NCBI RefSeq assembly: GCF_031326345.1
Contig: NZ_CP133671.1
Location: 5,332,001-5,396,000, forward strand
Direction: 5' to 3'
Origin: Aureispira sp. CCB-E
Lineage (GTDB): Bacteria; Bacteroidota; Bacteroidia; Chitinophagales; Saprospiraceae
DNA: 64,000 nucleotides
In this document: positions 1 through 64,000 of the stretch, in pieces
Layout: every line of letters begins with the position of its first letter
Position numbering within the stretch: the first letter of the stretch is position 1
Program-made: the position numbers and the translations under genes
Notes under the pieces: model-generated
What the model was told of the DNA's origin: nothing
The model's database searches: none
The model's input: only the letters and a program-made list of their open reading frames with translations

Positions 1-650
1 TTTTCAATCGTTATAATATCTAAAGGTACTCCCTCATCGACTCCTTGTAGATTATTTTTGATATTGACTTGAGGCAGTTTAGGCAAAGCCCAATCTCTGA
101 TCTCAAAAGAATACATTTTCTCCCATTTTTTATTGAAAGTATAAATTTGAAAAGTATTTATACTAGAATTATCATCATGGTAACAAACAAAACCAATTTC
201 ATCAGTTCCATTGCCATCCATATCTCCAATTTTTTCTAGCCAAGCAAGACCAAAATCGCCAATATTTTTTAAGGTATCAACTAAAGAAGCGTTATCTACT
301 AAAAATGAATAGTTTTCGCCAATTTCATGTCTAAAATAAGCATAACTACCAACAGGGATATTTTCGTAAAATTTATTGGTTTCTTTTCTTGTTTTAAGAC
401 TGACGAATTTTTCTGTCAGAGTATCTATCTTACCATCTCCATCAAAATCACCACTAATTTTAAAACGATATCCCCAAATAGCTTTCCCCATAACTTCTTC
501 AATACGCTCCTCTTTAATCACCTCTTTTGGAGTTACTTTTATCGAATAATTGGACTCTTGTTCCGTACTTTTTTCCGAATTCTGATTGCATGAAAAAATA
601 AAGATTGATAAAAATAAAAGTAGTCCCCCTTTACAAGTAATACTCATCAT
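1..650 (-). CDS. FG-GAP/VCBS-like lipoprotein, 3' end cut by window edge
   Basis: The minus-strand frame is open from the ATG at 650-648 to the left edge (216 codons, no stop), so the C-terminus lies outside the window. The protein begins with a short hydrophobic signal ending in a lipobox-like LSIFIFSC, so it is probably a lipoprotein exported across the inner membrane. The mature part carries two acidic loops, DFDGDGKIDT near residue 67 and DMDGNGTDE near residue 128. They resemble the calcium-binding loops of FG-GAP/VCBS repeat proteins. The sequence between them is not recognised. A second ATG lies one codon downstream and could be the real start. No catalytic motif is visible. A surface or periplasmic binding role is inference only. 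Confidence 0.7.
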   Translation of the reverse strand, partial: MMSITCKGGLLLFLSIFIFSCNQNSEKSTEQESNYSIKVTPKEVIKEERIEEVMGKAIWGYRFKISGDFDGDGKIDTLTEKFVSLKTRKETNKFYENIPVGSYAYFRHEIGENYSFLVDNASLVDTLKNIGDFGLAWLEKIGDMDGNGTDEIGFVCYHDDNSSINTFQIYTFNKKWEKMYSFEIRDWALPKLPQVNIKNNLQGVDEGVPLDIITIE

Positions 651-827
651 AAATTTTGGATTTTATTGTTTTGTCGCCTCTTCACTTTCTTAAATTTGAA
701 CTCATAATTTCTCGAATTTTCAACAACTTAAGTTTTTACTTTTACTAAATGAAAAAAGTTGCTATTTTAAAAGTCTAATAAACTTGTGCTTGAACCTAAG
801 CATATCATTATCAACAATCAAAAAAGA

Positions 828-1466
828 ATGAAAAGCATGAAACAATTTAAAATTTTAGGATTACTCTTCCTTAGTTGCTTGGGCTGGGCGTGCAATAAAG
901 ACAATAGTACCAATCCTGATTGCATTGGTTCTTTTACAGACCCCAGAGATGGCAAAGTTTATACTACAGCTATAATCGGTCTACAATGTTGGATGACAGA
1001 AAATATGCGTTTTGAAATGACGGGCGACTTAATCAACCCTATGAATCCGACAAACCAATATGGCAGATTGTATACGTACAATCAAGCCTTAAATGTTTGT
1101 CCTGATGGTTGGCACTTGCCTTCAGATGAAGAGTGGATTGCCTTAGAACGCTTTTTAGGAATGTCTAAGACAGAAGCTGATTTTGTTGGTTCTAATAGAG
1201 GCAATAACGAAGCTGCCTTATTAAAATCTACTTCTAGATGGTCTGATTTGAATGGCACGAATGACTTTGGCTTTAATGCGTTTCCAGCAGGTTCTAATAA
1301 CAATGGTAATTTTCAAAACTTAGGGGACAATGCCCGTTTTTGGTCCCACACAAGTTCTGGCGCCAATACTGCTTACTCTAGAGTTTTCTTTCATAACACA
1401 CAGCAAATTGCACGTTATAGAGATAATGTGAATTTCGCCTATTCGTGTCGCTGTTTAAAAAATTAA
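828..1466 (+). CDS. FISUMP-domain lipoprotein
   Basis: About 212 residues. It starts at the ATG at 828 because a signal peptide (FKILGLLFLSCLGWAC, lipobox cysteine) follows directly; an in-frame GTG at 786 would add 14 polar residues before the signal. The mature region matches the Fibrobacter succinogenes major paralogous domain found in many Bacteroidota lipoproteins: a GKVYTTAIIGLQCWMTENM block, then YGRLYTYNQAL, then VCPDGWHLPSDEEW, and a C-terminal FAYSCRCL. Conserved tryptophans and cysteines suggest a disulfide-stabilised extracytoplasmic domain. The function of the family is unknown. No partner gene is evident; the next gene starts 84 bases downstream after a repeat fragment. Confidence 0.85.
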   Translation: MKSMKQFKILGLLFLSCLGWACNKDNSTNPDCIGSFTDPRDGKVYTTAIIGLQCWMTENMRFEMTGDLINPMNPTNQYGRLYTYNQALNVCPDGWHLPSDEEWIALERFLGMSKTEADFVGSNRGNNEAALLKSTSRWSDLNGTNDFGFNAFPAGSNNNGNFQNLGDNARFWSHTSSGANTAYSRVFFHNTQQIARYRDNVNFAYSCRCLKN

Positions 1467-1477
1467 ACTACTTTTAT

Positions 1478-1532
1478 CATTACTTCGGAATAGCAGCGTA
1501 ACTAACTAAAAGCAAAGCGCTCACGAAGTAAC
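1478..1532. repeat. Fragment of dispersed intergenic repeat family
   Basis: This gap holds an inward-facing pair, TACTTCGG near 1481 and TCACGAAGTA at 1521-1530. The 29 bases at 1502-1530 match 60614-60642 with two differences. They also match 21220-21248 in reverse complement with a few differences. Three separated near-copies in non-coding DNA identify it as part of a dispersed repeat rather than a gene-specific site. Confidence 0.7.
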
Positions 1533-1550
1533 CTAACAATATCAACACAC

Positions 1551-2432
1551 ATGTTTCGATTCACACTGACCTGTTTTATTCTATCTACTTGCTTACACCT
1601 AAAAGCGCAACAAATAGATACTATCTCATTTGTATTGACCTCTTTTAACAATATTTATATTCCTGCTCTTTTAAATCAAAAAGATAGTCTAAAAATGATG
1701 TTTCACACAGGAGAGAGTGGTGTCTCCATCATTGAAGAAGTATTTAACAAGATCGCTATTAAAAAAAATGCTACCAGTACAGAAGCCAATAGTTGGGGCG
1801 GAAAAGGGACTGCTAAATTTTTTAAAAACAACACATTCTCTATTGGGAATCATCGTTTCGATAGTCTAGTCGTATGGGTGGACAAACATTCAGGACAACT
1901 AACCGATGGTAAGTTTGGACCACTTCTTTTTAAGGGAAAAATGATTGAAATTAACTACCATGATAAAAATTTTGTTATCTATGAAAGTGTCCCGCCAAAA
2001 CAACATTTAAAACAGTTTCAAAAGTTTCGATTAACACAAGAAAAAGGCTTGTTATTTATTGAAGGAAAATTAAACATTGGGCGACAAAGGTTGCAACAAA
2101 AATTTATGATTCACACAGGCTATGGAGGAACAATTTTACTGGACGATGCCTTTGCTCAAAAACATCAATTAGGGCGTCTCTTAAAGATTACCAATGAAAG
2201 TACGCTAAAAGATGCTTATGGCAATACCTTAACAACTAAAAAAGCCGTCTTACCCTCATTCAAGATTGGGCGTACTAAGTTTAAAGCACTCCCAATTAGC
2301 TTTTTTGAAGGTTCCATTGGACGGCAAAAAATAAGCGTTCTTGGCAATGGGTTATTGAAACACTATAATATGATCTTAGATATAGAAAACAGCTTGGTGT
2401 ATTTAAAACCTAATCATCTATTTGAACAATAG
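1551..2432 (+). CDS. Retropepsin-like (aspartyl protease fold) secreted protein with HTG motifs
   Basis: 293 residues with an N-terminal signal peptide (FRFTLTCFILSTCLHLKAQ). The layout is the two-lobed retropepsin-like fold seen in many Bacteroidota: lobe 1 motif MMFHTGESGVS around residue 52 and lobe 2 motif FMIHTGYGGTILLDD around residue 188. In active family members these motifs read D-T/S-G. Here both aspartates are histidines (CAC codons at 1704 and 2112), so the usual acid-acid catalysis cannot operate. The frame is intact and the rest of both lobes is preserved. It may therefore be a pseudoprotease or binding protein, or have altered chemistry. It is convergent with the TPR gene downstream across a strong hairpin. 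Confidence 0.75.
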   Translation: MFRFTLTCFILSTCLHLKAQQIDTISFVLTSFNNIYIPALLNQKDSLKMMFHTGESGVSIIEEVFNKIAIKKNATSTEANSWGGKGTAKFFKNNTFSIGNHRFDSLVVWVDKHSGQLTDGKFGPLLFKGKMIEINYHDKNFVIYESVPPKQHLKQFQKFRLTQEKGLLFIEGKLNIGRQRLQQKFMIHTGYGGTILLDDAFAQKHQLGRLLKITNESTLKDAYGNTLTTKKAVLPSFKIGRTKFKALPISFFEGSIGRQKISVLGNGLLKHYNMILDIENSLVYLKPNHLFEQ

Positions 2433-2457
2433 ACCTTCTTAAGCCTTATATACCTAT

Positions 2458-2495
2458 ACATTAGATAGAGTCTTTAAGAAGATTCTATCTAATGT
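2458..2495. terminator. Bidirectional hairpin between convergent genes
   Basis: Seventeen-base arms 2458-2474 and 2479-2495 pair with a single G.T exception around a four-base loop. The hairpin lies between the stop codons of the converging genes at 2432 (+) and 2536 (-). The adjoining T tract is weak, so termination is inferred from stem strength and position. Confidence 0.6.
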
Positions 2496-2535
2496 TCGTT
2501 TCACAAAAGTTGTTTGCCCAGTAATCAATTGATTT

Positions 2536-3471
2536 TTATTTTTGGCAATGTTTTACTTGCAGTTGCAAAACTTCATCGCCATACATATCAGTATATCCCT
2601 GTTTGAGCGCATTGTCTAAATCCTCACAGGCTTTAGCTATTTTTTTCTTCTCAATCCAAATCAATGCTCTAATTTTATATGCATAAGGATTGCCAGGAAA
2701 GAGTTTAATTGATTTATCAATATCTTTCATAGCTGCATTTAGTTGCCCTAATTTTAATTTACTAAAACTCCGATTGCTATACCCTAAAGGCTCATTGGGT
2801 GAAATTTTGAGAGCTTGATCAAAGTACTCTACAGCCTCTTTGTGTCTGTTCAATCCTTGGTATTTAAAGCCAATATTAATGTATGCAGGAAAATACAAGC
2901 TATCAATTTCAACTACCTTAATTAGATACCTTAAGGTTTCCTCCCCTTTCCCAACTTCATCAGCTACCATTCCCAAATTGGTCAAAACGGCTAAGTTAGT
3001 AGAATCTAGTGCGTAAGCTTCCATTAAATCTTGGTAAGCCCCTTCATAGTTCATAATTCTAGTTTTTGCCCCTGCTCGGTTCGACAAATAACTAACTCGC
3101 ATTTCTTCTGTTTTTGCCAGTCGAATGGCTTCTGTATAATCTTTAATCGCATCTTCAAAGCCTCTCAAATGCAACAACAAATTAGCTCGGTCGTTGTATA
3201 ACAGTGCTTCTTCTGGAAATTTTTCTAATGCCACACCATAAATTGCATAAGCCTCTTGATAGGCTTTTAACTGAGTTTTTAACTCTGCCCAAACCGCATA
3301 ATAATCGGCTTGGTTAGGATCTAATTTAAGAGCTTGTTCAATTTCAGTTAACGCAGCTTTGTAGTTCTCTTTATCATAAAGTTCTAATGCTTTTTCAAAA
3401 TAATCGGCTGCCGTCTGAGAAAAAGCAATATTGGCAAGCAATACGTAAAAAAGACAAAGTAATGTTTTCAT
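2536..3471 (-). CDS. Secreted tetratricopeptide-repeat protein
   Basis: About 311 residues from the ATG at 3471, chosen because a signal peptide (KTLLCLFYVLLANIAFSQ) follows immediately; the 16-codon upstream extension is polar and unlikely. The mature protein is almost entirely TPR repeats of about 34 residues. Examples are NYKAALTEIEQALKLDPNQAD, read here in parts, GFEDAIKDYTEAIRL, and NRHKEAVEYFDQALKISPN. Each has the alternating small and aromatic positions typical of TPRs. Such proteins act as periplasmic or surface scaffolds. No catalytic domain is present. It appears monocistronic, with a 14-bp hairpin just upstream. Confidence 0.85.
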   Translation of the reverse strand: MKTLLCLFYVLLANIAFSQTAADYFEKALELYDKENYKAALTEIEQALKLDPNQADYYAVWAELKTQLKAYQEAYAIYGVALEKFPEEALLYNDRANLLLHLRGFEDAIKDYTEAIRLAKTEEMRVSYLSNRAGAKTRIMNYEGAYQDLMEAYALDSTNLAVLTNLGMVADEVGKGEETLRYLIKVVEIDSLYFPAYINIGFKYQGLNRHKEAVEYFDQALKISPNEPLGYSNRSFSKLKLGQLNAAMKDIDKSIKLFPGNPYAYKIRALIWIEKKKIAKACEDLDNALKQGYTDMYGDEVLQLQVKHCQK

Positions 3472-3510
3472 TGTTTTAGTTTTAGTTTGATAATTCCTTA
3501 TAATAAGACA

Positions 3511-3544
3511 AAAATCCAAAAACTCAGAATAGTTTTTGGATTTT
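3511..3544. terminator. 14-bp perfect hairpin with flanking A/T tracts
   Basis: Arms 3511-3524 and 3531-3544 are perfect reverse complements (AAAATCCAAAAACT) around a six-base loop, with T-rich sequence on the plus side and A-rich on the minus side. It lies upstream of the minus-strand TPR gene and downstream of the minus-strand nitroreductase gene, so it could end nitroreductase transcripts. Confidence 0.6.
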
Positions 3545-3552
3545 TTATCCTA

Positions 3553-3694
3553 ATACTCCGTTGATTTTTTATTTTTTCTACGAAAAACGTAAAAAAGCAT
3601 CTTGTATTAGTTTGATTACCAGTCTTTTAGTGCAAAGGTTAATAAAAATACATCTTACTGATAATCAAACTAATACGATTTTTCAACGGAGTAA
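3553..3694. repeat. Complete 142-bp copy of dispersed inverted-repeat element
   Basis: Terminal inverted repeats of 11 bases (TACTCCGTTGA at 3553-3563, TCAACGGAGTA at 3684-3694) enclose a second inverted pair of 15 bases (3604-3618 and 3662-3676, GTATTAGTTTGATTA and its complement). The element at 41808-41982 has the same nested design with related sequences. The copy encodes no protein, so it resembles a MITE-like or structured repeat. Confidence 0.75.
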
Positions 3695-3717
3695 TGTTAT
3701 CCTGCTTGTAGTCTTTA

Positions 3718-4350
3718 TTAGTCTACAATCGTAACCAAGTCATCTTTACTCTTGCGCACTTTTTCTAGGTTTACCAACCAGTCTTTCTCAGTATCTCTAT
3801 ATCCAACTGTCATCATCACACAGCTTCTAAGCCCTTTGGATCTCAAATCTAAAATTTCATCCAGTTTAGCAGGATCAAATCCCTCCATCGGAGTACTATC
3901 TACTTCTTCAAAAGCTGCTGCCGTCAATGCTGCCATCAATGCAATATAGGCTTGTCTTGCAGCATGATTAAAGTTTTCTTCAGCATCTCTCTGAGGATAA
4001 ATATTTAATAATTGCTGGCGATAATTCTCCCATCCTTCGTTCTTAAATCCACGTACTTCATTGACCAAGTCAAACATTTTATTAATTCGATCTTCTGTAT
4101 ACGTATCCCAAGCAGCAAAAACCAATAAGTGAGAACAATCCGATACAACAGATTGATTCCAAGCAATTGCCTTGATTTTTTCTTTTACCTCTTGGTTGGT
4201 AACTATAATAATTTCGAAAGGTTGTAATCCACTAGAAGTTGGAGCCAAATTGGCGGCCTCTATAATGGTATCAATTTTCTCTTGAGGTACCTTTTTACCA
4301 TTCATTGCTTTGGTAGCATAACGCCAATTTAACTTGTCTAATAATTCCAT
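3718..4350 (-). CDS. NfsB-like nitroreductase family oxidoreductase
   Basis: 210 residues from the ATG at 4350 (MELLDKLNWRYATKAMNG); the 17 extra upstream codons are not typical of the family. It is a flavin-dependent NAD(P)H nitroreductase-fold enzyme. The N-terminal WRYATKAM contributes to FMN phosphate contacts, and APTSSGLQPFEIIIV matches the A-P-S-S-x-x-x-Q-P-W/F motif. Further on, an AALTAAAFEEVDSTPMEGFDP segment, quoted in part, corresponds to the G/DSTPMEGF region. Length is normal for a cytoplasmic homodimer. Substrates cannot be told from sequence (quinones, nitroaromatics and others are used by the family). It is divergent from the oxidoreductase gene at 4645. Confidence 0.88.
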   Translation of the reverse strand: MELLDKLNWRYATKAMNGKKVPQEKIDTIIEAANLAPTSSGLQPFEIIIVTNQEVKEKIKAIAWNQSVVSDCSHLLVFAAWDTYTEDRINKMFDLVNEVRGFKNEGWENYRQQLLNIYPQRDAEENFNHAARQAYIALMAALTAAAFEEVDSTPMEGFDPAKLDEILDLRSKGLRSCVMMTVGYRDTEKDWLVNLEKVRKSKDDLVTIVD

Positions 4351-4644
4351 TTTTATTGTTTGTTCTTTAATGATTAAATTATAATACTCCGAAACAAGCA
4401 AAACTTAAATTGGTTCTAGAAAAATTATTTTGCACAAAGACTTAACATTTTATTAACTCATATTTCCTGTTGCCATTCCCCATAACACCTCCATTATCTA
4501 TCTAATTTTTCCATTCTTAGATAAGAGGCTAAACCATGAAAGATCTTACAACAAATAGAACTTTGTTAAATCTTAGCCATTTTTTTATATTAAAATTGTA
4601 TATTGTAGAATAACTATTCAATCTATTTTAAATACTACGCTACT
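4351..4644. other. Divergent intergenic region
   Basis: 294 bases between divergent start codons of the nitroreductase and the desaturase-like gene. It is AT-rich. No convincing TTG-N19-TATCTTTG promoter, RNA or repeat was recognised, although promoters for both genes must lie here. Confidence 0.4.
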
Positions 4645-6231
4645 ATGGTTCAGTCTTACAAAAAGAAACACAAACTTGCTGCATCGTACGATACTATCAT
4701 TATAGGTTCGGGGATAGGTGGTTTAACTACTGCTGTTTTATTAGCTCAGAAAGGTCAAAAGGTCTTGGTGTTGGAGCGTCACTATACAGCAGGTGGTTTT
4801 ACCCATATTTTCAAGCGCAAAGGTTATGAATGGGATGTTGGAATTCATTATGTGGGTAGTATGGAAAAAGAATCTAGCATTCTCAAAAAAATATTTGACT
4901 CTATCACTGACCAACAACTAAAATGGGCAGATATGGGAGCGGTATACGATCGCATTGTCATTGGGGATAAAACTTATGATTACGTCAAAGGTGTTGGTAA
5001 CTGGACAGAAAAAATGATTGGCTATTTCCCTGACGAAGAAAAAGCAATTCGAGCATACGTAGATTTAATTTTTAAGGTTAGTGCTACCAGTCGCAATTTT
5101 TTTGTTGAAAAAACAATGTCTCCAATTTGGAGCAAATTATTGGGATGGTTCTTGCGAAAGCCCTATCTCGAATATGCTAGAAAAAGCACCCATGACGTAC
5201 TCGGTTCTCTAACCCAAAATCAAGAATTAATCAAAGTATTGGCAGGTCAATATGGAGACTATGGTCTACCGCCCAAACAAAGTAGTTTTGCCATGCATGC
5301 CTCTTTGGTCAGACACTATTTTTCAGGGGGCTTTTTTCCTATTGGTGGATCTTCTCAAATTGTAGAAACGATTGCTCCCGTATTAGAACGTTTGGGATCT
5401 ACTATTCTTATTAGTGCTGAAGTTGACCAAGTAGTTATAGAAAAGAATACGGCTGTTGGTGTTCGAATGAAAGATGGAAAAGTATTCAAAGCAAAACACA
5501 TTATCAGCAATGCGGGGCTATACACTACTTACAAAACTTTGCTTCCTGCTCCTATCGTGCAAAAACATCGTTTGCAACAACAACTTAACAAAGTACAACA
5601 TTCTGTAGCTCATGCTTGTCTCTATATTGGTTTAGATGGAAGCCCTGAAGAATTGCAGTTGCCCAAAGCCAACTACTGGCTCTACCCTGACAAACTGAGT
5701 CATGATGAATGTGTTGAGAATTATTTAAAGGATCATAACGAGCCTTTTCCTGTTGTTTATATTTCTTTTCCTGCCGCAAAAGATCCTGATTGGAACAATC
5801 GCTATCCTGGTAAAAGTACAATTGATATTATCACACTCGTTCCTTATGAAACATTTGAAAATTGGGATGGAAAACGATGGAAAAAACGAGGTGAAGACTA
5901 TGAAGCACGCAAGGAAAAAATTGCACAACGCCTCTTAGAGATACTATACAAGAAAGAACCTCAACTAAAAGGAAAAGTCGATTACTATGAGTTGTCTAGT
6001 CCATTAACAACAAAGCATTTTGTCAATTATGAAAAAGGTGAGTTATATGGTTTGGAACATACTCCAGAACGATTTGAACAAAAGTTTCTACGCCCAAGAA
6101 CGCCTATCAAAAACTTTTACTTGACAGGGCAAGATATCACTACAGCGGGCATTGGTGGAGCAGCCTTTGCTGGTCTGTTAACTGCTTCTACTATTACTGG
6201 TGATAATATTGCAAAAGAATTGATGTCTTGA
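4645..6231 (+). CDS. CrtI/retinol-saturase-like FAD oxidoreductase
   Basis: 528 residues. An N-terminal Rossmann motif IIIGSGIGGLTTAVLLA (GxGxxG at residues 21-26) is followed by the second-strand LVLERHYTAGGFTHIF. This is typical of the phytoene desaturase, carotene isomerase and all-trans-retinol 13,14-reductase group. The closing LTGQDITTAGIGGAAFAGL is the conserved C-terminal FAD-contacting segment of the same family. Length fits the group. No carotenoid synthesis genes (crtB, crtE, crtY) are adjacent, so the substrate is undetermined. A retinol-saturase-like reductase is the closest guess because of the HYTAGG and WDVGIHYVG motifs. Likely cytoplasmic, membrane-associated. Confidence 0.82.
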   Translation: MVQSYKKKHKLAASYDTIIIGSGIGGLTTAVLLAQKGQKVLVLERHYTAGGFTHIFKRKGYEWDVGIHYVGSMEKESSILKKIFDSITDQQLKWADMGAVYDRIVIGDKTYDYVKGVGNWTEKMIGYFPDEEKAIRAYVDLIFKVSATSRNFFVEKTMSPIWSKLLGWFLRKPYLEYARKSTHDVLGSLTQNQELIKVLAGQYGDYGLPPKQSSFAMHASLVRHYFSGGFFPIGGSSQIVETIAPVLERLGSTILISAEVDQVVIEKNTAVGVRMKDGKVFKAKHIISNAGLYTTYKTLLPAPIVQKHRLQQQLNKVQHSVAHACLYIGLDGSPEELQLPKANYWLYPDKLSHDECVENYLKDHNEPFPVVYISFPAAKDPDWNNRYPGKSTIDIITLVPYETFENWDGKRWKKRGEDYEARKEKIAQRLLEILYKKEPQLKGKVDYYELSSPLTTKHFVNYEKGELYGLEHTPERFEQKFLRPRTPIKNFYLTGQDITTAGIGGAAFAGLLTASTITGDNIAKELMS

Positions 6232-6405
6232 GACTAAAAAATTAAGGCTGGATTTTTCTTTTCAAACAATACAACTCATTCAAAAAAAGCAAACTTCAGA
6301 AACTATACGAACTAAAAAATAGTTATATTTATACTTTGCTGCATGACCAAATCACATCATTTTGATTATTAAAAAGATACGCTCTTATTGCCTAAAATAT
6401 TAAAA

Positions 6406-7287
6406 ATGACTTTAAAAGATAAATATATAAATCCTCTTACAGATTTTGGTTTCAAAAAACTTTTTGGAGTTGAACCTAATAAAGAGCTTTTAATTGATTT
6501 TCTCAATCAATTGCTCCCCTCTATCCATCAGATTAAAAACCTTACTTATACTAAAAATGAGCACTTAGGGAGCAGTGAATATGAAAGAAAAGCCATCTTT
6601 GATTTGTATTGTGAGAGTGAATCTGGCGAAAAATTTATTGTAGAAGTGCAAAAAGCTAAACAAAATTTCTTTAAAGATAGATCGGTCTATTACTCTACTT
6701 TCCCCATACAGGAACAAGCAAAAAAAGGGGATTGGAATTTTAAATTAGCAGCTGTTTATACAATTGGTATCTTAGACTTTATTTTTGATGAACACAAAAC
6801 TCAAAATGAGTTATTACATACTGTTAAACTAAAAGATCAAAATGGCAATGTATTTTATAATAAACTAACCTACATCTATATTGAGCTTCCTAAATTCACT
6901 AAGTCCGATAACGAGTTGCAATCTAAGTTTGATAAATGGTTGTATGTTTTTAGACATCTAGCCAACCTGCAAAACCGCCCTGTTGTGCTTCAAGAAAGAA
7001 TTTTTAAAAAACTCTTTGAAGCAGCTGAAATCGCTAAATTTACTCCCAAAGAAAAAGAACAATACGAGGAAAGTTTAAAATATTATCGCGATTTGAAAAA
7101 TGTTGTTGATTCTTCTAAAGAAGAGGGAATTAAGGAGGGCAGAGAAAAGGGTATTAAAGAAGGAATCAAGACAGGAATCAAGACAGGTAGAAAAGAAGTA
7201 GCCAAAGAAATGAAAGCAGATGGTTTTTCCTTAGAAAAAATAGCCCGATATACAGGTCTCTCAATTGAGGAAATCCAAAAACTATAA
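6406..7287 (+). CDS. Rpn-family PD-(D/E)XK nuclease / transposase-like protein
   Basis: About 293 residues from the ATG at 6406 (MTLKDKYINPLTDFGFKKLFG). The start at an upstream TTG would add MPKILK and is less likely. The DFGFKKLFG opening and the FDLYCESESGEKFIVEVQKAKQ region (read as F-D-x-x-C...EVQ, carrying the D/ExQ nuclease core) place it in the Rpn or PDDEXK_2 group. These enzymes promote RecA-independent recombination. The C-terminal tail is a low-complexity GIKEG/GIKTG tract encoded by short direct repeats at about 7135-7195. It then ends in a small helix (FSLEKIARYTGLSIEEIQKL) typical of the group. No terminal inverted repeats were found, so autonomous mobility is unsupported. Confidence 0.85.
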   Translation: MTLKDKYINPLTDFGFKKLFGVEPNKELLIDFLNQLLPSIHQIKNLTYTKNEHLGSSEYERKAIFDLYCESESGEKFIVEVQKAKQNFFKDRSVYYSTFPIQEQAKKGDWNFKLAAVYTIGILDFIFDEHKTQNELLHTVKLKDQNGNVFYNKLTYIYIELPKFTKSDNELQSKFDKWLYVFRHLANLQNRPVVLQERIFKKLFEAAEIAKFTPKEKEQYEESLKYYRDLKNVVDSSKEEGIKEGREKGIKEGIKTGIKTGRKEVAKEMKADGFSLEKIARYTGLSIEEIQKL

Positions 7288-7344
7288 AAGCCTCCTTGTG
7301 GTGTTATATCCCCAAATATTATTTTTAACTAAACTCCATACCAA

Positions 7345-7638
7345 ATGAAACAACCCATCTATTTTATATTTCTATTATTCCTATTCCTTCATAGCTGCGA
7401 TCTATCGCCACAAGGTCCTAGTGATGAAGCACTAAGTAAGATGACTCGTAGTGAAAAATGGGCAAGTTTAGAAAAGGGAATGTCACAAGAAAATGTCCTC
7501 CGAATTTTAGGAAAACCCAGCTCCCAAAAAGTTTGGTCAGGGCAAACTACTTATAAATTTGAATGTTTTACCTGTTCTGCTACCTTCAGCGAAGACGGGG
7601 AATTATGGTCTTGGTTCGGTCCTTCAGAAAGTCTATAA
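7345..7638 (+). CDS. BamE/SmpA-like small lipoprotein
   Basis: 97 residues beginning with a hydrophobic signal and lipobox (FLFLHSC), so a lipoprotein. The mature domain has WASLEKGMSQENVLRILGKPS followed by a beta-rich YKFECFTCSATFSEDGELWSW, both read in parts here. This is the GMS-x-x-x-V-x-x-x-LGxP pattern of SmpA/OmlA (BamE-like) domains. A CFTC pair could form a disulfide. It lies 57 bases after the nuclease gene on the same strand, perhaps by chance. The family includes assembly factors and inhibitor-like domains. A genuine BamE role is not claimed. Confidence 0.7.
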   Translation: MKQPIYFIFLLFLFLHSCDLSPQGPSDEALSKMTRSEKWASLEKGMSQENVLRILGKPSSQKVWSGQTTYKFECFTCSATFSEDGELWSWFGPSESL

Positions 7639-7724
7639 TACAGTCATAAATATTTCTTACCCATTTTTAAGAGGCTTGAAAGCATTTCTTATCTTTAGTC
7701 AATGAATAAGACCGTCCTGTCATT

Positions 7725-7732
7725 TAACTTTG
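7725..7732 (+). promoter_or_regulatory. Candidate -7 element TAACTTTG
   Basis: TAACTTTG fits the Bacteroidota -7 consensus TAnnTTTG and sits 45 bases before the DUF4386 start codon. No clear TTG was found at the expected distance upstream, so support is partial. Confidence 0.35.
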
Positions 7733-7777
7733 TTGTATAAACCTTAAAACAATCAAAAACTACAAACAAAGCTTATT

Positions 7778-8467
7778 ATGACACTTGCACTAAAAATGCC
7801 TTTACCCCAACAACGTTCTGCTGCCTTAACAGCTGGTCTTTCCATTATAACCATGGCAATCCTTGCTATTTTTTCTATTGGTTATGCCTTTGGTCAATTA
7901 ATTATCTTGGAAGATGCGATTATGACCATGAATAACATTCAACAAGACATAAGCCTATTTGTATTAGGGATAATAGGATTAATCCTTATCTTCATTTGCG
8001 ATTTACTTGCCTCTTGGGGGCTATGGGGATATTTTAAGCGATTCGACGAAACTAGGTCCAAGTGGATGGCTGGATTTAGATTGGTTTATACGATCATTCT
8101 AGGAATTGCCATTACAACTTTGGTTTTAATCCTGCCCCACCTCCCAAATTCAACCTTATCGGCTTCTGAGGTCTTGGATCAAATTCAGAACTTCTATACC
8201 ATATGGTCATTTGGGTTAATCATCTTTGGTCTTCATTTGCTTTTTTTGGGATTTATTGCTCTACGAGAAACTCCTGTACCCAAAACAATCAGTTGGCTTT
8301 TGTTAATTGCTGCTGTTGGTTATCTATTTAATAATATTGCCAGTTTGAGTAGCGACCATTATCTACACTACAAGCCAATTGTAGAAATGATTTTTAGTTT
8401 ACCAATGATTTTTGGGGAGCTTGGGCTCGGTATTTGGCTTATTGTTCAAAACAATAAAAAAAGCTAG
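7778..8467 (+). CDS. DUF4386-type integral membrane protein
   Basis: 229 residues with about six hydrophobic helices, separated by short loops. The N-terminal pattern (PQQRSAALTAGLSIITMAIL), the central LASWGLWGYFK, and a C-terminal LPMIFGELGLGIWLIV match DUF4386, a family of unknown function common in Bacteroidota and Firmicutes. It is convergent with a Crp/Fnr-type regulator, the stops being 5 bases apart. DUF4386 genes often lie near regulator genes, but no functional link can be read from sequence. A second in-frame ATG lies six codons later. Confidence 0.8.
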   Translation: MTLALKMPLPQQRSAALTAGLSIITMAILAIFSIGYAFGQLIILEDAIMTMNNIQQDISLFVLGIIGLILIFICDLLASWGLWGYFKRFDETRSKWMAGFRLVYTIILGIAITTLVLILPHLPNSTLSASEVLDQIQNFYTIWSFGLIIFGLHLLFLGFIALRETPVPKTISWLLLIAAVGYLFNNIASLSSDHYLHYKPIVEMIFSLPMIFGELGLGIWLIVQNNKKS

Positions 8468-8472
8468 ATGCG

Positions 8473-9051
8473 CTATTTCTTAGAAGCAACCCTTTTTCGA
8501 ATTCGACTCAAAGACTCTGGTGTCACCCCCAAATAACTTGCAATTTGATGCTGTGGGACTCGATGCAACAAGTCTGGTTGATTTTTTAACAAATCGCAGT
8601 AACGTTTTTCGGGTGAGGAACTTATAAAGTTTGCAAATTGTTCTTGAGTTTTACCAAATCCTTGCTCCAACAACAGTCGAATAAATGCTTCTAATTTAGG
8701 ATGTTGCTGATACATTGCCTGTTCTTGTGTTGGATTACCAACTAGTAAGATACAAGCTTCTACACAGACTAAATAATGCGTTGAAGGACTTTGTTCTGCG
8801 TAACTTGTAAAAGAAACGGCGGCTTGTTTTTCTGTATAAAAAGCAGTCGTCTTTTCTTCCCCATCTACTAGGTAATATTGGCGAATGCAGCCTTCTAACA
8901 CAAAAAAACATTTGTCTGCAATTTCGCCCTCTTTTAACAACAATGTGCCTTTAGGGAAAGCCTCTATATGAAGTTGTGCAGCGATTTCCTCCATTTCTGT
9001 TGTTGTAAAAAACTCAAATTGAGCCATGTATTCTATAATTTTCTCCTTCAT
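8473..9051 (-). CDS. Crp/Fnr family transcriptional regulator
   Basis: 192 residues. An N-terminal cyclic-nucleotide-binding-like beta roll (GTLLLKEGEIADKCFFVLEG, then CIRQYYL) is followed by a long helix and a C-terminal winged helix. The recognition region is HQIASYLGVTPESLSRIRKR, the usual signature for this Bacteroidota subgroup. The phosphate-binding cassette residues for cAMP are not conserved and there is no cysteine cluster for an Fe-S centre, so the effector is unknown. Targets cannot be deduced; the neighbouring CHAT protein gene, 44 bases upstream of its start, is on the same strand. Confidence 0.88.
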   Translation of the reverse strand: MKEKIIEYMAQFEFFTTTEMEEIAAQLHIEAFPKGTLLLKEGEIADKCFFVLEGCIRQYYLVDGEEKTTAFYTEKQAAVSFTSYAEQSPSTHYLVCVEACILLVGNPTQEQAMYQQHPKLEAFIRLLLEQGFGKTQEQFANFISSSPEKRYCDLLKNQPDLLHRVPQHQIASYLGVTPESLSRIRKRVASKK

Positions 9052-9095
9052 TTTTACCAGAATTTTGTTGAAACAACTAGATACAGTTTACTAAG

Positions 9096-11942
9096 TTACT
9101 CAATCAAAACAAAACCTGCCCAGTAAAAAGGGCTATACTTTTCTTGCATTTCCTTTTGCGCCAATTTCAACGCTTGTTTAGCAGAGCCTGTTTGTAAATA
9201 ATGCTCATAAAAAACGCCCATCAATTCTGCTGTTTCTTTGTCGGGGATTCGCCATAACGTCACCAACATTTGGCGTACACCTGCCGATTTTAAAGCTCTC
9301 TGTAAGCCAAAAATACCTTCGCTATCATATACATCGCCCAGTCCAGTCTCACAAGAAGATAAAACTACTAAGTCTGTTTTATACAAGTCCAAATTTGATA
9401 TCTCATAGGCGGTCAAAACCCCATCGTCTAAGCCTTCTATTGGGCGTTTGCCTTGCCACACTCGGTTGGCTCCTGTCAAAATCAAACCAGAGCGCATCAA
9501 AGGATTTTGTGCATAAATAATTTGTTTGTAAAATTCCTTGGAACCGACAGGGCTTGGAGTCAAAGGTCTGAAAAAATAGCCATGTGTGGCGATGTGTAAA
9601 ATATAAGGTGCTGCTTTTCTAGAATGCAATTTTACTTTATCTTCCAAAGCCTCCTCTCCTACGTACTTATGCGTCTGCCAATTCTTCTGATTAAACAGCA
9701 CATCAATCGTTTCTACTTCTTCTTTCGTTCCAACCAAGTAGTTAAAAAATAGATTTCCTCTAGAAAAATTATTAGCCAATGCTCGACTCAACGGCAACGC
9801 AGTATTCGCATAAGCATATAAATCATAAGTTGTTAAAACCTGTGTAGAATCTTTTATCTTTTTAACCAAATTGACCAACTTAGCAGAATCTACGCTAAAT
9901 TTAGCCCCACCAACCAAGACAATATCTTTCCTTATATTTTGGGTATTGGTAGGGTATACAAAGTCTCTAAAAGAACCATATTGTACCACCTCATAAGAAT
10001 CTAAAAGAAATTTTCCATTTTTGTCTCGAAGCGCAGCAAATGCTATTTGATGTAACAATCCAGTTGGAGATATATAAATTCGCTTAACTCTGGTCAACTC
10101 CGGTTCTAATGGTTTCCAAATCAATTCATAAAGTTCCTTATTGGTTAAAGAGCTATTGATGTAGCTTTGGCTATTTTTAGTGATATTAATATTTAATATA
10201 GCCTGCAACTCCTTATGATTGCTCAACGAAATCATTTGAGTCGTCTTTTTTCCTTTTTGGATAACCATCGCATAGTAGAGAATGGAATCTTCCCAATCTT
10301 TGCCATTATGATAGTTAAAATGAATAAAATCTATGGCTACTTCTCCCGCCTTTAGACGTTCTCGTATGCTATCTACGGTCAGCTGTTGACGGCGTAACTT
10401 AAACTGATTGGATAAAGCTCCAGAAGCAGCACTCAATTGTTTCTCTAACCCCAAAGCACGTTGATCCAAGTCTTCCAAATTTATACCCAACATATCTCGC
10501 TCCAATTTGGGCATTACCGCCGCTTGTGCCAATTGGCGGCGTACTCCCAGCCAATTGTAGTATTGGTTTCTCAATAAACTATCCCCTGCCGTTAACAAGC
10601 TAGCCCTTGTCGCAATACTGCCCTCCAAAGCCAAACCTTTTATTGCTAAATTGATGTTCGCAATTTCATTACTCAATTCAGGCATATTGGGCAATAGTTG
10701 TATTGCTGAGGAGTAAAATTGATGAACTGTTTGATTTAAATTCTTTAAAAATTTCAACCGCTCCGCTTCATTCAAACTAGGATAATAACTGTATAATTGA
10801 TGGATTAAATTCTTTGCCAAATCCATTAATACTTCCAGTGCTTTTTTATAATCTCTTTTAACCAAATAAAAATTAGATAAGTGGCCTAAAGTAGTTGTAT
10901 ATTCTGGATGGCTGACACTAAATTCATCTTCCAATAATGCCTTAGCTTGTTGATGGTACTCTTCAGAGTTCTCCAATTCATCAACCGACAGATGTAGTGC
11001 TCCTAAACTGTTCAATGTGATTGGATATTGGGGATGGTGATTGCCAAATATTTTTTCAATCAAATCCTTAGCATCTAAATAATGCTGTTTTGCTTTCTGC
11101 ACATCTCCTACCTGTTGATAAAAAGCGCCCAAATCATTTAATAAATCTGGATAATCCGCATAGTCTATTCCCGAAAACTGAACAATACTCTGTTGTGCTT
11201 CTAGATAATACTGCTCTGCTTTAACAGGATCATTTGCGGCTTGATATAATTCTGCCATTTGACTCAACCCTTTCGCATAATTGGGTTGATCAACGCCACT
11301 ATATCGAATAGGGTTTTTATTCGCATTGATATCTATATTGCTAAACTCCACCGAATTCGTGCTAGTTGCAGATAATTCTACTTGTTCTAATTTTTTGTTA
11401 TCAACAATTGGTTCTTCTATAAGAGTTGTCATTTGCTGATCAACAGAGTAATAAAAACATTTTGAGAGATTCCAAAATGTTCGTGCCGCAAGGCTAGATA
11501 ACTTCACCTCTGATAATCGACTACTTTTCATAGCTTGATTCATTGCCCCAAAACTATGAATTTTATGCTGAGCAAGCCACTCTAACCCTTTCCAGTTGAC
11601 AACAATCGTTGTCACATACTGTTGCTTACCTTCTAAAGAAACAACACGTGTTTTATCTTGACACAAAAAAGCCCGTTTAAGTCCATTATTAGTAATAAAA
11701 ATCCAATAATCGCCTTTTGATAAGATTGCTCCAGAATATGTACTAGTAATTGTTGCTGTTAAGCCTTTGATCGAACTTACAAAGCGAATTGAATAGTCTT
11801 GATTGGTTTTAGCGTCTAAGGTTACCGAGCAGCTAATCCAACCCGATTCAGCTACCTGATAGATGCTTTTGTCACAATCTTTTTGTCCAAAGGTAAGCGT
11901 TGAGTATCCCCAAAATAAAATTATGTAGAGTAAATATGGCAT
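9096..11942 (-). CDS. Secreted TPR-CHAT caspase-like protease
   Basis: 948 residues with an N-terminal signal peptide. Order: a unique N-terminal region (1-220), TPR repeats of the kinesin-light-chain type with 42-residue spacing (about 225-390, e.g. YAKGLSQMAELYQAANDPVK), a helical linker, and a C-terminal CHAT domain (about 540-948). The CHAT catalytic histidine lies in ILHIATHGYFF near residue 782 and the cysteine in DLVVLSSCETGLGDV near 862, so the caspase-like dyad is intact. CHAT proteases cleave or signal in several bacterial systems, but soluble secreted TPR-CHAT proteins of Bacteroidota have no assigned substrate. It ends with GFVLIE and has no T9SS domain. Neighbours do not reveal a partner. 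Confidence 0.9.
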   Translation of the reverse strand: MPYLLYIILFWGYSTLTFGQKDCDKSIYQVAESGWISCSVTLDAKTNQDYSIRFVSSIKGLTATITSTYSGAILSKGDYWIFITNNGLKRAFLCQDKTRVVSLEGKQQYVTTIVVNWKGLEWLAQHKIHSFGAMNQAMKSSRLSEVKLSSLAARTFWNLSKCFYYSVDQQMTTLIEEPIVDNKKLEQVELSATSTNSVEFSNIDINANKNPIRYSGVDQPNYAKGLSQMAELYQAANDPVKAEQYYLEAQQSIVQFSGIDYADYPDLLNDLGAFYQQVGDVQKAKQHYLDAKDLIEKIFGNHHPQYPITLNSLGALHLSVDELENSEEYHQQAKALLEDEFSVSHPEYTTTLGHLSNFYLVKRDYKKALEVLMDLAKNLIHQLYSYYPSLNEAERLKFLKNLNQTVHQFYSSAIQLLPNMPELSNEIANINLAIKGLALEGSIATRASLLTAGDSLLRNQYYNWLGVRRQLAQAAVMPKLERDMLGINLEDLDQRALGLEKQLSAASGALSNQFKLRRQQLTVDSIRERLKAGEVAIDFIHFNYHNGKDWEDSILYYAMVIQKGKKTTQMISLSNHKELQAILNINITKNSQSYINSSLTNKELYELIWKPLEPELTRVKRIYISPTGLLHQIAFAALRDKNGKFLLDSYEVVQYGSFRDFVYPTNTQNIRKDIVLVGGAKFSVDSAKLVNLVKKIKDSTQVLTTYDLYAYANTALPLSRALANNFSRGNLFFNYLVGTKEEVETIDVLFNQKNWQTHKYVGEEALEDKVKLHSRKAAPYILHIATHGYFFRPLTPSPVGSKEFYKQIIYAQNPLMRSGLILTGANRVWQGKRPIEGLDDGVLTAYEISNLDLYKTDLVVLSSCETGLGDVYDSEGIFGLQRALKSAGVRQMLVTLWRIPDKETAELMGVFYEHYLQTGSAKQALKLAQKEMQEKYSPFYWAGFVLIE

Positions 11943-12234
11943 ATGAATGTTCCTGAGTTTATCATTGAGATACAGTAGAACAAAATATACTCTATTATGA
12001 GATGACCGATTAATTTTTAATTAATTTTCATTCTACTGTTTATGCTTGTCACAATAGTTCGTTCAACTGACTCTAACAGCAGTTCATTCTACCCAATAAA
12101 ATGCGCGTGAGTGCAGTGTTATAACATATCATAAAGCATATTACTTTATTCCTAAAAGTACCATAAAGTAATCAATTTTAATTAGGAACTTGTTATAACA
12201 TTATTGAATTTTTCCAATTTAAAATTTCATTTAT
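11943..12234. repeat. Intergenic region with repeat-end fragment and hairpin
   Basis: 292 bases without a gene. The sequence at 12043-12059 (CTTGTCACAATAGTTC) shares 15 bases with 50726-50739 and continues into GTTCA, close to the TAGTTCGTTGA end of the element at 41808. A second structure pairs ATTACTTTAT (12140-12149) with ATAAAGTAAT (12163-12172), flanked by two copies of the palindrome GTTATAAC. It may serve as a terminator for the RidA gene. Confidence 0.45.
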
Positions 12235-12714
12235 TTAAGATGGCATATCCGTAATCAATGTAAAAGTAGCCGTTAGCCCTACACTAAAATTTCGAGGCAA
12301 CTTATGCACTCCAAAAATAGCCCTAGAGTGTTTTCCTTTTTCACCTAAAATATTGACAAACAAATCAGAGGCTCCATTGACAATAGAGGGTCCTTCGTCC
12401 CAATGTTCTCCAGATTGATAATACGCATCAATGTGGTTCAACCCAAGCACTTTATCAAAACCTACTTTTGCTTTTATTTGAGCTAGGACATTCAAAGCAC
12501 ATAATTGCATCGCTTTGTAACCGTCCTCGGTAGAAATTTCTACGCCTAAACGACCTTGATAAAAATGAGCTTGATTAATAATTGGAAATTGGATAGCCAC
12601 ATAAGCTATTGCCCCACGTATATTGACAGAGACATAAGACCCTCCTGGCAATGACACATTAGGTAAACTTAATTTTAATTCTCGCAGTTTTTCTTCTACT
12701 AAATTCCTGTTCAT
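12235..12714 (-). CDS. RidA/YjgF family protein
   Basis: 159 residues of the RidA (YjgF/YER057c/UK114) family. Typical members are trimeric cytoplasmic deaminases that hydrolyse reactive enamine and imine intermediates from PLP enzymes. The LGVEISTEDGYKAMQLCALN segment and GVHKLPRNFSVGLTATFTLI end resemble the longer TIM-barrel-like RidA subgroup with sequence LPxxxxVE. The catalytic arginine of canonical RidA (in the IxRxxVxV... region) is not clearly present: the corresponding end reads SRAIFGVHKLPRN, where the R may serve. Activity is therefore uncertain. It is an isolated gene. Confidence 0.82.
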   Translation of the reverse strand: MNRNLVEEKLRELKLSLPNVSLPGGSYVSVNIRGAIAYVAIQFPIINQAHFYQGRLGVEISTEDGYKAMQLCALNVLAQIKAKVGFDKVLGLNHIDAYYQSGEHWDEGPSIVNGASDLFVNILGEKGKHSRAIFGVHKLPRNFSVGLTATFTLITDMPS

Positions 12715-12910
12715 ACGTTAATAAAATAGGTTTTATAAGATATTCTTTATTCAAGGCAACTCACCATGAACCAAGTAGGATAAGAGAAATAAATATATTG
12801 CTCCTTAGTCTTCCTTGCTTAAGTTTCATAGTAAACAATAATATAATAATAATTCGCTAATTTTTGTTCTGTAGAAGGGCTAAAAAATGAGTTGTGGTAA
12901 GTATTAAAAT

Positions 12911-14836
12911 TTATTTCCGTTTGGCTACAACCTCATCGTAGGAATACAGTGCAGTATCCACAAATTTCTTATTCCAAACCAAAGGATTCATTGCTAAGAC
13001 AATTACTTTTAATCGGTTCATTCGTTTACATACGGCAGGAAATTCCTCTAATTTATTTCCTTTTAAATTTAACGTACGCAAACCTTGTAGACGCTCCAAA
13101 TCATCTGGCAATTGGCAAATTTCATTGTTGCCTAAAGACAAATACCACATTTGCTGAAAATCTAGTAACTTTTTTGGAAAAGACGTTAGATTAGCTTTTT
13201 CGATAGCCACTCGTTTGGCATTTTTATACAAAAACAATTCCTCTAGTGCTTGGAAGTAACAATTTTTCAAAACGAAATCAGGTCGTTTGTCTATCAAGAA
13301 ATTAATTAAGGTATTTTTTTCTTCTGTTGACAAATGCTGTAACCAAAAACGCAAACCATTCTTAAAATTCCTAAAAACATAACGACCAATCCTCCAAGCA
13401 TCCAACTCCGTCCCTTTGGTATAATGCTGTAAATTATCCTCCAACGTGTACTCATCTAAGGTGGCACGCATAATGGGACGAACCTTAGCCGCCAATTTAG
13501 ATTGCAGCGTTTTGCTTGCGTTTTGTTTTAACAAACTCAATACCTTTTTTCGAAAAGAGGCATCATTTTTTGTATCTCTCCAAATCAAAAACAAATCTGT
13601 TAACAAGACTTTCGGCACCCCTCCTTCCTTCATAATAGTCAATGCCAAGGTTCTATTTTCAATATCTTTGTGATAAAGCAAGGTCGTCAAATGTTCTATA
13701 TCTGTTGGACTCGTTTCCTCTGTTTTTAGATATCTTCCTTTTTCAATTTCTAAAAAATTCAACAAAGTTGCTTCGTCGATGAACACCAATTGCTCAACAT
13801 TATTTATTGAAGGTAGTTTGATGGGTGGTGCTAATACGACATGCGTTGTTGTAGCTTTTATTTTGGTAACATATTGAATTCCTTTTTCTTTTATTTTTTC
13901 TTTGAGCGACTTCTTAGGTAGATTCGTTTTACCCCAAATTGCCAGTTCACTTTTTTCATCTAGTGGATTGTTAGCCAATGCTTCTTGCTGTTGTAGCAAT
14001 AGCTGCTCTAATGCTCGTTCACCAATCTCTTGATGTTTTAGAGTCAAGCACTTTAGTAAGCTGTCTTGTTCAAACGTTCTTTTTGAAGATTGAGTTAATA
14101 ACTGATAAGCCACTTTTCTACCTTCAAAATCTAAAGAAACGGCTTTGAAAGCTTTTAATAAAATAGAAAAGGAAGTTCCTTTTAACCAATCCTCATCCAA
14201 ACCCAAATCTTGGGCATACAAACGACAGCCATTAGAATTTAAATCCAAGTTAAGAATGGCTAAGGGCAATTGTTTGTAAGGATTGTTTCTAATATCTAGA
14301 AAAGTGAGTGCTTTTAGTTTTTTGATAAAATTTGGCGACAAGGATTCTAGTCGATTACCCGCAATTCTCAATTCCCTTAAATGCAAACAATCTTCGTCCA
14401 ATTCAGGCAATTCAGACAACGCATTATTCGTCAAACTTAACTGGGTAATACGTGTATTGAGTGCGAAAAAGTCTTTGGAAATAGATTGGATTTTATTTCC
14501 TGTCAAATGAAGTTGTAAATCTCGTTCCCCAAATGCTAGTGATTTCGGAACAACCTCCAAAGCATTACCTGTAATTTCTAGATAAGTTAACTGCTTTAAA
14601 TCTGCCAAGTACTCTGGCAACTGTTCTAGTCCACAATCTCGAATGACTAGTGTTTCTAAATGCTGAAAGTTCGTAATTGCTTGAGGAATACGTTTAACAT
14701 CGCATTTTATAAGAACTAACGACTTTAATTTAGAACAAGCAAATATTGCTTTAGGAAGACGGTCAAGTTTTCTAAACCGTGCAGAAACAATTTTTGCCTC
14801 ATTTCCTTTTATATTGCTAAAGTCGTATACTTCCAT
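12911..14836 (-). CDS. Leucine-rich repeat protein with central BRCT-like region
   Basis: 641 residues without a signal peptide. Residues 1-210 form about eight LRRs (e.g. LTYLEITGNALEVVPKSLAF, LRELRIAGNRLESL). A middle region includes a BRCT-like segment around 300-345 (LAIWGKTNLPKKSLKEKIKE, then GIQYVTKIKATTTHVVLA), which has the strand-helix-strand and THVV ending of BRCT folds. A helical, HEAT-like stretch follows, and the protein closes with two or three more LRRs (WYLSLGNNEICQLPDDLERL). It starts 14 bases after the ABC ATPase stop, so the two are likely cotranscribed. Role unknown; a scaffold or sensing protein is inference. Confidence 0.75.
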   Translation of the reverse strand: MEVYDFSNIKGNEAKIVSARFRKLDRLPKAIFACSKLKSLVLIKCDVKRIPQAITNFQHLETLVIRDCGLEQLPEYLADLKQLTYLEITGNALEVVPKSLAFGERDLQLHLTGNKIQSISKDFFALNTRITQLSLTNNALSELPELDEDCLHLRELRIAGNRLESLSPNFIKKLKALTFLDIRNNPYKQLPLAILNLDLNSNGCRLYAQDLGLDEDWLKGTSFSILLKAFKAVSLDFEGRKVAYQLLTQSSKRTFEQDSLLKCLTLKHQEIGERALEQLLLQQQEALANNPLDEKSELAIWGKTNLPKKSLKEKIKEKGIQYVTKIKATTTHVVLAPPIKLPSINNVEQLVFIDEATLLNFLEIEKGRYLKTEETSPTDIEHLTTLLYHKDIENRTLALTIMKEGGVPKVLLTDLFLIWRDTKNDASFRKKVLSLLKQNASKTLQSKLAAKVRPIMRATLDEYTLEDNLQHYTKGTELDAWRIGRYVFRNFKNGLRFWLQHLSTEEKNTLINFLIDKRPDFVLKNCYFQALEELFLYKNAKRVAIEKANLTSFPKKLLDFQQMWYLSLGNNEICQLPDDLERLQGLRTLNLKGNKLEEFPAVCKRMNRLKVIVLAMNPLVWNKKFVDTALYSYDEVVAKRK

Positions 14837-14850
14837 CTCAAATACATTAT

Positions 14851-15498
14851 CTAGATTTTAACTTCTTGATCGTAATCAAAAAAGTAGCGTTCTTCTAAAG
14901 AGGCAATCGCAAAACCTGCGCCCTGTTTTTGACATTCTCGACTAATTAATTGGCAACATTTCTCAATATTATTTTTATCCAAATGCGAAAAAGGTTCGTC
15001 CATAATTAAGAATCTAAACGGTTGGCAAAGCGCACGAATAATAGCAATACGTTGACGTTGCCCATAAGACATTTGACCGCATTTTTTCTCCAACAAATGC
15101 TCTACTCCCAACTCTGTCGCCATCGCGACAATAGCCGACTCGGGTTGATGATTGGTTAGGTTATTTTTCAATTGTATATTTTCTAAAGCTGTCAATTCCA
15201 AAAACAAGCGTAAATCTTGAAAGACAACCGACAATTCTCGTTGGCGAATGTCTGCCCACTGATCCAAACTCAATTCTGTCAAAGCATACTCCCCTCCCAA
15301 TGCATTGATACGGACATCTCCAGTATAGTCTTTTCTCAAACCATACAAAATGTGTTGAAATGTCGTTTTTCCTTTACCAGATGGCGCTTCTACAAAATAT
15401 CGAGTAGCGGCATCAAAAGCAAATGTAGTCCCCCAAATATCAGAGGTTTCTAATTGATCGCTCAAAGGAATAGGAACTAGGTTGTTAAAAGAAAACAT
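14851..15498 (-). CDS. Orphan ABC transporter ATPase, LolD/FtsE-like, without H-loop histidine
   Basis: 215 residues. Walker A reads EAPSGKGKTT (near residue 38, alanine at the first glycine position), Q-loop VFQDLRLF, ABC signature MSYGQRQRIAIIRAL, Walker B FLIMDEPFSHLD. The H-loop that normally follows as THD reads IASLEERYFF, so the switch histidine is missing. The enzyme is short and lies next to no permease. Size and motifs recall the MacB/LolD/FtsE group, which pairs with FtsX-type permeases. One such permease is 29 kb away at 44604. The LRR gene follows it at 14 bases in the same orientation. ATP hydrolysis may be weak or atypical. Confidence 0.8.
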   Translation of the reverse strand: MFSFNNLVPIPLSDQLETSDIWGTTFAFDAATRYFVEAPSGKGKTTFQHILYGLRKDYTGDVRINALGGEYALTELSLDQWADIRQRELSVVFQDLRLFLELTALENIQLKNNLTNHQPESAIVAMATELGVEHLLEKKCGQMSYGQRQRIAIIRALCQPFRFLIMDEPFSHLDKNNIEKCCQLISRECQKQGAGFAIASLEERYFFDYDQEVKI

Positions 15499-15646
15499 GA
15501 ATAGAAAATAATTTAAGAATTAAAATGTAGTGCCGTGTTCACCAATAACTAGCTTATTGAACAAACAACTGTCATCAATATACAATTAAGTCCGTAGATT
15601 CACTTGGTTTTATAAGCTGATTTTCAGCCAAAGTTAGAGCCAAGAA

Positions 15647-16564
15647 CTACTCAACAGCGCTTGACTTTTTCTTTTTCTTCCATTTGTAATAAACCCCAAT
15701 ACCAATATTGGGTCCCTGTTGTACATTATTTGCCCATAAACCACCCGACAAAGAAAAATTCATACCAACGTAATCCGAAACAGGTACAATCGCCTTCAAA
15801 GTGAATGCTACAAAATTTTGATTGTTAACATACAAACCTGTTTGTACTTCTTGGGTTGAGTTTGGAATATCCGACTGCCCTGGCAAACAAACAATCGCAT
15901 CCAAAGCTACTGCTAAATAGGTACGCTTCCCTACTCGCCATCCTATTTCAAAATTCGCAACCCACTGGTGACTGTAGTCGTGGGTTCTAAAATTCATACC
16001 ACTTTCCAAATACGTATACATTTTCTCTTTGCCATATCCTATAGATAAAGAAGGTTGAAATCCCCAACAAGGATAAGCTGTTCTCAACCCTGTATTAGGA
16101 TTATAAGCTTGTATAGCAGTTGGTGCCGAAATCAAAGCATGAGCTGCTAAATGGATGGTTTTACTAAAAAAATTATACTTTCCTCCTAATCGAGCATTTC
16201 CTAAGTCGACTAGAGTTCCTGCATCCAATACCATGCTTGGAGGACCAAAAGCATTAGTTCCCAATTGATTCGGGTCAACAGTTTGCACCTCTTGCCCAGA
16301 TGAAACAATTTTTAGAGGTAATGAAGCAGAAAGGGTGAAGCGTTTTGTCAAACCATATTCTGCATACAACTCTGCTGTAGCGTCAAAAATAGACCGATTC
16401 AAAAACTTGGTTCTATACGCATTGATCGAAAGTCTATTAATAGGCGGAATGGCATACGCTGCAAATTGTACATAGCCTTCTCCCTTTTTTTTTGCCCAAG
16501 GTCCACCAGCATAACTATCTCCCCATAATAGCCCAAGTAATAGTGTTAATATTGCGTATCTCAT
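15647..16564 (-). CDS. Outer-membrane beta-barrel-like protein
   Basis: 305 residues with a signal peptide (RYAILTLLLGLLWGDSYAG) and then alternating hydrophobic/polar strands with many glycines and aromatic girdle residues. Examples are AELYAEYGLTKRFTLSASLP, NFEIGWRVGKRTYLAVALDA, and the closing NIGIGVYYKWKKKKK, where strands end in aromatic residues. It resembles transporter or MetA/phenol-degradation-type barrels of Bacteroidota that have no known substrate. The very basic C-terminal tail (KWKKKKKS) is unusual for an outer-membrane barrel end, which would normally finish in an aromatic residue. No partner gene identified. Confidence 0.65.
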   Translation of the reverse strand: MRYAILTLLLGLLWGDSYAGGPWAKKKGEGYVQFAAYAIPPINRLSINAYRTKFLNRSIFDATAELYAEYGLTKRFTLSASLPLKIVSSGQEVQTVDPNQLGTNAFGPPSMVLDAGTLVDLGNARLGGKYNFFSKTIHLAAHALISAPTAIQAYNPNTGLRTAYPCWGFQPSLSIGYGKEKMYTYLESGMNFRTHDYSHQWVANFEIGWRVGKRTYLAVALDAIVCLPGQSDIPNSTQEVQTGLYVNNQNFVAFTLKAIVPVSDYVGMNFSLSGGLWANNVQQGPNIGIGVYYKWKKKKKSSAVE

Positions 16565-16605
16565 TTTATTTTGTAGTTAGTTTTTGCCAATACAACTCAT
16601 AGATC

Positions 16606-16643
16606 AAAAAAAACACAAGTCATCCATAAACTGAATGACTTGT
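16606..16643 (-). terminator. Rho-independent terminator of the TlpA-like gene
   Basis: Arms ACAAGTCAT (16615-16623) and ATGACTTGT (16635-16643) form a perfect 9-bp stem. On the minus strand it is followed by G and eight Ts (16606-16613). It lies directly downstream of the stop codon at 16673. Confidence 0.8.
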
Positions 16644-16672
16644 ATTACAACATTTTATACTTCAATTAATAT

Positions 16673-18073
16673 TTAAGAGCCAAATATCTCTCGTAGTTTT
16701 GCCTCCAACGTAGCTCCTCTAAGGCGTTTGGCAACAATATTACCTTCTTTATCAACCAAGACAGTATACGGAATACCACGCACGCCATAAGGTTTAGACA
16801 ATTGAGAACTCCAACCTTTTAAATCACTGACATGATGCCAAGTTAATTTATCTTTTTTGATTGCATCGACCCATTTATCTTTATTAGTATCCAAAGAAAC
16901 TCCTAAAATATCAAAACCTTTGTCCTTATATTTATTGTACAAACGAACTACATTCGGATTTTCACGACGACAAGGACCACACCAACTTGCCCAGAAATCA
17001 ATCAACACGTATTTACCTCTCAAATCCGTCAATGATAGCGTTTTACCTTCAGGTGTTGCCCCTGTAATATTAGCAGCTGCTTCTCCTACACCAGCAGCAC
17101 CTTTCAGCTTGGCGTATTGTTCTTTCATAAACTTATCTAACATAGGGTAATCTCCAGTGTACTTATCCATATAAGCTTTGCTGTACTTCATAAATACCTC
17201 ATTGTTTCTTCCCATCATTCCAAAAGTAACTGCTACCAAAGTAGGTTGGTGTAGTTGGCTCGTTTCTGGAACTTTTGCAAATAAACTATCAAGTACTGCT
17301 TTTTGTTCGGGACTCTTTAACCCTACCGTTGAAAGTGCTGTCGCATAATTTTTTACATTCTCATAGTAAAATGGCAATCTAGCATATACAGAGTCTTCAA
17401 AATCTACATAATCAAAAAATGACTCCGCAAAGTAAGCTCCTTCTACTTGCCCAGATTTTCCATTATTTTGATAACTCTGAAAGGTATTAAAAGCCATAAT
17501 ACGAGCTAATTCAGAGTTTTTTTGGCGCAAAGAATCCAACAACATCATTTTTTCTTTGTCTTCTTTAGCCATTTTTTTCTTAACCTTTTCCAAGGTGGCA
17601 TTATCTCCCTGTCCATTTTTATAATCGGTCATCAAAGTCATAAAAGTTTGGTTATAACCTTGAATTCGCTTCATTAGTTGATCATACTCTTTGTTCAAGG
17701 GACTATTGATAACCTTCAAGTCAGCTAATTTTGGTGTTACACCTTCCAGAATCACTGCTTTTTCTGTTCCCAACAAAACAGGTTTCAAATCTCTTAAACT
17801 AGCGCCAACATAATACATTCCTCTAGGTACTTGCCCTAAGTCGAAAGTACAGCCAAATCCTGCATCTGTTTTTGTTACGGCTTTGGTGACTACTTCTTCT
17901 GCTTGAATGCCTTTCCATGCATAAACACGAAGGCTATCTACTACATTGGTCGTATCCGAAACCTTTACTTCTAAGGTAATTGATTTAGGTAATTTTGTTG
18001 TTGTTTTTTTGGAATCGTTACAAGCCCAAGCTAGTATACACCCCAAGGTTAAAATTGTCCAAGTACGCATCAT
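16673..18073 (-). CDS. DUF4369-TlpA disulfide reductase lipoprotein
   Basis: 466 residues. The signal ends in LGCILAWAC, a lipobox. Residues about 30-130 form a DUF4369-type beta domain common in Bacteroidota. A long helical region (about 130-320) follows, then a thioredoxin-like domain with FWASWCGPCRRENPNVV near residue 360 and a cis-proline region VRGIPYTVLVDKEG. The CGPC active site is intact, so it is a periplasmic-side thiol-disulfide reductase of the TlpA/ResA kind, anchored to a membrane. Its usual jobs are keeping cytochrome or secreted-protein cysteines reduced. The gene ends in a clear terminator and has no operon partner. Confidence 0.9.
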   Translation of the reverse strand: MMRTWTILTLGCILAWACNDSKKTTTKLPKSITLEVKVSDTTNVVDSLRVYAWKGIQAEEVVTKAVTKTDAGFGCTFDLGQVPRGMYYVGASLRDLKPVLLGTEKAVILEGVTPKLADLKVINSPLNKEYDQLMKRIQGYNQTFMTLMTDYKNGQGDNATLEKVKKKMAKEDKEKMMLLDSLRQKNSELARIMAFNTFQSYQNNGKSGQVEGAYFAESFFDYVDFEDSVYARLPFYYENVKNYATALSTVGLKSPEQKAVLDSLFAKVPETSQLHQPTLVAVTFGMMGRNNEVFMKYSKAYMDKYTGDYPMLDKFMKEQYAKLKGAAGVGEAAANITGATPEGKTLSLTDLRGKYVLIDFWASWCGPCRRENPNVVRLYNKYKDKGFDILGVSLDTNKDKWVDAIKKDKLTWHHVSDLKGWSSQLSKPYGVRGIPYTVLVDKEGNIVAKRLRGATLEAKLREIFGS

Positions 18074-18191
18074 TTCTTTTTGGAATTATAAATATACTTT
18101 TAGTAGAGTTGGCGAACCAGTCAATAAAAAGGAACTTTTCCCCAATTATTGCGCTCTTTTAAAGTCTTTTTAATAAGGTTCTTTGAGAGTT

Positions 18192-18199
18192 CAAAGATA
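18192..18199 (-). promoter_or_regulatory. -7 element TATCTTTG, candidate promoter of TlpA-like gene
   Basis: CAAAGATA on the plus strand gives TATCTTTG on the minus strand, an exact Bacteroidota -7 element, about 119 bases before the start codon at 18073. A TTG at the ideal spacing was not found. Confidence 0.45.
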
Positions 18200-18318
18200 C
18201 ATTTTTTGCGGTAAAGTCTTGGATGAAAACAAAACTTTATGAAGTTGTTAAAACTATTAAAAATATCTGTTTCTTCTTTGACATTTAGAGAACGTAAAAT
18301 ATTACTACAATCTTTTTT

Positions 18319-18729
18319 TTATAGTTTTTTATCTTTTTCTGCTATCAAGCTTAGTAAGCCTTTAACCGTAATAATCATGGCTATAAAAATAAAGTTCGCA
18401 ATCAAAATAATTGTCAAAATCATTCGGTACCCTCCTGCCTCAAAAACACTAAGTTTCGAAAAAAGAGTTGCCAATGCAATCACCCCTATCATGATAAACA
18501 TAAATCCATAAATAGAATGGACCAAATATTTCTTATAATCTTCAGCAAACATACTCATCCCATTATTCATAATAGAATACAACAACAAACAAGAAGTACC
18601 AATCATCCATACAGTCAACGATTCTTGCGCTACAATAGCTGCTCCTAACATTCCTACAAGGGCACTTCCTCCAAATATTGCTGCTTGAACCATTGGAGGC
18701 ATGATATTTTTCTTCTTTATATTTTCCAT
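18319..18729 (-). CDS. Small four-helix membrane protein of unknown function
   Basis: About 136 residues from the ATG at 18729 (MENIKKKNIMPPMVQ); a longer reading to 18777 adds 16 residues with no family support. Four hydrophobic segments are visible: AAIFGGSALVGMLGAAIVA, LTVWMIGTSCLLLYSIM, IYGFMFIMIGVIALATLF, and MILTIILIANFIFIAMIIT. A short basic tail (EKDKKL) suggests the C-terminus is cytoplasmic. I do not recognise the family. It is flanked by repeat-containing gaps and has no obvious operon partner. Confidence 0.6.
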   Translation of the reverse strand: MENIKKKNIMPPMVQAAIFGGSALVGMLGAAIVAQESLTVWMIGTSCLLLYSIMNNGMSMFAEDYKKYLVHSIYGFMFIMIGVIALATLFSKLSVFEAGGYRMILTIILIANFIFIAMIITVKGLLSLIAEKDKKL

Positions 18730-18854
18730 AATTTTAATTGAATCTAAGTAATCGCTCAGCATTTTCAACGATAACATTGCTTACACTTGTATTGACTATA
18801 AGATGAAGTGATTCGTCTTAACCGATCACTCAACAACATACGACTTGCCTGTTA

Positions 18855-19022
18855 CATTACTTCGTGGGAAAATCGCATCAGTTTGATTATCAATAGAGTA
18901 TACTTTTGCTACTTAATTTCTTAAAGGGTTGATAATCAACGGCGAAGCCCTCACACGGTAAATTGATGCAAAGATGCTTTTTTAGTTTTTCACAAAAAAG
19001 CTAAAAAATCCACGAAGTACTA
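18855..19022. repeat. Copy of dispersed intergenic repeat with TACTTCGTGG ends
   Basis: TACTTCGTGG at 18858-18867 and its complement at 19010-19019 bound about 162 bases. Inside are a TTGATTATCAA/TTGATAATCAA pair and an AGTTTTTCACAAAAAAGCTA block. The right end, read in reverse, aligns with 46474-46519. The gap 18730-19112 holds no gene. Confidence 0.7.
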
Positions 19023-19112
19023 CTGTTAACAAACAAATAAAGAAAAAGTCACACAGCAAGCTATGCAACTTTACTATTATAGGAACTATATTTTGTGACC
19101 ATCATTCATCGT

Positions 19113-20165
19113 TTAGCTTACAATTCCTTGGCAGCTAGACCCTGCTCCTGCGGTACAGCCGTAACAATGCTGTCCCAGCATAATGTTGCGCTGTTCCATT
19201 GCCGACAAATCAAAATCTTCGATGTGTTGAGGAACTGATTTTTCTACCTGTAGTTGCAACATTTGGTTGAAGTCACAATCATACAAATATCCATCCCATG
19301 AAACAGACAATGTATTGCGGCACATCACACCTTCTGCTGCTGCTGGATTAAACGATTCTAGCAACAACTGCATATAGTCGTCAAATTTATCTTCCTTCAA
19401 CAAAAAGTCCAAGAAACGACTAATAGGTAGATTCGTAATGGTATACAAATTATTAAACTCGATATCGTACTCTGTTTTTAAAACACGCTTATAATCTGCT
19501 TCCAAGCTCATTTGATTGCCTGGCAAACTAGCGCCTCCAGGATTAAATACCAAATGCAATTTTAAGTCAGTTCCTTCTTTTCCATATCCCAAATCATTCA
19601 ATACACGTAAGGCTTCAATAGAGCGCACAAAAGTCTTATCTCCTCTTTGTTTGTCTGTATTTTCTGCTGTATAACAAGGCAAAGAAGCAATAACTGTTAA
19701 TTTGTGTTTTTTGAAAAACTCTGGATAAGTTCTGTACTCCTTATTAGAAACCAAAATGGTCAAATTGCTTCGAACAATAATCTCAATATCTTTACTAATA
19801 GCACGAATTTCTTCAATGAACCACTTAAAATTAGGATTCATTTCTGGAGCTCCTCCTGTTATATCAATTGTTGTCGTATTAGCTGCTTTGATGGCATTTA
19901 GGCAGTATTGCATTGTTTCCTTTGTCATAATTTCGGTACGAGTTGGTCCCGCATCGACATGACAATGCTCACAAGTCATATTGCACATATAGCCGATATT
20001 CACCTGAAAGATTTCTAATTGAGTAGGCTTGAAAGGCATCAAGTTAATATCTTGTAATTTTTGTTCAAACTTTGTTATTTTAGGAGTTGTTTCTTCCAAG
20101 ATAGCAATTTGAACATTTGGAGTAGCTAATTTACTACCACGTTTTTTTAGCGTTTGTAATTTCAT
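19113..20165 (-). CDS. arsS: Arsenosugar biosynthesis radical SAM protein ArsS
   Basis: 350 residues. The radical SAM cluster motif CNMTCEHC is at C61, C65 and C68, preceded by EIFQVNIGYM. DITGGAPEMNPNFKWFI provides the GGAPE SAM-binding element. The C-terminal half is the DUF3641-like auxiliary region with MCRNTLSVSWDGYLYDCDFN and a terminal HCYGCTAGAGSSCQG cluster. This layout is that of ArsS, proposed to join an adenosyl radical to dimethylated arsenic during arsenosugar synthesis. The usual ArsM methyltransferase neighbour is not in the window. Cysteine, not selenocysteine, occupies the terminal cluster. The assignment is strong; the substrate is from family knowledge. Confidence 0.9.
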   Translation of the reverse strand: MKLQTLKKRGSKLATPNVQIAILEETTPKITKFEQKLQDINLMPFKPTQLEIFQVNIGYMCNMTCEHCHVDAGPTRTEIMTKETMQYCLNAIKAANTTTIDITGGAPEMNPNFKWFIEEIRAISKDIEIIVRSNLTILVSNKEYRTYPEFFKKHKLTVIASLPCYTAENTDKQRGDKTFVRSIEALRVLNDLGYGKEGTDLKLHLVFNPGGASLPGNQMSLEADYKRVLKTEYDIEFNNLYTITNLPISRFLDFLLKEDKFDDYMQLLLESFNPAAAEGVMCRNTLSVSWDGYLYDCDFNQMLQLQVEKSVPQHIEDFDLSAMEQRNIMLGQHCYGCTAGAGSSCQGIVS

Positions 20166-20570
20166 GTATGCTTGTTATTTGACAAAATTTTTGATAAAAA
20201 AACAAGGGCATTGATTTTATTTTGTCAGTTTCAATGTTTGCCTCAATACGTTATTTGTAATTCATGCTATTCATCTACTCAATCAGCGTATTAGATGGTG
20301 TCCATCATCTATACTATAAGGTTGCCTCTTGACAAGAAACTATAGCTATACCAATTCCTTGTTACATGAACTACGTTTAAGATACGTGCCTATTTGATAC
20401 AATTTAACCAAATTTAATATTAATAAAGCTATAAAACAACGATTTGTTCAAAAGGTTTTGTGCTTTGATTTGCTCTACAATAAAAATTCTTAAAAAATTA
20501 CAATAAAAAGATTTTTGTTTAGCACTCCTTTCTTTATTTTGGTTGTTTGGCTATATCAAAACATTCAATT
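20166..20570. other. Divergent intergenic region
   Basis: 405 bases between the arsS and acetyltransferase start codons. It is AT-rich and contains a short AGATG/CATCT-type hairpin near 20292-20311. No RNA gene, repeat of the dispersed family or convincing promoter was recognised. Confidence 0.4.
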
Positions 20571-21107
20571 ATGAGCAAATACCTATTAGAAACGCCTCGA
20601 CTTGGTTTAAGGACTTGGCAGGAAAGTGATTTAGAACCTTTTGCAAAAATTAATGCTGATTCTCAAGCAATGCAATTCTACCCAAACACATTGGATAAAG
20701 CTGCTACCCAAAAAATGCTTGCTCGTATTCAGCAACAATATGCCGATTACGGTTTTTCGGTTTATGCTGTGGATTTATTAAAAGACAAACGATTCATTGG
20801 GTATATTGGTTTTATGCGCCCTAGTTTTGAGAGTTATTTTACTCCTTGTGTTGAAATAGGTTGGCGGTTGGATCCTAGTGTTTGGAATCAAGGCTTGGCA
20901 ACAGAGGGCGCATTGGCTTGTTTAGAGTATGGTTTTGGCACCTTAGGCTTTCAAGAAATCTATTCGTTTACCGCCGAAATTAACAAACCGTCAGAACGAG
21001 TTATGCAGAAAATTGGTCTCAAAAAAGTCGATACATTTCTCCATCCACTTCTCGAAAAAGATAGTCCATTAGCCCTACATGTTTTGTACAAAGCCAATCA
21101 ATCATAA
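20571..21107 (+). CDS. RimJ/RimL-type GNAT acetyltransferase
   Basis: About 178 residues from the ATG at 20571 (MSKYLLETPRLGLRTW), which fits the family's LxTxRLxLR opening; the track-length start upstream adds eight unrelated residues. EIGWRLDPSVWNQGLATEG is the acetyl-CoA binding beta-4/alpha-3 element (G-W/Y-R-L...WxxGxATE). IYSFTAEINKPSERVMQKIG is the conserved N-x-x-S-x-x-x-M-x-K-x-G element. The protein is probably a cytoplasmic N-acetyltransferase acting on an amino group of a protein or small molecule. The substrate is unknown. Confidence 0.88.
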   Translation: MSKYLLETPRLGLRTWQESDLEPFAKINADSQAMQFYPNTLDKAATQKMLARIQQQYADYGFSVYAVDLLKDKRFIGYIGFMRPSFESYFTPCVEIGWRLDPSVWNQGLATEGALACLEYGFGTLGFQEIYSFTAEINKPSERVMQKIGLKKVDTFLHPLLEKDSPLALHVLYKANQS

Positions 21108-21194
21108 AATCAACCAAACACTAAAACTCTTTTCTTCTACTACGCTCTGAATATAAGTATTCGTAATATATTGTCTATTATAGTAGTAATTCAT

Positions 21195-21330
21195 TGATTA
21201 GTTTTACTACGCTGTGTCGTACTCCGTGAGCGCTTTGTTTTTAGTTAATTTTATTATTCCTTGTGGTCATGAGCTAGCAAACTAGGTTCGCTGCTATGGT
21301 GTCGTTTCAATAAATTAATACTATAGATGA
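21195..21330. repeat. Diverged copy of dispersed intergenic repeat
   Basis: The block TACTCCGTGAGCGCTTTG at 21220 continues to 21248 and matches, in reverse complement, 1502-1530 and 60614-60642. Further right, GTTCGCTGCTATGGTG near 21288 resembles the TTCGCTGCTACTACGTGG block near 60487. Boundaries are approximate. Confidence 0.6.
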
Positions 21331-21360
21331 AGGCAGATTTTAAAAGAACACTAAAACCTT

Positions 21361-21996
21361 ATGAAAAAAAAATTAATGTCCATTCTACTTTCTTCATTCT
21401 TTTTCCTTGTTGTACTTATTCTTGGAGCAGATTATTATGTTCAATCCTCTGTTCAAAACAAATTATACAAGAATATTGAGACCATTCCTTACAATAAAGT
21501 AGGGCTAGTCCTTGGCACTGTAAAGTTGCTTCAAAATGGAAATTTGAATCGCTATTACAAATATCGGATAGAAGCTGCGGCAGCACTATTCAAAGCTGGG
21601 AAAATTGACTTTATTTTAGTTAGTGGTGACAACAGCCGAAAAGGATATGATGAGCCTACGGACATGAAAGAAGACTTAATAAAAAAAGGCATTCCTGAGC
21701 ACAAGATTTTTCTAGATTATGCAGGTTTTAGAACTTTAGATTCTGTCGTTCGTAGCAACGTTATATTTGGACAAAAAAACATTACCATTATTTCCCAAAA
21801 ATTTCACAATGAGCGTGCGGTCTTCATTGCCAACCACAAACACATCAATGCGATTGGCTTCGAAGCCAAAGATGTTTCCATTCGAGCAGGTTTGAAAGTC
21901 CAAATTCGAGAAAAACTAGCCCGAGTCAAAGTTTTGATTGACGTTTTGTTTGGGGTTCAACCTAAATATCTAGGGAAACAAATCGAAATTCGGTAA
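21361..21996 (+). CDS. SanA-like DUF218 membrane-anchored protein
   Basis: 211 residues with one N-terminal transmembrane helix (MSILLSSFFFLVVLILGADY). The domain that follows has VGLVLGTVKLLQNGNLNRYY, then ILVSGDNSRKGYDEPTDM, and ITIISQKFHNERAVFIANH, the DUF218/SanA/YdcF pattern. SanA of Escherichia coli affects envelope barrier function at high temperature; related ElyC proteins act on lipid carriers. The motif residues are preserved, so a similar envelope role is plausible. It is convergent with the helical-repeat gene, whose stop is 17 bases away. Confidence 0.88.
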   Translation: MKKKLMSILLSSFFFLVVLILGADYYVQSSVQNKLYKNIETIPYNKVGLVLGTVKLLQNGNLNRYYKYRIEAAAALFKAGKIDFILVSGDNSRKGYDEPTDMKEDLIKKGIPEHKIFLDYAGFRTLDSVVRSNVIFGQKNITIISQKFHNERAVFIANHKHINAIGFEAKDVSIRAGLKVQIREKLARVKVLIDVLFGVQPKYLGKQIEIR

Positions 21997-22013
21997 AAGC
22001 GATAATCCCTACT

Positions 22014-23477
22014 TTAGGTGTACTTATCCACCCAAGTCAAAAGCTTGTTGAGTTCGTATGGGCTATTCTTATAGGCTTCTATAAAATGTGCTCTAAGATT
22101 GATAAAAACCTGTTTTCGCTCCGTTCGACTAGGACTTTTGCATGCTTTCTGAATCGCATTTAAAAAGGTTGAGAAATTAGCATCATTGTATTTTTTTCGT
22201 TTCAATGTCTTGATATAATTTTCTAAGAATTGAAAGTTTTCTAGTTCATAATGACAAGTAATCATCATAAAATCTACTTTAATCCGACTTGCTATATTAG
22301 CATCATCTTTGTAACAATCCCAATAAGCATTGATGCTATTCAAACAAGCATTGTAATCTTTGAGTTTTAGATAGGATTCTATTATTGAGAGCTGAACCAC
22401 CTTTAAGAGTACAGGGTTTAATGCCGCAATATATTTACTCGTATAGTCAACCGCTTCTTGAAGTAATTTTTCTAGTTCTATCAATTTTTCTATAACGATT
22501 AAATGTTCTAGCTTTAGAATAAAAAACCTTAGTAATATATCTTTTGAAATACTTAAATCAGAGGTGTAATTTGCTTGAAAAAAAACATAGAGTTCATCCA
22601 ATAACTCATTAAATCGTTGATATTGCTGCAACATTAATGCAGCAGCAGCGAAATTGAGTAAGAAATTACAGTATGTATTTTTATCATCTCCTTTTATTTT
22701 TAATGGCTTTAATTTTTGATGCATTTGTTCTCGAATCTTATAACCATCTTCAATACGCCCCTCTTGATTATTTCTAATAGCCAATAGCTCGCTGTGAACA
22801 ATCTGTCCTGCAACTGTATAACATTCAAAACGGTCAAACTTATTTTGGAGTTCTGTCAATGTTGGAAAGTCTAGTTGCGCCCTAATCTTTGGTTTGCTTC
22901 TAGCATAATGGTAGAGTTTGTTCAACCAAACATACACATCTATCTCTTCTTTTTGAATGTCTAAATATTGATGAATACTTTCGTATAATTTTTCTGTATT
23001 TTCAATTAACTTGTTTTTGTTAAAATTGATTTTAATGAGTGAAAAATACTTCAGCTGCAAAAATTGGAACATAGCAACATAATTATTGTAGCCATGTTTT
23101 TGTGCCAATGTACTCCCTTTTTGGATCAACGTACTTGACTGGTTGTACAAGCCTTTTTTGATCATTATCTTAGCTTGGTTATAATAAGAACCCAATTTGA
23201 TCTCAATATCGTTTTCTTTGTAAAACCCCTCTAGGCTCTCTAATACCAATTTCCCCAAATAGCTTTTTATGTTCTTGAACTTTTTTAGTCCAACCTTTGC
23301 TTGATATTCTTTCTCAAAGTCTGCTTGATTAATCGCTTTCCGCTTGTCCAATAAACGAAATAGCAAAACATACGGATTCGGTTCTTCTGTAATATGTCGA
23401 GTAGCATACAGGGTGAAATACCGCTTCTCGGCACTAGACAAACTCTGTATCAATTCTTGCAATAAATCTGTCTTCAT
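22014..23477 (-). CDS. Helical-repeat protein of unknown function
   Basis: 487 residues, with no signal peptide or membrane segment. The first 110 residues (LIQSLSSAEKRYFTLYA and KFKNIKSYLGKLVLESLEGF) look like a small helical DNA-binding or scaffold domain. The rest is a series of paired helices in the TPR/half-a-TPR style. I recognise this type as a recurring uncharacterised Bacteroidota protein but cannot give a function. It is divergent from an AraC regulator gene 143 bases away. Confidence 0.65.
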   Translation of the reverse strand: MKTDLLQELIQSLSSAEKRYFTLYATRHITEEPNPYVLLFRLLDKRKAINQADFEKEYQAKVGLKKFKNIKSYLGKLVLESLEGFYKENDIEIKLGSYYNQAKIMIKKGLYNQSSTLIQKGSTLAQKHGYNNYVAMFQFLQLKYFSLIKINFNKNKLIENTEKLYESIHQYLDIQKEEIDVYVWLNKLYHYARSKPKIRAQLDFPTLTELQNKFDRFECYTVAGQIVHSELLAIRNNQEGRIEDGYKIREQMHQKLKPLKIKGDDKNTYCNFLLNFAAAALMLQQYQRFNELLDELYVFFQANYTSDLSISKDILLRFFILKLEHLIVIEKLIELEKLLQEAVDYTSKYIAALNPVLLKVVQLSIIESYLKLKDYNACLNSINAYWDCYKDDANIASRIKVDFMMITCHYELENFQFLENYIKTLKRKKYNDANFSTFLNAIQKACKSPSRTERKQVFINLRAHFIEAYKNSPYELNKLLTWVDKYT

Positions 23478-23620
23478 AAAGTTTTCTTAAAAAAGATTAA
23501 CCTAAAAAAGCTTTTTTAGTTGGTCATTTTGTAAAACACTCAATTTTCAATTATCTTTCTAGCTATTAGAAATCCGTCGTCTGTCGCTTCCTTTTATCAA
23601 CTTTACAAGATTACAACCAG

Positions 23621-24469
23621 ATGAAACAAGTATCTGTTCCCAATGACATACTTACCAATACACAGGATATTAATTTAATCCATTACAAAAGTAAGACAGA
23701 GTTAATAAAAAGTAAAGTAGCTTTCTCTCAATATGTATTTAGTTTTCTAATTGAGGGTCAGAAACAAATCCACAACACCGATGGGATTTTATCCATCAAC
23801 AACAACGAATTTACGCTCATTACGAACCCAGTTTGTTTGATGACAGAAAAAAAGGGACTGGATTCTAATAGTTATGAAAGCTGTTTGTTGACATTTAATG
23901 ACAAGATTTTGCACGATTTTCAACAAAAATATGCCATTACACCTCTTCCTTCTGAGAAGCTTTGCAAAAATGTCTTAAAATTTAGCTATGACAATTACAC
24001 TCAAAATTTTCGTCGTTCTTTAGAAATTTTACCCCATCAACAATTATCTCAAGAAATTCTAACCATCAAATTTCAAGAGATCATGCTCTATTTGTTGCAC
24101 AGAGAGCCCCAAATCTTAGATTCTTTTCTTTCTCAACGACATACAAACATAGAAACACATTTTAGATATAGTGTTGAAAACAATATTTACTCCAACTTGA
24201 GTTTGGATGAATTGGCATTTTTATGCAACATGAGTACCTCTACTTTTAAGCGTTATTTTGCCAAATTTTATCGCACTTCACCCCACAAATGGATGACAAA
24301 CCAACGGATGAATAATGCCTTTCAATTGTTGCAACAAGGCAAACGGCCTTCTGAAATTTTTACTGACTTGGGATACAAAACCCTTTCTAGTTTCACTAGA
24401 GCTTACAAAAAACATTTTGGTCAACTACCCAGTGAACAGCTCCCTTCTAGGAGTATTTCCAACAAATGA
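23621..24469 (+). CDS. AraC family transcriptional regulator
   Basis: 282 residues. The N-terminal 150 residues form an AraC-type sensing domain (EGQKQIHNTDGILSINNNEF). The C-terminal domain has two helix-turn-helix units: NLSLDELAFLCNMSTSTFKR, and the second ending in LGYKTLSSFTRAYKKHFGQ, the classical AraC signature. The sensing domain resembles ExsA-type or AraC_N regulators, where another protein or ligand controls activity. Neighbours on the same strand are the PEBP and decarboxylase genes, possible targets but unproven. Confidence 0.9.
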   Translation: MKQVSVPNDILTNTQDINLIHYKSKTELIKSKVAFSQYVFSFLIEGQKQIHNTDGILSINNNEFTLITNPVCLMTEKKGLDSNSYESCLLTFNDKILHDFQQKYAITPLPSEKLCKNVLKFSYDNYTQNFRRSLEILPHQQLSQEILTIKFQEIMLYLLHREPQILDSFLSQRHTNIETHFRYSVENNIYSNLSLDELAFLCNMSTSTFKRYFAKFYRTSPHKWMTNQRMNNAFQLLQQGKRPSEIFTDLGYKTLSSFTRAYKKHFGQLPSEQLPSRSISNK

Positions 24470-24607
24470 GCTTTTTAGCATACCTGTTGACCTTTTTAGT
24501 ATCTTCTTATAGAATACTTTTGTACTTAGTTAAAATATTTAGCAACAAACATTGTAGACCTCTTGTATGCTGTTTGCAAAACGTTGCACCATTAAAACTT
24601 TTATCTT

Positions 24608-25150
24608 ATGTATCAATTTTTAGTATTCATCTCTATCTTTTTATTTTCATTCAATCTAAAAGCTCAAACATTTACTTTGGAAAGCAACGACTTAGGAGGA
24701 CAAGCTACCCTCCAACAAGTTTTTAACGGCTTTGGCTGCACAGGAGAAAATATTTCACCACAATTATCATGGAAAAATGCCCCTAAAGGCACCAAAAGTT
24801 TTGCCATTACAATGTACGATCCTGATGCGCCAACAGGTAGTGGCTGGTGGCATTGGCTAGCTTTTGATATTCCTAGTACGACTAAAGAGCTAAAAAGTGG
24901 AGCAGGAAAAGCTCAAAGCGACCTGCTGCCAACAGGAGTAATTCAAAGCTTAACAGACTATGGAACTATTGGTTACGGAGGTCCTTGCCCGCCAGAAGGT
25001 CACGGTTTTCACACCTATATTCTTACTGTTTATGCCCTTAATACAGATAAATTAGGCGTAGACGAAAAGGCGAATCCTGCGTTAGTGGGTTATATGATCA
25101 ATTCCAAAACCATTGAGAAAGCTTCTATTGTTGTCTATTATAAACGATAG
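24608..25150 (+). CDS. YbhB/YbcL (PEBP) family secreted protein
   Basis: 180 residues with a signal peptide (YQFLVFISIFLFSFNLKAQ). The phosphatidylethanolamine-binding protein fold is shown by TGENISPQLSWKNAPKGTKS, MYDPDAPTGSGWWHWLAFDI, and the GHGFHTYILTVYALNTD segment, which carry the conserved D-P-D-x-P, the H of WxHW and the GxHxY ligand site. Bacterial YbhB/YbcL proteins are small periplasmic or cytoplasmic domains of uncertain ligand. It is followed by an unusually strong inverted repeat before the decarboxylase. Confidence 0.93.
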   Translation: MYQFLVFISIFLFSFNLKAQTFTLESNDLGGQATLQQVFNGFGCTGENISPQLSWKNAPKGTKSFAITMYDPDAPTGSGWWHWLAFDIPSTTKELKSGAGKAQSDLLPTGVIQSLTDYGTIGYGGPCPPEGHGFHTYILTVYALNTDKLGVDEKANPALVGYMINSKTIEKASIVVYYKR

Positions 25151-25173
25151 TTCTTTTTAACAACTTGTATAAG

Positions 25174-25261
25174 ATTTGATTTTTATTTAATTTGAGTTTA
25201 CATTACTTCGTGGAAAAATCGTACGATAGCGCATTAAGTTCAAATTAAATAAAAATCAAAT
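25174..25261. repeat. Perfect 22-bp inverted repeat ending next to a start codon
   Basis: Arms 25174-25195 and 25240-25261 are exact reverse complements (inner ATTTGATTTTTATTTAATTT). The 44-base loop contains ATTACTTCGTGG, the core of the dispersed repeat family. The right arm stops one base before the ATG at 25263. If transcribed through, the start codon would sit at the foot of a long stem. Confidence 0.85.
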
Positions 25262-25262
25262 T

Positions 25263-26684
25263 ATGAAAAATAAAGAATTTCGCCACTATGCTCACCTAAT
25301 GGTAGATTGGATGGCAGATTATTTTGAGCAAATCGAAGACTATCCTGTCAAAGCACAAGTTCAACCTAGGGAAATCTATAATCAACTACCTGCTCAAGCA
25401 CCGATTGAAGGAGAAGCAATGTCTGCAATATTTAAAGATTTTCAAGACATTATTTTACCTGGCATTACCCATTGGCAGCACCCTAACTTTTTTGCTTATT
25501 TTCCAGCCAACACCTCTTTTCCCTCTATTTTGGGTGAAATGCTTACTGCTACTTTAGGCGCACAATGTATGATTTGGGATACCTCTCCTGCTGCTGCAGA
25601 ATTGGAAGAACGTGTCATGAATTGGCTAAGAGATTTAATGGGTATTCCTGATAATTTTGAAGGGGTTATTCAAGATACCGCCTCTACAGCTACCTTAACT
25701 GCAATTTTATCTGCTCGAGAAAAAGCAACGAATTTTGATAGCAATCAAAACGGTATCACAGCCAATAACCTTAGAGTATACTGTTCAACAGAAACACACT
25801 CATCAATTGAAAAAGCTGTAAAAATTGCAGGTTTGGGTAAAAAAAACTTAGTTAAAATACCTGTTGACGATCAACTCCGTATGCGAGGAGATGCCCTAGA
25901 ACAAGCCATTCAGGAAGATATCAACAATGGACTTCATCCAACCTGTATTGTTGCTGCAATTGGAACCACAGGAACCACTGCCATTGATCCACTACAAGAG
26001 ATTGCTGCTATTAGTCAAAAATATGCTATATGGCTGCATGTCGATGCAGCTTATGCTGGTTCTGCTTTAATTTTGCCTGAGTTTCAGTGGATGATTCAGG
26101 GTATAGAGCAAGTTGATAGTTTTGTTTTTAATCCTCACAAATGGCTGTTGACTAATTTTGATTGCTCTGTTTATTTTATAAAAGACAAAGAATGCCTCTT
26201 GAGAACCTTTGAAATATTACCCGAATATTTAAAAACAACCAATAGAGGTATTGTCAACGATTATAGAGACTGGGGAGTACCTTTAGGAAGACGTTTTAGA
26301 GCCCTTAAATTATGGTTTGTGCTCCGCTCCTATGGTGTCAAAGGTTTGCAAAAACAGTTGCGAACACACATTGATTTAGCACAAGAACTTACTAGTTGGA
26401 TTCAGACAAGTACTGATTTTGAGATCTTAGCTCCTACCAGTTTAAATCTTGTTTGCTTTCGTTACCACCCTACTCCTATCAACGATGCAGCAACACTAAA
26501 CAATATTAATGAAACTATTTTGCAACACCTCAACAAAACTGGTCTTCTGTACTTGACACACACAAAGATCAAGGGGCAATATGCTATAAGACTAGTCATA
26601 GGACAAACCTTTGTTAAAGCGCATCATATTAAACATGCTTGGCAACAGATTCAAGAAATTGCTAGAAAAACCATAACAGCTTGA
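25263..26684 (+). CDS. PLP-dependent aromatic L-amino acid decarboxylase
   Basis: 473 residues, matching group II decarboxylases of the aromatic amino acid type. The opening YAHLMVDWMADYFEQIEDYPV, seen in part, and the PGITHWQHPNFFAYFPAN block match the substrate-pocket region of DOPA/tryptophan decarboxylases. HVDAAYAGSA gives the PLP-contacting aspartate D261, and FNPHKWLLTNFDCS carries the Schiff-base lysine K293. The likeness to animal DDC is high by eye. The reaction is decarboxylation of an aromatic amino acid to an amine plus CO2 in the cytoplasm; the precise substrate cannot be read. Its start is one base from a long inverted repeat, suggesting structural control of translation. Confidence 0.93.
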   Translation: MKNKEFRHYAHLMVDWMADYFEQIEDYPVKAQVQPREIYNQLPAQAPIEGEAMSAIFKDFQDIILPGITHWQHPNFFAYFPANTSFPSILGEMLTATLGAQCMIWDTSPAAAELEERVMNWLRDLMGIPDNFEGVIQDTASTATLTAILSAREKATNFDSNQNGITANNLRVYCSTETHSSIEKAVKIAGLGKKNLVKIPVDDQLRMRGDALEQAIQEDINNGLHPTCIVAAIGTTGTTAIDPLQEIAAISQKYAIWLHVDAAYAGSALILPEFQWMIQGIEQVDSFVFNPHKWLLTNFDCSVYFIKDKECLLRTFEILPEYLKTTNRGIVNDYRDWGVPLGRRFRALKLWFVLRSYGVKGLQKQLRTHIDLAQELTSWIQTSTDFEILAPTSLNLVCFRYHPTPINDAATLNNINETILQHLNKTGLLYLTHTKIKGQYAIRLVIGQTFVKAHHIKHAWQQIQEIARKTITA

Positions 26685-26854
26685 ACGTTTTTAACAAAAA
26701 TCTATTAATTTTATAGTTTGAACTATATGATAATATTTTGTGTTTTTTGTCTGTTTATAGACATGTATCTACAAAGTAAAAAAATATATCACACGGATAC
26801 ATTTTTCTATGATAAGGCAATAAGCCTATATTAAATCACGCTGTAACTAAAAAG

Positions 26855-28165
26855 ATGAGTCACCAACGCATACTAGATGAGGTCGCTAAAACAAGTATTC
26901 AATTAATGCTTCAAGAGACCTTCTATGGTCACTTTTTCACAAGTATTCTGAAAGATGTTTCAGAAAGAACGAGTTCGATTGCTACAACCATTAGCAGCAA
27001 TCAGATGATCAAATTGATTGTCAACCCAGATTATTGGGATAACACATTAAAAATACCTGGCGACGAAGAGGCTACCAAAGCACTGCGTTATGGCGCCATC
27101 AAACATCAAATTCTGCACATCGTTTTCAAACATGCGCTACGTTTTCCTGAATTTGGCAATAAGAAGCTGTTTGGTATTGCTTCGGACTTAGCTGCCAATC
27201 AATACATTCGTTCCGACCAATTAACAGAAGATGCCATTCGAATGGAAGACTTTCCTGAATTCAAATTGAATAGAGGGCAAGGAATTGATTATTACTACAA
27301 ACGCTTATCTGAAGAACTGCAAGATATGCAACAAGACGGTGGTAGTGGTTGTGGAGAAGATGATGAGGAGGATAATGCTCAAAGTGACGATAAGGCGGCT
27401 AACGGTTTGAATCAAGCTCAAAATCGCTTAAAGGAGTTGATGGAAAATGAAGACAACGAACAGTTGAATCAGCATAAGTTTTGGGATGAATTTGAAAGAT
27501 TGTCTAGCGCCGAACAAAAAATGATTAATGCTGCCATCAATGAATCTATCGTTAACTCGGTTTCTAGGGTCAAATCCAAAGACTATGGCAAGTTGCCTGG
27601 CGGTCTTCAAGAATATATCAACTTACTAGTAGAATCTTTAAAACCTAATGTCAACTGGCGAAGAGTTTTGCGCATTTTTACAGCTAGTAGTAGCCGTACT
27701 CGTTTAAAAAACACGATACGAAGACCTTCTAAACGTTATGGTACAAACCCTGGAATTAAAATACAGTCAAAACAAAAGATTTTGGTAGCTATTGATACTT
27801 CTGGTTCGGTCAATGAGGATGAGTTAAGAGAATTTTTTGGTGAGTTGTATCACATTTGGAAACAAGGAGCAGAAATTTATGTCGTGGAGTGCGATACACA
27901 TATTCACAACCAATATACTTACACAGGAAGACCGCCTGAACTTATTAGTGGTCGTGGAGGAACAGACTTTAATGCTCCAATTGAATTTGCTAATGAAAAA
28001 CACCTACCTGATGCCATTGTCTATTTTACGGATGGCTATGCACCTGCTCCTGTTGTCGTTTCTAGAAAACCCATTTTATGGATGGTAACGAGCCAAGGTA
28101 TTGACAAAGACACTTGGGATTTCTTGCCTGGAAGAAAGGTTAAGATGACCAAACAATTAGCCTAA
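26855..28165 (+). CDS. DUF2201-type protein with C-terminal VWA domain
   Basis: 436 residues. The N-terminal half includes KHQILHIVFKHALRF near residues 88-102, a zincin-like H-x-x-x-x-x-x-H arrangement typical of DUF2201. An acidic, low-complexity linker (GCGEDDEEDNAQSDDK) follows, and the C-terminal half is a von Willebrand factor A domain with the MIDAS motif VAIDTSGSV and the DGYAP loop. Family members usually work with a MoxR-type AAA ATPase, and none is adjacent here. Probably cytoplasmic. A metal-dependent peptidase function has been suggested for the family but is not shown by the sequence. Confidence 0.85.
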   Translation: MSHQRILDEVAKTSIQLMLQETFYGHFFTSILKDVSERTSSIATTISSNQMIKLIVNPDYWDNTLKIPGDEEATKALRYGAIKHQILHIVFKHALRFPEFGNKKLFGIASDLAANQYIRSDQLTEDAIRMEDFPEFKLNRGQGIDYYYKRLSEELQDMQQDGGSGCGEDDEEDNAQSDDKAANGLNQAQNRLKELMENEDNEQLNQHKFWDEFERLSSAEQKMINAAINESIVNSVSRVKSKDYGKLPGGLQEYINLLVESLKPNVNWRRVLRIFTASSSRTRLKNTIRRPSKRYGTNPGIKIQSKQKILVAIDTSGSVNEDELREFFGELYHIWKQGAEIYVVECDTHIHNQYTYTGRPPELISGRGGTDFNAPIEFANEKHLPDAIVYFTDGYAPAPVVVSRKPILWMVTSQGIDKDTWDFLPGRKVKMTKQLA

Positions 28166-28181
28166 GGTCTAAGAATAAATA

Positions 28182-28226
28182 AAAAACGATGAGAAGATAA
28201 TATTTCTTGGTCCTCTCATCGTTTTT
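28182..28226 (+). terminator. Rho-independent terminator of the VWA gene
   Basis: A perfect 13-bp stem (AAAAACGATGAGA at 28182-28194, complement at 28214-28226) with T5 in the right arm, 16 bases after the stop codon. Confidence 0.8.
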
Positions 28227-28259
28227 ATCAATAGTTTGTTAAAAAAAACCTTACCACCC

Positions 28260-28460
28260 TAATAATCAACAAGTTAAAAAACTTATTACATTTTACATTA
28301 AGCCTTTGATTATCAACTGCACAGCACTCACGAAGTAGCAGCGAACCGAGCTATGCGAGCTCACGACCGAAGGGAGTAACAAAGCTAACTACCATTTTAT
28401 AACACTATTAAATTAATACTTCGTGGCAATCAAATTAATACAATTTCTCCACGAAGTAAT
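28260..28460. repeat. Copy of dispersed intergenic repeat
   Basis: Two blocks match the element at 60474: 28260-28276 equals 60528-60544, and 28305-28343 matches 60572-60610 with one difference in 39. A further block GCTCACGACCGAAGGGAG is shared with 60707 onward. The right end carries TACTTCGTGG (28417-28426) and CCACGAAGTA (28449-28458) as an inverted pair. The gap 28227-28470 has no gene. Confidence 0.85.
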
Positions 28461-28470
28461 ATTAAGATGT

Positions 28471-29307
28471 TTACTTAGTTATATTAACATCCATAGTTGG
28501 GTAAGGTATTCCTATATTATTTTTATCAAATGCCTTCTTAACATGCTCATTCATGTAAAAGAAAACATCCCACCAATTGTTAGGATCTGTCCAAAGACGC
28601 ACTGCTAAATTCACAGAACTATCTCCTAACTCTGCTACGACAACGCCTGATTTATCCAAGTCAATAACATGCTCACAAGTTGCTGCAACTTCCATGATGA
28701 CTCTTTTGGCAGTATCAATATCTGCATCATAGCTAATTCCAAATGTAAATGCTACGCCTCGCTTTCCTTGCATAGAATGATTGGTCATAGTTCCATTAGA
28801 TAATGGACCATTAGGAATAATAATCACTTCATTATCTAAGGTTAACAGAATTGTATTAAAGATTTGAATTTCTTTTACGGTTCCTGTAAAACCTTGTGCT
28901 GTTAACAAATCACCAACCTTGAAAGGCTTAAATAGCAAAATCATTACTCCTCCTGCAAAGTTACCCAAACCTCCCTGCAACGCCATACCAATGGCAAATG
29001 CAGCAGCACTCAAAATGGCAACAAACGATGTAACTTCCATTCCCAATGTACTCGCAACCGCCAACATTAATAAGACTTTCAGTAGTACATTAATCATGGA
29101 TACTAAGAAAGGGCGTAAGGAGACATCAAAATTTGCTTTCTTCATGCTCGCTCTGATAATATCTACCACCTTATTAATAACGATAGATCCTACAATCCAA
29201 ACGACAATTGCTAATCCCAAAGATTTAAGCGCATCCAAAAAACTCTCTCCTTGCAAAAAGGCAATGATATCAAAATCGGTATCAGCCAAAAATAAAAATG
29301 CATTCAT
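28471..29307 (-). CDS. MscS-type mechanosensitive channel (copy 1)
   Basis: 278 residues. Three transmembrane helices are predicted by eye; the third is the glycine/alanine-rich pore helix AAAFAIGMALQGGLGNFAGG, followed by the amphipathic FKPFKVGD. The beta domain contains IPNGPLSNGTMTNHS. The layout fits small MscS channels that release solutes at hypo-osmotic shock. It lies 225 bases downstream of a second copy in the same orientation, and the two proteins are clearly paralogous (highly similar pore helix, LAVASTLGMEVTSFVAILSA nearly identical). A hairpin terminator separates them, so they are probably independent transcription units. Confidence 0.93.
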   Translation of the reverse strand: MNAFLFLADTDFDIIAFLQGESFLDALKSLGLAIVVWIVGSIVINKVVDIIRASMKKANFDVSLRPFLVSMINVLLKVLLMLAVASTLGMEVTSFVAILSAAAFAIGMALQGGLGNFAGGVMILLFKPFKVGDLLTAQGFTGTVKEIQIFNTILLTLDNEVIIIPNGPLSNGTMTNHSMQGKRGVAFTFGISYDADIDTAKRVIMEVAATCEHVIDLDKSGVVVAELGDSSVNLAVRLWTDPNNWWDVFFYMNEHVKKAFDKNNIGIPYPTMDVNITK

Positions 29308-29470
29308 TTGATTAAAAATTTAATGGGGGTTTGATTAAATAAAATGATTCGTAAAAGGTTTCTGATCCTTAAATTACACTTTTTTATCTATCTACATAAT
29401 TTTTTTTCGACAAATAGTATTTTTTACACTTTGTATAAACGTATGTTTAAGCTGTAGAAGATTCGAAATA

Positions 29471-29505
29471 AAAAGACTATTTGAGGGACGCTCAAATAGT
29501 CTTTT
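29471..29505. terminator. 15-bp perfect hairpin between the MscS genes
   Basis: Arms 29471-29485 and 29491-29505 (AAAAGACTATTTGAG and its complement) pair perfectly around a five-base loop, with A and T tracts built into the stem. It lies 26 bases after the stop of the upstream mscS copy on the minus strand. Confidence 0.85.
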
Positions 29506-29531
29506 ATCAAAGAAGTTGTTTAAAATTATTA

Positions 29532-30374
29532 CTAGTTCTCGTCTTGTTTTAATACATTAACATCCATGGTTGGATAAGGTATTCCTATATTATTTCGATC
29601 AAATTCTAACTTAATATTCTCTTGCATATAAGAATGTACTGCCCAATAATCAGCTGTAGCTGCCCAAGGACGAACGGCAAAATTAACAGAGCTATCGCCC
29701 AAACTTGATACAAACACAGCCGTCTTAGAATGATCAGTAATATGTGGACAACTTTTTAAGACTTGGTCAATTACTTCTTTTGCTTTTTGAATGTCATCTC
29801 CATATCCAATTCCAAACGTCATGTCTACTCGACGAGTTGGTTCCATAGTTATATTTTGAATAGGTCCATTAGAAACAGGACCATTAGGCAAAATAATAAC
29901 TTGATTATCTGGAGTTACTAAAATGGTATTAAAGATTTGAATTTCTCTCACTTTTCCTGTGAAGCCTTGCGAAATAATGACATCACCAATTTTAAATGGC
30001 TTGAAAACCAAAATCATTACTCCTCCTGCAAAATTAGCCAAACCACCTTGTAAAGCCATTCCTACTGCAAAAGCAGCGGCACTTAAAATAGCTACAAAAG
30101 ATGTCACTTCCATCCCCAATGTACTTGCAACCGCCAGCATCAATAGGACTTTGAGCAATGTACCAATCATTGATATTAAAAATGGGCGTAGAGAAGCATC
30201 CATTTTAGCTCTTTGCATAGCATTCGTGATTACTTTTACAACTTGGTTGATAACAATCGTACCAACAATCCAAACCAGAATAGCTAAGCCCAACGATTTT
30301 AATGCATTAATAAAGCTTTCTCCTTGCAAAAAAGCCATTAAATCAAAGTCTGCTAATAATAAATATGTATTCAT
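29532..30374 (-). CDS. MscS-type mechanosensitive channel (copy 2)
   Basis: 280 residues, a paralogue of the neighbouring channel. The pore helix is AAAFAVGMALQGGLANFAGG, followed by FKPFKIGD and the cytoplasmic beta domain with LPNGPVSNGPIQN. It has the same three-helix N-terminus (FLQGESFINALKSLGLAI). Differences are concentrated in the C-terminal vestibule and the loop after the pore helix. This copy lies upstream on the minus strand and has its own terminator. Duplication of MscS is common, but the recent-looking tandem copy may allow different gating thresholds (inference). Confidence 0.93.
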   Translation of the reverse strand: MNTYLLLADFDLMAFLQGESFINALKSLGLAILVWIVGTIVINQVVKVITNAMQRAKMDASLRPFLISMIGTLLKVLLMLAVASTLGMEVTSFVAILSAAAFAVGMALQGGLANFAGGVMILVFKPFKIGDVIISQGFTGKVREIQIFNTILVTPDNQVIILPNGPVSNGPIQNITMEPTRRVDMTFGIGYGDDIQKAKEVIDQVLKSCPHITDHSKTAVFVSSLGDSSVNFAVRPWAATADYWAVHSYMQENIKLEFDRNNIGIPYPTMDVNVLKQDEN

Positions 30375-30490
30375 TTTACTAAAGATTTAAGGGGGTAAAA
30401 AATAAGATGTAAATAAATATAGTAAAAGGTTTCAGCATCGAAAGTATAGTTTTATATCTACTTCCCCTAATTATAGATAGGTATCTTTTC

Positions 30491-30521
30491 TTGAAAAATC
30501 AAATTTATGGTGTTATTTTTG
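30491..30521 (+). promoter_or_regulatory. Bacteroidota-type promoter TTG-N20-TATTTTTG
   Basis: TTG at 30491-30493, a 20-base spacer, then TATTTTTG at 30514-30521, matching the -33/-7 consensus. The lipoprotein start codon is 58 bases downstream at 30580. Confidence 0.7.
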
Positions 30522-30579
30522 GTACTTGGTAAATACAAATCAACATTGCCAATTTATTGATTATTTAAATACAATTCTT

Positions 30580-31506
30580 ATGAGAACCACATTCCTTTTC
30601 TGTATACTCTGTGCTATTTTTCTTAGTGCTTGCGAACCCAATGTGACCCCACCAAAAAATGATGCCAAACTTGTTTTTAAGTTAAAATTTGACCCAACAC
30701 AAGATCGATTAGATGCTTTTGCCCAACCCTCAAGTGTTCCTAATGGTAATGCTGCTCAAAATCCTCAATTTAATGGCATGAGTGCTCACAAAATAGAGCT
30801 AGTGCCTAGTGCTTTGACTCCTGTCAATGGTGGGGCTATTGTTTATCATGGTGCAGAAACCACTTCTGGCGGAGACAATGCCATTGATTTTGATAAAGCA
30901 GTTGTAAAAACAGAAGGTGAAACATTTTATGAAATTCCATTGACAGATGTAACACCAGGAACATATCCACACATTCGGGTATCCGTTAGTTACCAAAATT
31001 ATGATATTGTTTACAATGTCAAAAATGTCCCTACTTGGCCTTCTGGCACCACAGATCTAAATAATGAAAAAGGTACGATTGCTTCTTTTGTTGGGTTTAA
31101 TAGTTATATCAAAGATTTGACACCTAAAAATAGAACCAAGTCAATCAACTCAAACAAGCTACAAGGCTTCTGGGCATTTGAGACTAATTTAAGTAATCCT
31201 TATTCCAGTGCCAATTCTATTTATAGTGGCGATGCACAGGCTACAACTGTTGTGAACCCTCTAAATGCCACTACTCCTACCCCTCCAGGTTCTTGCTTAG
31301 TTACGGGTAGTTTTGATGGCAATCCATTAGAAATAACGGGAAATGAGACAGAAGATATTGTTGTAACGTTATCTTTTTCTACCAATCAGAGCTTTGAGTG
31401 GGTTGATTCTAATGGTAATGGTGAGTTGGATATTGATGCTAGTGCAGGAACAACCGAAGCGGTTGTAGACATGGGGCTTCGTGGTTTAAAACCAAGCTTC
31501 CAATAA
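30580..31506 (+). CDS. Lipoprotein of unknown function, MbnP-like
   Basis: About 308 residues from the ATG at 30580, where a signal with lipobox (FLFCILCAIFLSAC) begins; the longer reading from 30526 is rejected because those codons lie right after the promoter. The mature protein is beta-rich (KLVFKLKFDPTQDRLDAF early; DIVVTLSFSTNQSFEWVDSN late) and ends in a helix-like DMGLRGLKPSFQ. The early L-x-F-K-F-D-P and later L-x-x-V-x-P-G-x-Y pattern recalls MbnP-like copper-associated proteins, but the match is only suggestive. No cytochrome partner gene (MbnH-like) is nearby. Confidence 0.55.
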   Translation: MRTTFLFCILCAIFLSACEPNVTPPKNDAKLVFKLKFDPTQDRLDAFAQPSSVPNGNAAQNPQFNGMSAHKIELVPSALTPVNGGAIVYHGAETTSGGDNAIDFDKAVVKTEGETFYEIPLTDVTPGTYPHIRVSVSYQNYDIVYNVKNVPTWPSGTTDLNNEKGTIASFVGFNSYIKDLTPKNRTKSINSNKLQGFWAFETNLSNPYSSANSIYSGDAQATTVVNPLNATTPTPPGSCLVTGSFDGNPLEITGNETEDIVVTLSFSTNQSFEWVDSNGNGELDIDASAGTTEAVVDMGLRGLKPSFQ

Positions 31507-31519
31507 GCCTTGCGGCTAC

Positions 31520-31745
31520 CTAGTTCATTATCAATACTATTTATTTTAGTAGTTCATTGATAGACACATTACTTTGTATATAGTCGCATTAATTCGATTA
31601 TCAAGAACAAAAGTTAAAACATATAAGTAAACCCAGTATCGTAAGTTCATGACTGTAAGAAATGGCAAAACGAACCAATCCACGACCACGGCGTAGCAAC
31701 GCAACTAAGTATTATTAACCAATACGAAACAAAGTTACTGGAGAG
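31520..31745. repeat. Diverged repeat-rich gap upstream of terC
   Basis: The 350-base gap before terC holds TAGTAGTTCATTGA (near 31547), close to the AGTAGTTCGTTGA element end, and CATTACTTTGTATATAGTCG (31568), close to CATTACTTCGTGG-AAAATCG at 18855 and 25201. CCACGACCACGGCGTAGCAA lies near 31679. It is a degraded member of the dispersed family. Confidence 0.5.
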
Positions 31746-31799
31746 ATTTCTTGATGACAATTCCTCCATTTTTTTTATTCCTTCCTAAAAAAGAATTAC

Positions 31800-31842
31800 A
31801 TTTGGTGTTCCTTATTCTATTATAATACACCGTACACCAAAT
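31800..31842 (+). promoter_or_regulatory. 9-bp inverted repeat in the terC leader
   Basis: ATTTGGTGT (31800-31808) and ACACCAAAT (31834-31842) are exact complements separated by 25 bases, ending 14 bases before the terC start. It could be an operator or leader hairpin. Confidence 0.4.
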
Positions 31843-31856
31843 CAGATATTACAGCA

Positions 31857-32792
31857 ATGGATTTCACAGCAATTTTAGAATTATTCAGTACCAGTCAAGC
31901 ATGGATTTCTTTAGGTATGCTAACGTTAATGGAGATCGTTTTGGGTATTGATAATATTATTTTTATTTCTATCGTTGCGAACAAACTCCCTCAACAACAA
32001 CAACCCAAAGCTCGTAATATTGGTTTGTTTTTAGCAATGTTATTGAGAATTGTTTTACTTTTTGGAATAACGATTATCATTGCTATGCAAGATCCCTTAT
32101 GGGAGCCACATATTTGGGGCATGCATGCAAAAGTGACGGGGCAAAGTCTAATCTTGATGTTTGGAGGTTTGTTTTTATTGTACAAGTCCGTCTCTGAAAT
32201 TCATCATAAATTAGAGGGTGTTAATGAAGAAAACACAGGAGATCACAACCCTAAAAACACATTAGGCAGTATCATTCTTCAAATCTGCTTGTTAAATATT
32301 GTCTTCTCATTTGATTCCATTTTGACAGCCGTCGGACTCACACAAGATGTCGCGCGAACACCAATGGCTTCTGACCCTACTCGTTTCTATGACCCATTGT
32401 CTATTATGATCTTAGGGGTGGTAATTTCCATGATTATCATGATGGCTTTTGCAGGACCAATTGGTCGTTTTGTCAACAAGCACCCTTCTATTCAAGTACT
32501 AGGACTCTCCTTTTTAATTTTGATTGGATTTATGTTGGTTGTAGAAGGTGCTCATAGCGCTCACCTAATGCCAAGCAATGTAGAAGTCCCCAAAGGGTAT
32601 ATGTATTTTGCTATTTTCTTTTCCTTAACAGTAGAATTGCTAAACATCAAAGTCCGCCAACAAGGAAAACCAGTGCAACTAAAGGGAGCATTGGAAGAAG
32701 CCAAAGAAAGAGATTTATACAATTTGGATACGACCAATGACACGACAGTAGAAGTAACTGTTGTTCAAGATAATGAAATGGAAAATGACTAA
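31857..32792 (+). CDS. TerC family integral membrane protein
   Basis: 311 residues with seven or eight hydrophobic helices. The opening LTLMEIVLGIDNIIFISIVA has the conserved E-x-x-L-x-x-D-N motif, and the second half repeats it as NIVFSFDSILTAVGL. These acidic membrane residues define the TerC/Alx family, which exports manganese or other metals in characterised members. The C-terminal tail is acidic and cytoplasmic (VVQDNEMEND). The leader carries an inverted repeat. It is convergent with the ECF sigma gene. Confidence 0.92.
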   Translation: MDFTAILELFSTSQAWISLGMLTLMEIVLGIDNIIFISIVANKLPQQQQPKARNIGLFLAMLLRIVLLFGITIIIAMQDPLWEPHIWGMHAKVTGQSLILMFGGLFLLYKSVSEIHHKLEGVNEENTGDHNPKNTLGSIILQICLLNIVFSFDSILTAVGLTQDVARTPMASDPTRFYDPLSIMILGVVISMIIMMAFAGPIGRFVNKHPSIQVLGLSFLILIGFMLVVEGAHSAHLMPSNVEVPKGYMYFAIFFSLTVELLNIKVRQQGKPVQLKGALEEAKERDLYNLDTTNDTTVEVTVVQDNEMEND

Positions 32793-32864
32793 TCAGATCA
32801 ATAGGACTCCTTAGAACTGATCGTTATTCTTTATCTATCTTCTTAAGGCAGCAAATATTTGTGC

Positions 32865-33473
32865 TTACAACGAGTTCCCTGCCTTGCTTTTGCTCAAGAT
32901 ATCGTAAAGCAACTCTTTGGCACGAAATAGTTGTGCTTTTACAGTTCCAATAGGCAAATCAAGCTGCTCAGATATTTCTTGATAAGAAAGCTCTTCAAAA
33001 AATCGTAGTTCAATCATCACTCGATATTTATCACTCAACTTATTCAATAAATCGCGCATAATTAATTTACGCTGTTGGCGAATGTAGCGTTCTTCTGGAT
33101 CTAAAGCCGTTGACTTTAGGTTATTAGAAAAATCTTGCTCGCCATCCTTTTCTAAAGTATCGTCTATGGATAATAATTTTAAGCGTTTTTTACGCAAAAA
33201 ATCAATACCATTATTGGTCGCAATCTTAAACAACCAAGTACTAAAAGCATAATTGGGTGTATAAGTAGCTAATTTTCTAAATGCCTTCCCAAAAGCCTCT
33301 ATGGTCAAATCCTCTGCATCATCGTGATTGTGTACCATCTTAAACATCGTATGATAAATCGAATCTCGATAACGTTCCATTAACTCTGCATAAGCCAATT
33401 GATTATTCCCCTCTACGGCCTTGCGAACCAATTCAAAATCTTCTAATGCTCTATCTGATAAGTTTTTATTCAT
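32865..33473 (-). CDS. ECF sigma-70 family RNA polymerase sigma factor
   Basis: 202 residues. Region 2 is seen in DAEDLTIEAFGKAFRKL and FSTWLFKIATNNGIDFLRK. Region 4 is ELSYQEISEQLDLPIGTVKA, a helix-turn-helix reading the -35 element. It starts 14 bases after the glycosyltransferase stop, so the two are likely cotranscribed. No anti-sigma gene lies next to it. Its regulon cannot be read from sequence. Confidence 0.92.
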   Translation of the reverse strand: MNKNLSDRALEDFELVRKAVEGNNQLAYAELMERYRDSIYHTMFKMVHNHDDAEDLTIEAFGKAFRKLATYTPNYAFSTWLFKIATNNGIDFLRKKRLKLLSIDDTLEKDGEQDFSNNLKSTALDPEERYIRQQRKLIMRDLLNKLSDKYRVMIELRFFEELSYQEISEQLDLPIGTVKAQLFRAKELLYDILSKSKAGNSL

Positions 33474-33487
33474 TGGTTATGCTATTT

Positions 33488-34591
33488 CTATTTCCAAGTT
33501 TTGTTTTGCTGCCCCATCAAAGACGAAGCAAAAATAATATAATATATAGGAAGTAAGGCATCTAAGATCAAAACATACTTCAAAAACGATCGTTGTTTGA
33601 CTTTCCTTAGATATTTCCCAAACACGAGATGCATCAATAAAGTTCTTAATAAAATGATTCCTACTATTGAGTTCGTCCAATTATTTGTTATAATAAAGAT
33701 ACACAATCCTAGATAAAAACAAAAATGAGAAACAGAAAGTAATCCGAGTAATATTTTATGTTTGAATTTGTAAGTCGTACTAGTCGAGTAATGTCGCTGT
33801 TTTTGTCGATACAAAGCCTTCCATGAGTTAGGAGGATTCGAATACATAAAACTATCTTCATGCAAGCAAATAGCTGTGTTGTGATTATTCGCAACCGCAT
33901 TGATAAACAAATCATCATCTCCCGAAGCAATGTGCTGATGCCGTTCAAATCCATTTTCTTGTATAAAAAGAGACTTCTGATACATCAAATTTCGCCCCAC
34001 TCCCATATAAGGAATTTTCCACAAGGCAAAAGAGAGATACTGAATGGCAACATAGATTGTTTCAAATTGCACCCAACGATTTAACCAAGTTTTGGCACGT
34101 GTGTAGGGACCATATCCTAACACAATAGCACTTTTTGACGCTTCTGCTTGTTGATACATTTGTCGTATCCAATTGCTAGAAGCTGCCTTACAATCTGCGT
34201 CTGTTAGCAAAATCCAAGGGTACTTCGCTTGAGCAATACCTTTTGTTAAGGCTTCTTTCTTTCCTTGACGTTGCTTATTACGTAGATGTACCACTTTTAA
34301 ATGTGTAAATTGTCCTTCGTAGGCTCTTAATACATCTAAGCTTTCATCACTAGAGTCGTCGTTAACAACAATAACTTCAAATATTGGATAATCTTGCAGT
34401 AGTATAGATTCTAAGTTTTTTTGTAGATTTGCAGCTTCGTTTCTAGCACAAATTATAATGGATACTCCTGGAAACGAACAAATGGTATGATTTTGCAAGG
34501 GGCGATACCAAACTAATCGTTGAAAAACAATCCCCCAATAGCCTAATTGAAGGATAGCGATACTATACCACATTATAAAAAAAACATCCAT
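33488..34591 (-). CDS. GT2 family membrane glycosyltransferase
   Basis: 367 residues from the ATG at 34591 (MDVFFIMWYSIAILQLGYWG), where a transmembrane helix begins; the upstream extension to 34642 is basic and unlikely. The GT-A domain has VSIIICARNEAANLQKNLES, the metal-binding DADC at LLTDADCKAAS, and the acceptor motif region SGDDDLFINAVANN. Two C-terminal helices follow. It resembles processive or polysaccharide/lipid glycosyltransferases using nucleotide sugars. The downstream gene is an ECF sigma factor. Confidence 0.9.
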   Translation of the reverse strand: MDVFFIMWYSIAILQLGYWGIVFQRLVWYRPLQNHTICSFPGVSIIICARNEAANLQKNLESILLQDYPIFEVIVVNDDSSDESLDVLRAYEGQFTHLKVVHLRNKQRQGKKEALTKGIAQAKYPWILLTDADCKAASSNWIRQMYQQAEASKSAIVLGYGPYTRAKTWLNRWVQFETIYVAIQYLSFALWKIPYMGVGRNLMYQKSLFIQENGFERHQHIASGDDDLFINAVANNHNTAICLHEDSFMYSNPPNSWKALYRQKQRHYSTSTTYKFKHKILLGLLSVSHFCFYLGLCIFIITNNWTNSIVGIILLRTLLMHLVFGKYLRKVKQRSFLKYVLILDALLPIYYIIFASSLMGQQNKTWK

Positions 34592-34660
34592 GGTGATTTT
34601 CTTTTTTTGAACACCGAAAATAGAACTCCCAATCCAAAGCACACAATTTAAACTAAAAAA

Positions 34661-35803
34661 ATGTCTATGAAGATGAAATTTGATTTAGAGGCCAATGATG
34701 TCAATTCGAGTGCAAGAGCAGGCTGTTTGCATACCGCTCATGGGGATATCCAAACGCCTATTTTTATGCCTGTAGGAACCGTTGCTACTGTAAAAGGTGT
34801 TCACCAACACGAATTGACCAATGACATCAACGCTCAAATCATATTGGGCAATACCTATCACTTATACTTGCGCCCAGGAACAGATATTTTGGAGCAGGCA
34901 GGTGGCTTACATAAATTTAATGGTTGGGACAAACCCATCTTAACAGATAGTGGAGGATATCAGGTTTTTTCATTGGCTCACCGCCGAAAAATAAAAGAAG
35001 AAGGGGCAACTTTTGCTTCCCATATTGATGGATCGAAGCACTTGTTTACTCCTGAAAATGTGATGGATATTCAGCGCAAAATTGGAGCAGATATTATCAT
35101 GGCGTTTGACGAATGTACACCTTATCCTTGTGAGTACAAATACGCCAAACGCTCCATGCACATGACTCATCGTTGGTTAAAACGTTGTTGGACAAGGTTC
35201 AATGAAACAGATCCCTTGTATGGTTATGAACAAGCGCTCTTTCCTATTGTACAGGGTTCTGTATACAAAGATTTGCGCAAACAATCGGCAGAAACTATTG
35301 CCAACTATGATAGTGTTGGTAATGCAATTGGGGGATTATCTGTTGGAGAGCCTCACGAAGATTTGTATGAGATGACCGATTTAGTTTGTAGTATTTTGCC
35401 CAAAGAAAAACCTCGTTATTTGATGGGTGTTGGCACACCTGCCAATTTATTGGAGTGTATTGCGTTGGGAGTAGATATGTTTGACTGTGTATTGCCCACT
35501 CGAAATGCTCGTCATGCACTTATTTACACCAAAGAGGGGGCTATGAATATGAAAAATGCCAAATGGAAAGCAGATTTTTCTCCATTAGATCCTGATGCTC
35601 CTAATCCAACCTCTCGCTTTTATACCAAAGCCTATGTACGACACTTATTTGCTTCGGGAGAATTGTTAGGACCACAAATTGCCTCTATTCACAACCTAGC
35701 TTTTTATCTTTGGTTGGTTGGTGAAGCTCGCAAGCATATTATAGCAGGCGACTTTACTGCTTGGAAAAATGAAATGGTTCCTAAATTAAGTCGTCGTTTG
35801 TAG
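34661..35803 (+). CDS. tgt: Queuine tRNA-ribosyltransferase (Tgt)
   Basis: 380 residues. It exchanges guanine 34 for preQ1 or queuine in GUN anticodon tRNAs. Diagnostic motifs are MPVGTVATVKGV, LTDSGGYQVFSL with the proton-acceptor aspartate, MAFDECTPYP, GGLSVGEPHEDLYEM, and VDMFDCVLPTRNARHAL containing the nucleophilic aspartate. The zinc site differs: where other bacterial Tgt have C-x-C-x2-C, this protein reads A313, N315, S318, while histidine H328 is kept. The cysteine loss may be common in Bacteroidota. It is divergent from the glycosyltransferase and has a clear terminator. Confidence 0.95.
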   Translation: MSMKMKFDLEANDVNSSARAGCLHTAHGDIQTPIFMPVGTVATVKGVHQHELTNDINAQIILGNTYHLYLRPGTDILEQAGGLHKFNGWDKPILTDSGGYQVFSLAHRRKIKEEGATFASHIDGSKHLFTPENVMDIQRKIGADIIMAFDECTPYPCEYKYAKRSMHMTHRWLKRCWTRFNETDPLYGYEQALFPIVQGSVYKDLRKQSAETIANYDSVGNAIGGLSVGEPHEDLYEMTDLVCSILPKEKPRYLMGVGTPANLLECIALGVDMFDCVLPTRNARHALIYTKEGAMNMKNAKWKADFSPLDPDAPNPTSRFYTKAYVRHLFASGELLGPQIASIHNLAFYLWLVGEARKHIIAGDFTAWKNEMVPKLSRRL

Positions 35804-35828
35804 TACAAAATCGCTTTTTATATCAAAG

Positions 35829-35865
35829 AGAGGCTGCCTGATTCAATATTTCAGACAGCCTCTTT
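35829..35865 (+). terminator. Rho-independent terminator of tgt
   Basis: GAGGCTGCCTGA (35830-35841) pairs with TCAGACAGCCTC (35851-35862), one mismatch in twelve, followed by TTT, 26 bases after the stop. Confidence 0.75.
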
Positions 35866-35896
35866 AACAACCACTTATTAGATATTATTCTCTTAA

Positions 35897-37207
35897 TTAC
35901 TTATTAACATTCTTACAGTTCATTTCCCCATCGTTCCAAATCCCTGTCATATACCAAGTGTCGCTATAGACGCCACCCCCTTCATAATTTCTTCTTATAA
36001 TTGCCCCAACATAATAACACTTACCATCTTCTTTTTGAGTTGCAAATTCAACTTGTACATTTTTATTAAGAGGTATATAAGCATTTTTATTGACATACCA
36101 CCCTGGTGAAGCAATGGTTACTCTAAGTATTTTTCCATATTTAGCAGGAAGCTCATCTTTGGCATACGACTCAATTTTACTATCTGACATTCCTTTTCTC
36201 AAACGCTTACTATCAATAATTTCTTGTGCGTACTTAGCTTGATGTGCTGCTAACTTGCCACTATTGATATATTCTTCTAACATACTTTTTTCTTTGTCCA
36301 TTTTTGCGGTCAAGGCATTTGCTGACGTGTGATCTTTTAACAAGTTTTGCTTATATTCTTCTAACAACTTGGTAGGCTTCTCAAACTTTTTTAAATAATT
36401 ATCTGCATTTAAAAGGTAAGTTTCTTCTTGACGGCTATTTAAACGGTGAATATTTTTGATAAGCGCATTTACGTCCTGCTCCAAGTCATCTACTTTTTTG
36501 TAAACATCTACTTCAAAATGATTGTTAACGGTAGCCACTATCTTTTGAGTACGACTGCTATTTTTAAAATGCTCTGGTTGCTCTTTTTCATAACCTGCTA
36601 GCAAGGCTTCATAATCTTTATAGTTAGGAGTAAAATTGTCATTACTATAATCCGAACCTAAAGCAACCCATCTATTGTACTCTTCTAAACGGTCAATGTA
36701 TTGAGATTTATTAGAATAATTGGCAAGGTCGTCCATACATTGCTTTTTCAAAAGAGGATAGTCTTCATTAAATTGTTTTAAATAAGCTCTATCTTTTTCT
36801 GCAGGATCTTGGTTTAAGATATCTAAATTCTCTTTCGCTTTACTCAAGTAATTTAATATTTTACTTTGTGATTTCTCATCGGGACTTATTTTCCAAGAAG
36901 CATCCTCCATTGCACTTTTGGCATATCTTATATTATCCCTTACCTTGCTATACGTTTCATAGCTCGGTAGTTCTGAGCGACGTGTTGGAGCACCTTCAGA
37001 AGTCCTCCCTGTACTAGAACTAGAAGTGGTGCTTTGAGTTGTGGACGATTTTTTATTTGATTCGGAAGACGTTGAGTTAGAGTTGGAGGGTTTGGATTTT
37101 GAAGGAGCCGTTATTTTAGGTTTTTTGATTTTTATTTTCCCAAATTGGGCAAAAGAGTAATTGGTACAACTTAACAATAGAACGCCAATGATAATAGTAA
37201 TCTTCAT
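35897..37207 (-). CDS. Secreted protein with Ser/Thr-rich linker, function unknown
   Basis: 436 residues. The signal peptide (KITIIIGVLLLSCTNYSFAQ) is followed by a basic FGKIKIKKPKITAPSKSKP segment. About 50 residues of Ser/Thr/Asn-rich linker (NSNSTSSESNKKSSTTQSTT) come next, then a long helical region. A C-terminal beta domain from about 340 has EDGKCYYVGAIIRRNYEGGG and DTWYMTGIWNDGEMNC. I do not recognise the family. The linker looks like a flexible stalk, perhaps glycosylated. No T9SS domain is present. Confidence 0.6.
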   Translation of the reverse strand: MKITIIIGVLLLSCTNYSFAQFGKIKIKKPKITAPSKSKPSNSNSTSSESNKKSSTTQSTTSSSSTGRTSEGAPTRRSELPSYETYSKVRDNIRYAKSAMEDASWKISPDEKSQSKILNYLSKAKENLDILNQDPAEKDRAYLKQFNEDYPLLKKQCMDDLANYSNKSQYIDRLEEYNRWVALGSDYSNDNFTPNYKDYEALLAGYEKEQPEHFKNSSRTQKIVATVNNHFEVDVYKKVDDLEQDVNALIKNIHRLNSRQEETYLLNADNYLKKFEKPTKLLEEYKQNLLKDHTSANALTAKMDKEKSMLEEYINSGKLAAHQAKYAQEIIDSKRLRKGMSDSKIESYAKDELPAKYGKILRVTIASPGWYVNKNAYIPLNKNVQVEFATQKEDGKCYYVGAIIRRNYEGGGVYSDTWYMTGIWNDGEMNCKNVNK

Positions 37208-37405
37208 TTACTTTAGTTTTTTTTAATAATGTTTTCTTTGTGTTAAAATTAATGTATTTGAATACTCTAAAGTTAAACGCCCCTTCTTTCAAAAGAAAGG
37301 TAAAGTTTGTTTGCCTTTAAGATATTTACCCAACAAACAAACGACCTAAAAAACTAATTATCAACAAACTAAAACTAATAAGTAGAATATTTTTACAAGC
37401 ATTTT

Positions 37406-38065
37406 TTAAAAGAAAACTTCATTACTGAGTATTTGCAAAAATGTATCTTTACTGGCAGGAGAACTAGAAGCAGTATTGCAATATTGTAGCACATCATCAA
37501 ATTCCTGAACAATGGCTTGCCCTTGGGGCTTCACATTCTTGTTAGGAACAGGACTTTGCTTATTGGAAGCCAATACATTTTCATTGCGATTCTCTTTTGG
37601 ACGAGCCTCTTTGTAGATGACTTTGATTAATGTGTCTGCTGGTAACTCTTTGACTTTTGTAATATATTCTTTAACAAAAACGGTATCTCGCAAATGTTCC
37701 TCTGCAACAATAATAGTTTGGTTTTGTTGGGCTGTTCCCAAGCCTCGTACAAAGAAAAAAACAAAAATCAAAGCAGCAGCAGCCTGCCACGCAGGTATTT
37801 TGTACGCCAATAAAGCAGCTATGATTCCTTTGGAAGGTTGCGTTTCTTTAGATTTTTTAGCTTTCAAAGCCGCCAAAGCCCTGTTAGGATGAGGAGGGGC
37901 AGGTTGAATTTGAGCCGATTCTAGTTCCCAAAAATCTTGGCTAGCCAAAATAATGCTTCGCTCATAATCATAGGCTTCCGAAGACATTTGCTCCAATACA
38001 AAAGCTTGTTCTGCTGCATTTAATTCATCAAATGCTTTTTGTTCTAATAAATTATATATTTCCAT
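37406..38065 (-). CDS. Putative anti-sigma factor, single-pass membrane protein
   Basis: 219 residues. A cytoplasmic N-terminus (AFDELNAAEQAFVLEQMSSE) is followed by one transmembrane helix (AWQAAAALIFVFFFVRGLG, about residues 95-113) and an extracytoplasmic tail. Layout, size and position 6 bases after an ECF sigma stop fit a Bacteroidota anti-sigma factor. The zinc-binding ZAS motif is not present. The N-terminal sequence resembles the sigma-binding helices only loosely. It would hold the neighbouring sigma inactive at the membrane (inference). Confidence 0.6.
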   Translation of the reverse strand: MEIYNLLEQKAFDELNAAEQAFVLEQMSSEAYDYERSIILASQDFWELESAQIQPAPPHPNRALAALKAKKSKETQPSKGIIAALLAYKIPAWQAAAALIFVFFFVRGLGTAQQNQTIIVAEEHLRDTVFVKEYITKVKELPADTLIKVIYKEARPKENRNENVLASNKQSPVPNKNVKPQGQAIVQEFDDVLQYCNTASSSPASKDTFLQILSNEVFF

Positions 38066-38071
38066 TTTTAT

Positions 38072-38641
38072 TTAATCTTTTGTCAAAAGGCTTGCTCTAA
38101 ATGGAGCCAATCTCTTTCCTAATAATTTTGTGGCACTACTCAATCTAGATTTAACCGTCCCCAAAGGACAATTCATCACCAGTGCAATTTCTTGAAGACT
38201 CAAGCCTTCTCTGTATTTTAAAACAAACGCTTCTTTGTATACATAAGCCAACTCGTCTAATGCTACGTTTAATTGCGCTTGAAAAATTCCCGTATTCAAC
38301 TCCACAGACGCTTGAGTCGTTGTCAATTTGGGTGCCTTTTCTAACTCTAAAAAGCCTCCTTTTTGCGCTCTAAAATAATTCTTACAACTATTCGCAGCTA
38401 CAGTAAAAATCCAAGTTTTAAAATTTCGTGTTACATCAAATTTTTCGGGAGTTTCCACTATTTTTAAGAACACATCTTGCAATAAGTCCTGTGCTTTTGC
38501 CTCATCTTGCCGCAACATCTTGTACATAAAATACAAAATTCGCTGACTGTATCGCTGATACAGTTCATTAAACGCCCATTCTGCCCCTTCTTGAACATGT
38601 CGCATTAAATCCTCGTCCGATTTGTTTTTTATTCTTTCCAT
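38072..38641 (-). CDS. ECF sigma-70 family RNA polymerase sigma factor
   Basis: About 189 residues from the ATG at 38641 (MERIKNKSDEDLMRHVQEG). Region 2 is AFNELYQRYSQRILYFMYKM and FDVTRNFKTWIFTVAANSCK. Region 4 is GLSLQEIALVMNCPLGTVKS. The stop is 6 bases before the anti-sigma start, a sigma/anti-sigma operon. A secreted protein gene lies 59 bases upstream on the same strand and may be under the same control. Confidence 0.92.
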   Translation of the reverse strand: MERIKNKSDEDLMRHVQEGAEWAFNELYQRYSQRILYFMYKMLRQDEAKAQDLLQDVFLKIVETPEKFDVTRNFKTWIFTVAANSCKNYFRAQKGGFLELEKAPKLTTTQASVELNTGIFQAQLNVALDELAYVYKEAFVLKYREGLSLQEIALVMNCPLGTVKSRLSSATKLLGKRLAPFRASLLTKD

Positions 38642-38700
38642 AATAAAAAAAATAGGCTGTTCTGGTTCGTTAAAGAACAACCTAAATTAAAGCGAATTCA

Positions 38701-39855
38701 TTATTTTTGGGCTAGTTTTTCATAATAGTTCAACTGTTTTTTTATGGCTTCTTCTTGCTGACACCCTTTGCTTATACTCAAAACAATCTTTTTAATTTTA
38801 GCTTGCTTGCGAACATCCTCTACTAAAATATAATGTTTGTATAATAACATTAATCCTGGAACATAGAGCAAATTATAACGATCCACAGCACTAGGAAAAA
38901 CTTCATTGTGGAAGGTACAAACTAGATGATCTAATAAAATATGGTTCTCAAAATTATTAATCAAATAAGAAGTTGTGCTAATTTCCTCATCGCAATAAAA
39001 CATTGCCAATCCTACATTAAATAACTTATCACTCAGACCTAAAGCAGCATGATTCCCAGCGATACCCGTATAAAGAGGACGTTCTCCTTTATGCTCAATA
39101 ATGTGATCTACAATCATCTTTATTCCTGTAATTTCTTCTTCAATTTCAGGAATACGCAACTCTTTAAACAAAGCTTTTCGATAATCCTCTAAAAAAATCA
39201 AACTACTATTGATAACCGTCACATCTTTTCGTACTCCTTCTGCATACTGCAAGACTAACGAGGGGTACGTATCATTGTCTCCAAACGTAATTAAAATAGC
39301 ATTCTTTTGAGTACTCATTAACATATTATAATTCCAATTTAAGAGTGTTGGCGACAAATCGCTACTAGCTTTCCAATTTTTGCATACTTCTTCTAACTTC
39401 TCTTTATTTCGATTGGTTTCATAATACGTAACCAACTCATCATATACATCAGGACGAGTAGCATCTAATTTATAAGCTTCGAAAATATGCTCAATTCCCT
39501 TCGATTTATCCATTTCATCATAACCTTGAATGTAATGATACTCATAGGTTCCTTTTATCGGCACTTTCATTTCGGTTACAATTGCCTTCATTCTTTGAAT
39601 CCACTTTTCTCTTGTTCCTTGATCGGGTGCTAATATCTTAGCCATTCGCGCTGCTGTGTAATAACTCAACCAACCATCTGCATGTTTCGGATTTTTCGTT
39701 AGTTCTTTTTTCCACAATTCATGTTGTTCAACATACCAATCGTATTCATATTGCACCTTAACAATAGAATGTACTTTTTGGGGTTGAACGGTTTGAGCTT
39801 CCGCAAATATGATAAAGCTTAAACATAAGGTCATTACAAGAATTCTATTTTTCAT
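38701..39855 (-). CDS. Secreted protein resembling the C-terminal part of DUF2723 proteins
   Basis: 384 residues with a signal peptide (KNRILVMTLCLSFIIFAEAQ). Residues 40-150 look like TPR-type helices (HADGWLSYYTAARMAKILAP). The segment NAILITFGDNDTYPSLVLQY, then VRKDVTVINSSLI, matches the G-D-N-D-T-x-P motif in the C-terminal half of DUF2723 membrane proteins. Here it stands alone without the membrane part. Function unknown. It is upstream of a sigma/anti-sigma pair on the same strand, so perhaps related to envelope stress. Confidence 0.6.
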   Translation of the reverse strand: MKNRILVMTLCLSFIIFAEAQTVQPQKVHSIVKVQYEYDWYVEQHELWKKELTKNPKHADGWLSYYTAARMAKILAPDQGTREKWIQRMKAIVTEMKVPIKGTYEYHYIQGYDEMDKSKGIEHIFEAYKLDATRPDVYDELVTYYETNRNKEKLEEVCKNWKASSDLSPTLLNWNYNMLMSTQKNAILITFGDNDTYPSLVLQYAEGVRKDVTVINSSLIFLEDYRKALFKELRIPEIEEEITGIKMIVDHIIEHKGERPLYTGIAGNHAALGLSDKLFNVGLAMFYCDEEISTTSYLINNFENHILLDHLVCTFHNEVFPSAVDRYNLLYVPGLMLLYKHYILVEDVRKQAKIKKIVLSISKGCQQEEAIKKQLNYYEKLAQK

Positions 39856-40018
39856 TTTTCTGCATTTTTAGTTTTTATATTTATCCGTTATACCCCGCCC
39901 AAAATCAAAGGTTCGCAGAAGGTGAAAATTTTTCAAAAAAAAAATAGAAATCCAGCTAGGCATTGCTTCCATAGCTAAATTTCTATTCTCATTTAAATAA
40001 GATCTTAAGTTGCAACTA

Positions 40019-41113
40019 TTATAATGTATACTTGCCTATGTGGTCAATCAAATCTCCACCCAAATAAAGCACACCATCTTGTTCTTCAATAGAGCTTGCT
40101 TCAGGTACTCGTTTGCCAGAAGTATCGTAATAGGTTTTTAATATTTCTCCCGTAGGGCTTAAATGCATCACAATGCCATAAGCCTGCATAGCTGGTTTCA
40201 TAAAGTCGGGCAAGCCAAAAACAAGTTTTTTCAACCAAACACTAGGCTGCAAATTGTCTAAATCATCATTTCGGCAAGAGCTAAAACCCAACCAGAAACT
40301 ACCGTCTGCTCTTCTAGAAATGCCATTGGGCAAACCAGGTAAATTGTCAATAAAGGTATCTATTGTTCCTTTTTTAGAACCTTTTAACCAATAACGCAAT
40401 ACCCTATATTTTGTCAAATCTACCATCAAGACAAATTCATCATTTTTAGAAACAGCTACGCCATTACCAAAAAAAGAACTATCAATCAGCGTTTCAACAG
40501 CCTTTGTTCTTGGGTCATAACAAAATAAACCACCATCTGGGCGTGCCTCTAAAACGATTTTAAGTGCATTTGACATACTAAAGGAATATTTAGAAGAAGT
40601 GCTAGAAAAATAAATTTTCCCATCATTAGCAATATCAACATCATTGGGAATTAAGAACGAGCGACCATACTCATCTTCTTGAGCCAATACCGTAATTGTT
40701 CCTTTAGGATCAACAGAAATTAATCCTCTTTTTTGATCGCACGCAATCAAATTTCCTTCGGCATCAAAATGCAAACCTGCCACCCATTTTTCGGTATCGC
40801 AAAAAACAGAAAGGGTTCCATTTTTATCAATTTTGACAATAGCTCCTTGGTTAAAATCATTTTTTTTGTGCACCCCACAATACAAATTACCTGCTTTATC
40901 AATCGCAATATCTTCGGGACCGTACCATCCCTTTAAATCAATCCATTCTGTTTTTTGTAATAATTCATTGGTTTTTAAAACGCCTTCTAATTTTGGTTTT
41001 TGCGGAGGCACCCAAGCAATAGGATCAATACGAGTCGATTTAATGGTAGTTGATACAATAAAAACTAATAATACGGTTACAACTAGGTACTTTGTTATCC
41101 TTTTAACTGTCAT
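40019..41113 (-). CDS. SMP-30/strictosidine-synthase-like beta-propeller protein
   Basis: 364 residues. An N-terminal transmembrane anchor (YLVVTVLLVFIVSTTI) is followed by a six-bladed beta-propeller with repeats such as GPEDIAIDKAGNLYCG, AGLHFDAEGNLIACD, and IPNDVDIANDGKIYFSSTSS. The conserved N-G-(I/V) at FGNGVAVSKNDEFVLMVD and PGLPNGISRRADG match the strictosidine-synthase/APMAP subgroup, where lactonase or esterase activity is seen. Calcium ligands (E, N, D) seem conserved. It is probably anchored on the periplasmic side. The substrate is unknown. Confidence 0.85.
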   Translation of the reverse strand: MTVKRITKYLVVTVLLVFIVSTTIKSTRIDPIAWVPPQKPKLEGVLKTNELLQKTEWIDLKGWYGPEDIAIDKAGNLYCGVHKKNDFNQGAIVKIDKNGTLSVFCDTEKWVAGLHFDAEGNLIACDQKRGLISVDPKGTITVLAQEDEYGRSFLIPNDVDIANDGKIYFSSTSSKYSFSMSNALKIVLEARPDGGLFCYDPRTKAVETLIDSSFFGNGVAVSKNDEFVLMVDLTKYRVLRYWLKGSKKGTIDTFIDNLPGLPNGISRRADGSFWLGFSSCRNDDLDNLQPSVWLKKLVFGLPDFMKPAMQAYGIVMHLSPTGEILKTYYDTSGKRVPEASSIEEQDGVLYLGGDLIDHIGKYTL

Positions 41114-41182
41114 TTTTTTGTGTTTAATAATTTAATAAAACACAAAAGAGCAGCAATCAGAAAAAAGATACCTTAACAAATG

Positions 41183-41758
41183 TTAGGAACGAACAATTTC
41201 CCTGCGAATTCTGCTCAATGACTCAGGAGCAATACCTAAAAAACTAGCAATTTGATACAATGGAATGCCTTGGATAATTTTGGGATGGCTTGTTTCTATA
41301 AAATCTAGATAGCGTTGTTTGGCCGTTTTTGTTTGCATCAACATTGTTCTATCCAAGATGCAAAGATAGTTTTGCTCTGCCAAAATACGCCCAAATCGTT
41401 CAAAATTAGGAAATTGCTCATACAATTGATATAAAGCTTCATAAGACAAACTATAAGTTGCACAATTTTCGACCGCTTCTAAACATTCCAAAGACGGTTG
41501 TTGTCGCAAGAAACTAGAAAATACCGTCATTAACGCACCATCACAGGCAAAATAAGTATTAATTTCTTTACCGTCTTCCAAGTAATAAGAACGCATCAAT
41601 CCAGAGTCTATAAAATAAATGTGTTGTGCAACCATTTCCTCTCGCACAACCAAAGACTTTGCATTAAATTCTTTATAAACCAAGTAACGCTGAAAAGTTG
41701 CCCATTCCTGCTCTGATATATTCAAATGTGTTGTCAATAAATCTTTTATATATTCCAT
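41183..41758 (-). CDS. Crp/Fnr family transcriptional regulator (second copy)
   Basis: 191 residues with the same plan as the regulator at 8473: a cyclic-nucleotide-binding-like roll (HIYFIDSGLMRSYYLEDGKE), a long helix, and a winged helix ending YQIASFLGIAPESLSRIRRE. No cAMP-binding arginine or iron-sulfur cysteines. It stands 69 bases before the SMP-30-like gene start on the same strand, and the element at 41808-41982 lies just upstream of it. Targets unknown. Confidence 0.9.
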   Translation of the reverse strand: MEYIKDLLTTHLNISEQEWATFQRYLVYKEFNAKSLVVREEMVAQHIYFIDSGLMRSYYLEDGKEINTYFACDGALMTVFSSFLRQQPSLECLEAVENCATYSLSYEALYQLYEQFPNFERFGRILAEQNYLCILDRTMLMQTKTAKQRYLDFIETSHPKIIQGIPLYQIASFLGIAPESLSRIRREIVRS

Positions 41759-41807
41759 AGTTCATCTGCCTTCGGCATTTTAAAAATGTTAGCATATTTT
41801 TGATTAG

Positions 41808-41982
41808 TAGTTCGTTGATTAGTTCGCTACGCTCATGAGGGCGCAAGCTTAGTTGTTTACTTTTTTCACCAAAAAGATAAAAAAGCACATTTATATTAGT
41901 TTGATAATCAAAATTTTAACACAAAACGCAACAAAGATACAACTTACTGATTATCAAACTAATAAAGTTTTTCAACGAACTA
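41808..41982. repeat. Complete 175-bp copy of dispersed inverted-repeat element
   Basis: Terminal inverted repeats TAGTTCGTTGA (41808-41818) and TCAACGAACTA (41972-41982) enclose a 17-bp inner inverted pair (41894-41910 and 41948-41964). The segment 41847-41900 matches 60644-60698 in reverse complement, with few differences. No coding potential. It sits upstream of the Crp/Fnr gene and downstream of metK. Confidence 0.85.
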
Positions 41983-42021
41983 TTGTTTGATAGTAAAAAC
42001 AATATACTATAAACGAACAAA

Positions 42022-42052
42022 AGCCCCTTCTACAAAAGTAGTAGAAGAGGCT
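42022..42052 (-). terminator. Terminator of metK
   Basis: AGCCCCTTCTAC (42022-42033) pairs with GTAGAAGAGGCT (42041-42052), one mismatch in twelve. On the minus strand it is followed by a T-rich stretch, 43 bases after the metK stop. Confidence 0.65.
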
Positions 42053-42094
42053 CCAATTATTTTGTCAAGGTACAACCTTGTCAACTTCTATTTA

Positions 42095-43342
42095 TTAAGC
42101 GTTGGTGTTCTCTAACAACCCAAAAGTAGCTTTTACTTCGTCTACTCGATCCAATTTTTCCCAAGTAAATGTTTCGTACTCTTTACCATTTACAGTAACC
42201 AAACCTGGTGTACGTCCCATGTGACCATACGCAGCTGTTTCAGAATAGATAGGATTTCTTAATCCCAAGTTGCGAACGATTGCTGCTGGACGCAAGTCCC
42301 ATAATTTTGCAATTTTTGCAGCAATTTCTCCATCATTCATATCAACTTGAGCCGTACCATAAGTATCAACAAACAAACCTACAGGCTCTGCAACACCAAT
42401 TGCATATGCTACTTGTACCAAACATTGTTTAGCCAAACCAGCAGCAACAATATTTTTAGCAATATGACGAGTAGCATAAGCAGCAGAACGGTCTACTTTT
42501 GAAGAATCTTTACCAGAAAAAGCACCACCACCGTGAGCACCTTTACCACCGTAAGTATCTACAATAATTTTACGTCCTGTCAAACCAGTATCACCGTGTG
42601 GTCCACCAATAACGAACTTACCAGTAGGATTGATATGGTAAATAATATTGTCGTCAAACAAAGCTTGTACACGTGCAGGTAGTTGAGCCACAACATTAGG
42701 AATCAATATATTGATAATGTCTTCTTTGATTTTTGCCAACATCTCTGTATCATCTGCAAAATCATCGTGTTGAGTAGACAATACAATTGTGTTAACACGT
42801 ATTGGTTGGTGATCGTCACCATACTCAATTGTTACTTGAGATTTAGCATCTGGACGCAAGTAAGGAATTTGCTTCCCTTCTCTACGCAATTTTGCCAACT
42901 CTCTTAATAATCTATGCGATAAATCTAATGCCAAAGGCATATAATTATCGGTCTCATCTGTTGCATAACCAAACATCATTCCTTGGTCACCAGCTCCTTG
43001 CTCGTCTTCTGATTTTCCAACATCTACTCCTTGAGCTATATCTGCAGATTGCTCATGGATAGCAGAAAGTACTCCACATGAATTTGCGTCAAATTGGTAT
43101 TCTGATTTTGTATATCCGATTTTACGGATTGTATCGCGTACAACTTTTTGTACATCAACATAAGCCTTAGAGCGAACTTCACCACCTACAACCACCTGAC
43201 CTGTAGTGACAAATGTTTCACAAGCTACTTTTGATAATGGGTCTTGAGCTAAAAAAGCGTCAATAATAGCATCTGAAATTTGGTCAGCTACTTTGTCTGG
43301 GTGTCCTTCCGAAACTGATTCGGACGTAAAAAAATATGGCAT
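42095..43342 (-). CDS. metK: S-adenosylmethionine synthetase
   Basis: 415 residues, close to the usual length. It makes SAM from methionine and ATP in the cytoplasm. Motifs: [20 protein letters not shown] at the N-terminus, [16 protein letters not shown] (methionine/ATP loop), and the P-loop-like [19 protein letters not shown]. All three domains of the tetrameric enzyme are present with no gaps. It is a housekeeping gene with a -7 element and a terminator of its own. It supplies the SAM used by the ArsS radical SAM enzyme in the same window, as for all SAM-dependent reactions. Confidence 0.98.
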
Positions 43343-43380
43343 AACTAAGATTTTTTAATGTCTTGTATTTAAATTCCAAG

Positions 43381-43388
43381 CAAAGATA
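43381..43388 (-). promoter_or_regulatory. -7 element TATCTTTG of metK
   Basis: CAAAGATA on the plus strand is TATCTTTG on the minus strand, 38 bases before the metK ATG. A TTG lies 23 bases further upstream, longer than the preferred 19-20. Confidence 0.6.
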
Positions 43389-43625
43389 GTTAAATAATAC
43401 ACACTAAAAAACAACTGCATTCTAAAAAGCTATTTTGCTAAAAAAACCAGCTCAAGATCGAGCATATATTAACCTATGCAAACAAAATCAAACCAAGTTA
43501 AATTTTTAAAAATACAAAATACACAAAATATAATTTCATTTATTCTAAAAATTAAAAAAGATAAAAAACAAACTATTAAATAGAGCTTTTCTTTATCTAA
43601 GCAATTTATCAAATAAGTATTTTGC

Positions 43626-44294
43626 TTACGCTATTCGAATTAAACGCCTCAAACGCAATAAATAAGCCTTATGCTGAGCCAGTGTCTCTATATTCCCTTC
43701 AAAACTTTGAATATTTTTCAAATTAGGAAAACTTAGCTTAGCTTTCGACAGAGAATAGGAACAAATCAAATTGGGGTAATTATATCCCAAAATTAAGCTT
43801 TGTAAAGTATCTGTTTTTACTTTTTTTAGACCAATTTTTTTCGCCGTTCGTTCATTAATAATATAGCTGGTTCCTCGAACTTTTAAATTCCCTTCTCCTA
43901 AATTTTCGTATTCTTCAATCAAATTTAATAAGCCATCCAAATAAGATTTGACAATGAACTTTGTTCTTTGTTGCCCAGTCAATGTTCGATCCAAAACATA
44001 ATAGTAATCGAACAAAGTGCCTCCATGAATAGTAATGATTCCATTTTTTTCTCGTTCTGTCAAAAACAAAGGGGAACGATAAACCAACACTCCTTTTTTG
44101 ACTAAAGATGGCGTGTCAAAAAAAGGGGCAATAATGGACAATGTAATCATTACAAATAACAAAGACAATAAGGGACAACTAAGTGTCCAAAACAAAAAGA
44201 ATAAAGCCAAATTGAATAAAATTGCTGTAATTGCTATTTTTATTTGTATTTGTTGCTGTTCTTTTTCCGTTTTTAAGTAAAATCGATGTTTCAA
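43626..44294 (-). CDS. Two-helix membrane protein of unknown function
   Basis: 222 residues. Two adjacent hydrophobic helices near the N-terminus (ITAILFNLALFFLFWTL and LLSLLFVMITLSIIAPFF, about residues 22-58) are followed by a mixed alpha/beta cytoplasmic or periplasmic domain. That domain contains GIITIHGGTLFDYYYVLDRT. No family is recognised. The neighbouring permease gene is divergent across a 309-base gap. Confidence 0.55.
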   Translation of the reverse strand: MKHRFYLKTEKEQQQIQIKIAITAILFNLALFFLFWTLSCPLLSLLFVMITLSIIAPFFDTPSLVKKGVLVYRSPLFLTEREKNGIITIHGGTLFDYYYVLDRTLTGQQRTKFIVKSYLDGLLNLIEEYENLGEGNLKVRGTSYIINERTAKKIGLKKVKTDTLQSLILGYNYPNLICSYSLSKAKLSFPNLKNIQSFEGNIETLAQHKAYLLRLRRLIRIA

Positions 44295-44603
44295 ATTGGA
44301 TCATAATAAATAGTTGCTAGAATCATATTCGCTTGCTTTCTTGTTCTTTATTCAAACAATAAAAACGACATACCAAGCTTTGCCTAGCTCAGTCAAAAGG
44401 AGCTAAATAATTAGCAAACTACTAAATAAAAGTATGTGAATAGCGATATGAAATAAGCAATCGTTCAGAAAAAATGATACTTTTGCAACAATGCATTTAG
44501 TTTTGAGTTCAATATAAGAATAAATTCACTTTGGTTAGTAGTTAGCTACGCTGCTAGCTATTATTTGGTGCAACGTTACTTTTAAAATAAATCAATATAC
44601 GCC
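44295..44603. repeat. Intergenic region with short repeat-family fragment
   Basis: 309 bases between divergent genes. A fragment TAGTTAGCTACGCTGCTAGC at about 44537-44556 resembles TAGTTAGCTTCGCTGCTAC at 60479 and TAGTTAGCGACATAGCTAC at 50735. Nothing else is recognised. Confidence 0.45.
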
Positions 44604-46457
44604 TTGAATCTTGAATTTTTAATTGCCAAACGAGTTGGAACTGCAACAAAAAAATCTTTTTCTAGAGCAATTTTGCGCCTAGCAGTTGTTGCTATTGCCT
44701 TAAGCATGGTTGTCATGATTTTGGCAACAGCTATTGTTTCAGGTTTTAAAAATACAATTAGTGAAAAAATATTTGGCTTTTGGGGGCACATTCACATTAC
44801 TAGTAGTTACTCTCCTTCTAGCTATTCGTTTGAAAGCAGCCCTATTAATCAAAATCAAGATTTCTACCCTAGTGTCGATACAATCAGAAAGGTATTGCAC
44901 AAAGTACCTGAAACAGATATTATAAACTCAATTGGCTTAAACAGCTACAACCCTAACCTTTACATTGGGTTATCACTCATGCTACTGGCATTGCTTTTTT
45001 CTTTTGCGCCCCAATTCTTAAAAAAGCGAATCCGCCTAAGTTATCGTTTATTTGTAGCTTTTCTGCTAACACTTGCCAGCATAGCCTTGCTGGTTACGCA
45101 AGAGTATCAAATCGTCCAAAAAGATGTCATTCACGAAACAGAAGGTGGTATTCGACACATCCAACTGTATATTCATAAAGAAGGCATTATCAAAACAAAA
45201 GACCAAATTGAGGGTATTGTTTTACGAGGAGTCGGAGCCGACTATGATTGGGATTTTTTAAAACAATACATCAAAGAAGGAGATATTTTAGACACCCAGT
45301 CAGAAGATGCTAGCAATGGCATTCTCATTTCTGAAACAACTGCTAATCGTCTAAAATTAAACTTGGGCGATAAGTTTTTGATTTATTTTGTTCAAGAAGG
45401 TAATTCCCTTGGGCGAAAGTTTACAGTGGTGGGCATCTACAAAACTGGATTGGAAGAATACGACCGCCGCTTTGCATTGGTTGATGTTCGAAAATTACAA
45501 CAACTCAACAACTGGCGACCTTTCCGAAGTTATCCTGTTGAATTAAATTTAGATGAGGAACAGTTTATTCTAAAAGGCTTAACGGCTGGAACTGCCCCAA
45601 CTGATTTAGGGTGGAAGTATGTCCAAGAGCACTGGAATAAAGGCAATCAATTGAACTTTGAAGATCCTAATTTTATGGGAGCTGTTATTCCTCATGAAGT
45701 TGCTCGACTCAAAGGAATTGATGTGGGAGATTCCTTGAAGCTAAAATATACCGATACAGGAGGTGACACGCACATGTTCAACTATACAGTCAGTGGTATT
45801 TATCAGGGTCCCGAAGATGCTAGAGTGCAAAAAACTGTTTTTGTCAATTGGCAATCTATCAACAACTTGAACCAAGTACTCCCTGCACAAGTTTCTGGAT
45901 TCGAAATCTTTGTAGACAACATTAAAGATTTGGATGCACTCGGCGATTATACCAATTACGTTGTACTTATGGGCGCAGATCAATACGCCAATACCATCAA
46001 GGAAATTCAACCCAATATCTTTGACTGGCTAAGTTTGACCGATATGAACGAGCGAATCATCCTATTATTGATGATCTTGGTTTCAATTATTAATATGACA
46101 ACCTCTTTAATGATTCTTATTTTAGAACGAACCAATATGATTGGTATTTTAAAGGCATTGGGAACTCCTAATTGGTCTATCCGAAAAGTTTTTCTTTACA
46201 ATGCAGCTTACATCATCGGCTATGGTTTATTTTGGGGGAATCTTATTGGTATTGGGCTTTGTTTACTGCAAATGCAATTTGGCATCATGACACTTCCCGA
46301 AGATTTGTACTATGTATCGGTTGTCCCTATTGAATTTAATTGGCTAACTATTTTAGCTTTAAATATTGGCACCATGTTAATTACATTGGCAGTACTCATT
46401 ATTCCATCTTGGTTGGTTTCTAAAATTGATCCTGTAAAAGCCATTCGATTTAGCTAA
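44604..46457 (+). CDS. LolC/E-type ABC permease (FtsX family) with extra two-helix insertion
   Basis: 617 residues. The start is TTG at 44604: an in-frame stop at 44583 leaves only six codons before it, and no ATG gives the conserved FLIAKRVGTATKKSFSRAIL opening. Helix 1 (about 26-46) is followed by a MacB-like extracytoplasmic domain, then three C-terminal helices (NERIILLLMILVSIINMTTS; YNAAYIIGYGLFWGNLIGIG; LTILALNIGTMLITLAVLII). Residues about 102-183 are an insertion with two more helices (YIGLSLMLLALLFSFAP and LFVAFLLTLASIALLV), after which the family sequence resumes at RHIQLYIHKEGIIKTKDQIE. LolC/E proteins move lipoproteins to the LolA carrier with a LolD ATPase; no ATPase gene is adjacent. 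Confidence 0.85.
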   Translation: MNLEFLIAKRVGTATKKSFSRAILRLAVVAIALSMVVMILATAIVSGFKNTISEKIFGFWGHIHITSSYSPSSYSFESSPINQNQDFYPSVDTIRKVLHKVPETDIINSIGLNSYNPNLYIGLSLMLLALLFSFAPQFLKKRIRLSYRLFVAFLLTLASIALLVTQEYQIVQKDVIHETEGGIRHIQLYIHKEGIIKTKDQIEGIVLRGVGADYDWDFLKQYIKEGDILDTQSEDASNGILISETTANRLKLNLGDKFLIYFVQEGNSLGRKFTVVGIYKTGLEEYDRRFALVDVRKLQQLNNWRPFRSYPVELNLDEEQFILKGLTAGTAPTDLGWKYVQEHWNKGNQLNFEDPNFMGAVIPHEVARLKGIDVGDSLKLKYTDTGGDTHMFNYTVSGIYQGPEDARVQKTVFVNWQSINNLNQVLPAQVSGFEIFVDNIKDLDALGDYTNYVVLMGADQYANTIKEIQPNIFDWLSLTDMNERIILLLMILVSIINMTTSLMILILERTNMIGILKALGTPNWSIRKVFLYNAAYIIGYGLFWGNLIGIGLCLLQMQFGIMTLPEDLYYVSVVPIEFNWLTILALNIGTMLITLAVLIIPSWLVSKIDPVKAIRFS

Positions 46458-46467
46458 AGTCTACAAC

Positions 46468-46525
46468 TATTAGTACTTCGTGGATTTTTTTTGCAAAAAA
46501 CTAAAACATCCACAAAGTAATGCAA
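46468..46525. repeat. Short copy of the dispersed repeat (hairpin form)
   Basis: AGTACTTCGTGGATTTTTTT on the left and the matching ATCCACAAAGTA on the right form a hairpin. Read in reverse, the right end of the copy at 18855-19022 aligns with this unit, including the A/T-rich core. Confidence 0.7.
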
Positions 46526-46647
46526 CTATCACAATCCATTTCACTTATATTTTTTAGAATACGCAGACGTGTTCAAAATCTAAAAAATTCTTTGGTCTAT
46601 TCTGTCTAGAAAATTCTTCTAAGACAGACTTTTCTAATTGGCGTACA

Positions 46648-46674
46648 CCTTATTCCCAATAAGGCTCCTTTTTT
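46648..46674 (+). terminator. Compact hairpin followed by T6
   Basis: A perfect 7-bp stem (CCTTATT/AATAAGG) with a CCC loop and CTCCTTTTTT downstream. It lies 190 bases after the permease stop, so it may end a long 3' leader or a separate small transcript. Confidence 0.6.
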
Positions 46675-47049
46675 CCCTACAGTGTTAAAGCATTGTCCCC
46701 ATATCAATCATAATTTTGTTTTTCTATCTCCTTAGTGCAAAAAAAGTGAGTTGGACTAAAAAAAGCAGAAACGATTAAATATCAAATATTTAAAAAAATA
46801 AAATTTTATAAAAGCCTACATATAGCCCCTTTTTTAGGACAATATAAAATTAATTTATCCTCTATTATTCTCTTCGAGGACTCATATTTGCAATCCCTTT
46901 CCACGTCAATTAAAAATTCAATAAGTTGTCTTGTTAAGCACAAGTCGATGTATTCCCTCGCCTCTTTTAAAACCGAACAGATGAACACATCACTTGCTCT
47001 ATCAGACTTCTTTTTTATCAAACCACAGTCCACTAAAGTTATCTGTCAA

Positions 47050-47080
47050 CTGACAGTAGATGAACTTGCATTTATCTTTG
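47050..47080 (+). promoter_or_regulatory. Promoter CTG-N20-TATCTTTG of the large secreted protein
   Basis: A perfect -7 TATCTTTG at 47073-47080 with CTG (one mismatch to TTG) 20 bases upstream at 47050-47052. CTGTC-AACT-GACAG, a small palindrome, overlaps the -33 side. The start codon is 20 bases downstream. Confidence 0.7.
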
Positions 47081-47100
47081 GGCTAACTAATTAAAATACT

Positions 47101-50100
47101 ATGAAAACAAATTATTGTTTACGCTTTCAAAAACTATTATTCCTTTGTTTGTTCCTTCTTACGATGGGACAAATTGCCCAAGCAACTCATGCTGTTGGAG
47201 CCGACTTAACGTATACTTGTGTTGGCAACAATACTTACGAAATAACCTTAAGGTTTTATAGAGACTGCGGAGGCGTTGCAGCTCCAAGCAGTCCATCAGT
47301 TACTATAGCTGGCAATTCAGGATGTTCATCTGTTAGTTCATCTCTAACGCTTTCCTCTGTCAGTTCACAAGAAGTTTCACAAGTTTGCGCTGGCACACAA
47401 ACCACCTGCGCAGGAGGTTCCGTCCAAGGGACTCAGGAGTTTATCTATCAAGGTCAAATTCAACTACCAACAGGTTGTGATAGCTATACAATTAGCTTTA
47501 CAGAATGCAACCGAAACTCAAGTATTACCAATCTAAATGCTAATAATGCTTGTATTTATATAGAAACGGTCATCAATACCGCTTTGGCTCCTTGTAATAA
47601 CTCTCCACAATTTAATAATTTACCTGTACTCTATAGCTGTCAAGGTCAAATTAGCCAGTTTAACCACGGTTTTTTTGATCAAGATGGCGATTCTTTAGTA
47701 TTTTCTTTAATCAATCCCAAAACAACAAATGGAGCAAACATTTCATTTGTGAGTGGTCTAAGTGCTACTACTCCATTGCGCTTGCAATCGGGAACTACCT
47801 TTCAGTTTAATAGTACTAATGGGCAAATGACCTTTACTCCACAAGCCAATTTAGGTCAAGTAGCTGTTATTTCAGTAAGAATTGATGAGTATAGAAATGG
47901 GCTTAAAATTGGTTCTCTAATTCGAGATTTACAAATGATTATTTCTGCCAATTGCTCTAGTTTACCTCCTGTTTCTGGCGCTATTACTCCAAGTTCTGGA
48001 ACCGTTACAGGCAACTTAATTGCATCTTGTGGAGGAGCACCTTTAGTCATTGACTTTAGCGTATCTGATCCAGATGCCAACGATATTCTTACAGCCACGA
48101 GCGACATTAGTTCTGTAATCAATGGAGCAACAACTTCTGTAACAGGCACCAACCCTATTACCATCCAACTAATTATACCAACCGCTTCCATCCCTTCAGG
48201 GAATTATCCATTTACCATTACAGTAAATGATGGTGCTTGTCCTACTCCTAATGTTCAAATTATTGGTTATAATCTGCAAATTACCAATCCCTCTCCTACG
48301 GTTACCATCAATGCTAGTGCTACGACAATTTGTTCTAGCGAATCGGTTACATTAACTGCCAATGGGGCAAGTACTTATTCTTGGAATAATAACATAAACA
48401 ACGGCGTTCCCTTTTCTCCCACCAACAGTGGAACCTACACTGTCATCGGAACAGCCAGCAATGGATGTACAGATACCGCTGACATTAATATTACCGTTAA
48501 TCCAAGCCCTACGGTTAGCATCAATGCGACAGCAACTACACTCTGCCAAGGAGATTCTGTCACGCTTTCTGGCACGGGTGCCATCAGTTACAGTTGGAAC
48601 AATAATATTTCTGACGGCGTTGCCTTTTCGCCTAGTGCAACTGATAATTATAGCGTTACAGGTACTGCTAGTAATGGGTGCACCAATACGAGCCAATTAA
48701 CAGTCGTTGTCAATCCATTACCAACAGTAGTTGCCAATGCCTCCTCTACCGTTATCTGTCAAGGAGAAGCATTAACCTTAACAGGCTCTGGTGCCGCTAA
48801 CTATGTTTGGGACAATGGTGTTGTTGATGGGGTTTCTTTTACTCCTACTAGTAATGCCACTTATTCTGTAACAGGAACCGATAATAATGGTTGTGCTAAT
48901 ACAGATCAGGTAACTGTTAATTTTGTCAACACTGCTCCACCCGTTGCCACCAATAGCGCCAACTCCAATCAAATCTGTCAAGGAACCAATACCCTTCTTA
49001 CAGGAACGGTGAATAGTGCCAATGGAGAAACAATTGCTTGGTATTACAACAATACACTAATACCTGGAGCTAATAGCAGTACCTATACAGCTCATCAAGC
49101 AGGCGACTATTATAACGTGGTTACCAATACTGATGGTTGTACTACGCAATCATCAACAGAAAGCATTACTTTCTTCCCTCAAGAGCAAGCTATTTTTGCT
49201 ACTTCTGCCGCTAATTTCTGTGGGGGAACGGGTACCATTACCTTAACTGCCAATACTATTGCTGGTGGCAGTTATACTTGGCTTAATAACAACAGCCCTA
49301 TTTCGGGACAAACGCAAGCTACTTTAGACATTACAACTGTTGGTAATTATCAATTGGTTATCACTAGTTCAAATGGATGCTTAGATACTTCAGCCGTATT
49401 TTCGCCAATCAACGCTGCTTATCCACAAATCAATCTTACAGCCCCTAGTAATAGTTATTGTGCTGGTTCTAACTTAACACTAAACGCTAACTTAGATCCA
49501 GGAGCGACCTATACTTGGATATTAGATGGTAATAATATTACTACTCCAACGCTAGAAGACAATACAATTAGCATTAACAATAGTGGTATTTATACTGTTG
49601 AAGTAACGAATGCTTTGGGCTGTACCGCAACGTCTAATGCCTTAACCATTACAGAAGCACCGCTGCCGACTGCAACAATCAACGCTGCATCTACTAGCTT
49701 CTGCGTCGGAGGTTCTACAGAAATTTCTGCCAACTACATTGCAGGAGCTACGTACGAATGGTTTTTAAATGGCAACTCTCTAGGCGCAGCTACAATTGGA
49801 GACACGACATGGACTGCTAGCAGCTCTGGTAATTATACCCTTGAAATCAACGATGGCTGCATCAATACATCAAATGCGATCAACCTAACTAGTGTTGCTG
49901 TACCTGCTGCGGCTGGTACGATATCAGGATATAGTAACTTGTGTTTTGGAGAAAGTGAAACGTATTCTATTAACAATGTAAATGGTGCCACTTATTACGT
50001 ATGGACCATTAGCCCTGCTGGTGCTGCAACAATTAGTCAAGGTCAAGGTACCAATACCATTACTCTCAACAGTACCCATGTTGATTTTCAACTTACCGTA

Positions 50101-50721
50101 GTTCCTACGAACTATTGTGGTGCGGGTACAGCTTCTAATAAAAACATTGATTTAAGCAATGGCTTTGGTTGTCCTGATGTTGCTTTCGCTGCCGATGTAA
50201 CCAATCCTTGTGAAGGCGATCCTGTTGTGTTCACCAATCACAGTAGTTCCAATTTAGGTTTTGGCTTGAGTCCATTTTGGGACTTTGGAGCAGGAGCATC
50301 TCCTGCAACAGCAACTGGTAATGGTCCTCATTCGGTTACTTATGCTACCCCTGGTCTAAAAACCGTTACCTTAGAATATAGAGATCAATTTGGGTTTGCC
50401 TTTGATAGCAAGACTAGCGTTGACTACATCAATGTAACCGCCTTCTCTTCTTGTGGCGTTGCTGTTTCTAACATTCAAAATAAAGCCAATATTTCTGTTT
50501 ATCCTAATCCAACAACAGGAAATGTATCTTTAGATTTGGGGCACATTCCAACGGAAGCAACCATTCAAATTACAAGTGTTCATGGGCAAATATTGCACAC
50601 TTTAAAGGTAACACAACAACAATACTTAGATTTATCTTTGGAGGGATACCCTTCTGGTTTGTATTTGGTTTCTATTAAGATGGATGCTTCTACAGCCATA
50701 TTAAAGGTAATAAAAGAGTAA
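47101..50721 (+). CDS. Large secreted Ig/PKD-like repeat protein with T9SS sorting domain
   Basis: 1206 residues. After a signal peptide, THAVGADLTYTCVGNNTYEI is the start of a domain common in Bacteroidota surface proteins. Three Ig-like repeats of 71 residues follow at 48298, 48511 and 48724 (e.g. TLCQGDSVTLSGTGAISYSW). Then come several diverged Ig-like units and a PKD-like module (FWDFGAGASPATA). The last 80 residues are a type IX secretion sorting domain (ISVYPNPTTGNVSLDL...GLYLVSIKM). It is therefore exported by T9SS and attached to or released from the cell surface, probably as an adhesin or mat protein. Cysteines in each repeat suggest disulfides. Confidence 0.92.
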   Translation: MKTNYCLRFQKLLFLCLFLLTMGQIAQATHAVGADLTYTCVGNNTYEITLRFYRDCGGVAAPSSPSVTIAGNSGCSSVSSSLTLSSVSSQEVSQVCAGTQTTCAGGSVQGTQEFIYQGQIQLPTGCDSYTISFTECNRNSSITNLNANNACIYIETVINTALAPCNNSPQFNNLPVLYSCQGQISQFNHGFFDQDGDSLVFSLINPKTTNGANISFVSGLSATTPLRLQSGTTFQFNSTNGQMTFTPQANLGQVAVISVRIDEYRNGLKIGSLIRDLQMIISANCSSLPPVSGAITPSSGTVTGNLIASCGGAPLVIDFSVSDPDANDILTATSDISSVINGATTSVTGTNPITIQLIIPTASIPSGNYPFTITVNDGACPTPNVQIIGYNLQITNPSPTVTINASATTICSSESVTLTANGASTYSWNNNINNGVPFSPTNSGTYTVIGTASNGCTDTADINITVNPSPTVSINATATTLCQGDSVTLSGTGAISYSWNNNISDGVAFSPSATDNYSVTGTASNGCTNTSQLTVVVNPLPTVVANASSTVICQGEALTLTGSGAANYVWDNGVVDGVSFTPTSNATYSVTGTDNNGCANTDQVTVNFVNTAPPVATNSANSNQICQGTNTLLTGTVNSANGETIAWYYNNTLIPGANSSTYTAHQAGDYYNVVTNTDGCTTQSSTESITFFPQEQAIFATSAANFCGGTGTITLTANTIAGGSYTWLNNNSPISGQTQATLDITTVGNYQLVITSSNGCLDTSAVFSPINAAYPQINLTAPSNSYCAGSNLTLNANLDPGATYTWILDGNNITTPTLEDNTISINNSGIYTVEVTNALGCTATSNALTITEAPLPTATINAASTSFCVGGSTEISANYIAGATYEWFLNGNSLGAATIGDTTWTASSSGNYTLEINDGCINTSNAINLTSVAVPAAAGTISGYSNLCFGESETYSINNVNGATYYVWTISPAGAATISQGQGTNTITLNSTHVDFQLTVVPTNYCGAGTASNKNIDLSNGFGCPDVAFAADVTNPCEGDPVVFTNHSSSNLGFGLSPFWDFGAGASPATATGNGPHSVTYATPGLKTVTLEYRDQFGFAFDSKTSVDYINVTAFSSCGVAVSNIQNKANISVYPNPTTGNVSLDLGHIPTEATIQITSVHGQILHTLKVTQQQYLDLSLEGYPSGLYLVSIKMDASTAILKVIKE

Positions 50722-50724
50722 TGT

Positions 50725-50785
50725 CTTGTCACAATAGTTAGCGACATAGCTACTATGTGCTTGTTAAAACACCAACTATTGTTAA
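50725..50785. repeat. Repeat-family fragment with 9-bp inverted repeat
   Basis: ACAATAGTT (50731-50739) and AACTATTGT (50774-50782) form an inverted pair. The left part CTTGTCACAATAGTT recurs at 12044, and TAGTTAGCGACATAGCTAC resembles the 60479 element. Confidence 0.5.
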
Positions 50786-50795
50786 ACTCTTACGG

Positions 50796-50828
50796 CAGCT
50801 TGCTACACGATGGCAAGCTGTCTTTTTT
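50796..50828 (+). terminator. Terminator of the large secreted protein gene
   Basis: CAGCTTGC (50796-50803) pairs with GCAAGCTG (50813-50820), followed by TC and T7, 75 bases after the stop codon. Confidence 0.75.
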
Positions 50829-51011
50829 TGTCTCTAATCCATGCTTATTTTCCATAGAATGATAGCTTCCCCGACTTTATTCCAAGACAATTTTGCAAGC
50901 TTTCTAAAATTGTTGTATGTTGTTTTTTGTTATAGCAATATCAAGTTTACCATTTCATAAAAAGGACACTGTTTAGCAAATCACGGGTCATTATAAACAC
51001 ACTAACAAATC

Positions 51012-53228
51012 GTGCATTCAAAAACACAACTCATACAATACTTCAGGCAGTTCCCTAACACCCAACTAGTTGGGCATTTTTTAAAATTGCTACGATTTGC
51101 CTTTGAACAGCTTCAGATCAAGGAAGATGCCTCTAATTTATTGTGTTCTATTCACAGTGACAATACTGCGCTTTATGTACAACTCAACAACTGCCCTATT
51201 CTTATTCACAAAGTAAGAGATAGAAAACACTACATAGAACTGCTTTGTCTAGCCAAAGATCAAGACTCTTTACCCAATAGCCAAAATTTTCAAGCTAGCA
51301 AACAGAAAATTGATAAAATGCGTACGGGAATGGCTCGTTTTCAGTTATCCAAACCTGTTTTGACCAATCAAGTAATTATTGCAATTTGGTTACAAGCACT
51401 TCAGCTTTTGGCGCAGCAACCTCGCAAAAAAACAACGCATCAAAAGTCTAATAATCTATGGATTTATCGAGCTGCTATGAATATGTTTGTTTACAATGAG
51501 CTACTTAAAGATGTAGACAATAAGGATAAGTACTTGACCATTCTTCCCAAGGCCATTCAACAGTTGCTAAAAGAAGATTTGGATATTATAAAGGTCCAAC
51601 AAGCTAATGTTTTTTGGTTTCAGAAAGCTCAAGAAGTTTTAAAAGCATTCCAAGATATTGAATTATCGCCCAGTATTTACCAACAATTTTTAGAAGACTA
51701 TCAACTATTTGAAGGACGTTACGACAGCTTTGTTCAATCTGTTCAAAATAAAAAGCCTTATGCTGATTTTGCTTTATTAATAGGAAAACTAATTGCTTAT
51801 ATAGATGAAAAAGCAGCGGCCAAACAAGAGTGGAATGATTATTCAGACAAACGCTGTGTTGCCTATACTGGTATTCGACAAAACTTGTGGATTCAACAAT
51901 TAACACAATACAAACAGGCTGGCAATGACTTAGATGCGATTCGCACTACAAATATCAAAGACGCCTTACTCTACTTAATTCATCCAGAGGAGCATACGCC
52001 TATTCTGTCGACTAAAAATCAACGCCAAATTGCCAACCACTTATTAGATAGTACTTATCAAGCCGATTTATTTACCTTGCAACTGGTCAGCTATTTTAAC
52101 AAGTTTGATTTATCGGCAACAAGCTTCAGTAATTATACCTATCTAATCAAACTATTGTTGTATGCTCCTAGCATACAAAATTTGTGGAAATACACCGATG
52201 AGGATATTTATTATGATGAAATCACGCACCAACAAGTTACAGAGCCAAGTAATGGTTATAAAATAGCGGCTAATACTAAATTTCCTCTCAATCAAATCCT
52301 CTATGGTCCACCAGGTACGGGAAAAACGTTTGAAAGTATTCGCAGAGCCATTGCGATTGTCGAAAATAAGTCGTGGACACTGGTGCAACAGATGGATGCC
52401 AACACCATTCAAAAACGCTTTGATGCTTACGTAAGTAATGGGCAAGTTGTTTTTACTACTTTTCATCAAGCGATGTCGTATGAGGACTTTGTCGAGGGTA
52501 TCAAGCCTGTTGTTGTTGACAATCAAGTCCATTACAATCTACAAAATGGTATTCTTAAAAACCTTTGCCACCATGCGTTACAAGATCCAGACAAAACCTT
52601 TGTACTAATTATAGATGAGCTAAACCGAGGAAACGTTGCCAATATTTTTGGGGAATTGATTACCTTATTGGAAGAAGACAAACGCCTTCAAATGCTCAAT
52701 GCCTTAAAAGTACAACTTCCCTACTCCAAAACGCTTTTTTCATTGCCCCCTAATTTATATTTGATTGCTACAATGAATACAACCGATCGAAGTATTGAGC
52801 AGTTGGATATGGCCTTGCGGCGCCGATTTTCTTTTATAGAAATGTTGCCTGATTCTATCTTATTGAGTGAAAATATTGAAGGCGTAAACCTTCGACTGAT
52901 GCACCAAAAGATAAATGAACGCATTGGTATTTTGCTAGACGATCATCACTTAATTGGGCATTCTTATTTCATGAATATCAGTAGTCTCAATGAGTTGCAA
53001 GAAATTTTTAAAACACAAATTATTCCTCTTTTGTTAGAATACTTTTATGGTGATTTTGGTAAAATTGGCTTGGTACTCGGCAAAGATTTTTTGGATCTAA
53101 AAAAAATAGAATACAATCGTTTTGCTAATTTTGATTACGAGGGCTTAGACCGTGCTTGGGACAAACCAATGTACAGCATAAAAGACTTCCCATTACCCAA
53201 AGATGCTTATCAAAATATTTATCAATAA
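51012..53228 (+). CDS. mcrB: McrB-type AAA GTPase of a McrBC restriction system
   Basis: 738 residues. The start is GTG at 51012 (MHSKTQLIQYF); no nearby ATG exists. The first 420 residues, the presumed DNA-recognition part, are unfamiliar. The C-terminal part is an AAA+ domain: ILYGPPGTGKTFESI (Walker A, K438), LIIDELNRGNVANIFGELI (Walker B, D535), and ATMNTTDRSIEQLDMALRRR. The NTTD at 589-592 corresponds to the NTAD GTP-specificity motif of McrB. McrB recruits McrC to cut DNA with methylated or other modified cytosine. Its partner, normally the next gene, is 4.7 kb away at 57932. Confidence 0.92.
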   Translation: MHSKTQLIQYFRQFPNTQLVGHFLKLLRFAFEQLQIKEDASNLLCSIHSDNTALYVQLNNCPILIHKVRDRKHYIELLCLAKDQDSLPNSQNFQASKQKIDKMRTGMARFQLSKPVLTNQVIIAIWLQALQLLAQQPRKKTTHQKSNNLWIYRAAMNMFVYNELLKDVDNKDKYLTILPKAIQQLLKEDLDIIKVQQANVFWFQKAQEVLKAFQDIELSPSIYQQFLEDYQLFEGRYDSFVQSVQNKKPYADFALLIGKLIAYIDEKAAAKQEWNDYSDKRCVAYTGIRQNLWIQQLTQYKQAGNDLDAIRTTNIKDALLYLIHPEEHTPILSTKNQRQIANHLLDSTYQADLFTLQLVSYFNKFDLSATSFSNYTYLIKLLLYAPSIQNLWKYTDEDIYYDEITHQQVTEPSNGYKIAANTKFPLNQILYGPPGTGKTFESIRRAIAIVENKSWTLVQQMDANTIQKRFDAYVSNGQVVFTTFHQAMSYEDFVEGIKPVVVDNQVHYNLQNGILKNLCHHALQDPDKTFVLIIDELNRGNVANIFGELITLLEEDKRLQMLNALKVQLPYSKTLFSLPPNLYLIATMNTTDRSIEQLDMALRRRFSFIEMLPDSILLSENIEGVNLRLMHQKINERIGILLDDHHLIGHSYFMNISSLNELQEIFKTQIIPLLLEYFYGDFGKIGLVLGKDFLDLKKIEYNRFANFDYEGLDRAWDKPMYSIKDFPLPKDAYQNIYQ

Positions 53229-53415
53229 TTTGTTGTACTTTCTTGGTCATGTCGTTATATATATTTAACTTGCAGTAGTTAAATAAATATACTCTTCAAA
53301 AAGGTGATTTAATTATTAAATTTAAAGGGTCATTTATTCAATAATACTATCACTATCTATCTATCAACAACCCGAGGATATTAAGATTTAACAATTCCCA
53401 CCAAATCACCAAAGG

Positions 53416-53448
53416 AACATCAAGCCATTCCCGCTTGGTGTTTTTTTT
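53416..53448 (+). terminator. Terminator downstream of mcrB
   Basis: AACATCAAGC (53416-53425) pairs with GCTTGGTGTT (53433-53442) with one G.T, and the T run extends to 53448. It separates mcrB from the next gene. Confidence 0.75.
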
Positions 53449-53496
53449 GCTCTGTGGCAATCTATAATATCTATCACAAAAAATTTAAAACCATTA

Positions 53497-54870
53497 ATGC
53501 ATTTGTTAAAAGTAGTTTTTATTTTCCCCCTCCTATTTTCAATACTTACAGGATGCACCAATACACAGTCCTCTCCTCAACAAACAGATTTAAAAAATGT
53601 CCTTAGCGGCAAAGAATTATTCATAGAATGGGGTCAAAAAAACTTGATCTCTTTTGAGAACGAAGCAAAGTTGCTTTCTGATAGTTTGCTCGAAAAAATT
53701 GCAGCGGATATTGCCAACGCTAAAGTTGTTCTACTCAGCGAGGGATTTCACAATTGTGAAGAAATGTTACGCTTGCAACAACAACTCATCCCCTACTTAA
53801 TAGAACACAAAGGGTTTAATACAGTCATTACAGAAAGTGGCTTGCCTGAATCCAAATATATGAACGATTATATCCATGGCAAAGACTCCATCTCTAATTT
53901 ATGGGAACGAAGTGTCGGAAGCATGTACACCCAATGGAAAACAGGTCGAAAAACCATCGAATCACTTCGCACGTATAATCAACAACATGCCAACCAAGTG
54001 GATTACATCGGAGCAGATATTGGCGGTTTTTATAATAATTGGCGATTTCCATTTGAGCAAATCTTCTCTTATATAGATTCAGTAGATGCTCCTCTTTCCA
54101 AACAACTTAGGCGAGACATGGCTCCTTACTTCAAAGTGATGACTAAATGGGCAGCTTATCATTATATGATTAAATTAACGGACAAACAGAAAAATAACTT
54201 GATGGTTATTTTGGAAGATTTAATTGACTCATTCCAATCTAACAAAGCGACCTATATTAGCAGAAGCAGTCTCAAAGATTATCAATGGATTTTGCAGTGT
54301 ATTCGCTCGATGCGAATGGCTGAAAATTATTATCGAAATTACCAAGATGCCACTGATACCGTCAATAGCCATTCAAAATATGCGGGGTTAAATGGTCGAG
54401 AAATTGCCATGGCTAAGAATATTCAATGGGCATTATCATATAAAAAAGAGGCTAAAATTATTGTTGTCAATCACGTTGTTCATACTAAAACAGCCTCTCA
54501 GTACCAAGGCGAAATGTATGGCAATTTTACACCAATGGGACAACTGCTGCAACAGCAACTCAAGGATAGTTTGTATGTCATAGGTATGGTTTATGGGAAA
54601 GGACTTTTCTGGAACAAATGGCAAGTCCCCGACAAACGTTTTGTGGATACTATCCCCGCACCACCTATAGAAAGTATGGAGCACGTGATGAAAGCAATTG
54701 CAACAAAGAACTATTACCTCAATTTCAAAGAGGTGCCATCTTCTACCTATAGTTGGTTCAATGCCAATACAATAATAAAAGAAAATGATTATGAGATAAC
54801 AATCAGACCCTCTGAGTGGGATGCCTGCTTTTATCTACACGAGGTTCATCCAGCCAAGCCTGTGGAATAA
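53497..54870 (+). CDS. Erythromycin-esterase-like lipoprotein
   Basis: 457 residues. The signal has a lipobox (LFSILTGC), so probably lipid-anchored. The domain matches the erythromycin esterase/EreA-like superfamily: VVLLSEGFHNCEEM (E and H pair), NTVITESGLPESKYM, and the catalytic-type histidine in IIVVNHVVHTKTA. Known EreA/EreC enzymes open macrolide lactones, but most members have unknown substrates, and membrane anchoring suggests a different job here. It sits between mcrB and mcrC with a GNAT gene 29 bases downstream. Confidence 0.88.
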   Translation: MHLLKVVFIFPLLFSILTGCTNTQSSPQQTDLKNVLSGKELFIEWGQKNLISFENEAKLLSDSLLEKIAADIANAKVVLLSEGFHNCEEMLRLQQQLIPYLIEHKGFNTVITESGLPESKYMNDYIHGKDSISNLWERSVGSMYTQWKTGRKTIESLRTYNQQHANQVDYIGADIGGFYNNWRFPFEQIFSYIDSVDAPLSKQLRRDMAPYFKVMTKWAAYHYMIKLTDKQKNNLMVILEDLIDSFQSNKATYISRSSLKDYQWILQCIRSMRMAENYYRNYQDATDTVNSHSKYAGLNGREIAMAKNIQWALSYKKEAKIIVVNHVVHTKTASQYQGEMYGNFTPMGQLLQQQLKDSLYVIGMVYGKGLFWNKWQVPDKRFVDTIPAPPIESMEHVMKAIATKNYYLNFKEVPSSTYSWFNANTIIKENDYEITIRPSEWDACFYLHEVHPAKPVE

Positions 54871-54899
54871 GTAATCGTTCAAAAAATAATAATTGCATC

Positions 54900-55439
54900 A
54901 TGTCCACATTCACAATAAACATTCGACAAGAGACCCCACTAGATCATGCAGCTGTATTTGAACTAATAGAACAAGCATTTGCCAATATTGAATACAGCGA
55001 TCACAAAGAACAATTTTTGGTAGAACGATTAAGAAAGTCAGAAGCTTTCGTTCCAGAACTTTCTTTGGTTGCTGAAGTAGATGGGGCGATTGTAGGGTAT
55101 ATTTTAGTTTCCAAATTGAGCATCAAAAACCAGACGTCTAGTGTGGAATCATTAGCGTTAGCTCCCGTAGCTGTTTTGCCCGAGTTCCAACAAAAAGGCA
55201 TTGGGGGGCAACTCATTAGAAAAGCACATATTATTGCTCAAGAATTAGGGTTTAAATCAATTATTTTACTAGGTCATGCGGAGTACTATCCTAAATTTGG
55301 CTATCAAGCATTACACACCTTTTCTATAACATATCCTTTTGATGTTCCCAAAGAAAATGTGATGGCAATTGAGCTAGAAAAAGGAAGTCTTTCGAATGTA
55401 TTTGGTATGGTTGAGTATCCCAAAGAGTTTTTGGAGTAG
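54900..55439 (+). CDS. YhbS-like GNAT acetyltransferase
   Basis: About 179 residues from the ATG at 54900 (MSTFTINIRQETPLDHAAVF); the earlier start at 54816 overlaps the preceding gene and is rejected. SLALAPVAVLPEFQQKGIGG carries the V-x-P-x-x-Q-x-x-G-I-G acetyl-CoA motif, and LLGHAEYYPKFGYQ is the characteristic YhbS-type signature. It is 29 bases after the esterase-like gene, so the two may be cotranscribed. Substrate unknown. Confidence 0.9.
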   Translation: MSTFTINIRQETPLDHAAVFELIEQAFANIEYSDHKEQFLVERLRKSEAFVPELSLVAEVDGAIVGYILVSKLSIKNQTSSVESLALAPVAVLPEFQQKGIGGQLIRKAHIIAQELGFKSIILLGHAEYYPKFGYQALHTFSITYPFDVPKENVMAIELEKGSLSNVFGMVEYPKEFLE

Positions 55440-55462
55440 CATACTCCTTACTTAGTTTAACT

Positions 55463-57808
55463 TTATTTCAAAGCAAACTCCAAAGGCACCTTTAAGGTCA
55501 CAACAAAATTTCTACCTTGTTCTGGAATTTCTAGAATGCGATAGCGACTAAGGTGGTTCAAATAAGCTGTGTTCAACAAGTTTTGAGCTTGCACACCAAT
55601 TTGTATCACCTGCTTCCGAATGCGAATTTTAAACCCTAGCCCTGCATCTAACAGATGATAAGCTGGTGTTTCAGGCTCGTTTCGATCCGTCCGATTTTGA
55701 GCAAAAGAATAACGATGCGTAATTTGAGCATAAATATTTTCTAAAAATCCCAGTTTTTTCCACTCGTATCGCACTTCTGACAAAATGCTAGCTGGCGGCG
55801 TAAAAGGCAATCCTAATTGAGTTTGTAAATTAACATTCCAAACATATTCATACCCTTGCCTAAGGGTTAACTCAGGTACAGGTTGCCAAGACCAATCTAA
55901 TTCACCTCCGGTATAAATCGCATCTGTTTGCACGTATTGATACAATTGCCCTGCTTCTGGCAGTGTTGAAAACTTTCCTGTTGGACTCAAATAAATATAC
56001 TGCTGAAAATAATTTCCAAATCCCGTTATAGTTGCTTGGACTGTCTTCCACTTTATATGACTAGATAATTCTAATTGGTAACCATGTTCTGGCTTTAAGT
56101 CAGGCGTTCCCATTTCATGTCGAAACGTACCGTGATGAATCCCATTCGCTGCGGTTTCAGAAGGGTAAGGCACTCGATAACTTTTCCCCAAATTTACTTG
56201 AAAATTCCAAACATCTTTCCGTAAGACATAATTCATTCCCAAAGCTGCCGCATAGTTAAAAAAATGTTGCTGATTCATCGCTACCTTGGGTAGGTATTGT
56301 ATGGTTTGGCGTTCACCGTAGACTGCTTGTGCATACTTGTCATTATAATTATAAGCATAATCTAGTCGAAGTCCCGCACTAAGTACCCATCGTTTATTCG
56401 GTTTGAATGTACCAAACCAATATCCCCCAGTACGGACGGTCTGAAAGTTGGGCAATAAAAACTCAAAACCTGCCCGTTGATTGATTTGATATTGAAAGCT
56501 TCCTCCATACACATGTTTCCATTTCTCATTGACATTTTGAGTAAAGATCAAATCACCACTAACCGTTTGCAGGTTCAACTGCAAGGCGACATCAGAATTA
56601 TCTGTTGGGGGCAATTGATGATAATGCGGGAAGGAGTATTCTTGTCGTAAATTATTCTGATAACCGATATTCAATTGCAAACGATGTTGTTTGATAGTCA
56701 AATCATTGTTCCAAACCAAACTAAAATGATTCACTTGTTGACTTGGCACATCAATATCTCGGTCGTTGCCATCTATATCCAAAGCATAGGATCTAGGAAT
56801 TCCTACGGCTCCTGAAAAAATACCTGCATTCAAATAATAATGACTAAAAGTCAACCTGCTTACGCCCCAATTTTTTATCAGCCCCAAACTAGCTCTTATA
56901 TTTCGCTCTTTGCCAGCTGTATTTTTGAGCTGTTGATTATATATTGGTAAAACAAACTCATTGTATACAAAAACTTCCGCAGGAACTCTATAATCTCCAA
57001 AGTCCTGATAACTAAAACGAGCATCAAAGAAAAAATCAGATATTCGCCCTGCTACACTAGCAGACATTCCAGCATGCTGGTTATTGGTTTTATAAATTCC
57101 CAATAAACTGGCTTTAATTCTATTTTTGGGAATAATCTTATTGGGCAAAATATTCACAGCGCCCCCTAATGCATCTGAACCATAGCGCAAAGAAGCTGCC
57201 CCCTTAATAATCTCAATTCGATCTACTCCAAATTGATCAATTTCTAGCCCATGGTCAGCGCCCCATTGTTGTCCTTCTTGTTTGATACCATTATTGTTGA
57301 CAACAATTCGATTAAATGACAATCCACGAATAACAGGTTTGGCGATTCCCACTCCAACATTGATAGCATTTACTCCAGTTACTTTTTCTAATGATTTCGC
57401 AAAAGTTCCCTGTGCATTCTCTTCAAAAAACTGCCCATCAAGACTAGTCTTTTGGTCTATACTCAACGCAGCTTCTTCGTTGACCACAATAGCAACATCT
57501 TTGTAATTAGTTGCTGCAAACTCAATATTTACCAACACAGAAGCCCCTTTTTCTACTAGTATTTTTTCTTGAATGCTTTCAAACCCCACATAGCTATATT
57601 GTAATGTATATGCACCTTCTTTTACCTCAAATTCATAATAGCCTTGGGCATCTGTTAATGTTGTTAATGACAACTCCATCAACTCAACAAAAACATTAGC
57701 AAGTATTTGATTGTCCTCTGTTGTAACCTGTCCATGTATGCGACTATTTTGAGCAGCAACCAAACCAAAGCAAAAAAATAGGAGGAATATGGTAGTTATT
57801 AATTTCAT
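55463..57808 (-). CDS. TonB-dependent outer-membrane receptor, possibly zinc-related
   Basis: 781 residues from the ATG at 57808 with a signal peptide (KLITTIFLLFFCFGLVAAQ). A carboxypeptidase-regulatory-like domain (SRIHGQVTTEDNQILANVFV) is followed by the plug domain and a 22-strand barrel that ends in an aromatic strand (FVVTLKVPLEFALK). The plug has the motif QEGQQWGADHGLEIDQFGVD, seen in zinc- or metal-uptake receptors of the ZnuD type. The upstream region carries two copies of the GCAAC-N3-GTTGC palindrome, which fits metal-dependent repression. Substrate otherwise unproven. Confidence 0.92.
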   Translation of the reverse strand: MKLITTIFLLFFCFGLVAAQNSRIHGQVTTEDNQILANVFVELMELSLTTLTDAQGYYEFEVKEGAYTLQYSYVGFESIQEKILVEKGASVLVNIEFAATNYKDVAIVVNEEAALSIDQKTSLDGQFFEENAQGTFAKSLEKVTGVNAINVGVGIAKPVIRGLSFNRIVVNNNGIKQEGQQWGADHGLEIDQFGVDRIEIIKGAASLRYGSDALGGAVNILPNKIIPKNRIKASLLGIYKTNNQHAGMSASVAGRISDFFFDARFSYQDFGDYRVPAEVFVYNEFVLPIYNQQLKNTAGKERNIRASLGLIKNWGVSRLTFSHYYLNAGIFSGAVGIPRSYALDIDGNDRDIDVPSQQVNHFSLVWNNDLTIKQHRLQLNIGYQNNLRQEYSFPHYHQLPPTDNSDVALQLNLQTVSGDLIFTQNVNEKWKHVYGGSFQYQINQRAGFEFLLPNFQTVRTGGYWFGTFKPNKRWVLSAGLRLDYAYNYNDKYAQAVYGERQTIQYLPKVAMNQQHFFNYAAALGMNYVLRKDVWNFQVNLGKSYRVPYPSETAANGIHHGTFRHEMGTPDLKPEHGYQLELSSHIKWKTVQATITGFGNYFQQYIYLSPTGKFSTLPEAGQLYQYVQTDAIYTGGELDWSWQPVPELTLRQGYEYVWNVNLQTQLGLPFTPPASILSEVRYEWKKLGFLENIYAQITHRYSFAQNRTDRNEPETPAYHLLDAGLGFKIRIRKQVIQIGVQAQNLLNTAYLNHLSRYRILEIPEQGRNFVVTLKVPLEFALK

Positions 57809-57812
57809 AATA

Positions 57813-57843
57813 CAAAGATAATCCATTTGCAACAGTGTTGCAA
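57813..57843 (-). promoter_or_regulatory. TonB receptor promoter TTG-N20-TATCTTTG
   Basis: On the minus strand TTG (57843-57841), a 20-base spacer, and TATCTTTG (57820-57813) match the Bacteroidota consensus. The -7 element ends 4 bases before the ATG at 57808, so the transcript is expected to begin at or just within the start codon. The upstream 24 bases of the longer frame lie in the promoter. Confidence 0.8.
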
Positions 57844-57863
57844 AAATAATGCAACAAAGTTGC
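57826..57863. promoter_or_regulatory. Two tandem GCAAC-N3-GTTGC palindromes (candidate operator)
   Basis: GCAACAGTGTTGC (57829-57841, extended to TTTGCAAC/GTTGCAAA at 57826-57844) and GCAACAAAGTTGC (57851-57863) repeat the same half-sites. The first lies in the spacer of the TonB receptor promoter; the second is between the two divergent promoters. A metal-responsive repressor is a plausible ligand, but this is inferred from the receptor type. Confidence 0.6.
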
Positions 57864-57879
57864 GTTTAAAAATAAATCT

Positions 57880-57909
57880 TTGATACCATTAAATTACTTG
57901 TTATCTTGG
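57880..57909 (+). promoter_or_regulatory. mcrC promoter TTG-N19-TATCTTGG
   Basis: TTG at 57880-57882 and TATCTTGG at 57902-57909, one base from the -7 consensus, with a 19-base spacer. It is divergent from the TonB receptor promoter, 37 bases apart, and 23 bases upstream of the mcrC ATG. Confidence 0.65.
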
Positions 57910-57931
57910 TCGCATAAAGACACCATTTGTG

Positions 57932-59167
57932 ATGAAAACCAGTAACTACATACAAGTATTTGAACACCAAGTATTGCGAGTTGATCAACAACAATTGACC
58001 GTACAGCAGTTTGATGCATTGGCTTATTTTAATGAGCAACACGATCAAAAATACTTTAGTCTGCTACACAAAGGTGTTCGCTTTCGCCAATATGTTGGAG
58101 TGTTGCAAGTTGGAGAATTAACCATTGAAATTTTACCCAAAACAGATCAACATAGCCACAGTCCCCAAAATTGGCAGAAGGTGCTATTAGATTTGCTGCA
58201 TGCTTGCGAATTTCTCAAAGTTGATGCTTTGACCAAAGCCCCTTTGCAGCTAAAAACAAGTCCATTGCTTTGGCTTTATATTGAGCTTTTTGTTCAGGAA
58301 ATAGAACAATTATTATCACAAGGTTTGCAAAAAAATTATCGCAAACAGAGCCAAAATGCCCACCACTGGAAAGGACAAGTTAACTTTGCCAAACAATTGC
58401 AAAAAAACCTCACACAACCACATCAAATTTACATCAGTCATCAAACTTATGATTACCAACATCCCATCCATCAAGTACTGTATAAAGCGTTAAACATTAT
58501 CGCACAATTCTGGATTGACCATAACTTAAAAAAGAAAATCCAGTATCTTATCAAGGCGTTTCCCAAGCAACAAGAAATTGTTGTCACAGAAACTCTATAC
58601 AACCAATTATACGCTGCTCCCAAATTCAGAAAATACCACGCTGCTTTGGATTTAGCTCGAATGATCACCTTACAATACAGTCCTGATATAAGATTGGGTA
58701 ATTGCCCTGTTTTGGCGATTTTATTTGATATGAATCAACTATTCGAACAATACATCCAACAACAACTAAAGAAAACACTAGACAACAGTTGGCAAGTCAA
58801 GGCGCAGGCTTCCAAGCGTTTTTGGGCAAATCGAAACCTTCGCCCAGATATTTGGTTGAGTCACGAGGGCAATAATTATATTTTGGATACCAAATGGAAG
58901 ATTTTAAAACGCCCCTCTCCTTCTGACGAAGATTTGCGACAAATGTATGCCTATAATCACAATTTCAAAGCTAGCAAAAGCTTATTGATTTACCCCAATG
59001 TTTTTGATTTGTCTCAACGCAGTGCCGCTTATGCGCAACCCATTTTAGTACAAGGCAAAGCCGTTGAGCATTATTGTAAGGTTATTTTTGTTAATGTTTT
59101 GAATAAAAAAGGTACCTTAAACACCAATATTGCTCAAGATATTATCCAACATTTAGACCTCGACTAG
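57932..59167 (+). CDS. mcrC: McrC nuclease subunit of the McrBC restriction system
   Basis: 411 residues from the ATG at 57932; the GTG three bases earlier would give one more residue. The N-terminal half has the EHQVLRVDQQQLT and GVLQVGELTIEILPKTD features of McrC. The nuclease core at about residues 303-320 is LRPDIWLSHEGNNYILDTKW, with a PD...D-x-K signature, so catalytic residues are intact. McrC cleaves DNA only with GTP-bound McrB. Here McrB is 4.7 kb upstream with three other genes in between, and mcrC has its own promoter. The membrane-protein gene follows 39 bases downstream. Confidence 0.92.
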   Translation: MKTSNYIQVFEHQVLRVDQQQLTVQQFDALAYFNEQHDQKYFSLLHKGVRFRQYVGVLQVGELTIEILPKTDQHSHSPQNWQKVLLDLLHACEFLKVDALTKAPLQLKTSPLLWLYIELFVQEIEQLLSQGLQKNYRKQSQNAHHWKGQVNFAKQLQKNLTQPHQIYISHQTYDYQHPIHQVLYKALNIIAQFWIDHNLKKKIQYLIKAFPKQQEIVVTETLYNQLYAAPKFRKYHAALDLARMITLQYSPDIRLGNCPVLAILFDMNQLFEQYIQQQLKKTLDNSWQVKAQASKRFWANRNLRPDIWLSHEGNNYILDTKWKILKRPSPSDEDLRQMYAYNHNFKASKSLLIYPNVFDLSQRSAAYAQPILVQGKAVEHYCKVIFVNVLNKKGTLNTNIAQDIIQHLDLD

Positions 59168-59206
59168 GAAACTCTTTAAATAGATAAATTATTTTTAAGA
59201 CTGCTT

Positions 59207-60388
59207 ATGACCACTGTTTTGCCTTCTGAAACAACCACACACACACCAATAAGTATTTGGACCATTCGCATTATTACACTGGCATTTTTTGCTCAAATGC
59301 TCCTGTCAACAAATCTATGGTTTCCCTATGATCGTTCTTATCCAACAATTCCGCTACTCCCTTTTCTTAGTTTTAGTTTTGGTGCAACACTGACGCCCCT
59401 GCTCAGTGGTTTATTTTTGGGGTGTTTTAGTTGGGCTAGTTGTTCTCCAAAATGGAGAGAACAGGCACTTTGGATAGGTATCATTAGTCTATTCTTGTTA
59501 ATTCTGGAGGATATCAATCGCTTTCAAGCTTGGGTCTATATTTATACTACTTTGTTGAGTATTGTTGGTTGGAATTGGCGGAAAAAACAACCTCAACAAT
59601 TGCGTCTTAGCTTACAATTTACGATGGCAATGGTTTATTTTTGGACAGGTGCTCAAAAATTAAACATTCAATTTATCACAGATGTCTATCCTTGGCTTGT
59701 CAAAGTCTTTGAAGCTACAAAATGGCTAGCAGAGTACCCTAACTTAGGCTATGGAGTTGGCTTGTTTGAAATTTTACTTGGAATAACTTTATTAATTCCC
59801 AAAACTCAAAAAATCGGAGTGTTACTTGGAACAGGATTACATCTAGGAATCTTGATTTTGCTTATAAGTGACGAATGGAACAGCGTTGTTTATCCTTGGA
59901 ATGTTGCCATGATTGCATTGCTTTTTACCTTGTTTTGGAAAAAAGAAAACGACGACCTTCCCTCCTCAGAATCACTCCCTATGCGTCCCAACTTAGGAAT
60001 TATTATTTTATTTGGAGTACTTCCATTTTTTGATTTCTTTCAACTCATCCCCCACTGCCTAGCACTAGGCATGTACTCTGGCACCTCAATGGAATGTGAT
60101 TTAATTCTTGATGATAATGGTCGGGCAAATTGCGTTCCTCCCAAATTACACGAGAAATTGCTGTACCAATCAGACACTCAATCTATCCTATCTTTAGACG
60201 ACTGGGGTGTCGAGGATTTGAACATCCCACCTTTTGCTTCTGAGCGAGTTTATAGAGCTGTAGCCAAAGAATTTTGCCAATGCTCTCACTCCTACCAAGG
60301 CTATGCAGAATTTTACTATCCTGAACGCTGGAAAGATGAAGATCGACAATTAGTTGTCTCTTGCCAAGAGCTACTTCAAGAAGATTGA
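59207..60388 (+). CDS. HTTM/DoxX-like integral membrane protein
   Basis: 393 residues with about eight hydrophobic helices, a soluble loop after helix 7 (KKENDDLPSS) and a C-terminal cytosolic or periplasmic region of about 120 residues. That region contains MECDLILDDNGRANCVPP and CQCSHSYQGYAEFYYPERWK, with several cysteines. The helix pattern FTMAMVYFWTGAQKLNIQFI recalls the HTTM/DoxX-type membrane domain found in lipid or redox proteins. No catalytic residues are certain. The start is 39 bases after mcrC, so cotranscription is likely. Confidence 0.6.
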   Translation: MTTVLPSETTTHTPISIWTIRIITLAFFAQMLLSTNLWFPYDRSYPTIPLLPFLSFSFGATLTPLLSGLFLGCFSWASCSPKWREQALWIGIISLFLLILEDINRFQAWVYIYTTLLSIVGWNWRKKQPQQLRLSLQFTMAMVYFWTGAQKLNIQFITDVYPWLVKVFEATKWLAEYPNLGYGVGLFEILLGITLLIPKTQKIGVLLGTGLHLGILILLISDEWNSVVYPWNVAMIALLFTLFWKKENDDLPSSESLPMRPNLGIIILFGVLPFFDFFQLIPHCLALGMYSGTSMECDLILDDNGRANCVPPKLHEKLLYQSDTQSILSLDDWGVEDLNIPPFASERVYRAVAKEFCQCSHSYQGYAEFYYPERWKDEDRQLVVSCQELLQED

Positions 60389-60407
60389 TGATTCTAAAAA
60401 AAGAAAA

Positions 60408-60432
60408 GGCATTCTGCATCAACCAGAACGCC
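60408..60432 (+). terminator. Weak hairpin after the membrane protein gene
   Basis: GGCATTCTG (60408-60416) pairs with CAGAACGCC (60424-60432) with one mismatch, 19 bases after the stop. A short T tract is not evident, so support is modest. Confidence 0.35.
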
Positions 60433-60473
60433 CATTTCTTAACCATAACAAACTTCTATCTTTGATAAGTAGC

Positions 60474-60770
60474 TATCAATAGTTAGCTTCGCTGCTACTA
60501 CGTGGTCGTTAAAAAACTTTATTAACTTAATAATCAACAAGTTATAGATTCATTGTGTTTTTCGTTAAAATTTTGATTATCAACTGCGCAGCACTCACGA
60601 AGTAGCAGCGCAGCTAACTAAAAGCGCAGCGCTCACGAAGTAAACTAATATAAATGTGCTTTTTTATCTTTTTTTGGTAAAAAAGTAAACAACTAAGCGA
60701 TAGCGATCTCACGACCGCAGGGAGCTACCACGAAGTAGCACCGTAGGTAATCAACGAACTACTAAACTAT
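60474..60770. repeat. Largest (about 300-bp) composite copy of the dispersed repeat
   Basis: This gap contains nearly every block seen in the other copies: TAGTTAGCTTCGCTGCTAC (60479), the 28260-type block (60528-60610), a 1502-type block (60614-60642), the 41847-type block (60644-60698, reversed), a CTCACGACCGCAGGGAG block, CCACGAAGTA near 60728, and TCAACGAACTACTAAAC at the right end. The end TCAACGAACTA equals the terminal repeat at 41972. The gap 60433-60775 has no gene. Confidence 0.85.
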
Positions 60771-60775
60771 AACAC

Positions 60776-63700
60776 TTATTGTTTTTTTATAAAACGGCGG
60801 GTTACTGCTTGCCTTCCCTGTTGCACACGCAAAATGTAAACACCATTAGGATACTCCTTAACGTTTAACAAGATGCTGTTTGCCCCTTTTTCGACTGGTA
60901 AATCTGTAGCATTAGACATTTGTTGCCCAATAACATCGTATACTTCAATACGGATTGCGCCTTCTTCTGTTGTTACATAATCGACTGTTAAATTGCTAGA
61001 TACAGGATTTGGAGCTAAGGTAACAACAGGCTGTGGTTTTGTTTCAAAATTAATAGCCACCACTTTAGAATACGTCTGTGTTCCATCCACATCGACTTGT
61101 CCAAGTCGGTAATAATTTACTCCAAGATGAGGTTTTGTATCTAAATACTTATACTGATTTCTATTCGAACGCCCATTACCCTGTGCTTGCTGGGTGTTAA
61201 TAGATTCAAATACAACCCCGTCCGACGATTTTTCTAGGGTATAATAATCCACACCAACTTCATTTTGAGTTTTCCAGTCTAACTGAACATGTTTATCCAA
61301 ACGATTGGCTTCAAAACTCAGCAAATCTACAGGCAACAAAGTAGATGGCGGCGGTCCCAAATCTCCAATTCCAAATCCAGAAAATCCTGTATTGAAGGTT
61401 GCCGTTAAGGTTACATCCGTTCCAAAACTTCCTATTGTTGCTGGCTCTTGCTCAATTGTATAAGCTGTATAATTTCCACTATTTACTGCTGAGATAGGCG
61501 TATTGGAGACCTTAACAATTTTTAAAACACTACGATTTTTACCTGTTGCCGTTTCCCAAGCAGAAATTTCAGCTTCTGTATAGTATAACGTAATCGTGTA
61601 AGCACCTGTTGGAGTGTTGTTTGTTGGAGCCACAAAAAAAGTTTTAGCCGCTAAGGCATTCGCTGGATTAGCATTCCAAAATGGAGCCGTTGTTCCTCCT
61701 GCTGCGGTTGCATCTCGATCGACCTCTACACGAGTACATTGATAGTTCCAATTGGATAAGTTTTCAATTGTTCCCATTATATCGCCACTTGTTCGATCGT
61801 AATAATGAACGATTTCCATGCCTCTGACTGGAATATTTTGAGGAGAAGCCGTATTATCAGTAACTTGAATGTTCGCTGGTGCATCTGCTGTAACCACTAT
61901 ATTGTCCACAGCTAAGCCATAAAACCATCCTCCATCATCATCATATCTAAAGCGAATTTGAATGTTTGCTTGACCAATATATGGTGTCAAATCGACTGTT
62001 GTTCCATTCACCCATGGAGTTGATCCTACTCCACCGTTTACAGTACTTGTATTGGTTAATGTCGCAATGGTCGTATATCCTCCACCTGTCGAAATTTGCA
62101 CTTCTGCTGTTTCCCGTTGCAAATCAGCAAAAGCGTGGTCAAACGTTAAAGTTGCCGAAGTATAAGCACCTGCCAAACTAAATACAGGCGACCTTAAACG
62201 ATCGTTTGCCTTATCACAATTACAATTGTCATCGTTAGAATAGGCAAATTGTGTATTATTGGTGTTGGCAATCGTCCAATAAGGACTACTGGCATTAGCG
62301 GCATTGGCTACTAAAAAACGATCTGATCCATTGTTACCTTGTGCAGTAAATGGCGCCAAACCAGTTTCAAAATCTTGATTTAACAACGTTACGGTTCCCC
62401 CTCCTGTTGGGGGAATATCATCGTCATTAATCGTTAAATCATGATCTGCTAAATCTCCACTAGCAGCAACAGCATCTCCTGTTGTTGCTACATTAAAAGC
62501 AAGCAACAAAGTTTCTACACTTTCTACGACTCCATCATCATAAATGCGAACTCGAACCTGTTGAGTTGGAGTAGCTCCTGCTGGAAATGTCATTGTTGCA
62601 GGGCTAATATCATAATCAATGCCATTAGCAGCTGTTCCAGAGGTTGTAAATGTCACTGTTGCAGCCGCAGAAGGAGCCATTGTAATATTGACATCTAACA
62701 ATACATCTTGAAAATTACACCCTGTTCCTTCATTAACAATTGTACCACCTCCACTAACAAAACCTATTGTTGGGACAGGAACACCACATTTTGTTGAATT
62801 GGGCAAACTTACTCGCCTAGGAGAAGCCGCCATCACAGCACGAACTCGCGCTTTTTGGTCTGCTGTAAAAACATCCATGCAAGCATCGTTGGTATAATCC
62901 ATATAATTTTCTACCATATCTCGAGTCCCACAAGAGTTGTGATTCGGACATCCTCCATTAGAAGCATCGGATTCAGGAGTATCGGCACAAAAATCGTCTA
63001 CACCGCAACCGCCATCTCCCCAAATATGCCTTAATCCAACCCAATGCCCAACTTCATGTGTTAATGTTCTTCCCAAGTTATAAGGAGCAGAAGGACCTGG
63101 ATTGGCAACAGAACCAATTGTTCCAGCTCCAACAACAACCCCGTCTGTATTGGCAGCACCGCCATTAGCGTTTAAGCCTGCCAAACCAGAGTTACTTGGG
63201 AATTGTGCCCAACCCAACAAGCCCCCAGATAAGTTGGCACTCCATATATTCATATAATCATTAGGATCCCACTGCGTAGCGGGCTTAATTGTTCCATCTA
63301 CAAAATTACTTGTAAAAGGACCATCTCCATAGGTTGTTATTCTATTGATGCCAGGTTCTGCCATAAGATTATCAGAAGGATCTAAAGTTGCTAGACAAAA
63401 TTGCACTTCTACATCGGCAGCAGCAGGATCTGTACTTCCTGACAAATTTCTAAAATCAAGATTTAATTGATCTAATTGTGCTTGTATCAATGCAGCTGAA
63501 ACATTGTCAATTCCTGCACCGTCTGTAATCACATGAAAAACGACAGGAATAGTTAAAACAGGGGCTCGATACCCTGCACTGACATTCGCTTTATAGGCAT
63601 CTACCAAAGGTGCAAGCCAACGTTCAAACTCTTCTAAAGTTCCTTCTTCAGGATGGTGTTGCCTGTGGTAAGCATCTATCTCCATAGTAGCACATCGAGT

Positions 63701-63787
63701 ATCGTGGATATGGAGCGGTGTTTTTTGTGCACTAATTGTTGCACTAAACATAAAAATAATCAGTAAACTCAAGTAGATTTGTTGCAT
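60776..63787 (-). CDS. Secreted M43-family zinc metalloprotease with T9SS sorting domain
   Basis: 1003 residues with a signal peptide. The zinc-binding TLTHEVGHWVGLRHIWG (about residues 240-256) is the HExxHxxGxxH motif of pappalysin-type M43 peptidases. VENYMDYTNDACMDVFTADQ is the conserved Met-turn. A Calx-beta-like module (PPTGGGTVTLLNQDFETGLA follows it) and a beta-sandwich resembling MAM/CUB domains come next, then FEANRLDKHVQLDWKTQNEV, a fibronectin-like domain. The T9SS C-terminal sorting domain (TLAPNPVSSNLTVDY... VYILRVQQG) ends the protein. It is a secreted or surface protease. The zinc site is complete. Confidence 0.93.
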   Translation of the reverse strand: MQQIYLSLLIIFMFSATISAQKTPLHIHDTRCATMEIDAYHRQHHPEEGTLEEFERWLAPLVDAYKANVSAGYRAPVLTIPVVFHVITDGAGIDNVSAALIQAQLDQLNLDFRNLSGSTDPAAADVEVQFCLATLDPSDNLMAEPGINRITTYGDGPFTSNFVDGTIKPATQWDPNDYMNIWSANLSGGLLGWAQFPSNSGLAGLNANGGAANTDGVVVGAGTIGSVANPGPSAPYNLGRTLTHEVGHWVGLRHIWGDGGCGVDDFCADTPESDASNGGCPNHNSCGTRDMVENYMDYTNDACMDVFTADQKARVRAVMAASPRRVSLPNSTKCGVPVPTIGFVSGGGTIVNEGTGCNFQDVLLDVNITMAPSAAATVTFTTSGTAANGIDYDISPATMTFPAGATPTQQVRVRIYDDGVVESVETLLLAFNVATTGDAVAASGDLADHDLTINDDDIPPTGGGTVTLLNQDFETGLAPFTAQGNNGSDRFLVANAANASSPYWTIANTNNTQFAYSNDDNCNCDKANDRLRSPVFSLAGAYTSATLTFDHAFADLQRETAEVQISTGGGYTTIATLTNTSTVNGGVGSTPWVNGTTVDLTPYIGQANIQIRFRYDDDGGWFYGLAVDNIVVTADAPANIQVTDNTASPQNIPVRGMEIVHYYDRTSGDIMGTIENLSNWNYQCTRVEVDRDATAAGGTTAPFWNANPANALAAKTFFVAPTNNTPTGAYTITLYYTEAEISAWETATGKNRSVLKIVKVSNTPISAVNSGNYTAYTIEQEPATIGSFGTDVTLTATFNTGFSGFGIGDLGPPPSTLLPVDLLSFEANRLDKHVQLDWKTQNEVGVDYYTLEKSSDGVVFESINTQQAQGNGRSNRNQYKYLDTKPHLGVNYYRLGQVDVDGTQTYSKVVAINFETKPQPVVTLAPNPVSSNLTVDYVTTEEGAIRIEVYDVIGQQMSNATDLPVEKGANSILLNVKEYPNGVYILRVQQGRQAVTRRFIKKQ

Positions 63788-64000
63788 AACCTTTTTTTTA
63801 ACAGTTAGATATTTTTTTCAACGTTTACAATAGTTTTAACTAAACATTGCGTTCTCTAGCTGGGGGATAATTATATTTGGCTATGAGGCGAATTACAATA
63901 ATAATAATTTTAATCCATTATAAAACATAGAATTATTCTTTTCTGAAGAAGAAAATTTCCATAAATAAGGTTTCTAGTTTTATAGCCTTTTCGCAACTTG
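63788..64000. other. Upstream region of the metalloprotease gene
   Basis: 213 bases from the protease start to the window edge. It is AT-rich. No gene, perfect promoter or repeat-family block was recognised. Confidence 0.4.

Follow-up and report, generated by a model that had tools for sequence, protein, structure and literature searches.

The composite intergenic repeats of Aureispira sp. CCB-E (Saprospiraceae) in the analyzed window (64,000 nucleotides, NZ_CP133671.1, positions 5,332,001 to 5,396,000), which an earlier note had described as shuffled blocks, consist of two layers: a backbone formed by M1, a 146-bp palindromic MITE with inverted ends and 6-bp target duplications, and short units inserted into it. 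We consider it probable that these layers constitute a mobile system, with M1 as a non-autonomous palindromic MITE and the 20–39-bp hairpin units as its inserted component. CTCACGAAGTAGCAGCG, CCACGAAGTA and other motifs that had been taken for blocks of one repeat actually belong to separate units, inserted in MITEs and in each other. The family pieces in the window, most of them located by scans with unit and MITE models, are as follows.

1483–1529, minus strand: degraded S1 (1483–1504, 4 mismatches) and S7 (1506–1529, 0 mismatches); model scan, strong piece
3551–3696, plus strand: M1a MITE, 146 bp, unit-free, exact 6-bp duplication TTATCC; model scan, strong piece
18855–19022, minus strand: M1c MITE, 168 bp, exact duplication TAACAG; model scan, strong piece
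18938–18959: 22-bp S2-type unit in slot 61 of this M1c (S2 match, 5 mismatches); scan
21221–21304, plus strand: S7 (21221–21244, 1 mismatch) and degraded S1 (21283–21304, 5 mismatches); scan, weak piece
25201–25223, minus strand: M1 end fragment alone, M1 positions about 124–146; scan
28315–28460 (strong piece), part on minus strand: S2 (28315–28336, 1 mismatch) and S4 (28344–28380, 0 mismatches); scan
28428–28460, plus strand: M1 end within the same piece; scan
31686–31707, minus strand: degraded S1, 3 mismatches; scan, weak piece
41805–41985, plus strand: M1b MITE of 181 bp whose slot 14 holds a 34-bp S3 unit (core 41821–41852); exact duplication TTTGAT; scan, strong piece
44536–44563, plus strand: complete M1-like element of 28 bp, consisting of M1 ends and a single mini-hairpin
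46471–46506, plus strand: M1c-type end, element shortened; scan, strong piece
60477–60764, minus strand: composite M1b, 288 bp, duplication with one mismatch; scan, strong piece; units S1 60484–60505 (plus), S2 60582–60603 (minus), S7 60618–60641 (minus), S5 60693–60726 (minus) and S1v 60728–60749 (minus)

All ten gaps named by the earlier note hold such pieces, and its quoted alignments were reproduced exactly (one difference in 39 positions between 28305–28343 and 60572–60610; 27 of 29 identical between 1502–1530 and 60614–60642). Its three additional fragments fared unevenly: the element at 44536–44563 carries the exact duplication TTTGGT on both sides (five shifted controls gave 0), the match at 50739 is near chance (6 mismatches), and at 12043, where the scans reported nothing, an M1-end-like stretch is visible by eye only. 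A genome search with the gap 60389–60775 returned 121 matches in its own genome (E ≤ 1), far beyond chance; copies occur genome-wide with conserved ends, contrary to a purely local set of copies, and no Rfam 15 match above the gathering score was found in the window, contrary to derivation from a named RNA. Over 898 kb, ORFs of at least 120 aa span 82% of the sequence, yet they contain not one of the 136 unit hits that were scored (a few places counting under two unit types).

M1 has the inverted repeats at its termini and the target duplication of constant length by which MITEs are recognized, the exact 6-bp duplication being present at 37 copies in 1.218 Mb (shifted control, 0); the shortest family members, of 26–53 bp, also have exact duplications. 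Its mobility is evident from a comparison with CCB-QB1 (G002), a draft assembly of the same species in 180 contigs: seven full-length M1 copies are confined to one of the two strains, with sites occupied in one and empty in the other, as the earlier note had proposed to look for, and an automatic empty-site test recovered 4/7 of them. The copy at 5373810 (41805 in the window) is absent from CCB-QB1 and was left off the strain-specific list because a 6-bp end remnant is retained there, which suggests a deletion. A scan of 1.2 Mb from the window genome and 0.84 Mb from CCB-QB1 detected no M1 end pair with exact duplication more than 373 bp apart (limit 4 kb), as expected of a parent element, and no transposase with matching ends. 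With its inverted ends, its 6-bp duplications and its presence or absence by strain, the 146-bp backbone deserves the label "MITE-like", but this label missed the second layer.

This second layer comprises units that occupy fixed slots of M1 and are also observed in unrelated hosts, namely the MITE M3 and palindromic repeats of another genus, as well as in each other. The commonest unit, S1, is present in 381 genome copies (≤2 mismatches) vs. 0 for a reversed-pattern control; a looser pattern (≤3 mismatches) matched 53 of 150 family genomes, most of them at counts similar to those of the reversed control, and for this reason the stricter pattern was adopted. Each unit reads as one or two mini-hairpins of 2–3 bp whose loop is TNC (on the opposite strand, GNA), S1 as two with TNC/GNA triloops. 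Stem covariation is observed in S1, where it is clearest when Aureispira species and further genera of Saprospiraceae are compared (loop centres vary), and in S3/S5-type units, the hairpins of both being backed by compensatory changes. Some covariation measures were not above controls, S7 has no outer pair in its second hairpin (21/21), and nearest-neighbour DNA folding of eight unit sequences gave ordinary energies (z from −0.28 to 0.93). Stem covariation supports a structured nucleic acid, whose active form may be DNA or RNA; the earlier note had suggested a structured RNA. A circular permutation relating S1 to S2 was considered and dropped, the pair-of-hairpins reading accounting for both units. 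Likewise, a replication-strand bias of S1, apparent among the matches listed, was gone in full counts (186/195) and in sampled regions (6 plus and 5 minus in one GC-skew half, 24 plus and 28 minus in the other, P 0.74).

Between the two strains, 19 unit-length presence/absence differences were counted in 828,711 aligned columns (0.83 Mb), of which 16 are units present only in the window strain and three (sites 6272174, 6579828 and 3865253) only in CCB-QB1. This count includes 6331661 and 3686532, with 1–7 bp of other change, and 6272174, with one extra base; it leaves out complex changes at 5392493, 3832298, 3613720/3613766, 6586776 and 3696992, the S3/S5 swap of block C, 12–18-bp indels and whole IS/MITE insertions. 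The composite at 60477–60764 differs in a complex manner from its 202-bp CCB-QB1 counterpart. The units go with shared M1 and not with strain-specific full-length M1: among 24 orthologous M1 pairs (block A 71358, without M1 sequence, being excluded) they are present in 18/24 shared copies of the window strain vs. 0/7 strain-specific full-length copies (P 7e-4), and, within CCB-QB1, in 13/24 vs. 0/6 (P 0.02). Therefore, units were mostly gained after M1 landing, behind T-tracts and usually with TT added. One of three strain-specific M3 copies does contain a unit and, thus, units also travel with MITEs.

These observations suggest a mechanism in which M1 would be moved by some other factor, with 6-bp target duplications, and units would insert whole and directly 3' of T-tracts (with TT added by most types), into MITEs already resident and into earlier units; once a unit has inserted for the first time, ectopic gene conversion would probably carry it to the corresponding slot in further M1 copies. 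In this scheme we infer the hairpin as the substrate, the spread in two steps and the enzyme acting in trans. Our tentative explanation for the units themselves, possible but held with reserve, is that they are mobile 20–22-bp double mini-hairpins, recognized in folded form and inserted 3' of T-tracts by an activity of Saprospiraceae. If true, they would rank with the smallest mobile DNAs of bacteria and correspond there to the GC clusters of yeast mitochondria, and M1-like elements of 24–45 bp would move as hairpins too, because in a duplex of this size two ends with bound transposase could not easily be brought together.

We find it rather unlikely that the units are immobile now, as old parts of the M1 lineage, with strain differences arising purely by ectopic conversion among M1 copies. 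Such a view draws on slot-specific unit variants (loop 2 is G in 18/21 units at slot 130 vs. 9/48 elsewhere, P 2e-7), which fit descent or conversion better than independent insertion; on the excess of substitutions inside M1 pairs (70/3935 vs. 19/2880 in flanks), from which it follows that conversion does occur; on an orthologous pair whose slot 14 is filled by S3 in one strain but by S5 in the other, and which also shows 13 substitutions; and on site 6409261, whose 35-bp junction is found at two more places in the window genome, one of them 1581995. However, at the other place, examined as donor context, only 5 and 9 bp are common with this site. Moreover, substitutions are no more frequent in the 11 orthologous pairs that show a unit-length gap than in the 13 that do not (1.3% vs. 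2.2%, or 1.8% once the swapped-unit pair is omitted), four of the 11 having zero substitutions inside, and conversion cannot place units in M3, in other units or in repeats of other genera. The slot-specific variants suggest gene conversion as a means by which units spread further. Ancestral units lost via precise deletion between flanking T's appear very unlikely: hairpins with short TT repeats are a setting where replication slippage can delete, but strain-specific full-length M1 is unit-free in 7/7 cases, so that the moving form looks unit-free, and nested units imply an order of insertion.

The fragmented state of the CCB-QB1 assembly and the predominance of absences in it (16 of the 19 differences, P 0.004) would agree with assembly errors, i.e., short-read bubble removal merging M1 copies, as a source of many absences. 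We regard this as improbable, given the three units that exist in CCB-QB1 alone and seven window-strain-only sites (6409261, 6459256, 6459397, 5403435, 3646274, 3666650 and 3686532) that have unique flank no more than about 17 bp away or a unique context, where bubble removal (words ≥21) should, by this reasoning, not act. REP/RAYT or IS200/IS605-like elements driven by a Y1 transposase, resembling the units as short intergenic hairpin repeats in hundreds of copies, are the least probable source, since Y1_Tnp has 0 matches in the window genome vs. 5/14 control genomes positive, and S1 is without strand preference relative to replication. Among other candidates for unit movement, reverse transcriptase is a poor one: the window genome has a single match, and CCB-QB1 and G105, both unit-bearing, have none at E ≤ 0.001. 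These searches for Y1 transposase and reverse transcriptase thus yielded no enzyme for the units. Viral carriage was rejected: two exact S1 matches in IMG/VR fall within long ORFs of a stretch with 64% GC and look like chance. Phage and plasmid collections gave zero matches (one query each). Integron-like recombination at G^TT, raised in view of the terminal G of units and the T after it, was also dropped.

As the two strains differ at 19 sites, empty slots can be recognized, the target is a T-tract and the hairpins covary, the mechanism is testable. If the whole genome is alike, about 170 unit differences are expected by extrapolation from the 19 in 0.83 Mb; covarying unit hairpins are present in several genera, and differences of 20 bp may be obscured when such genomes are assembled from short reads.

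Among known systems, M1 resembles bacterial MITEs such as ERIC, NEMIS and Nezha in inverted ends, target duplication and intergenic, non-coding location, and differs in having slots filled by foreign units, members as short as 26–53 bp with exact duplications, and no parent transposase in the part scanned. The units fit the description of SDR-type repeats (about 20–30 bp, high copy, dispersed, in minitransposons, self-nested). The Nostoc SDRs of Elhai 2008 are reportedly 21–27-bp repeats that sit inside minitransposons and within one another, with stems said to covary in some; they belong to a different phylum, and the likeness is drawn at the level of description. In Aureispira, in addition, two conspecific strains allow differences of unit length to be read base by base; to our knowledge, the mechanism of cyanobacterial SDR movement is an open question. 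Double-hairpin elements of fungal mitochondrial DNA consist of two hairpins each, are nested and are mobile by inference; compared by description, the Aureispira units have far shorter stems, triloops, a bacterial location and fixed MITE slots.

For yeast mitochondrial GC clusters, how 20–50-bp elements move is likewise presented as an open question (PMC4478555). There they appear as short palindromic hairpins in AT-rich intergenic DNA with 2–3-bp flanking repeats, strain presence/absence, and merging and shuffling of units, GC42 being 42 bp long with target AG (PMC4478555). The Aureispira units are alike in hairpins, AT-rich intergenic sites, flanking repeats, strain polymorphism and shuffling, and GC clusters have in common ACTCCTTCGGGGT, itself readable as a CC-TTC-GG hairpin. 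The Aureispira units differ in residing on a bacterial chromosome, mostly in MITE slots, in targeting a T-tract rather than AG, and in being smaller (20–39 bp vs. 42 bp). While their location outside mitochondria keeps them from being filed as members, the units work like GC clusters and double-hairpin elements.

The window belongs to a 7.39-Mb genome of two contigs, and its strain alignment with CCB-QB1, a second strain of the species available as a 180-contig draft, spans 355,102 + 138,146 + 335,463 columns (sums of BLAST pieces), the aligned blocks being ~99.4% identical. One window protein matches a CCB-QB1 protein at 100% identity along its entire length. The 387-bp gap at window 60389-60775 gave 121 matches in a sequence search of its own genome, and six of the nine Aureispira genomes, including those of the window strain and its sister strain, match it at E ≤ 0.01; in twelve-mer counts of a 464-kb sample, the repeat blocks stand out among other repeats. 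The block identities quoted in the earlier note, which had described dispersed composite intergenic repeats built from shuffled blocks, proved exact on re-comparison. A search of the open-licence literature by title or abstract start returned no paper on Aureispira repeats or on such units in Bacteroidota.

The strain alignment revealed insertions of a 146-bp palindromic MITE, M1, with a 6-bp duplication, and of an unrelated 156-bp MITE, M3, as well as differences in the mini-hairpin units (S1-S7) inserted into them.

Strain-specific MITEs and units (window-strain chromosome positions, from the strain alignment)
M1, CCB-QB1 only: 5309440, 5355492, 6372994 (5 bp readable), 3643426, 3800738, 3831475
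M1, window strain only: 5329219
M3, CCB-QB1 only (three copies): 5409409, 5423823, 6462446
Units, window strain only (n = 16): 6261624, 6324677, 6331661, 6342074, 6409261, 6459256, 6459397, 6546096, 5403435, 3625317, 3646274, 3646401, 3665309, 3666650, 3672818, 3686532
Units, CCB-QB1 only (n = 3): 6272174, 6579828, 3865253

An automatic empty-site test requiring exact flanks recovered four of the seven strain-specific M1 insertions. Three M1 subfamilies are distinguished by their ends (TAATACTCCGTTGA, TAGTAGTTCGTTGA and TAGTACTTCGTGGA), and an exact 6-bp duplication borders 37 copies, 53-373 bp long, in 1.218 Mb (shifted control, 0). At window 25174-25261 lies a 27-bp inverted repeat whose arms, 34 nt apart, are 93% complementary. 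It encloses a lone M1 end and is itself neither M1 nor unit sequence.

Copies aligned to M1 carry precise inserts at recurring slots, numbered by M1 position: 7, 14, 26/29, 32, 61, 116, 130 and 138, with slot 116 mirroring slot 61 and slot 138 mirroring slot 7; M3 has an insert at position 74. The units measure 20 bp (S6), 22 bp (S1 and S2), 26 bp (S7), 34 bp (S3), 36 bp (S5) and about 38-39 bp (S4), and larger inserts are nests of S-type units. Loose-limit searches matched S3 16, S4 7, S5 4, S6 8 and S7 30 times (reversed-pattern control 0 for each) and S2 36 times vs. 1 in the control, while S1 at up to 5 mismatches gave 87 matches vs. 7. At ≤2 mismatches, S1 occurs 381 times in the whole window genome (control 0), with counts of 381, 396, 79, 197 and 130 in five of the nine Aureispira genomes and 0 in four. 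Directly before S1 stands TT in 54 of 63 copies (≤3 mismatches), and directly after it T in at least 58. By the T count of empty vs. filled slots, S2, S3, S5, S6 and S7 add TT and S1 adds T, figures that are a reading, as the exact unit boundary is not fixable inside a T run.

The 16:3 unit ratio between the strains (P 0.004) may reflect lineage activity or collapse in the CCB-QB1 draft, which are not separable at every site. At least one unit is present in 18 of the 24 shared M1 pairs in the window strain and in 13 of 24 in CCB-QB1, vs. none of the seven strain-specific full-length copies (P 7e-4 for the window strain; P 0.02 within CCB-QB1, where the comparison is with 0/6). Units are thus gained mainly after M1 has landed, with the caveat that older copies had longer for any change. 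A unit is present in one of the three M3 copies that are strain-specific, so MITEs can also move with a unit on board.

Substitutions are in excess inside the 24 shared M1 pairs (70/3935 vs. 19/2880 in the flanks), so conversion or a faster rate of change takes place. A gap of ≥12 bp marks 11 pairs, two of them complex (block B 53236, block C 706); their substitution level does not exceed that of the 13 ungapped pairs (25/1874 vs. 45/2061, the latter becoming 32/1815 when the pair with swapped units is omitted), and four gapped pairs have zero internal substitutions. The 35-bp junction of site 6409261 recurs at two further genome places; the one compared has only 5 + 9 bp in common with the empty site. 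Loop variant G characterizes 18 of 21 slot-130 copies vs. 9 of 48 elsewhere (P 2e-7), a sharing that counts against independent insertion. We therefore propose that rare insertion of a unit would come first and spread within slots would follow.

Very small elements also occur. CCB-QB1 alone has a 45-bp element of M1 ends plus S1, with the exact duplication TCCTAT, and a 24-bp element with a 4-bp duplication; the remaining ones are as follows (five shifted controls, 0).

Other very small elements
Window 44536: 28 bp, duplication TTTGGT
Locus L033: 28 bp
3.6-3.9-Mb block: 26 bp

Old elements of this kind may be internal deletions, e.g., between two S1 copies that share an M1. Paired-end transposition on duplex DNA would be hard to picture for the strain-specific elements if they moved at 24-45 bp.

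Other mobile elements differ as well. An IS-like element of 1446-1466 bp with CATGAGTCATCCCGAATTT ends lies at 6394985, 6437593 and 3718245. CCB-QB1 shows a palindrome of 26-32 bp at the corresponding sites, and it looks as though the element targets terminator-like palindromes and replaces them. Another MITE of about 254-257 bp (CAGCGGTTCTAACGATAAACGGAATT...), at 6298993 and 6580096, has 10-13 bp of flanking sequence repeated; similar ends are found on the 1422-bp element at 5305060 (9-bp repeat), which is likely its parent. A ~1.36-kb tandem duplication at 5407671 is present in the window strain, and CCB-QB1 lacks that form.

With its outer pair left open, the S1 pattern (≤1 mismatch) was found in six of 150 Saprospiraceae genomes and five of 112 genera (control 0), and phylum-wide in one of 395, the window genome itself, from a draw with only five other Saprospiraceae. 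At loci L134 and L143 of G069, a genome of another genus, an S1-type unit lies in one arm of a different palindromic repeat, the opposite arm of which preserves the empty target. At its loci L137 and L141, an S1-type unit is followed by a hairpin-rich block (CCTGCCTGCCAGCAAGCTGGCC...) common to both copies, which suggests further unit types in that genus. Searches found no Y1 transposase in the window genome, no reverse transcriptase in CCB-QB1 and no strand bias of units.

The S1 layout is AGC-TNC-GCT, GC, TAC-TNC-GTG, G, with variable loop centres (G44 T22 A21 and T34 G34 A16 C3, n = 87) and mostly conserved positions elsewhere. Among 60 distinct copies, which come from the window strain and from genomes G069, G105, G111 and G123, 92.8% of stem cells are paired vs. 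85.6% after shuffling, 18 vs. 5.0 are changed on both sides, and the covariation score is 0.250 vs. 0.130 (each 0/500); pairs with two-sided change (2; 414/500) and pair types (10; 249/500) do not exceed shuffles, and two-sided change is confined to the first hairpin. With hairpin 2 anchored and hairpin 1 free, the middle pair of hairpin 1 is Watson-Crick in 23 of 36 vs. 14.7 (6/5000), its other two pairs lacking significance. Four other genera supplied 23 copies, and the open outer pair is matched in 22 of them (C-G 18, A-T 3, G-C 1; one G-G) vs. a shuffled mean of 15.4 (2/20000). Of all 25 two-mismatch S1 matches in genome G001, 14 are compensatory; they are of four kinds and affect both hairpins. 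Counting distinct matches, 7 of 17 are compensatory (P 5e-10). The S3-type inner pair is G-C, C-G or A-T in 16 of 16, and in 11 of 13 distinct copies with an open anchor (1/5000); S2-type open-anchor tests were not significant, and the second S7 hairpin lacks its outer pair in 21 of 21, which counts against the hairpin reading. Unit folding energies are ordinary, a further point against that reading. Unusually stable DNA mini-hairpins are known to be formed by GNA triloops.
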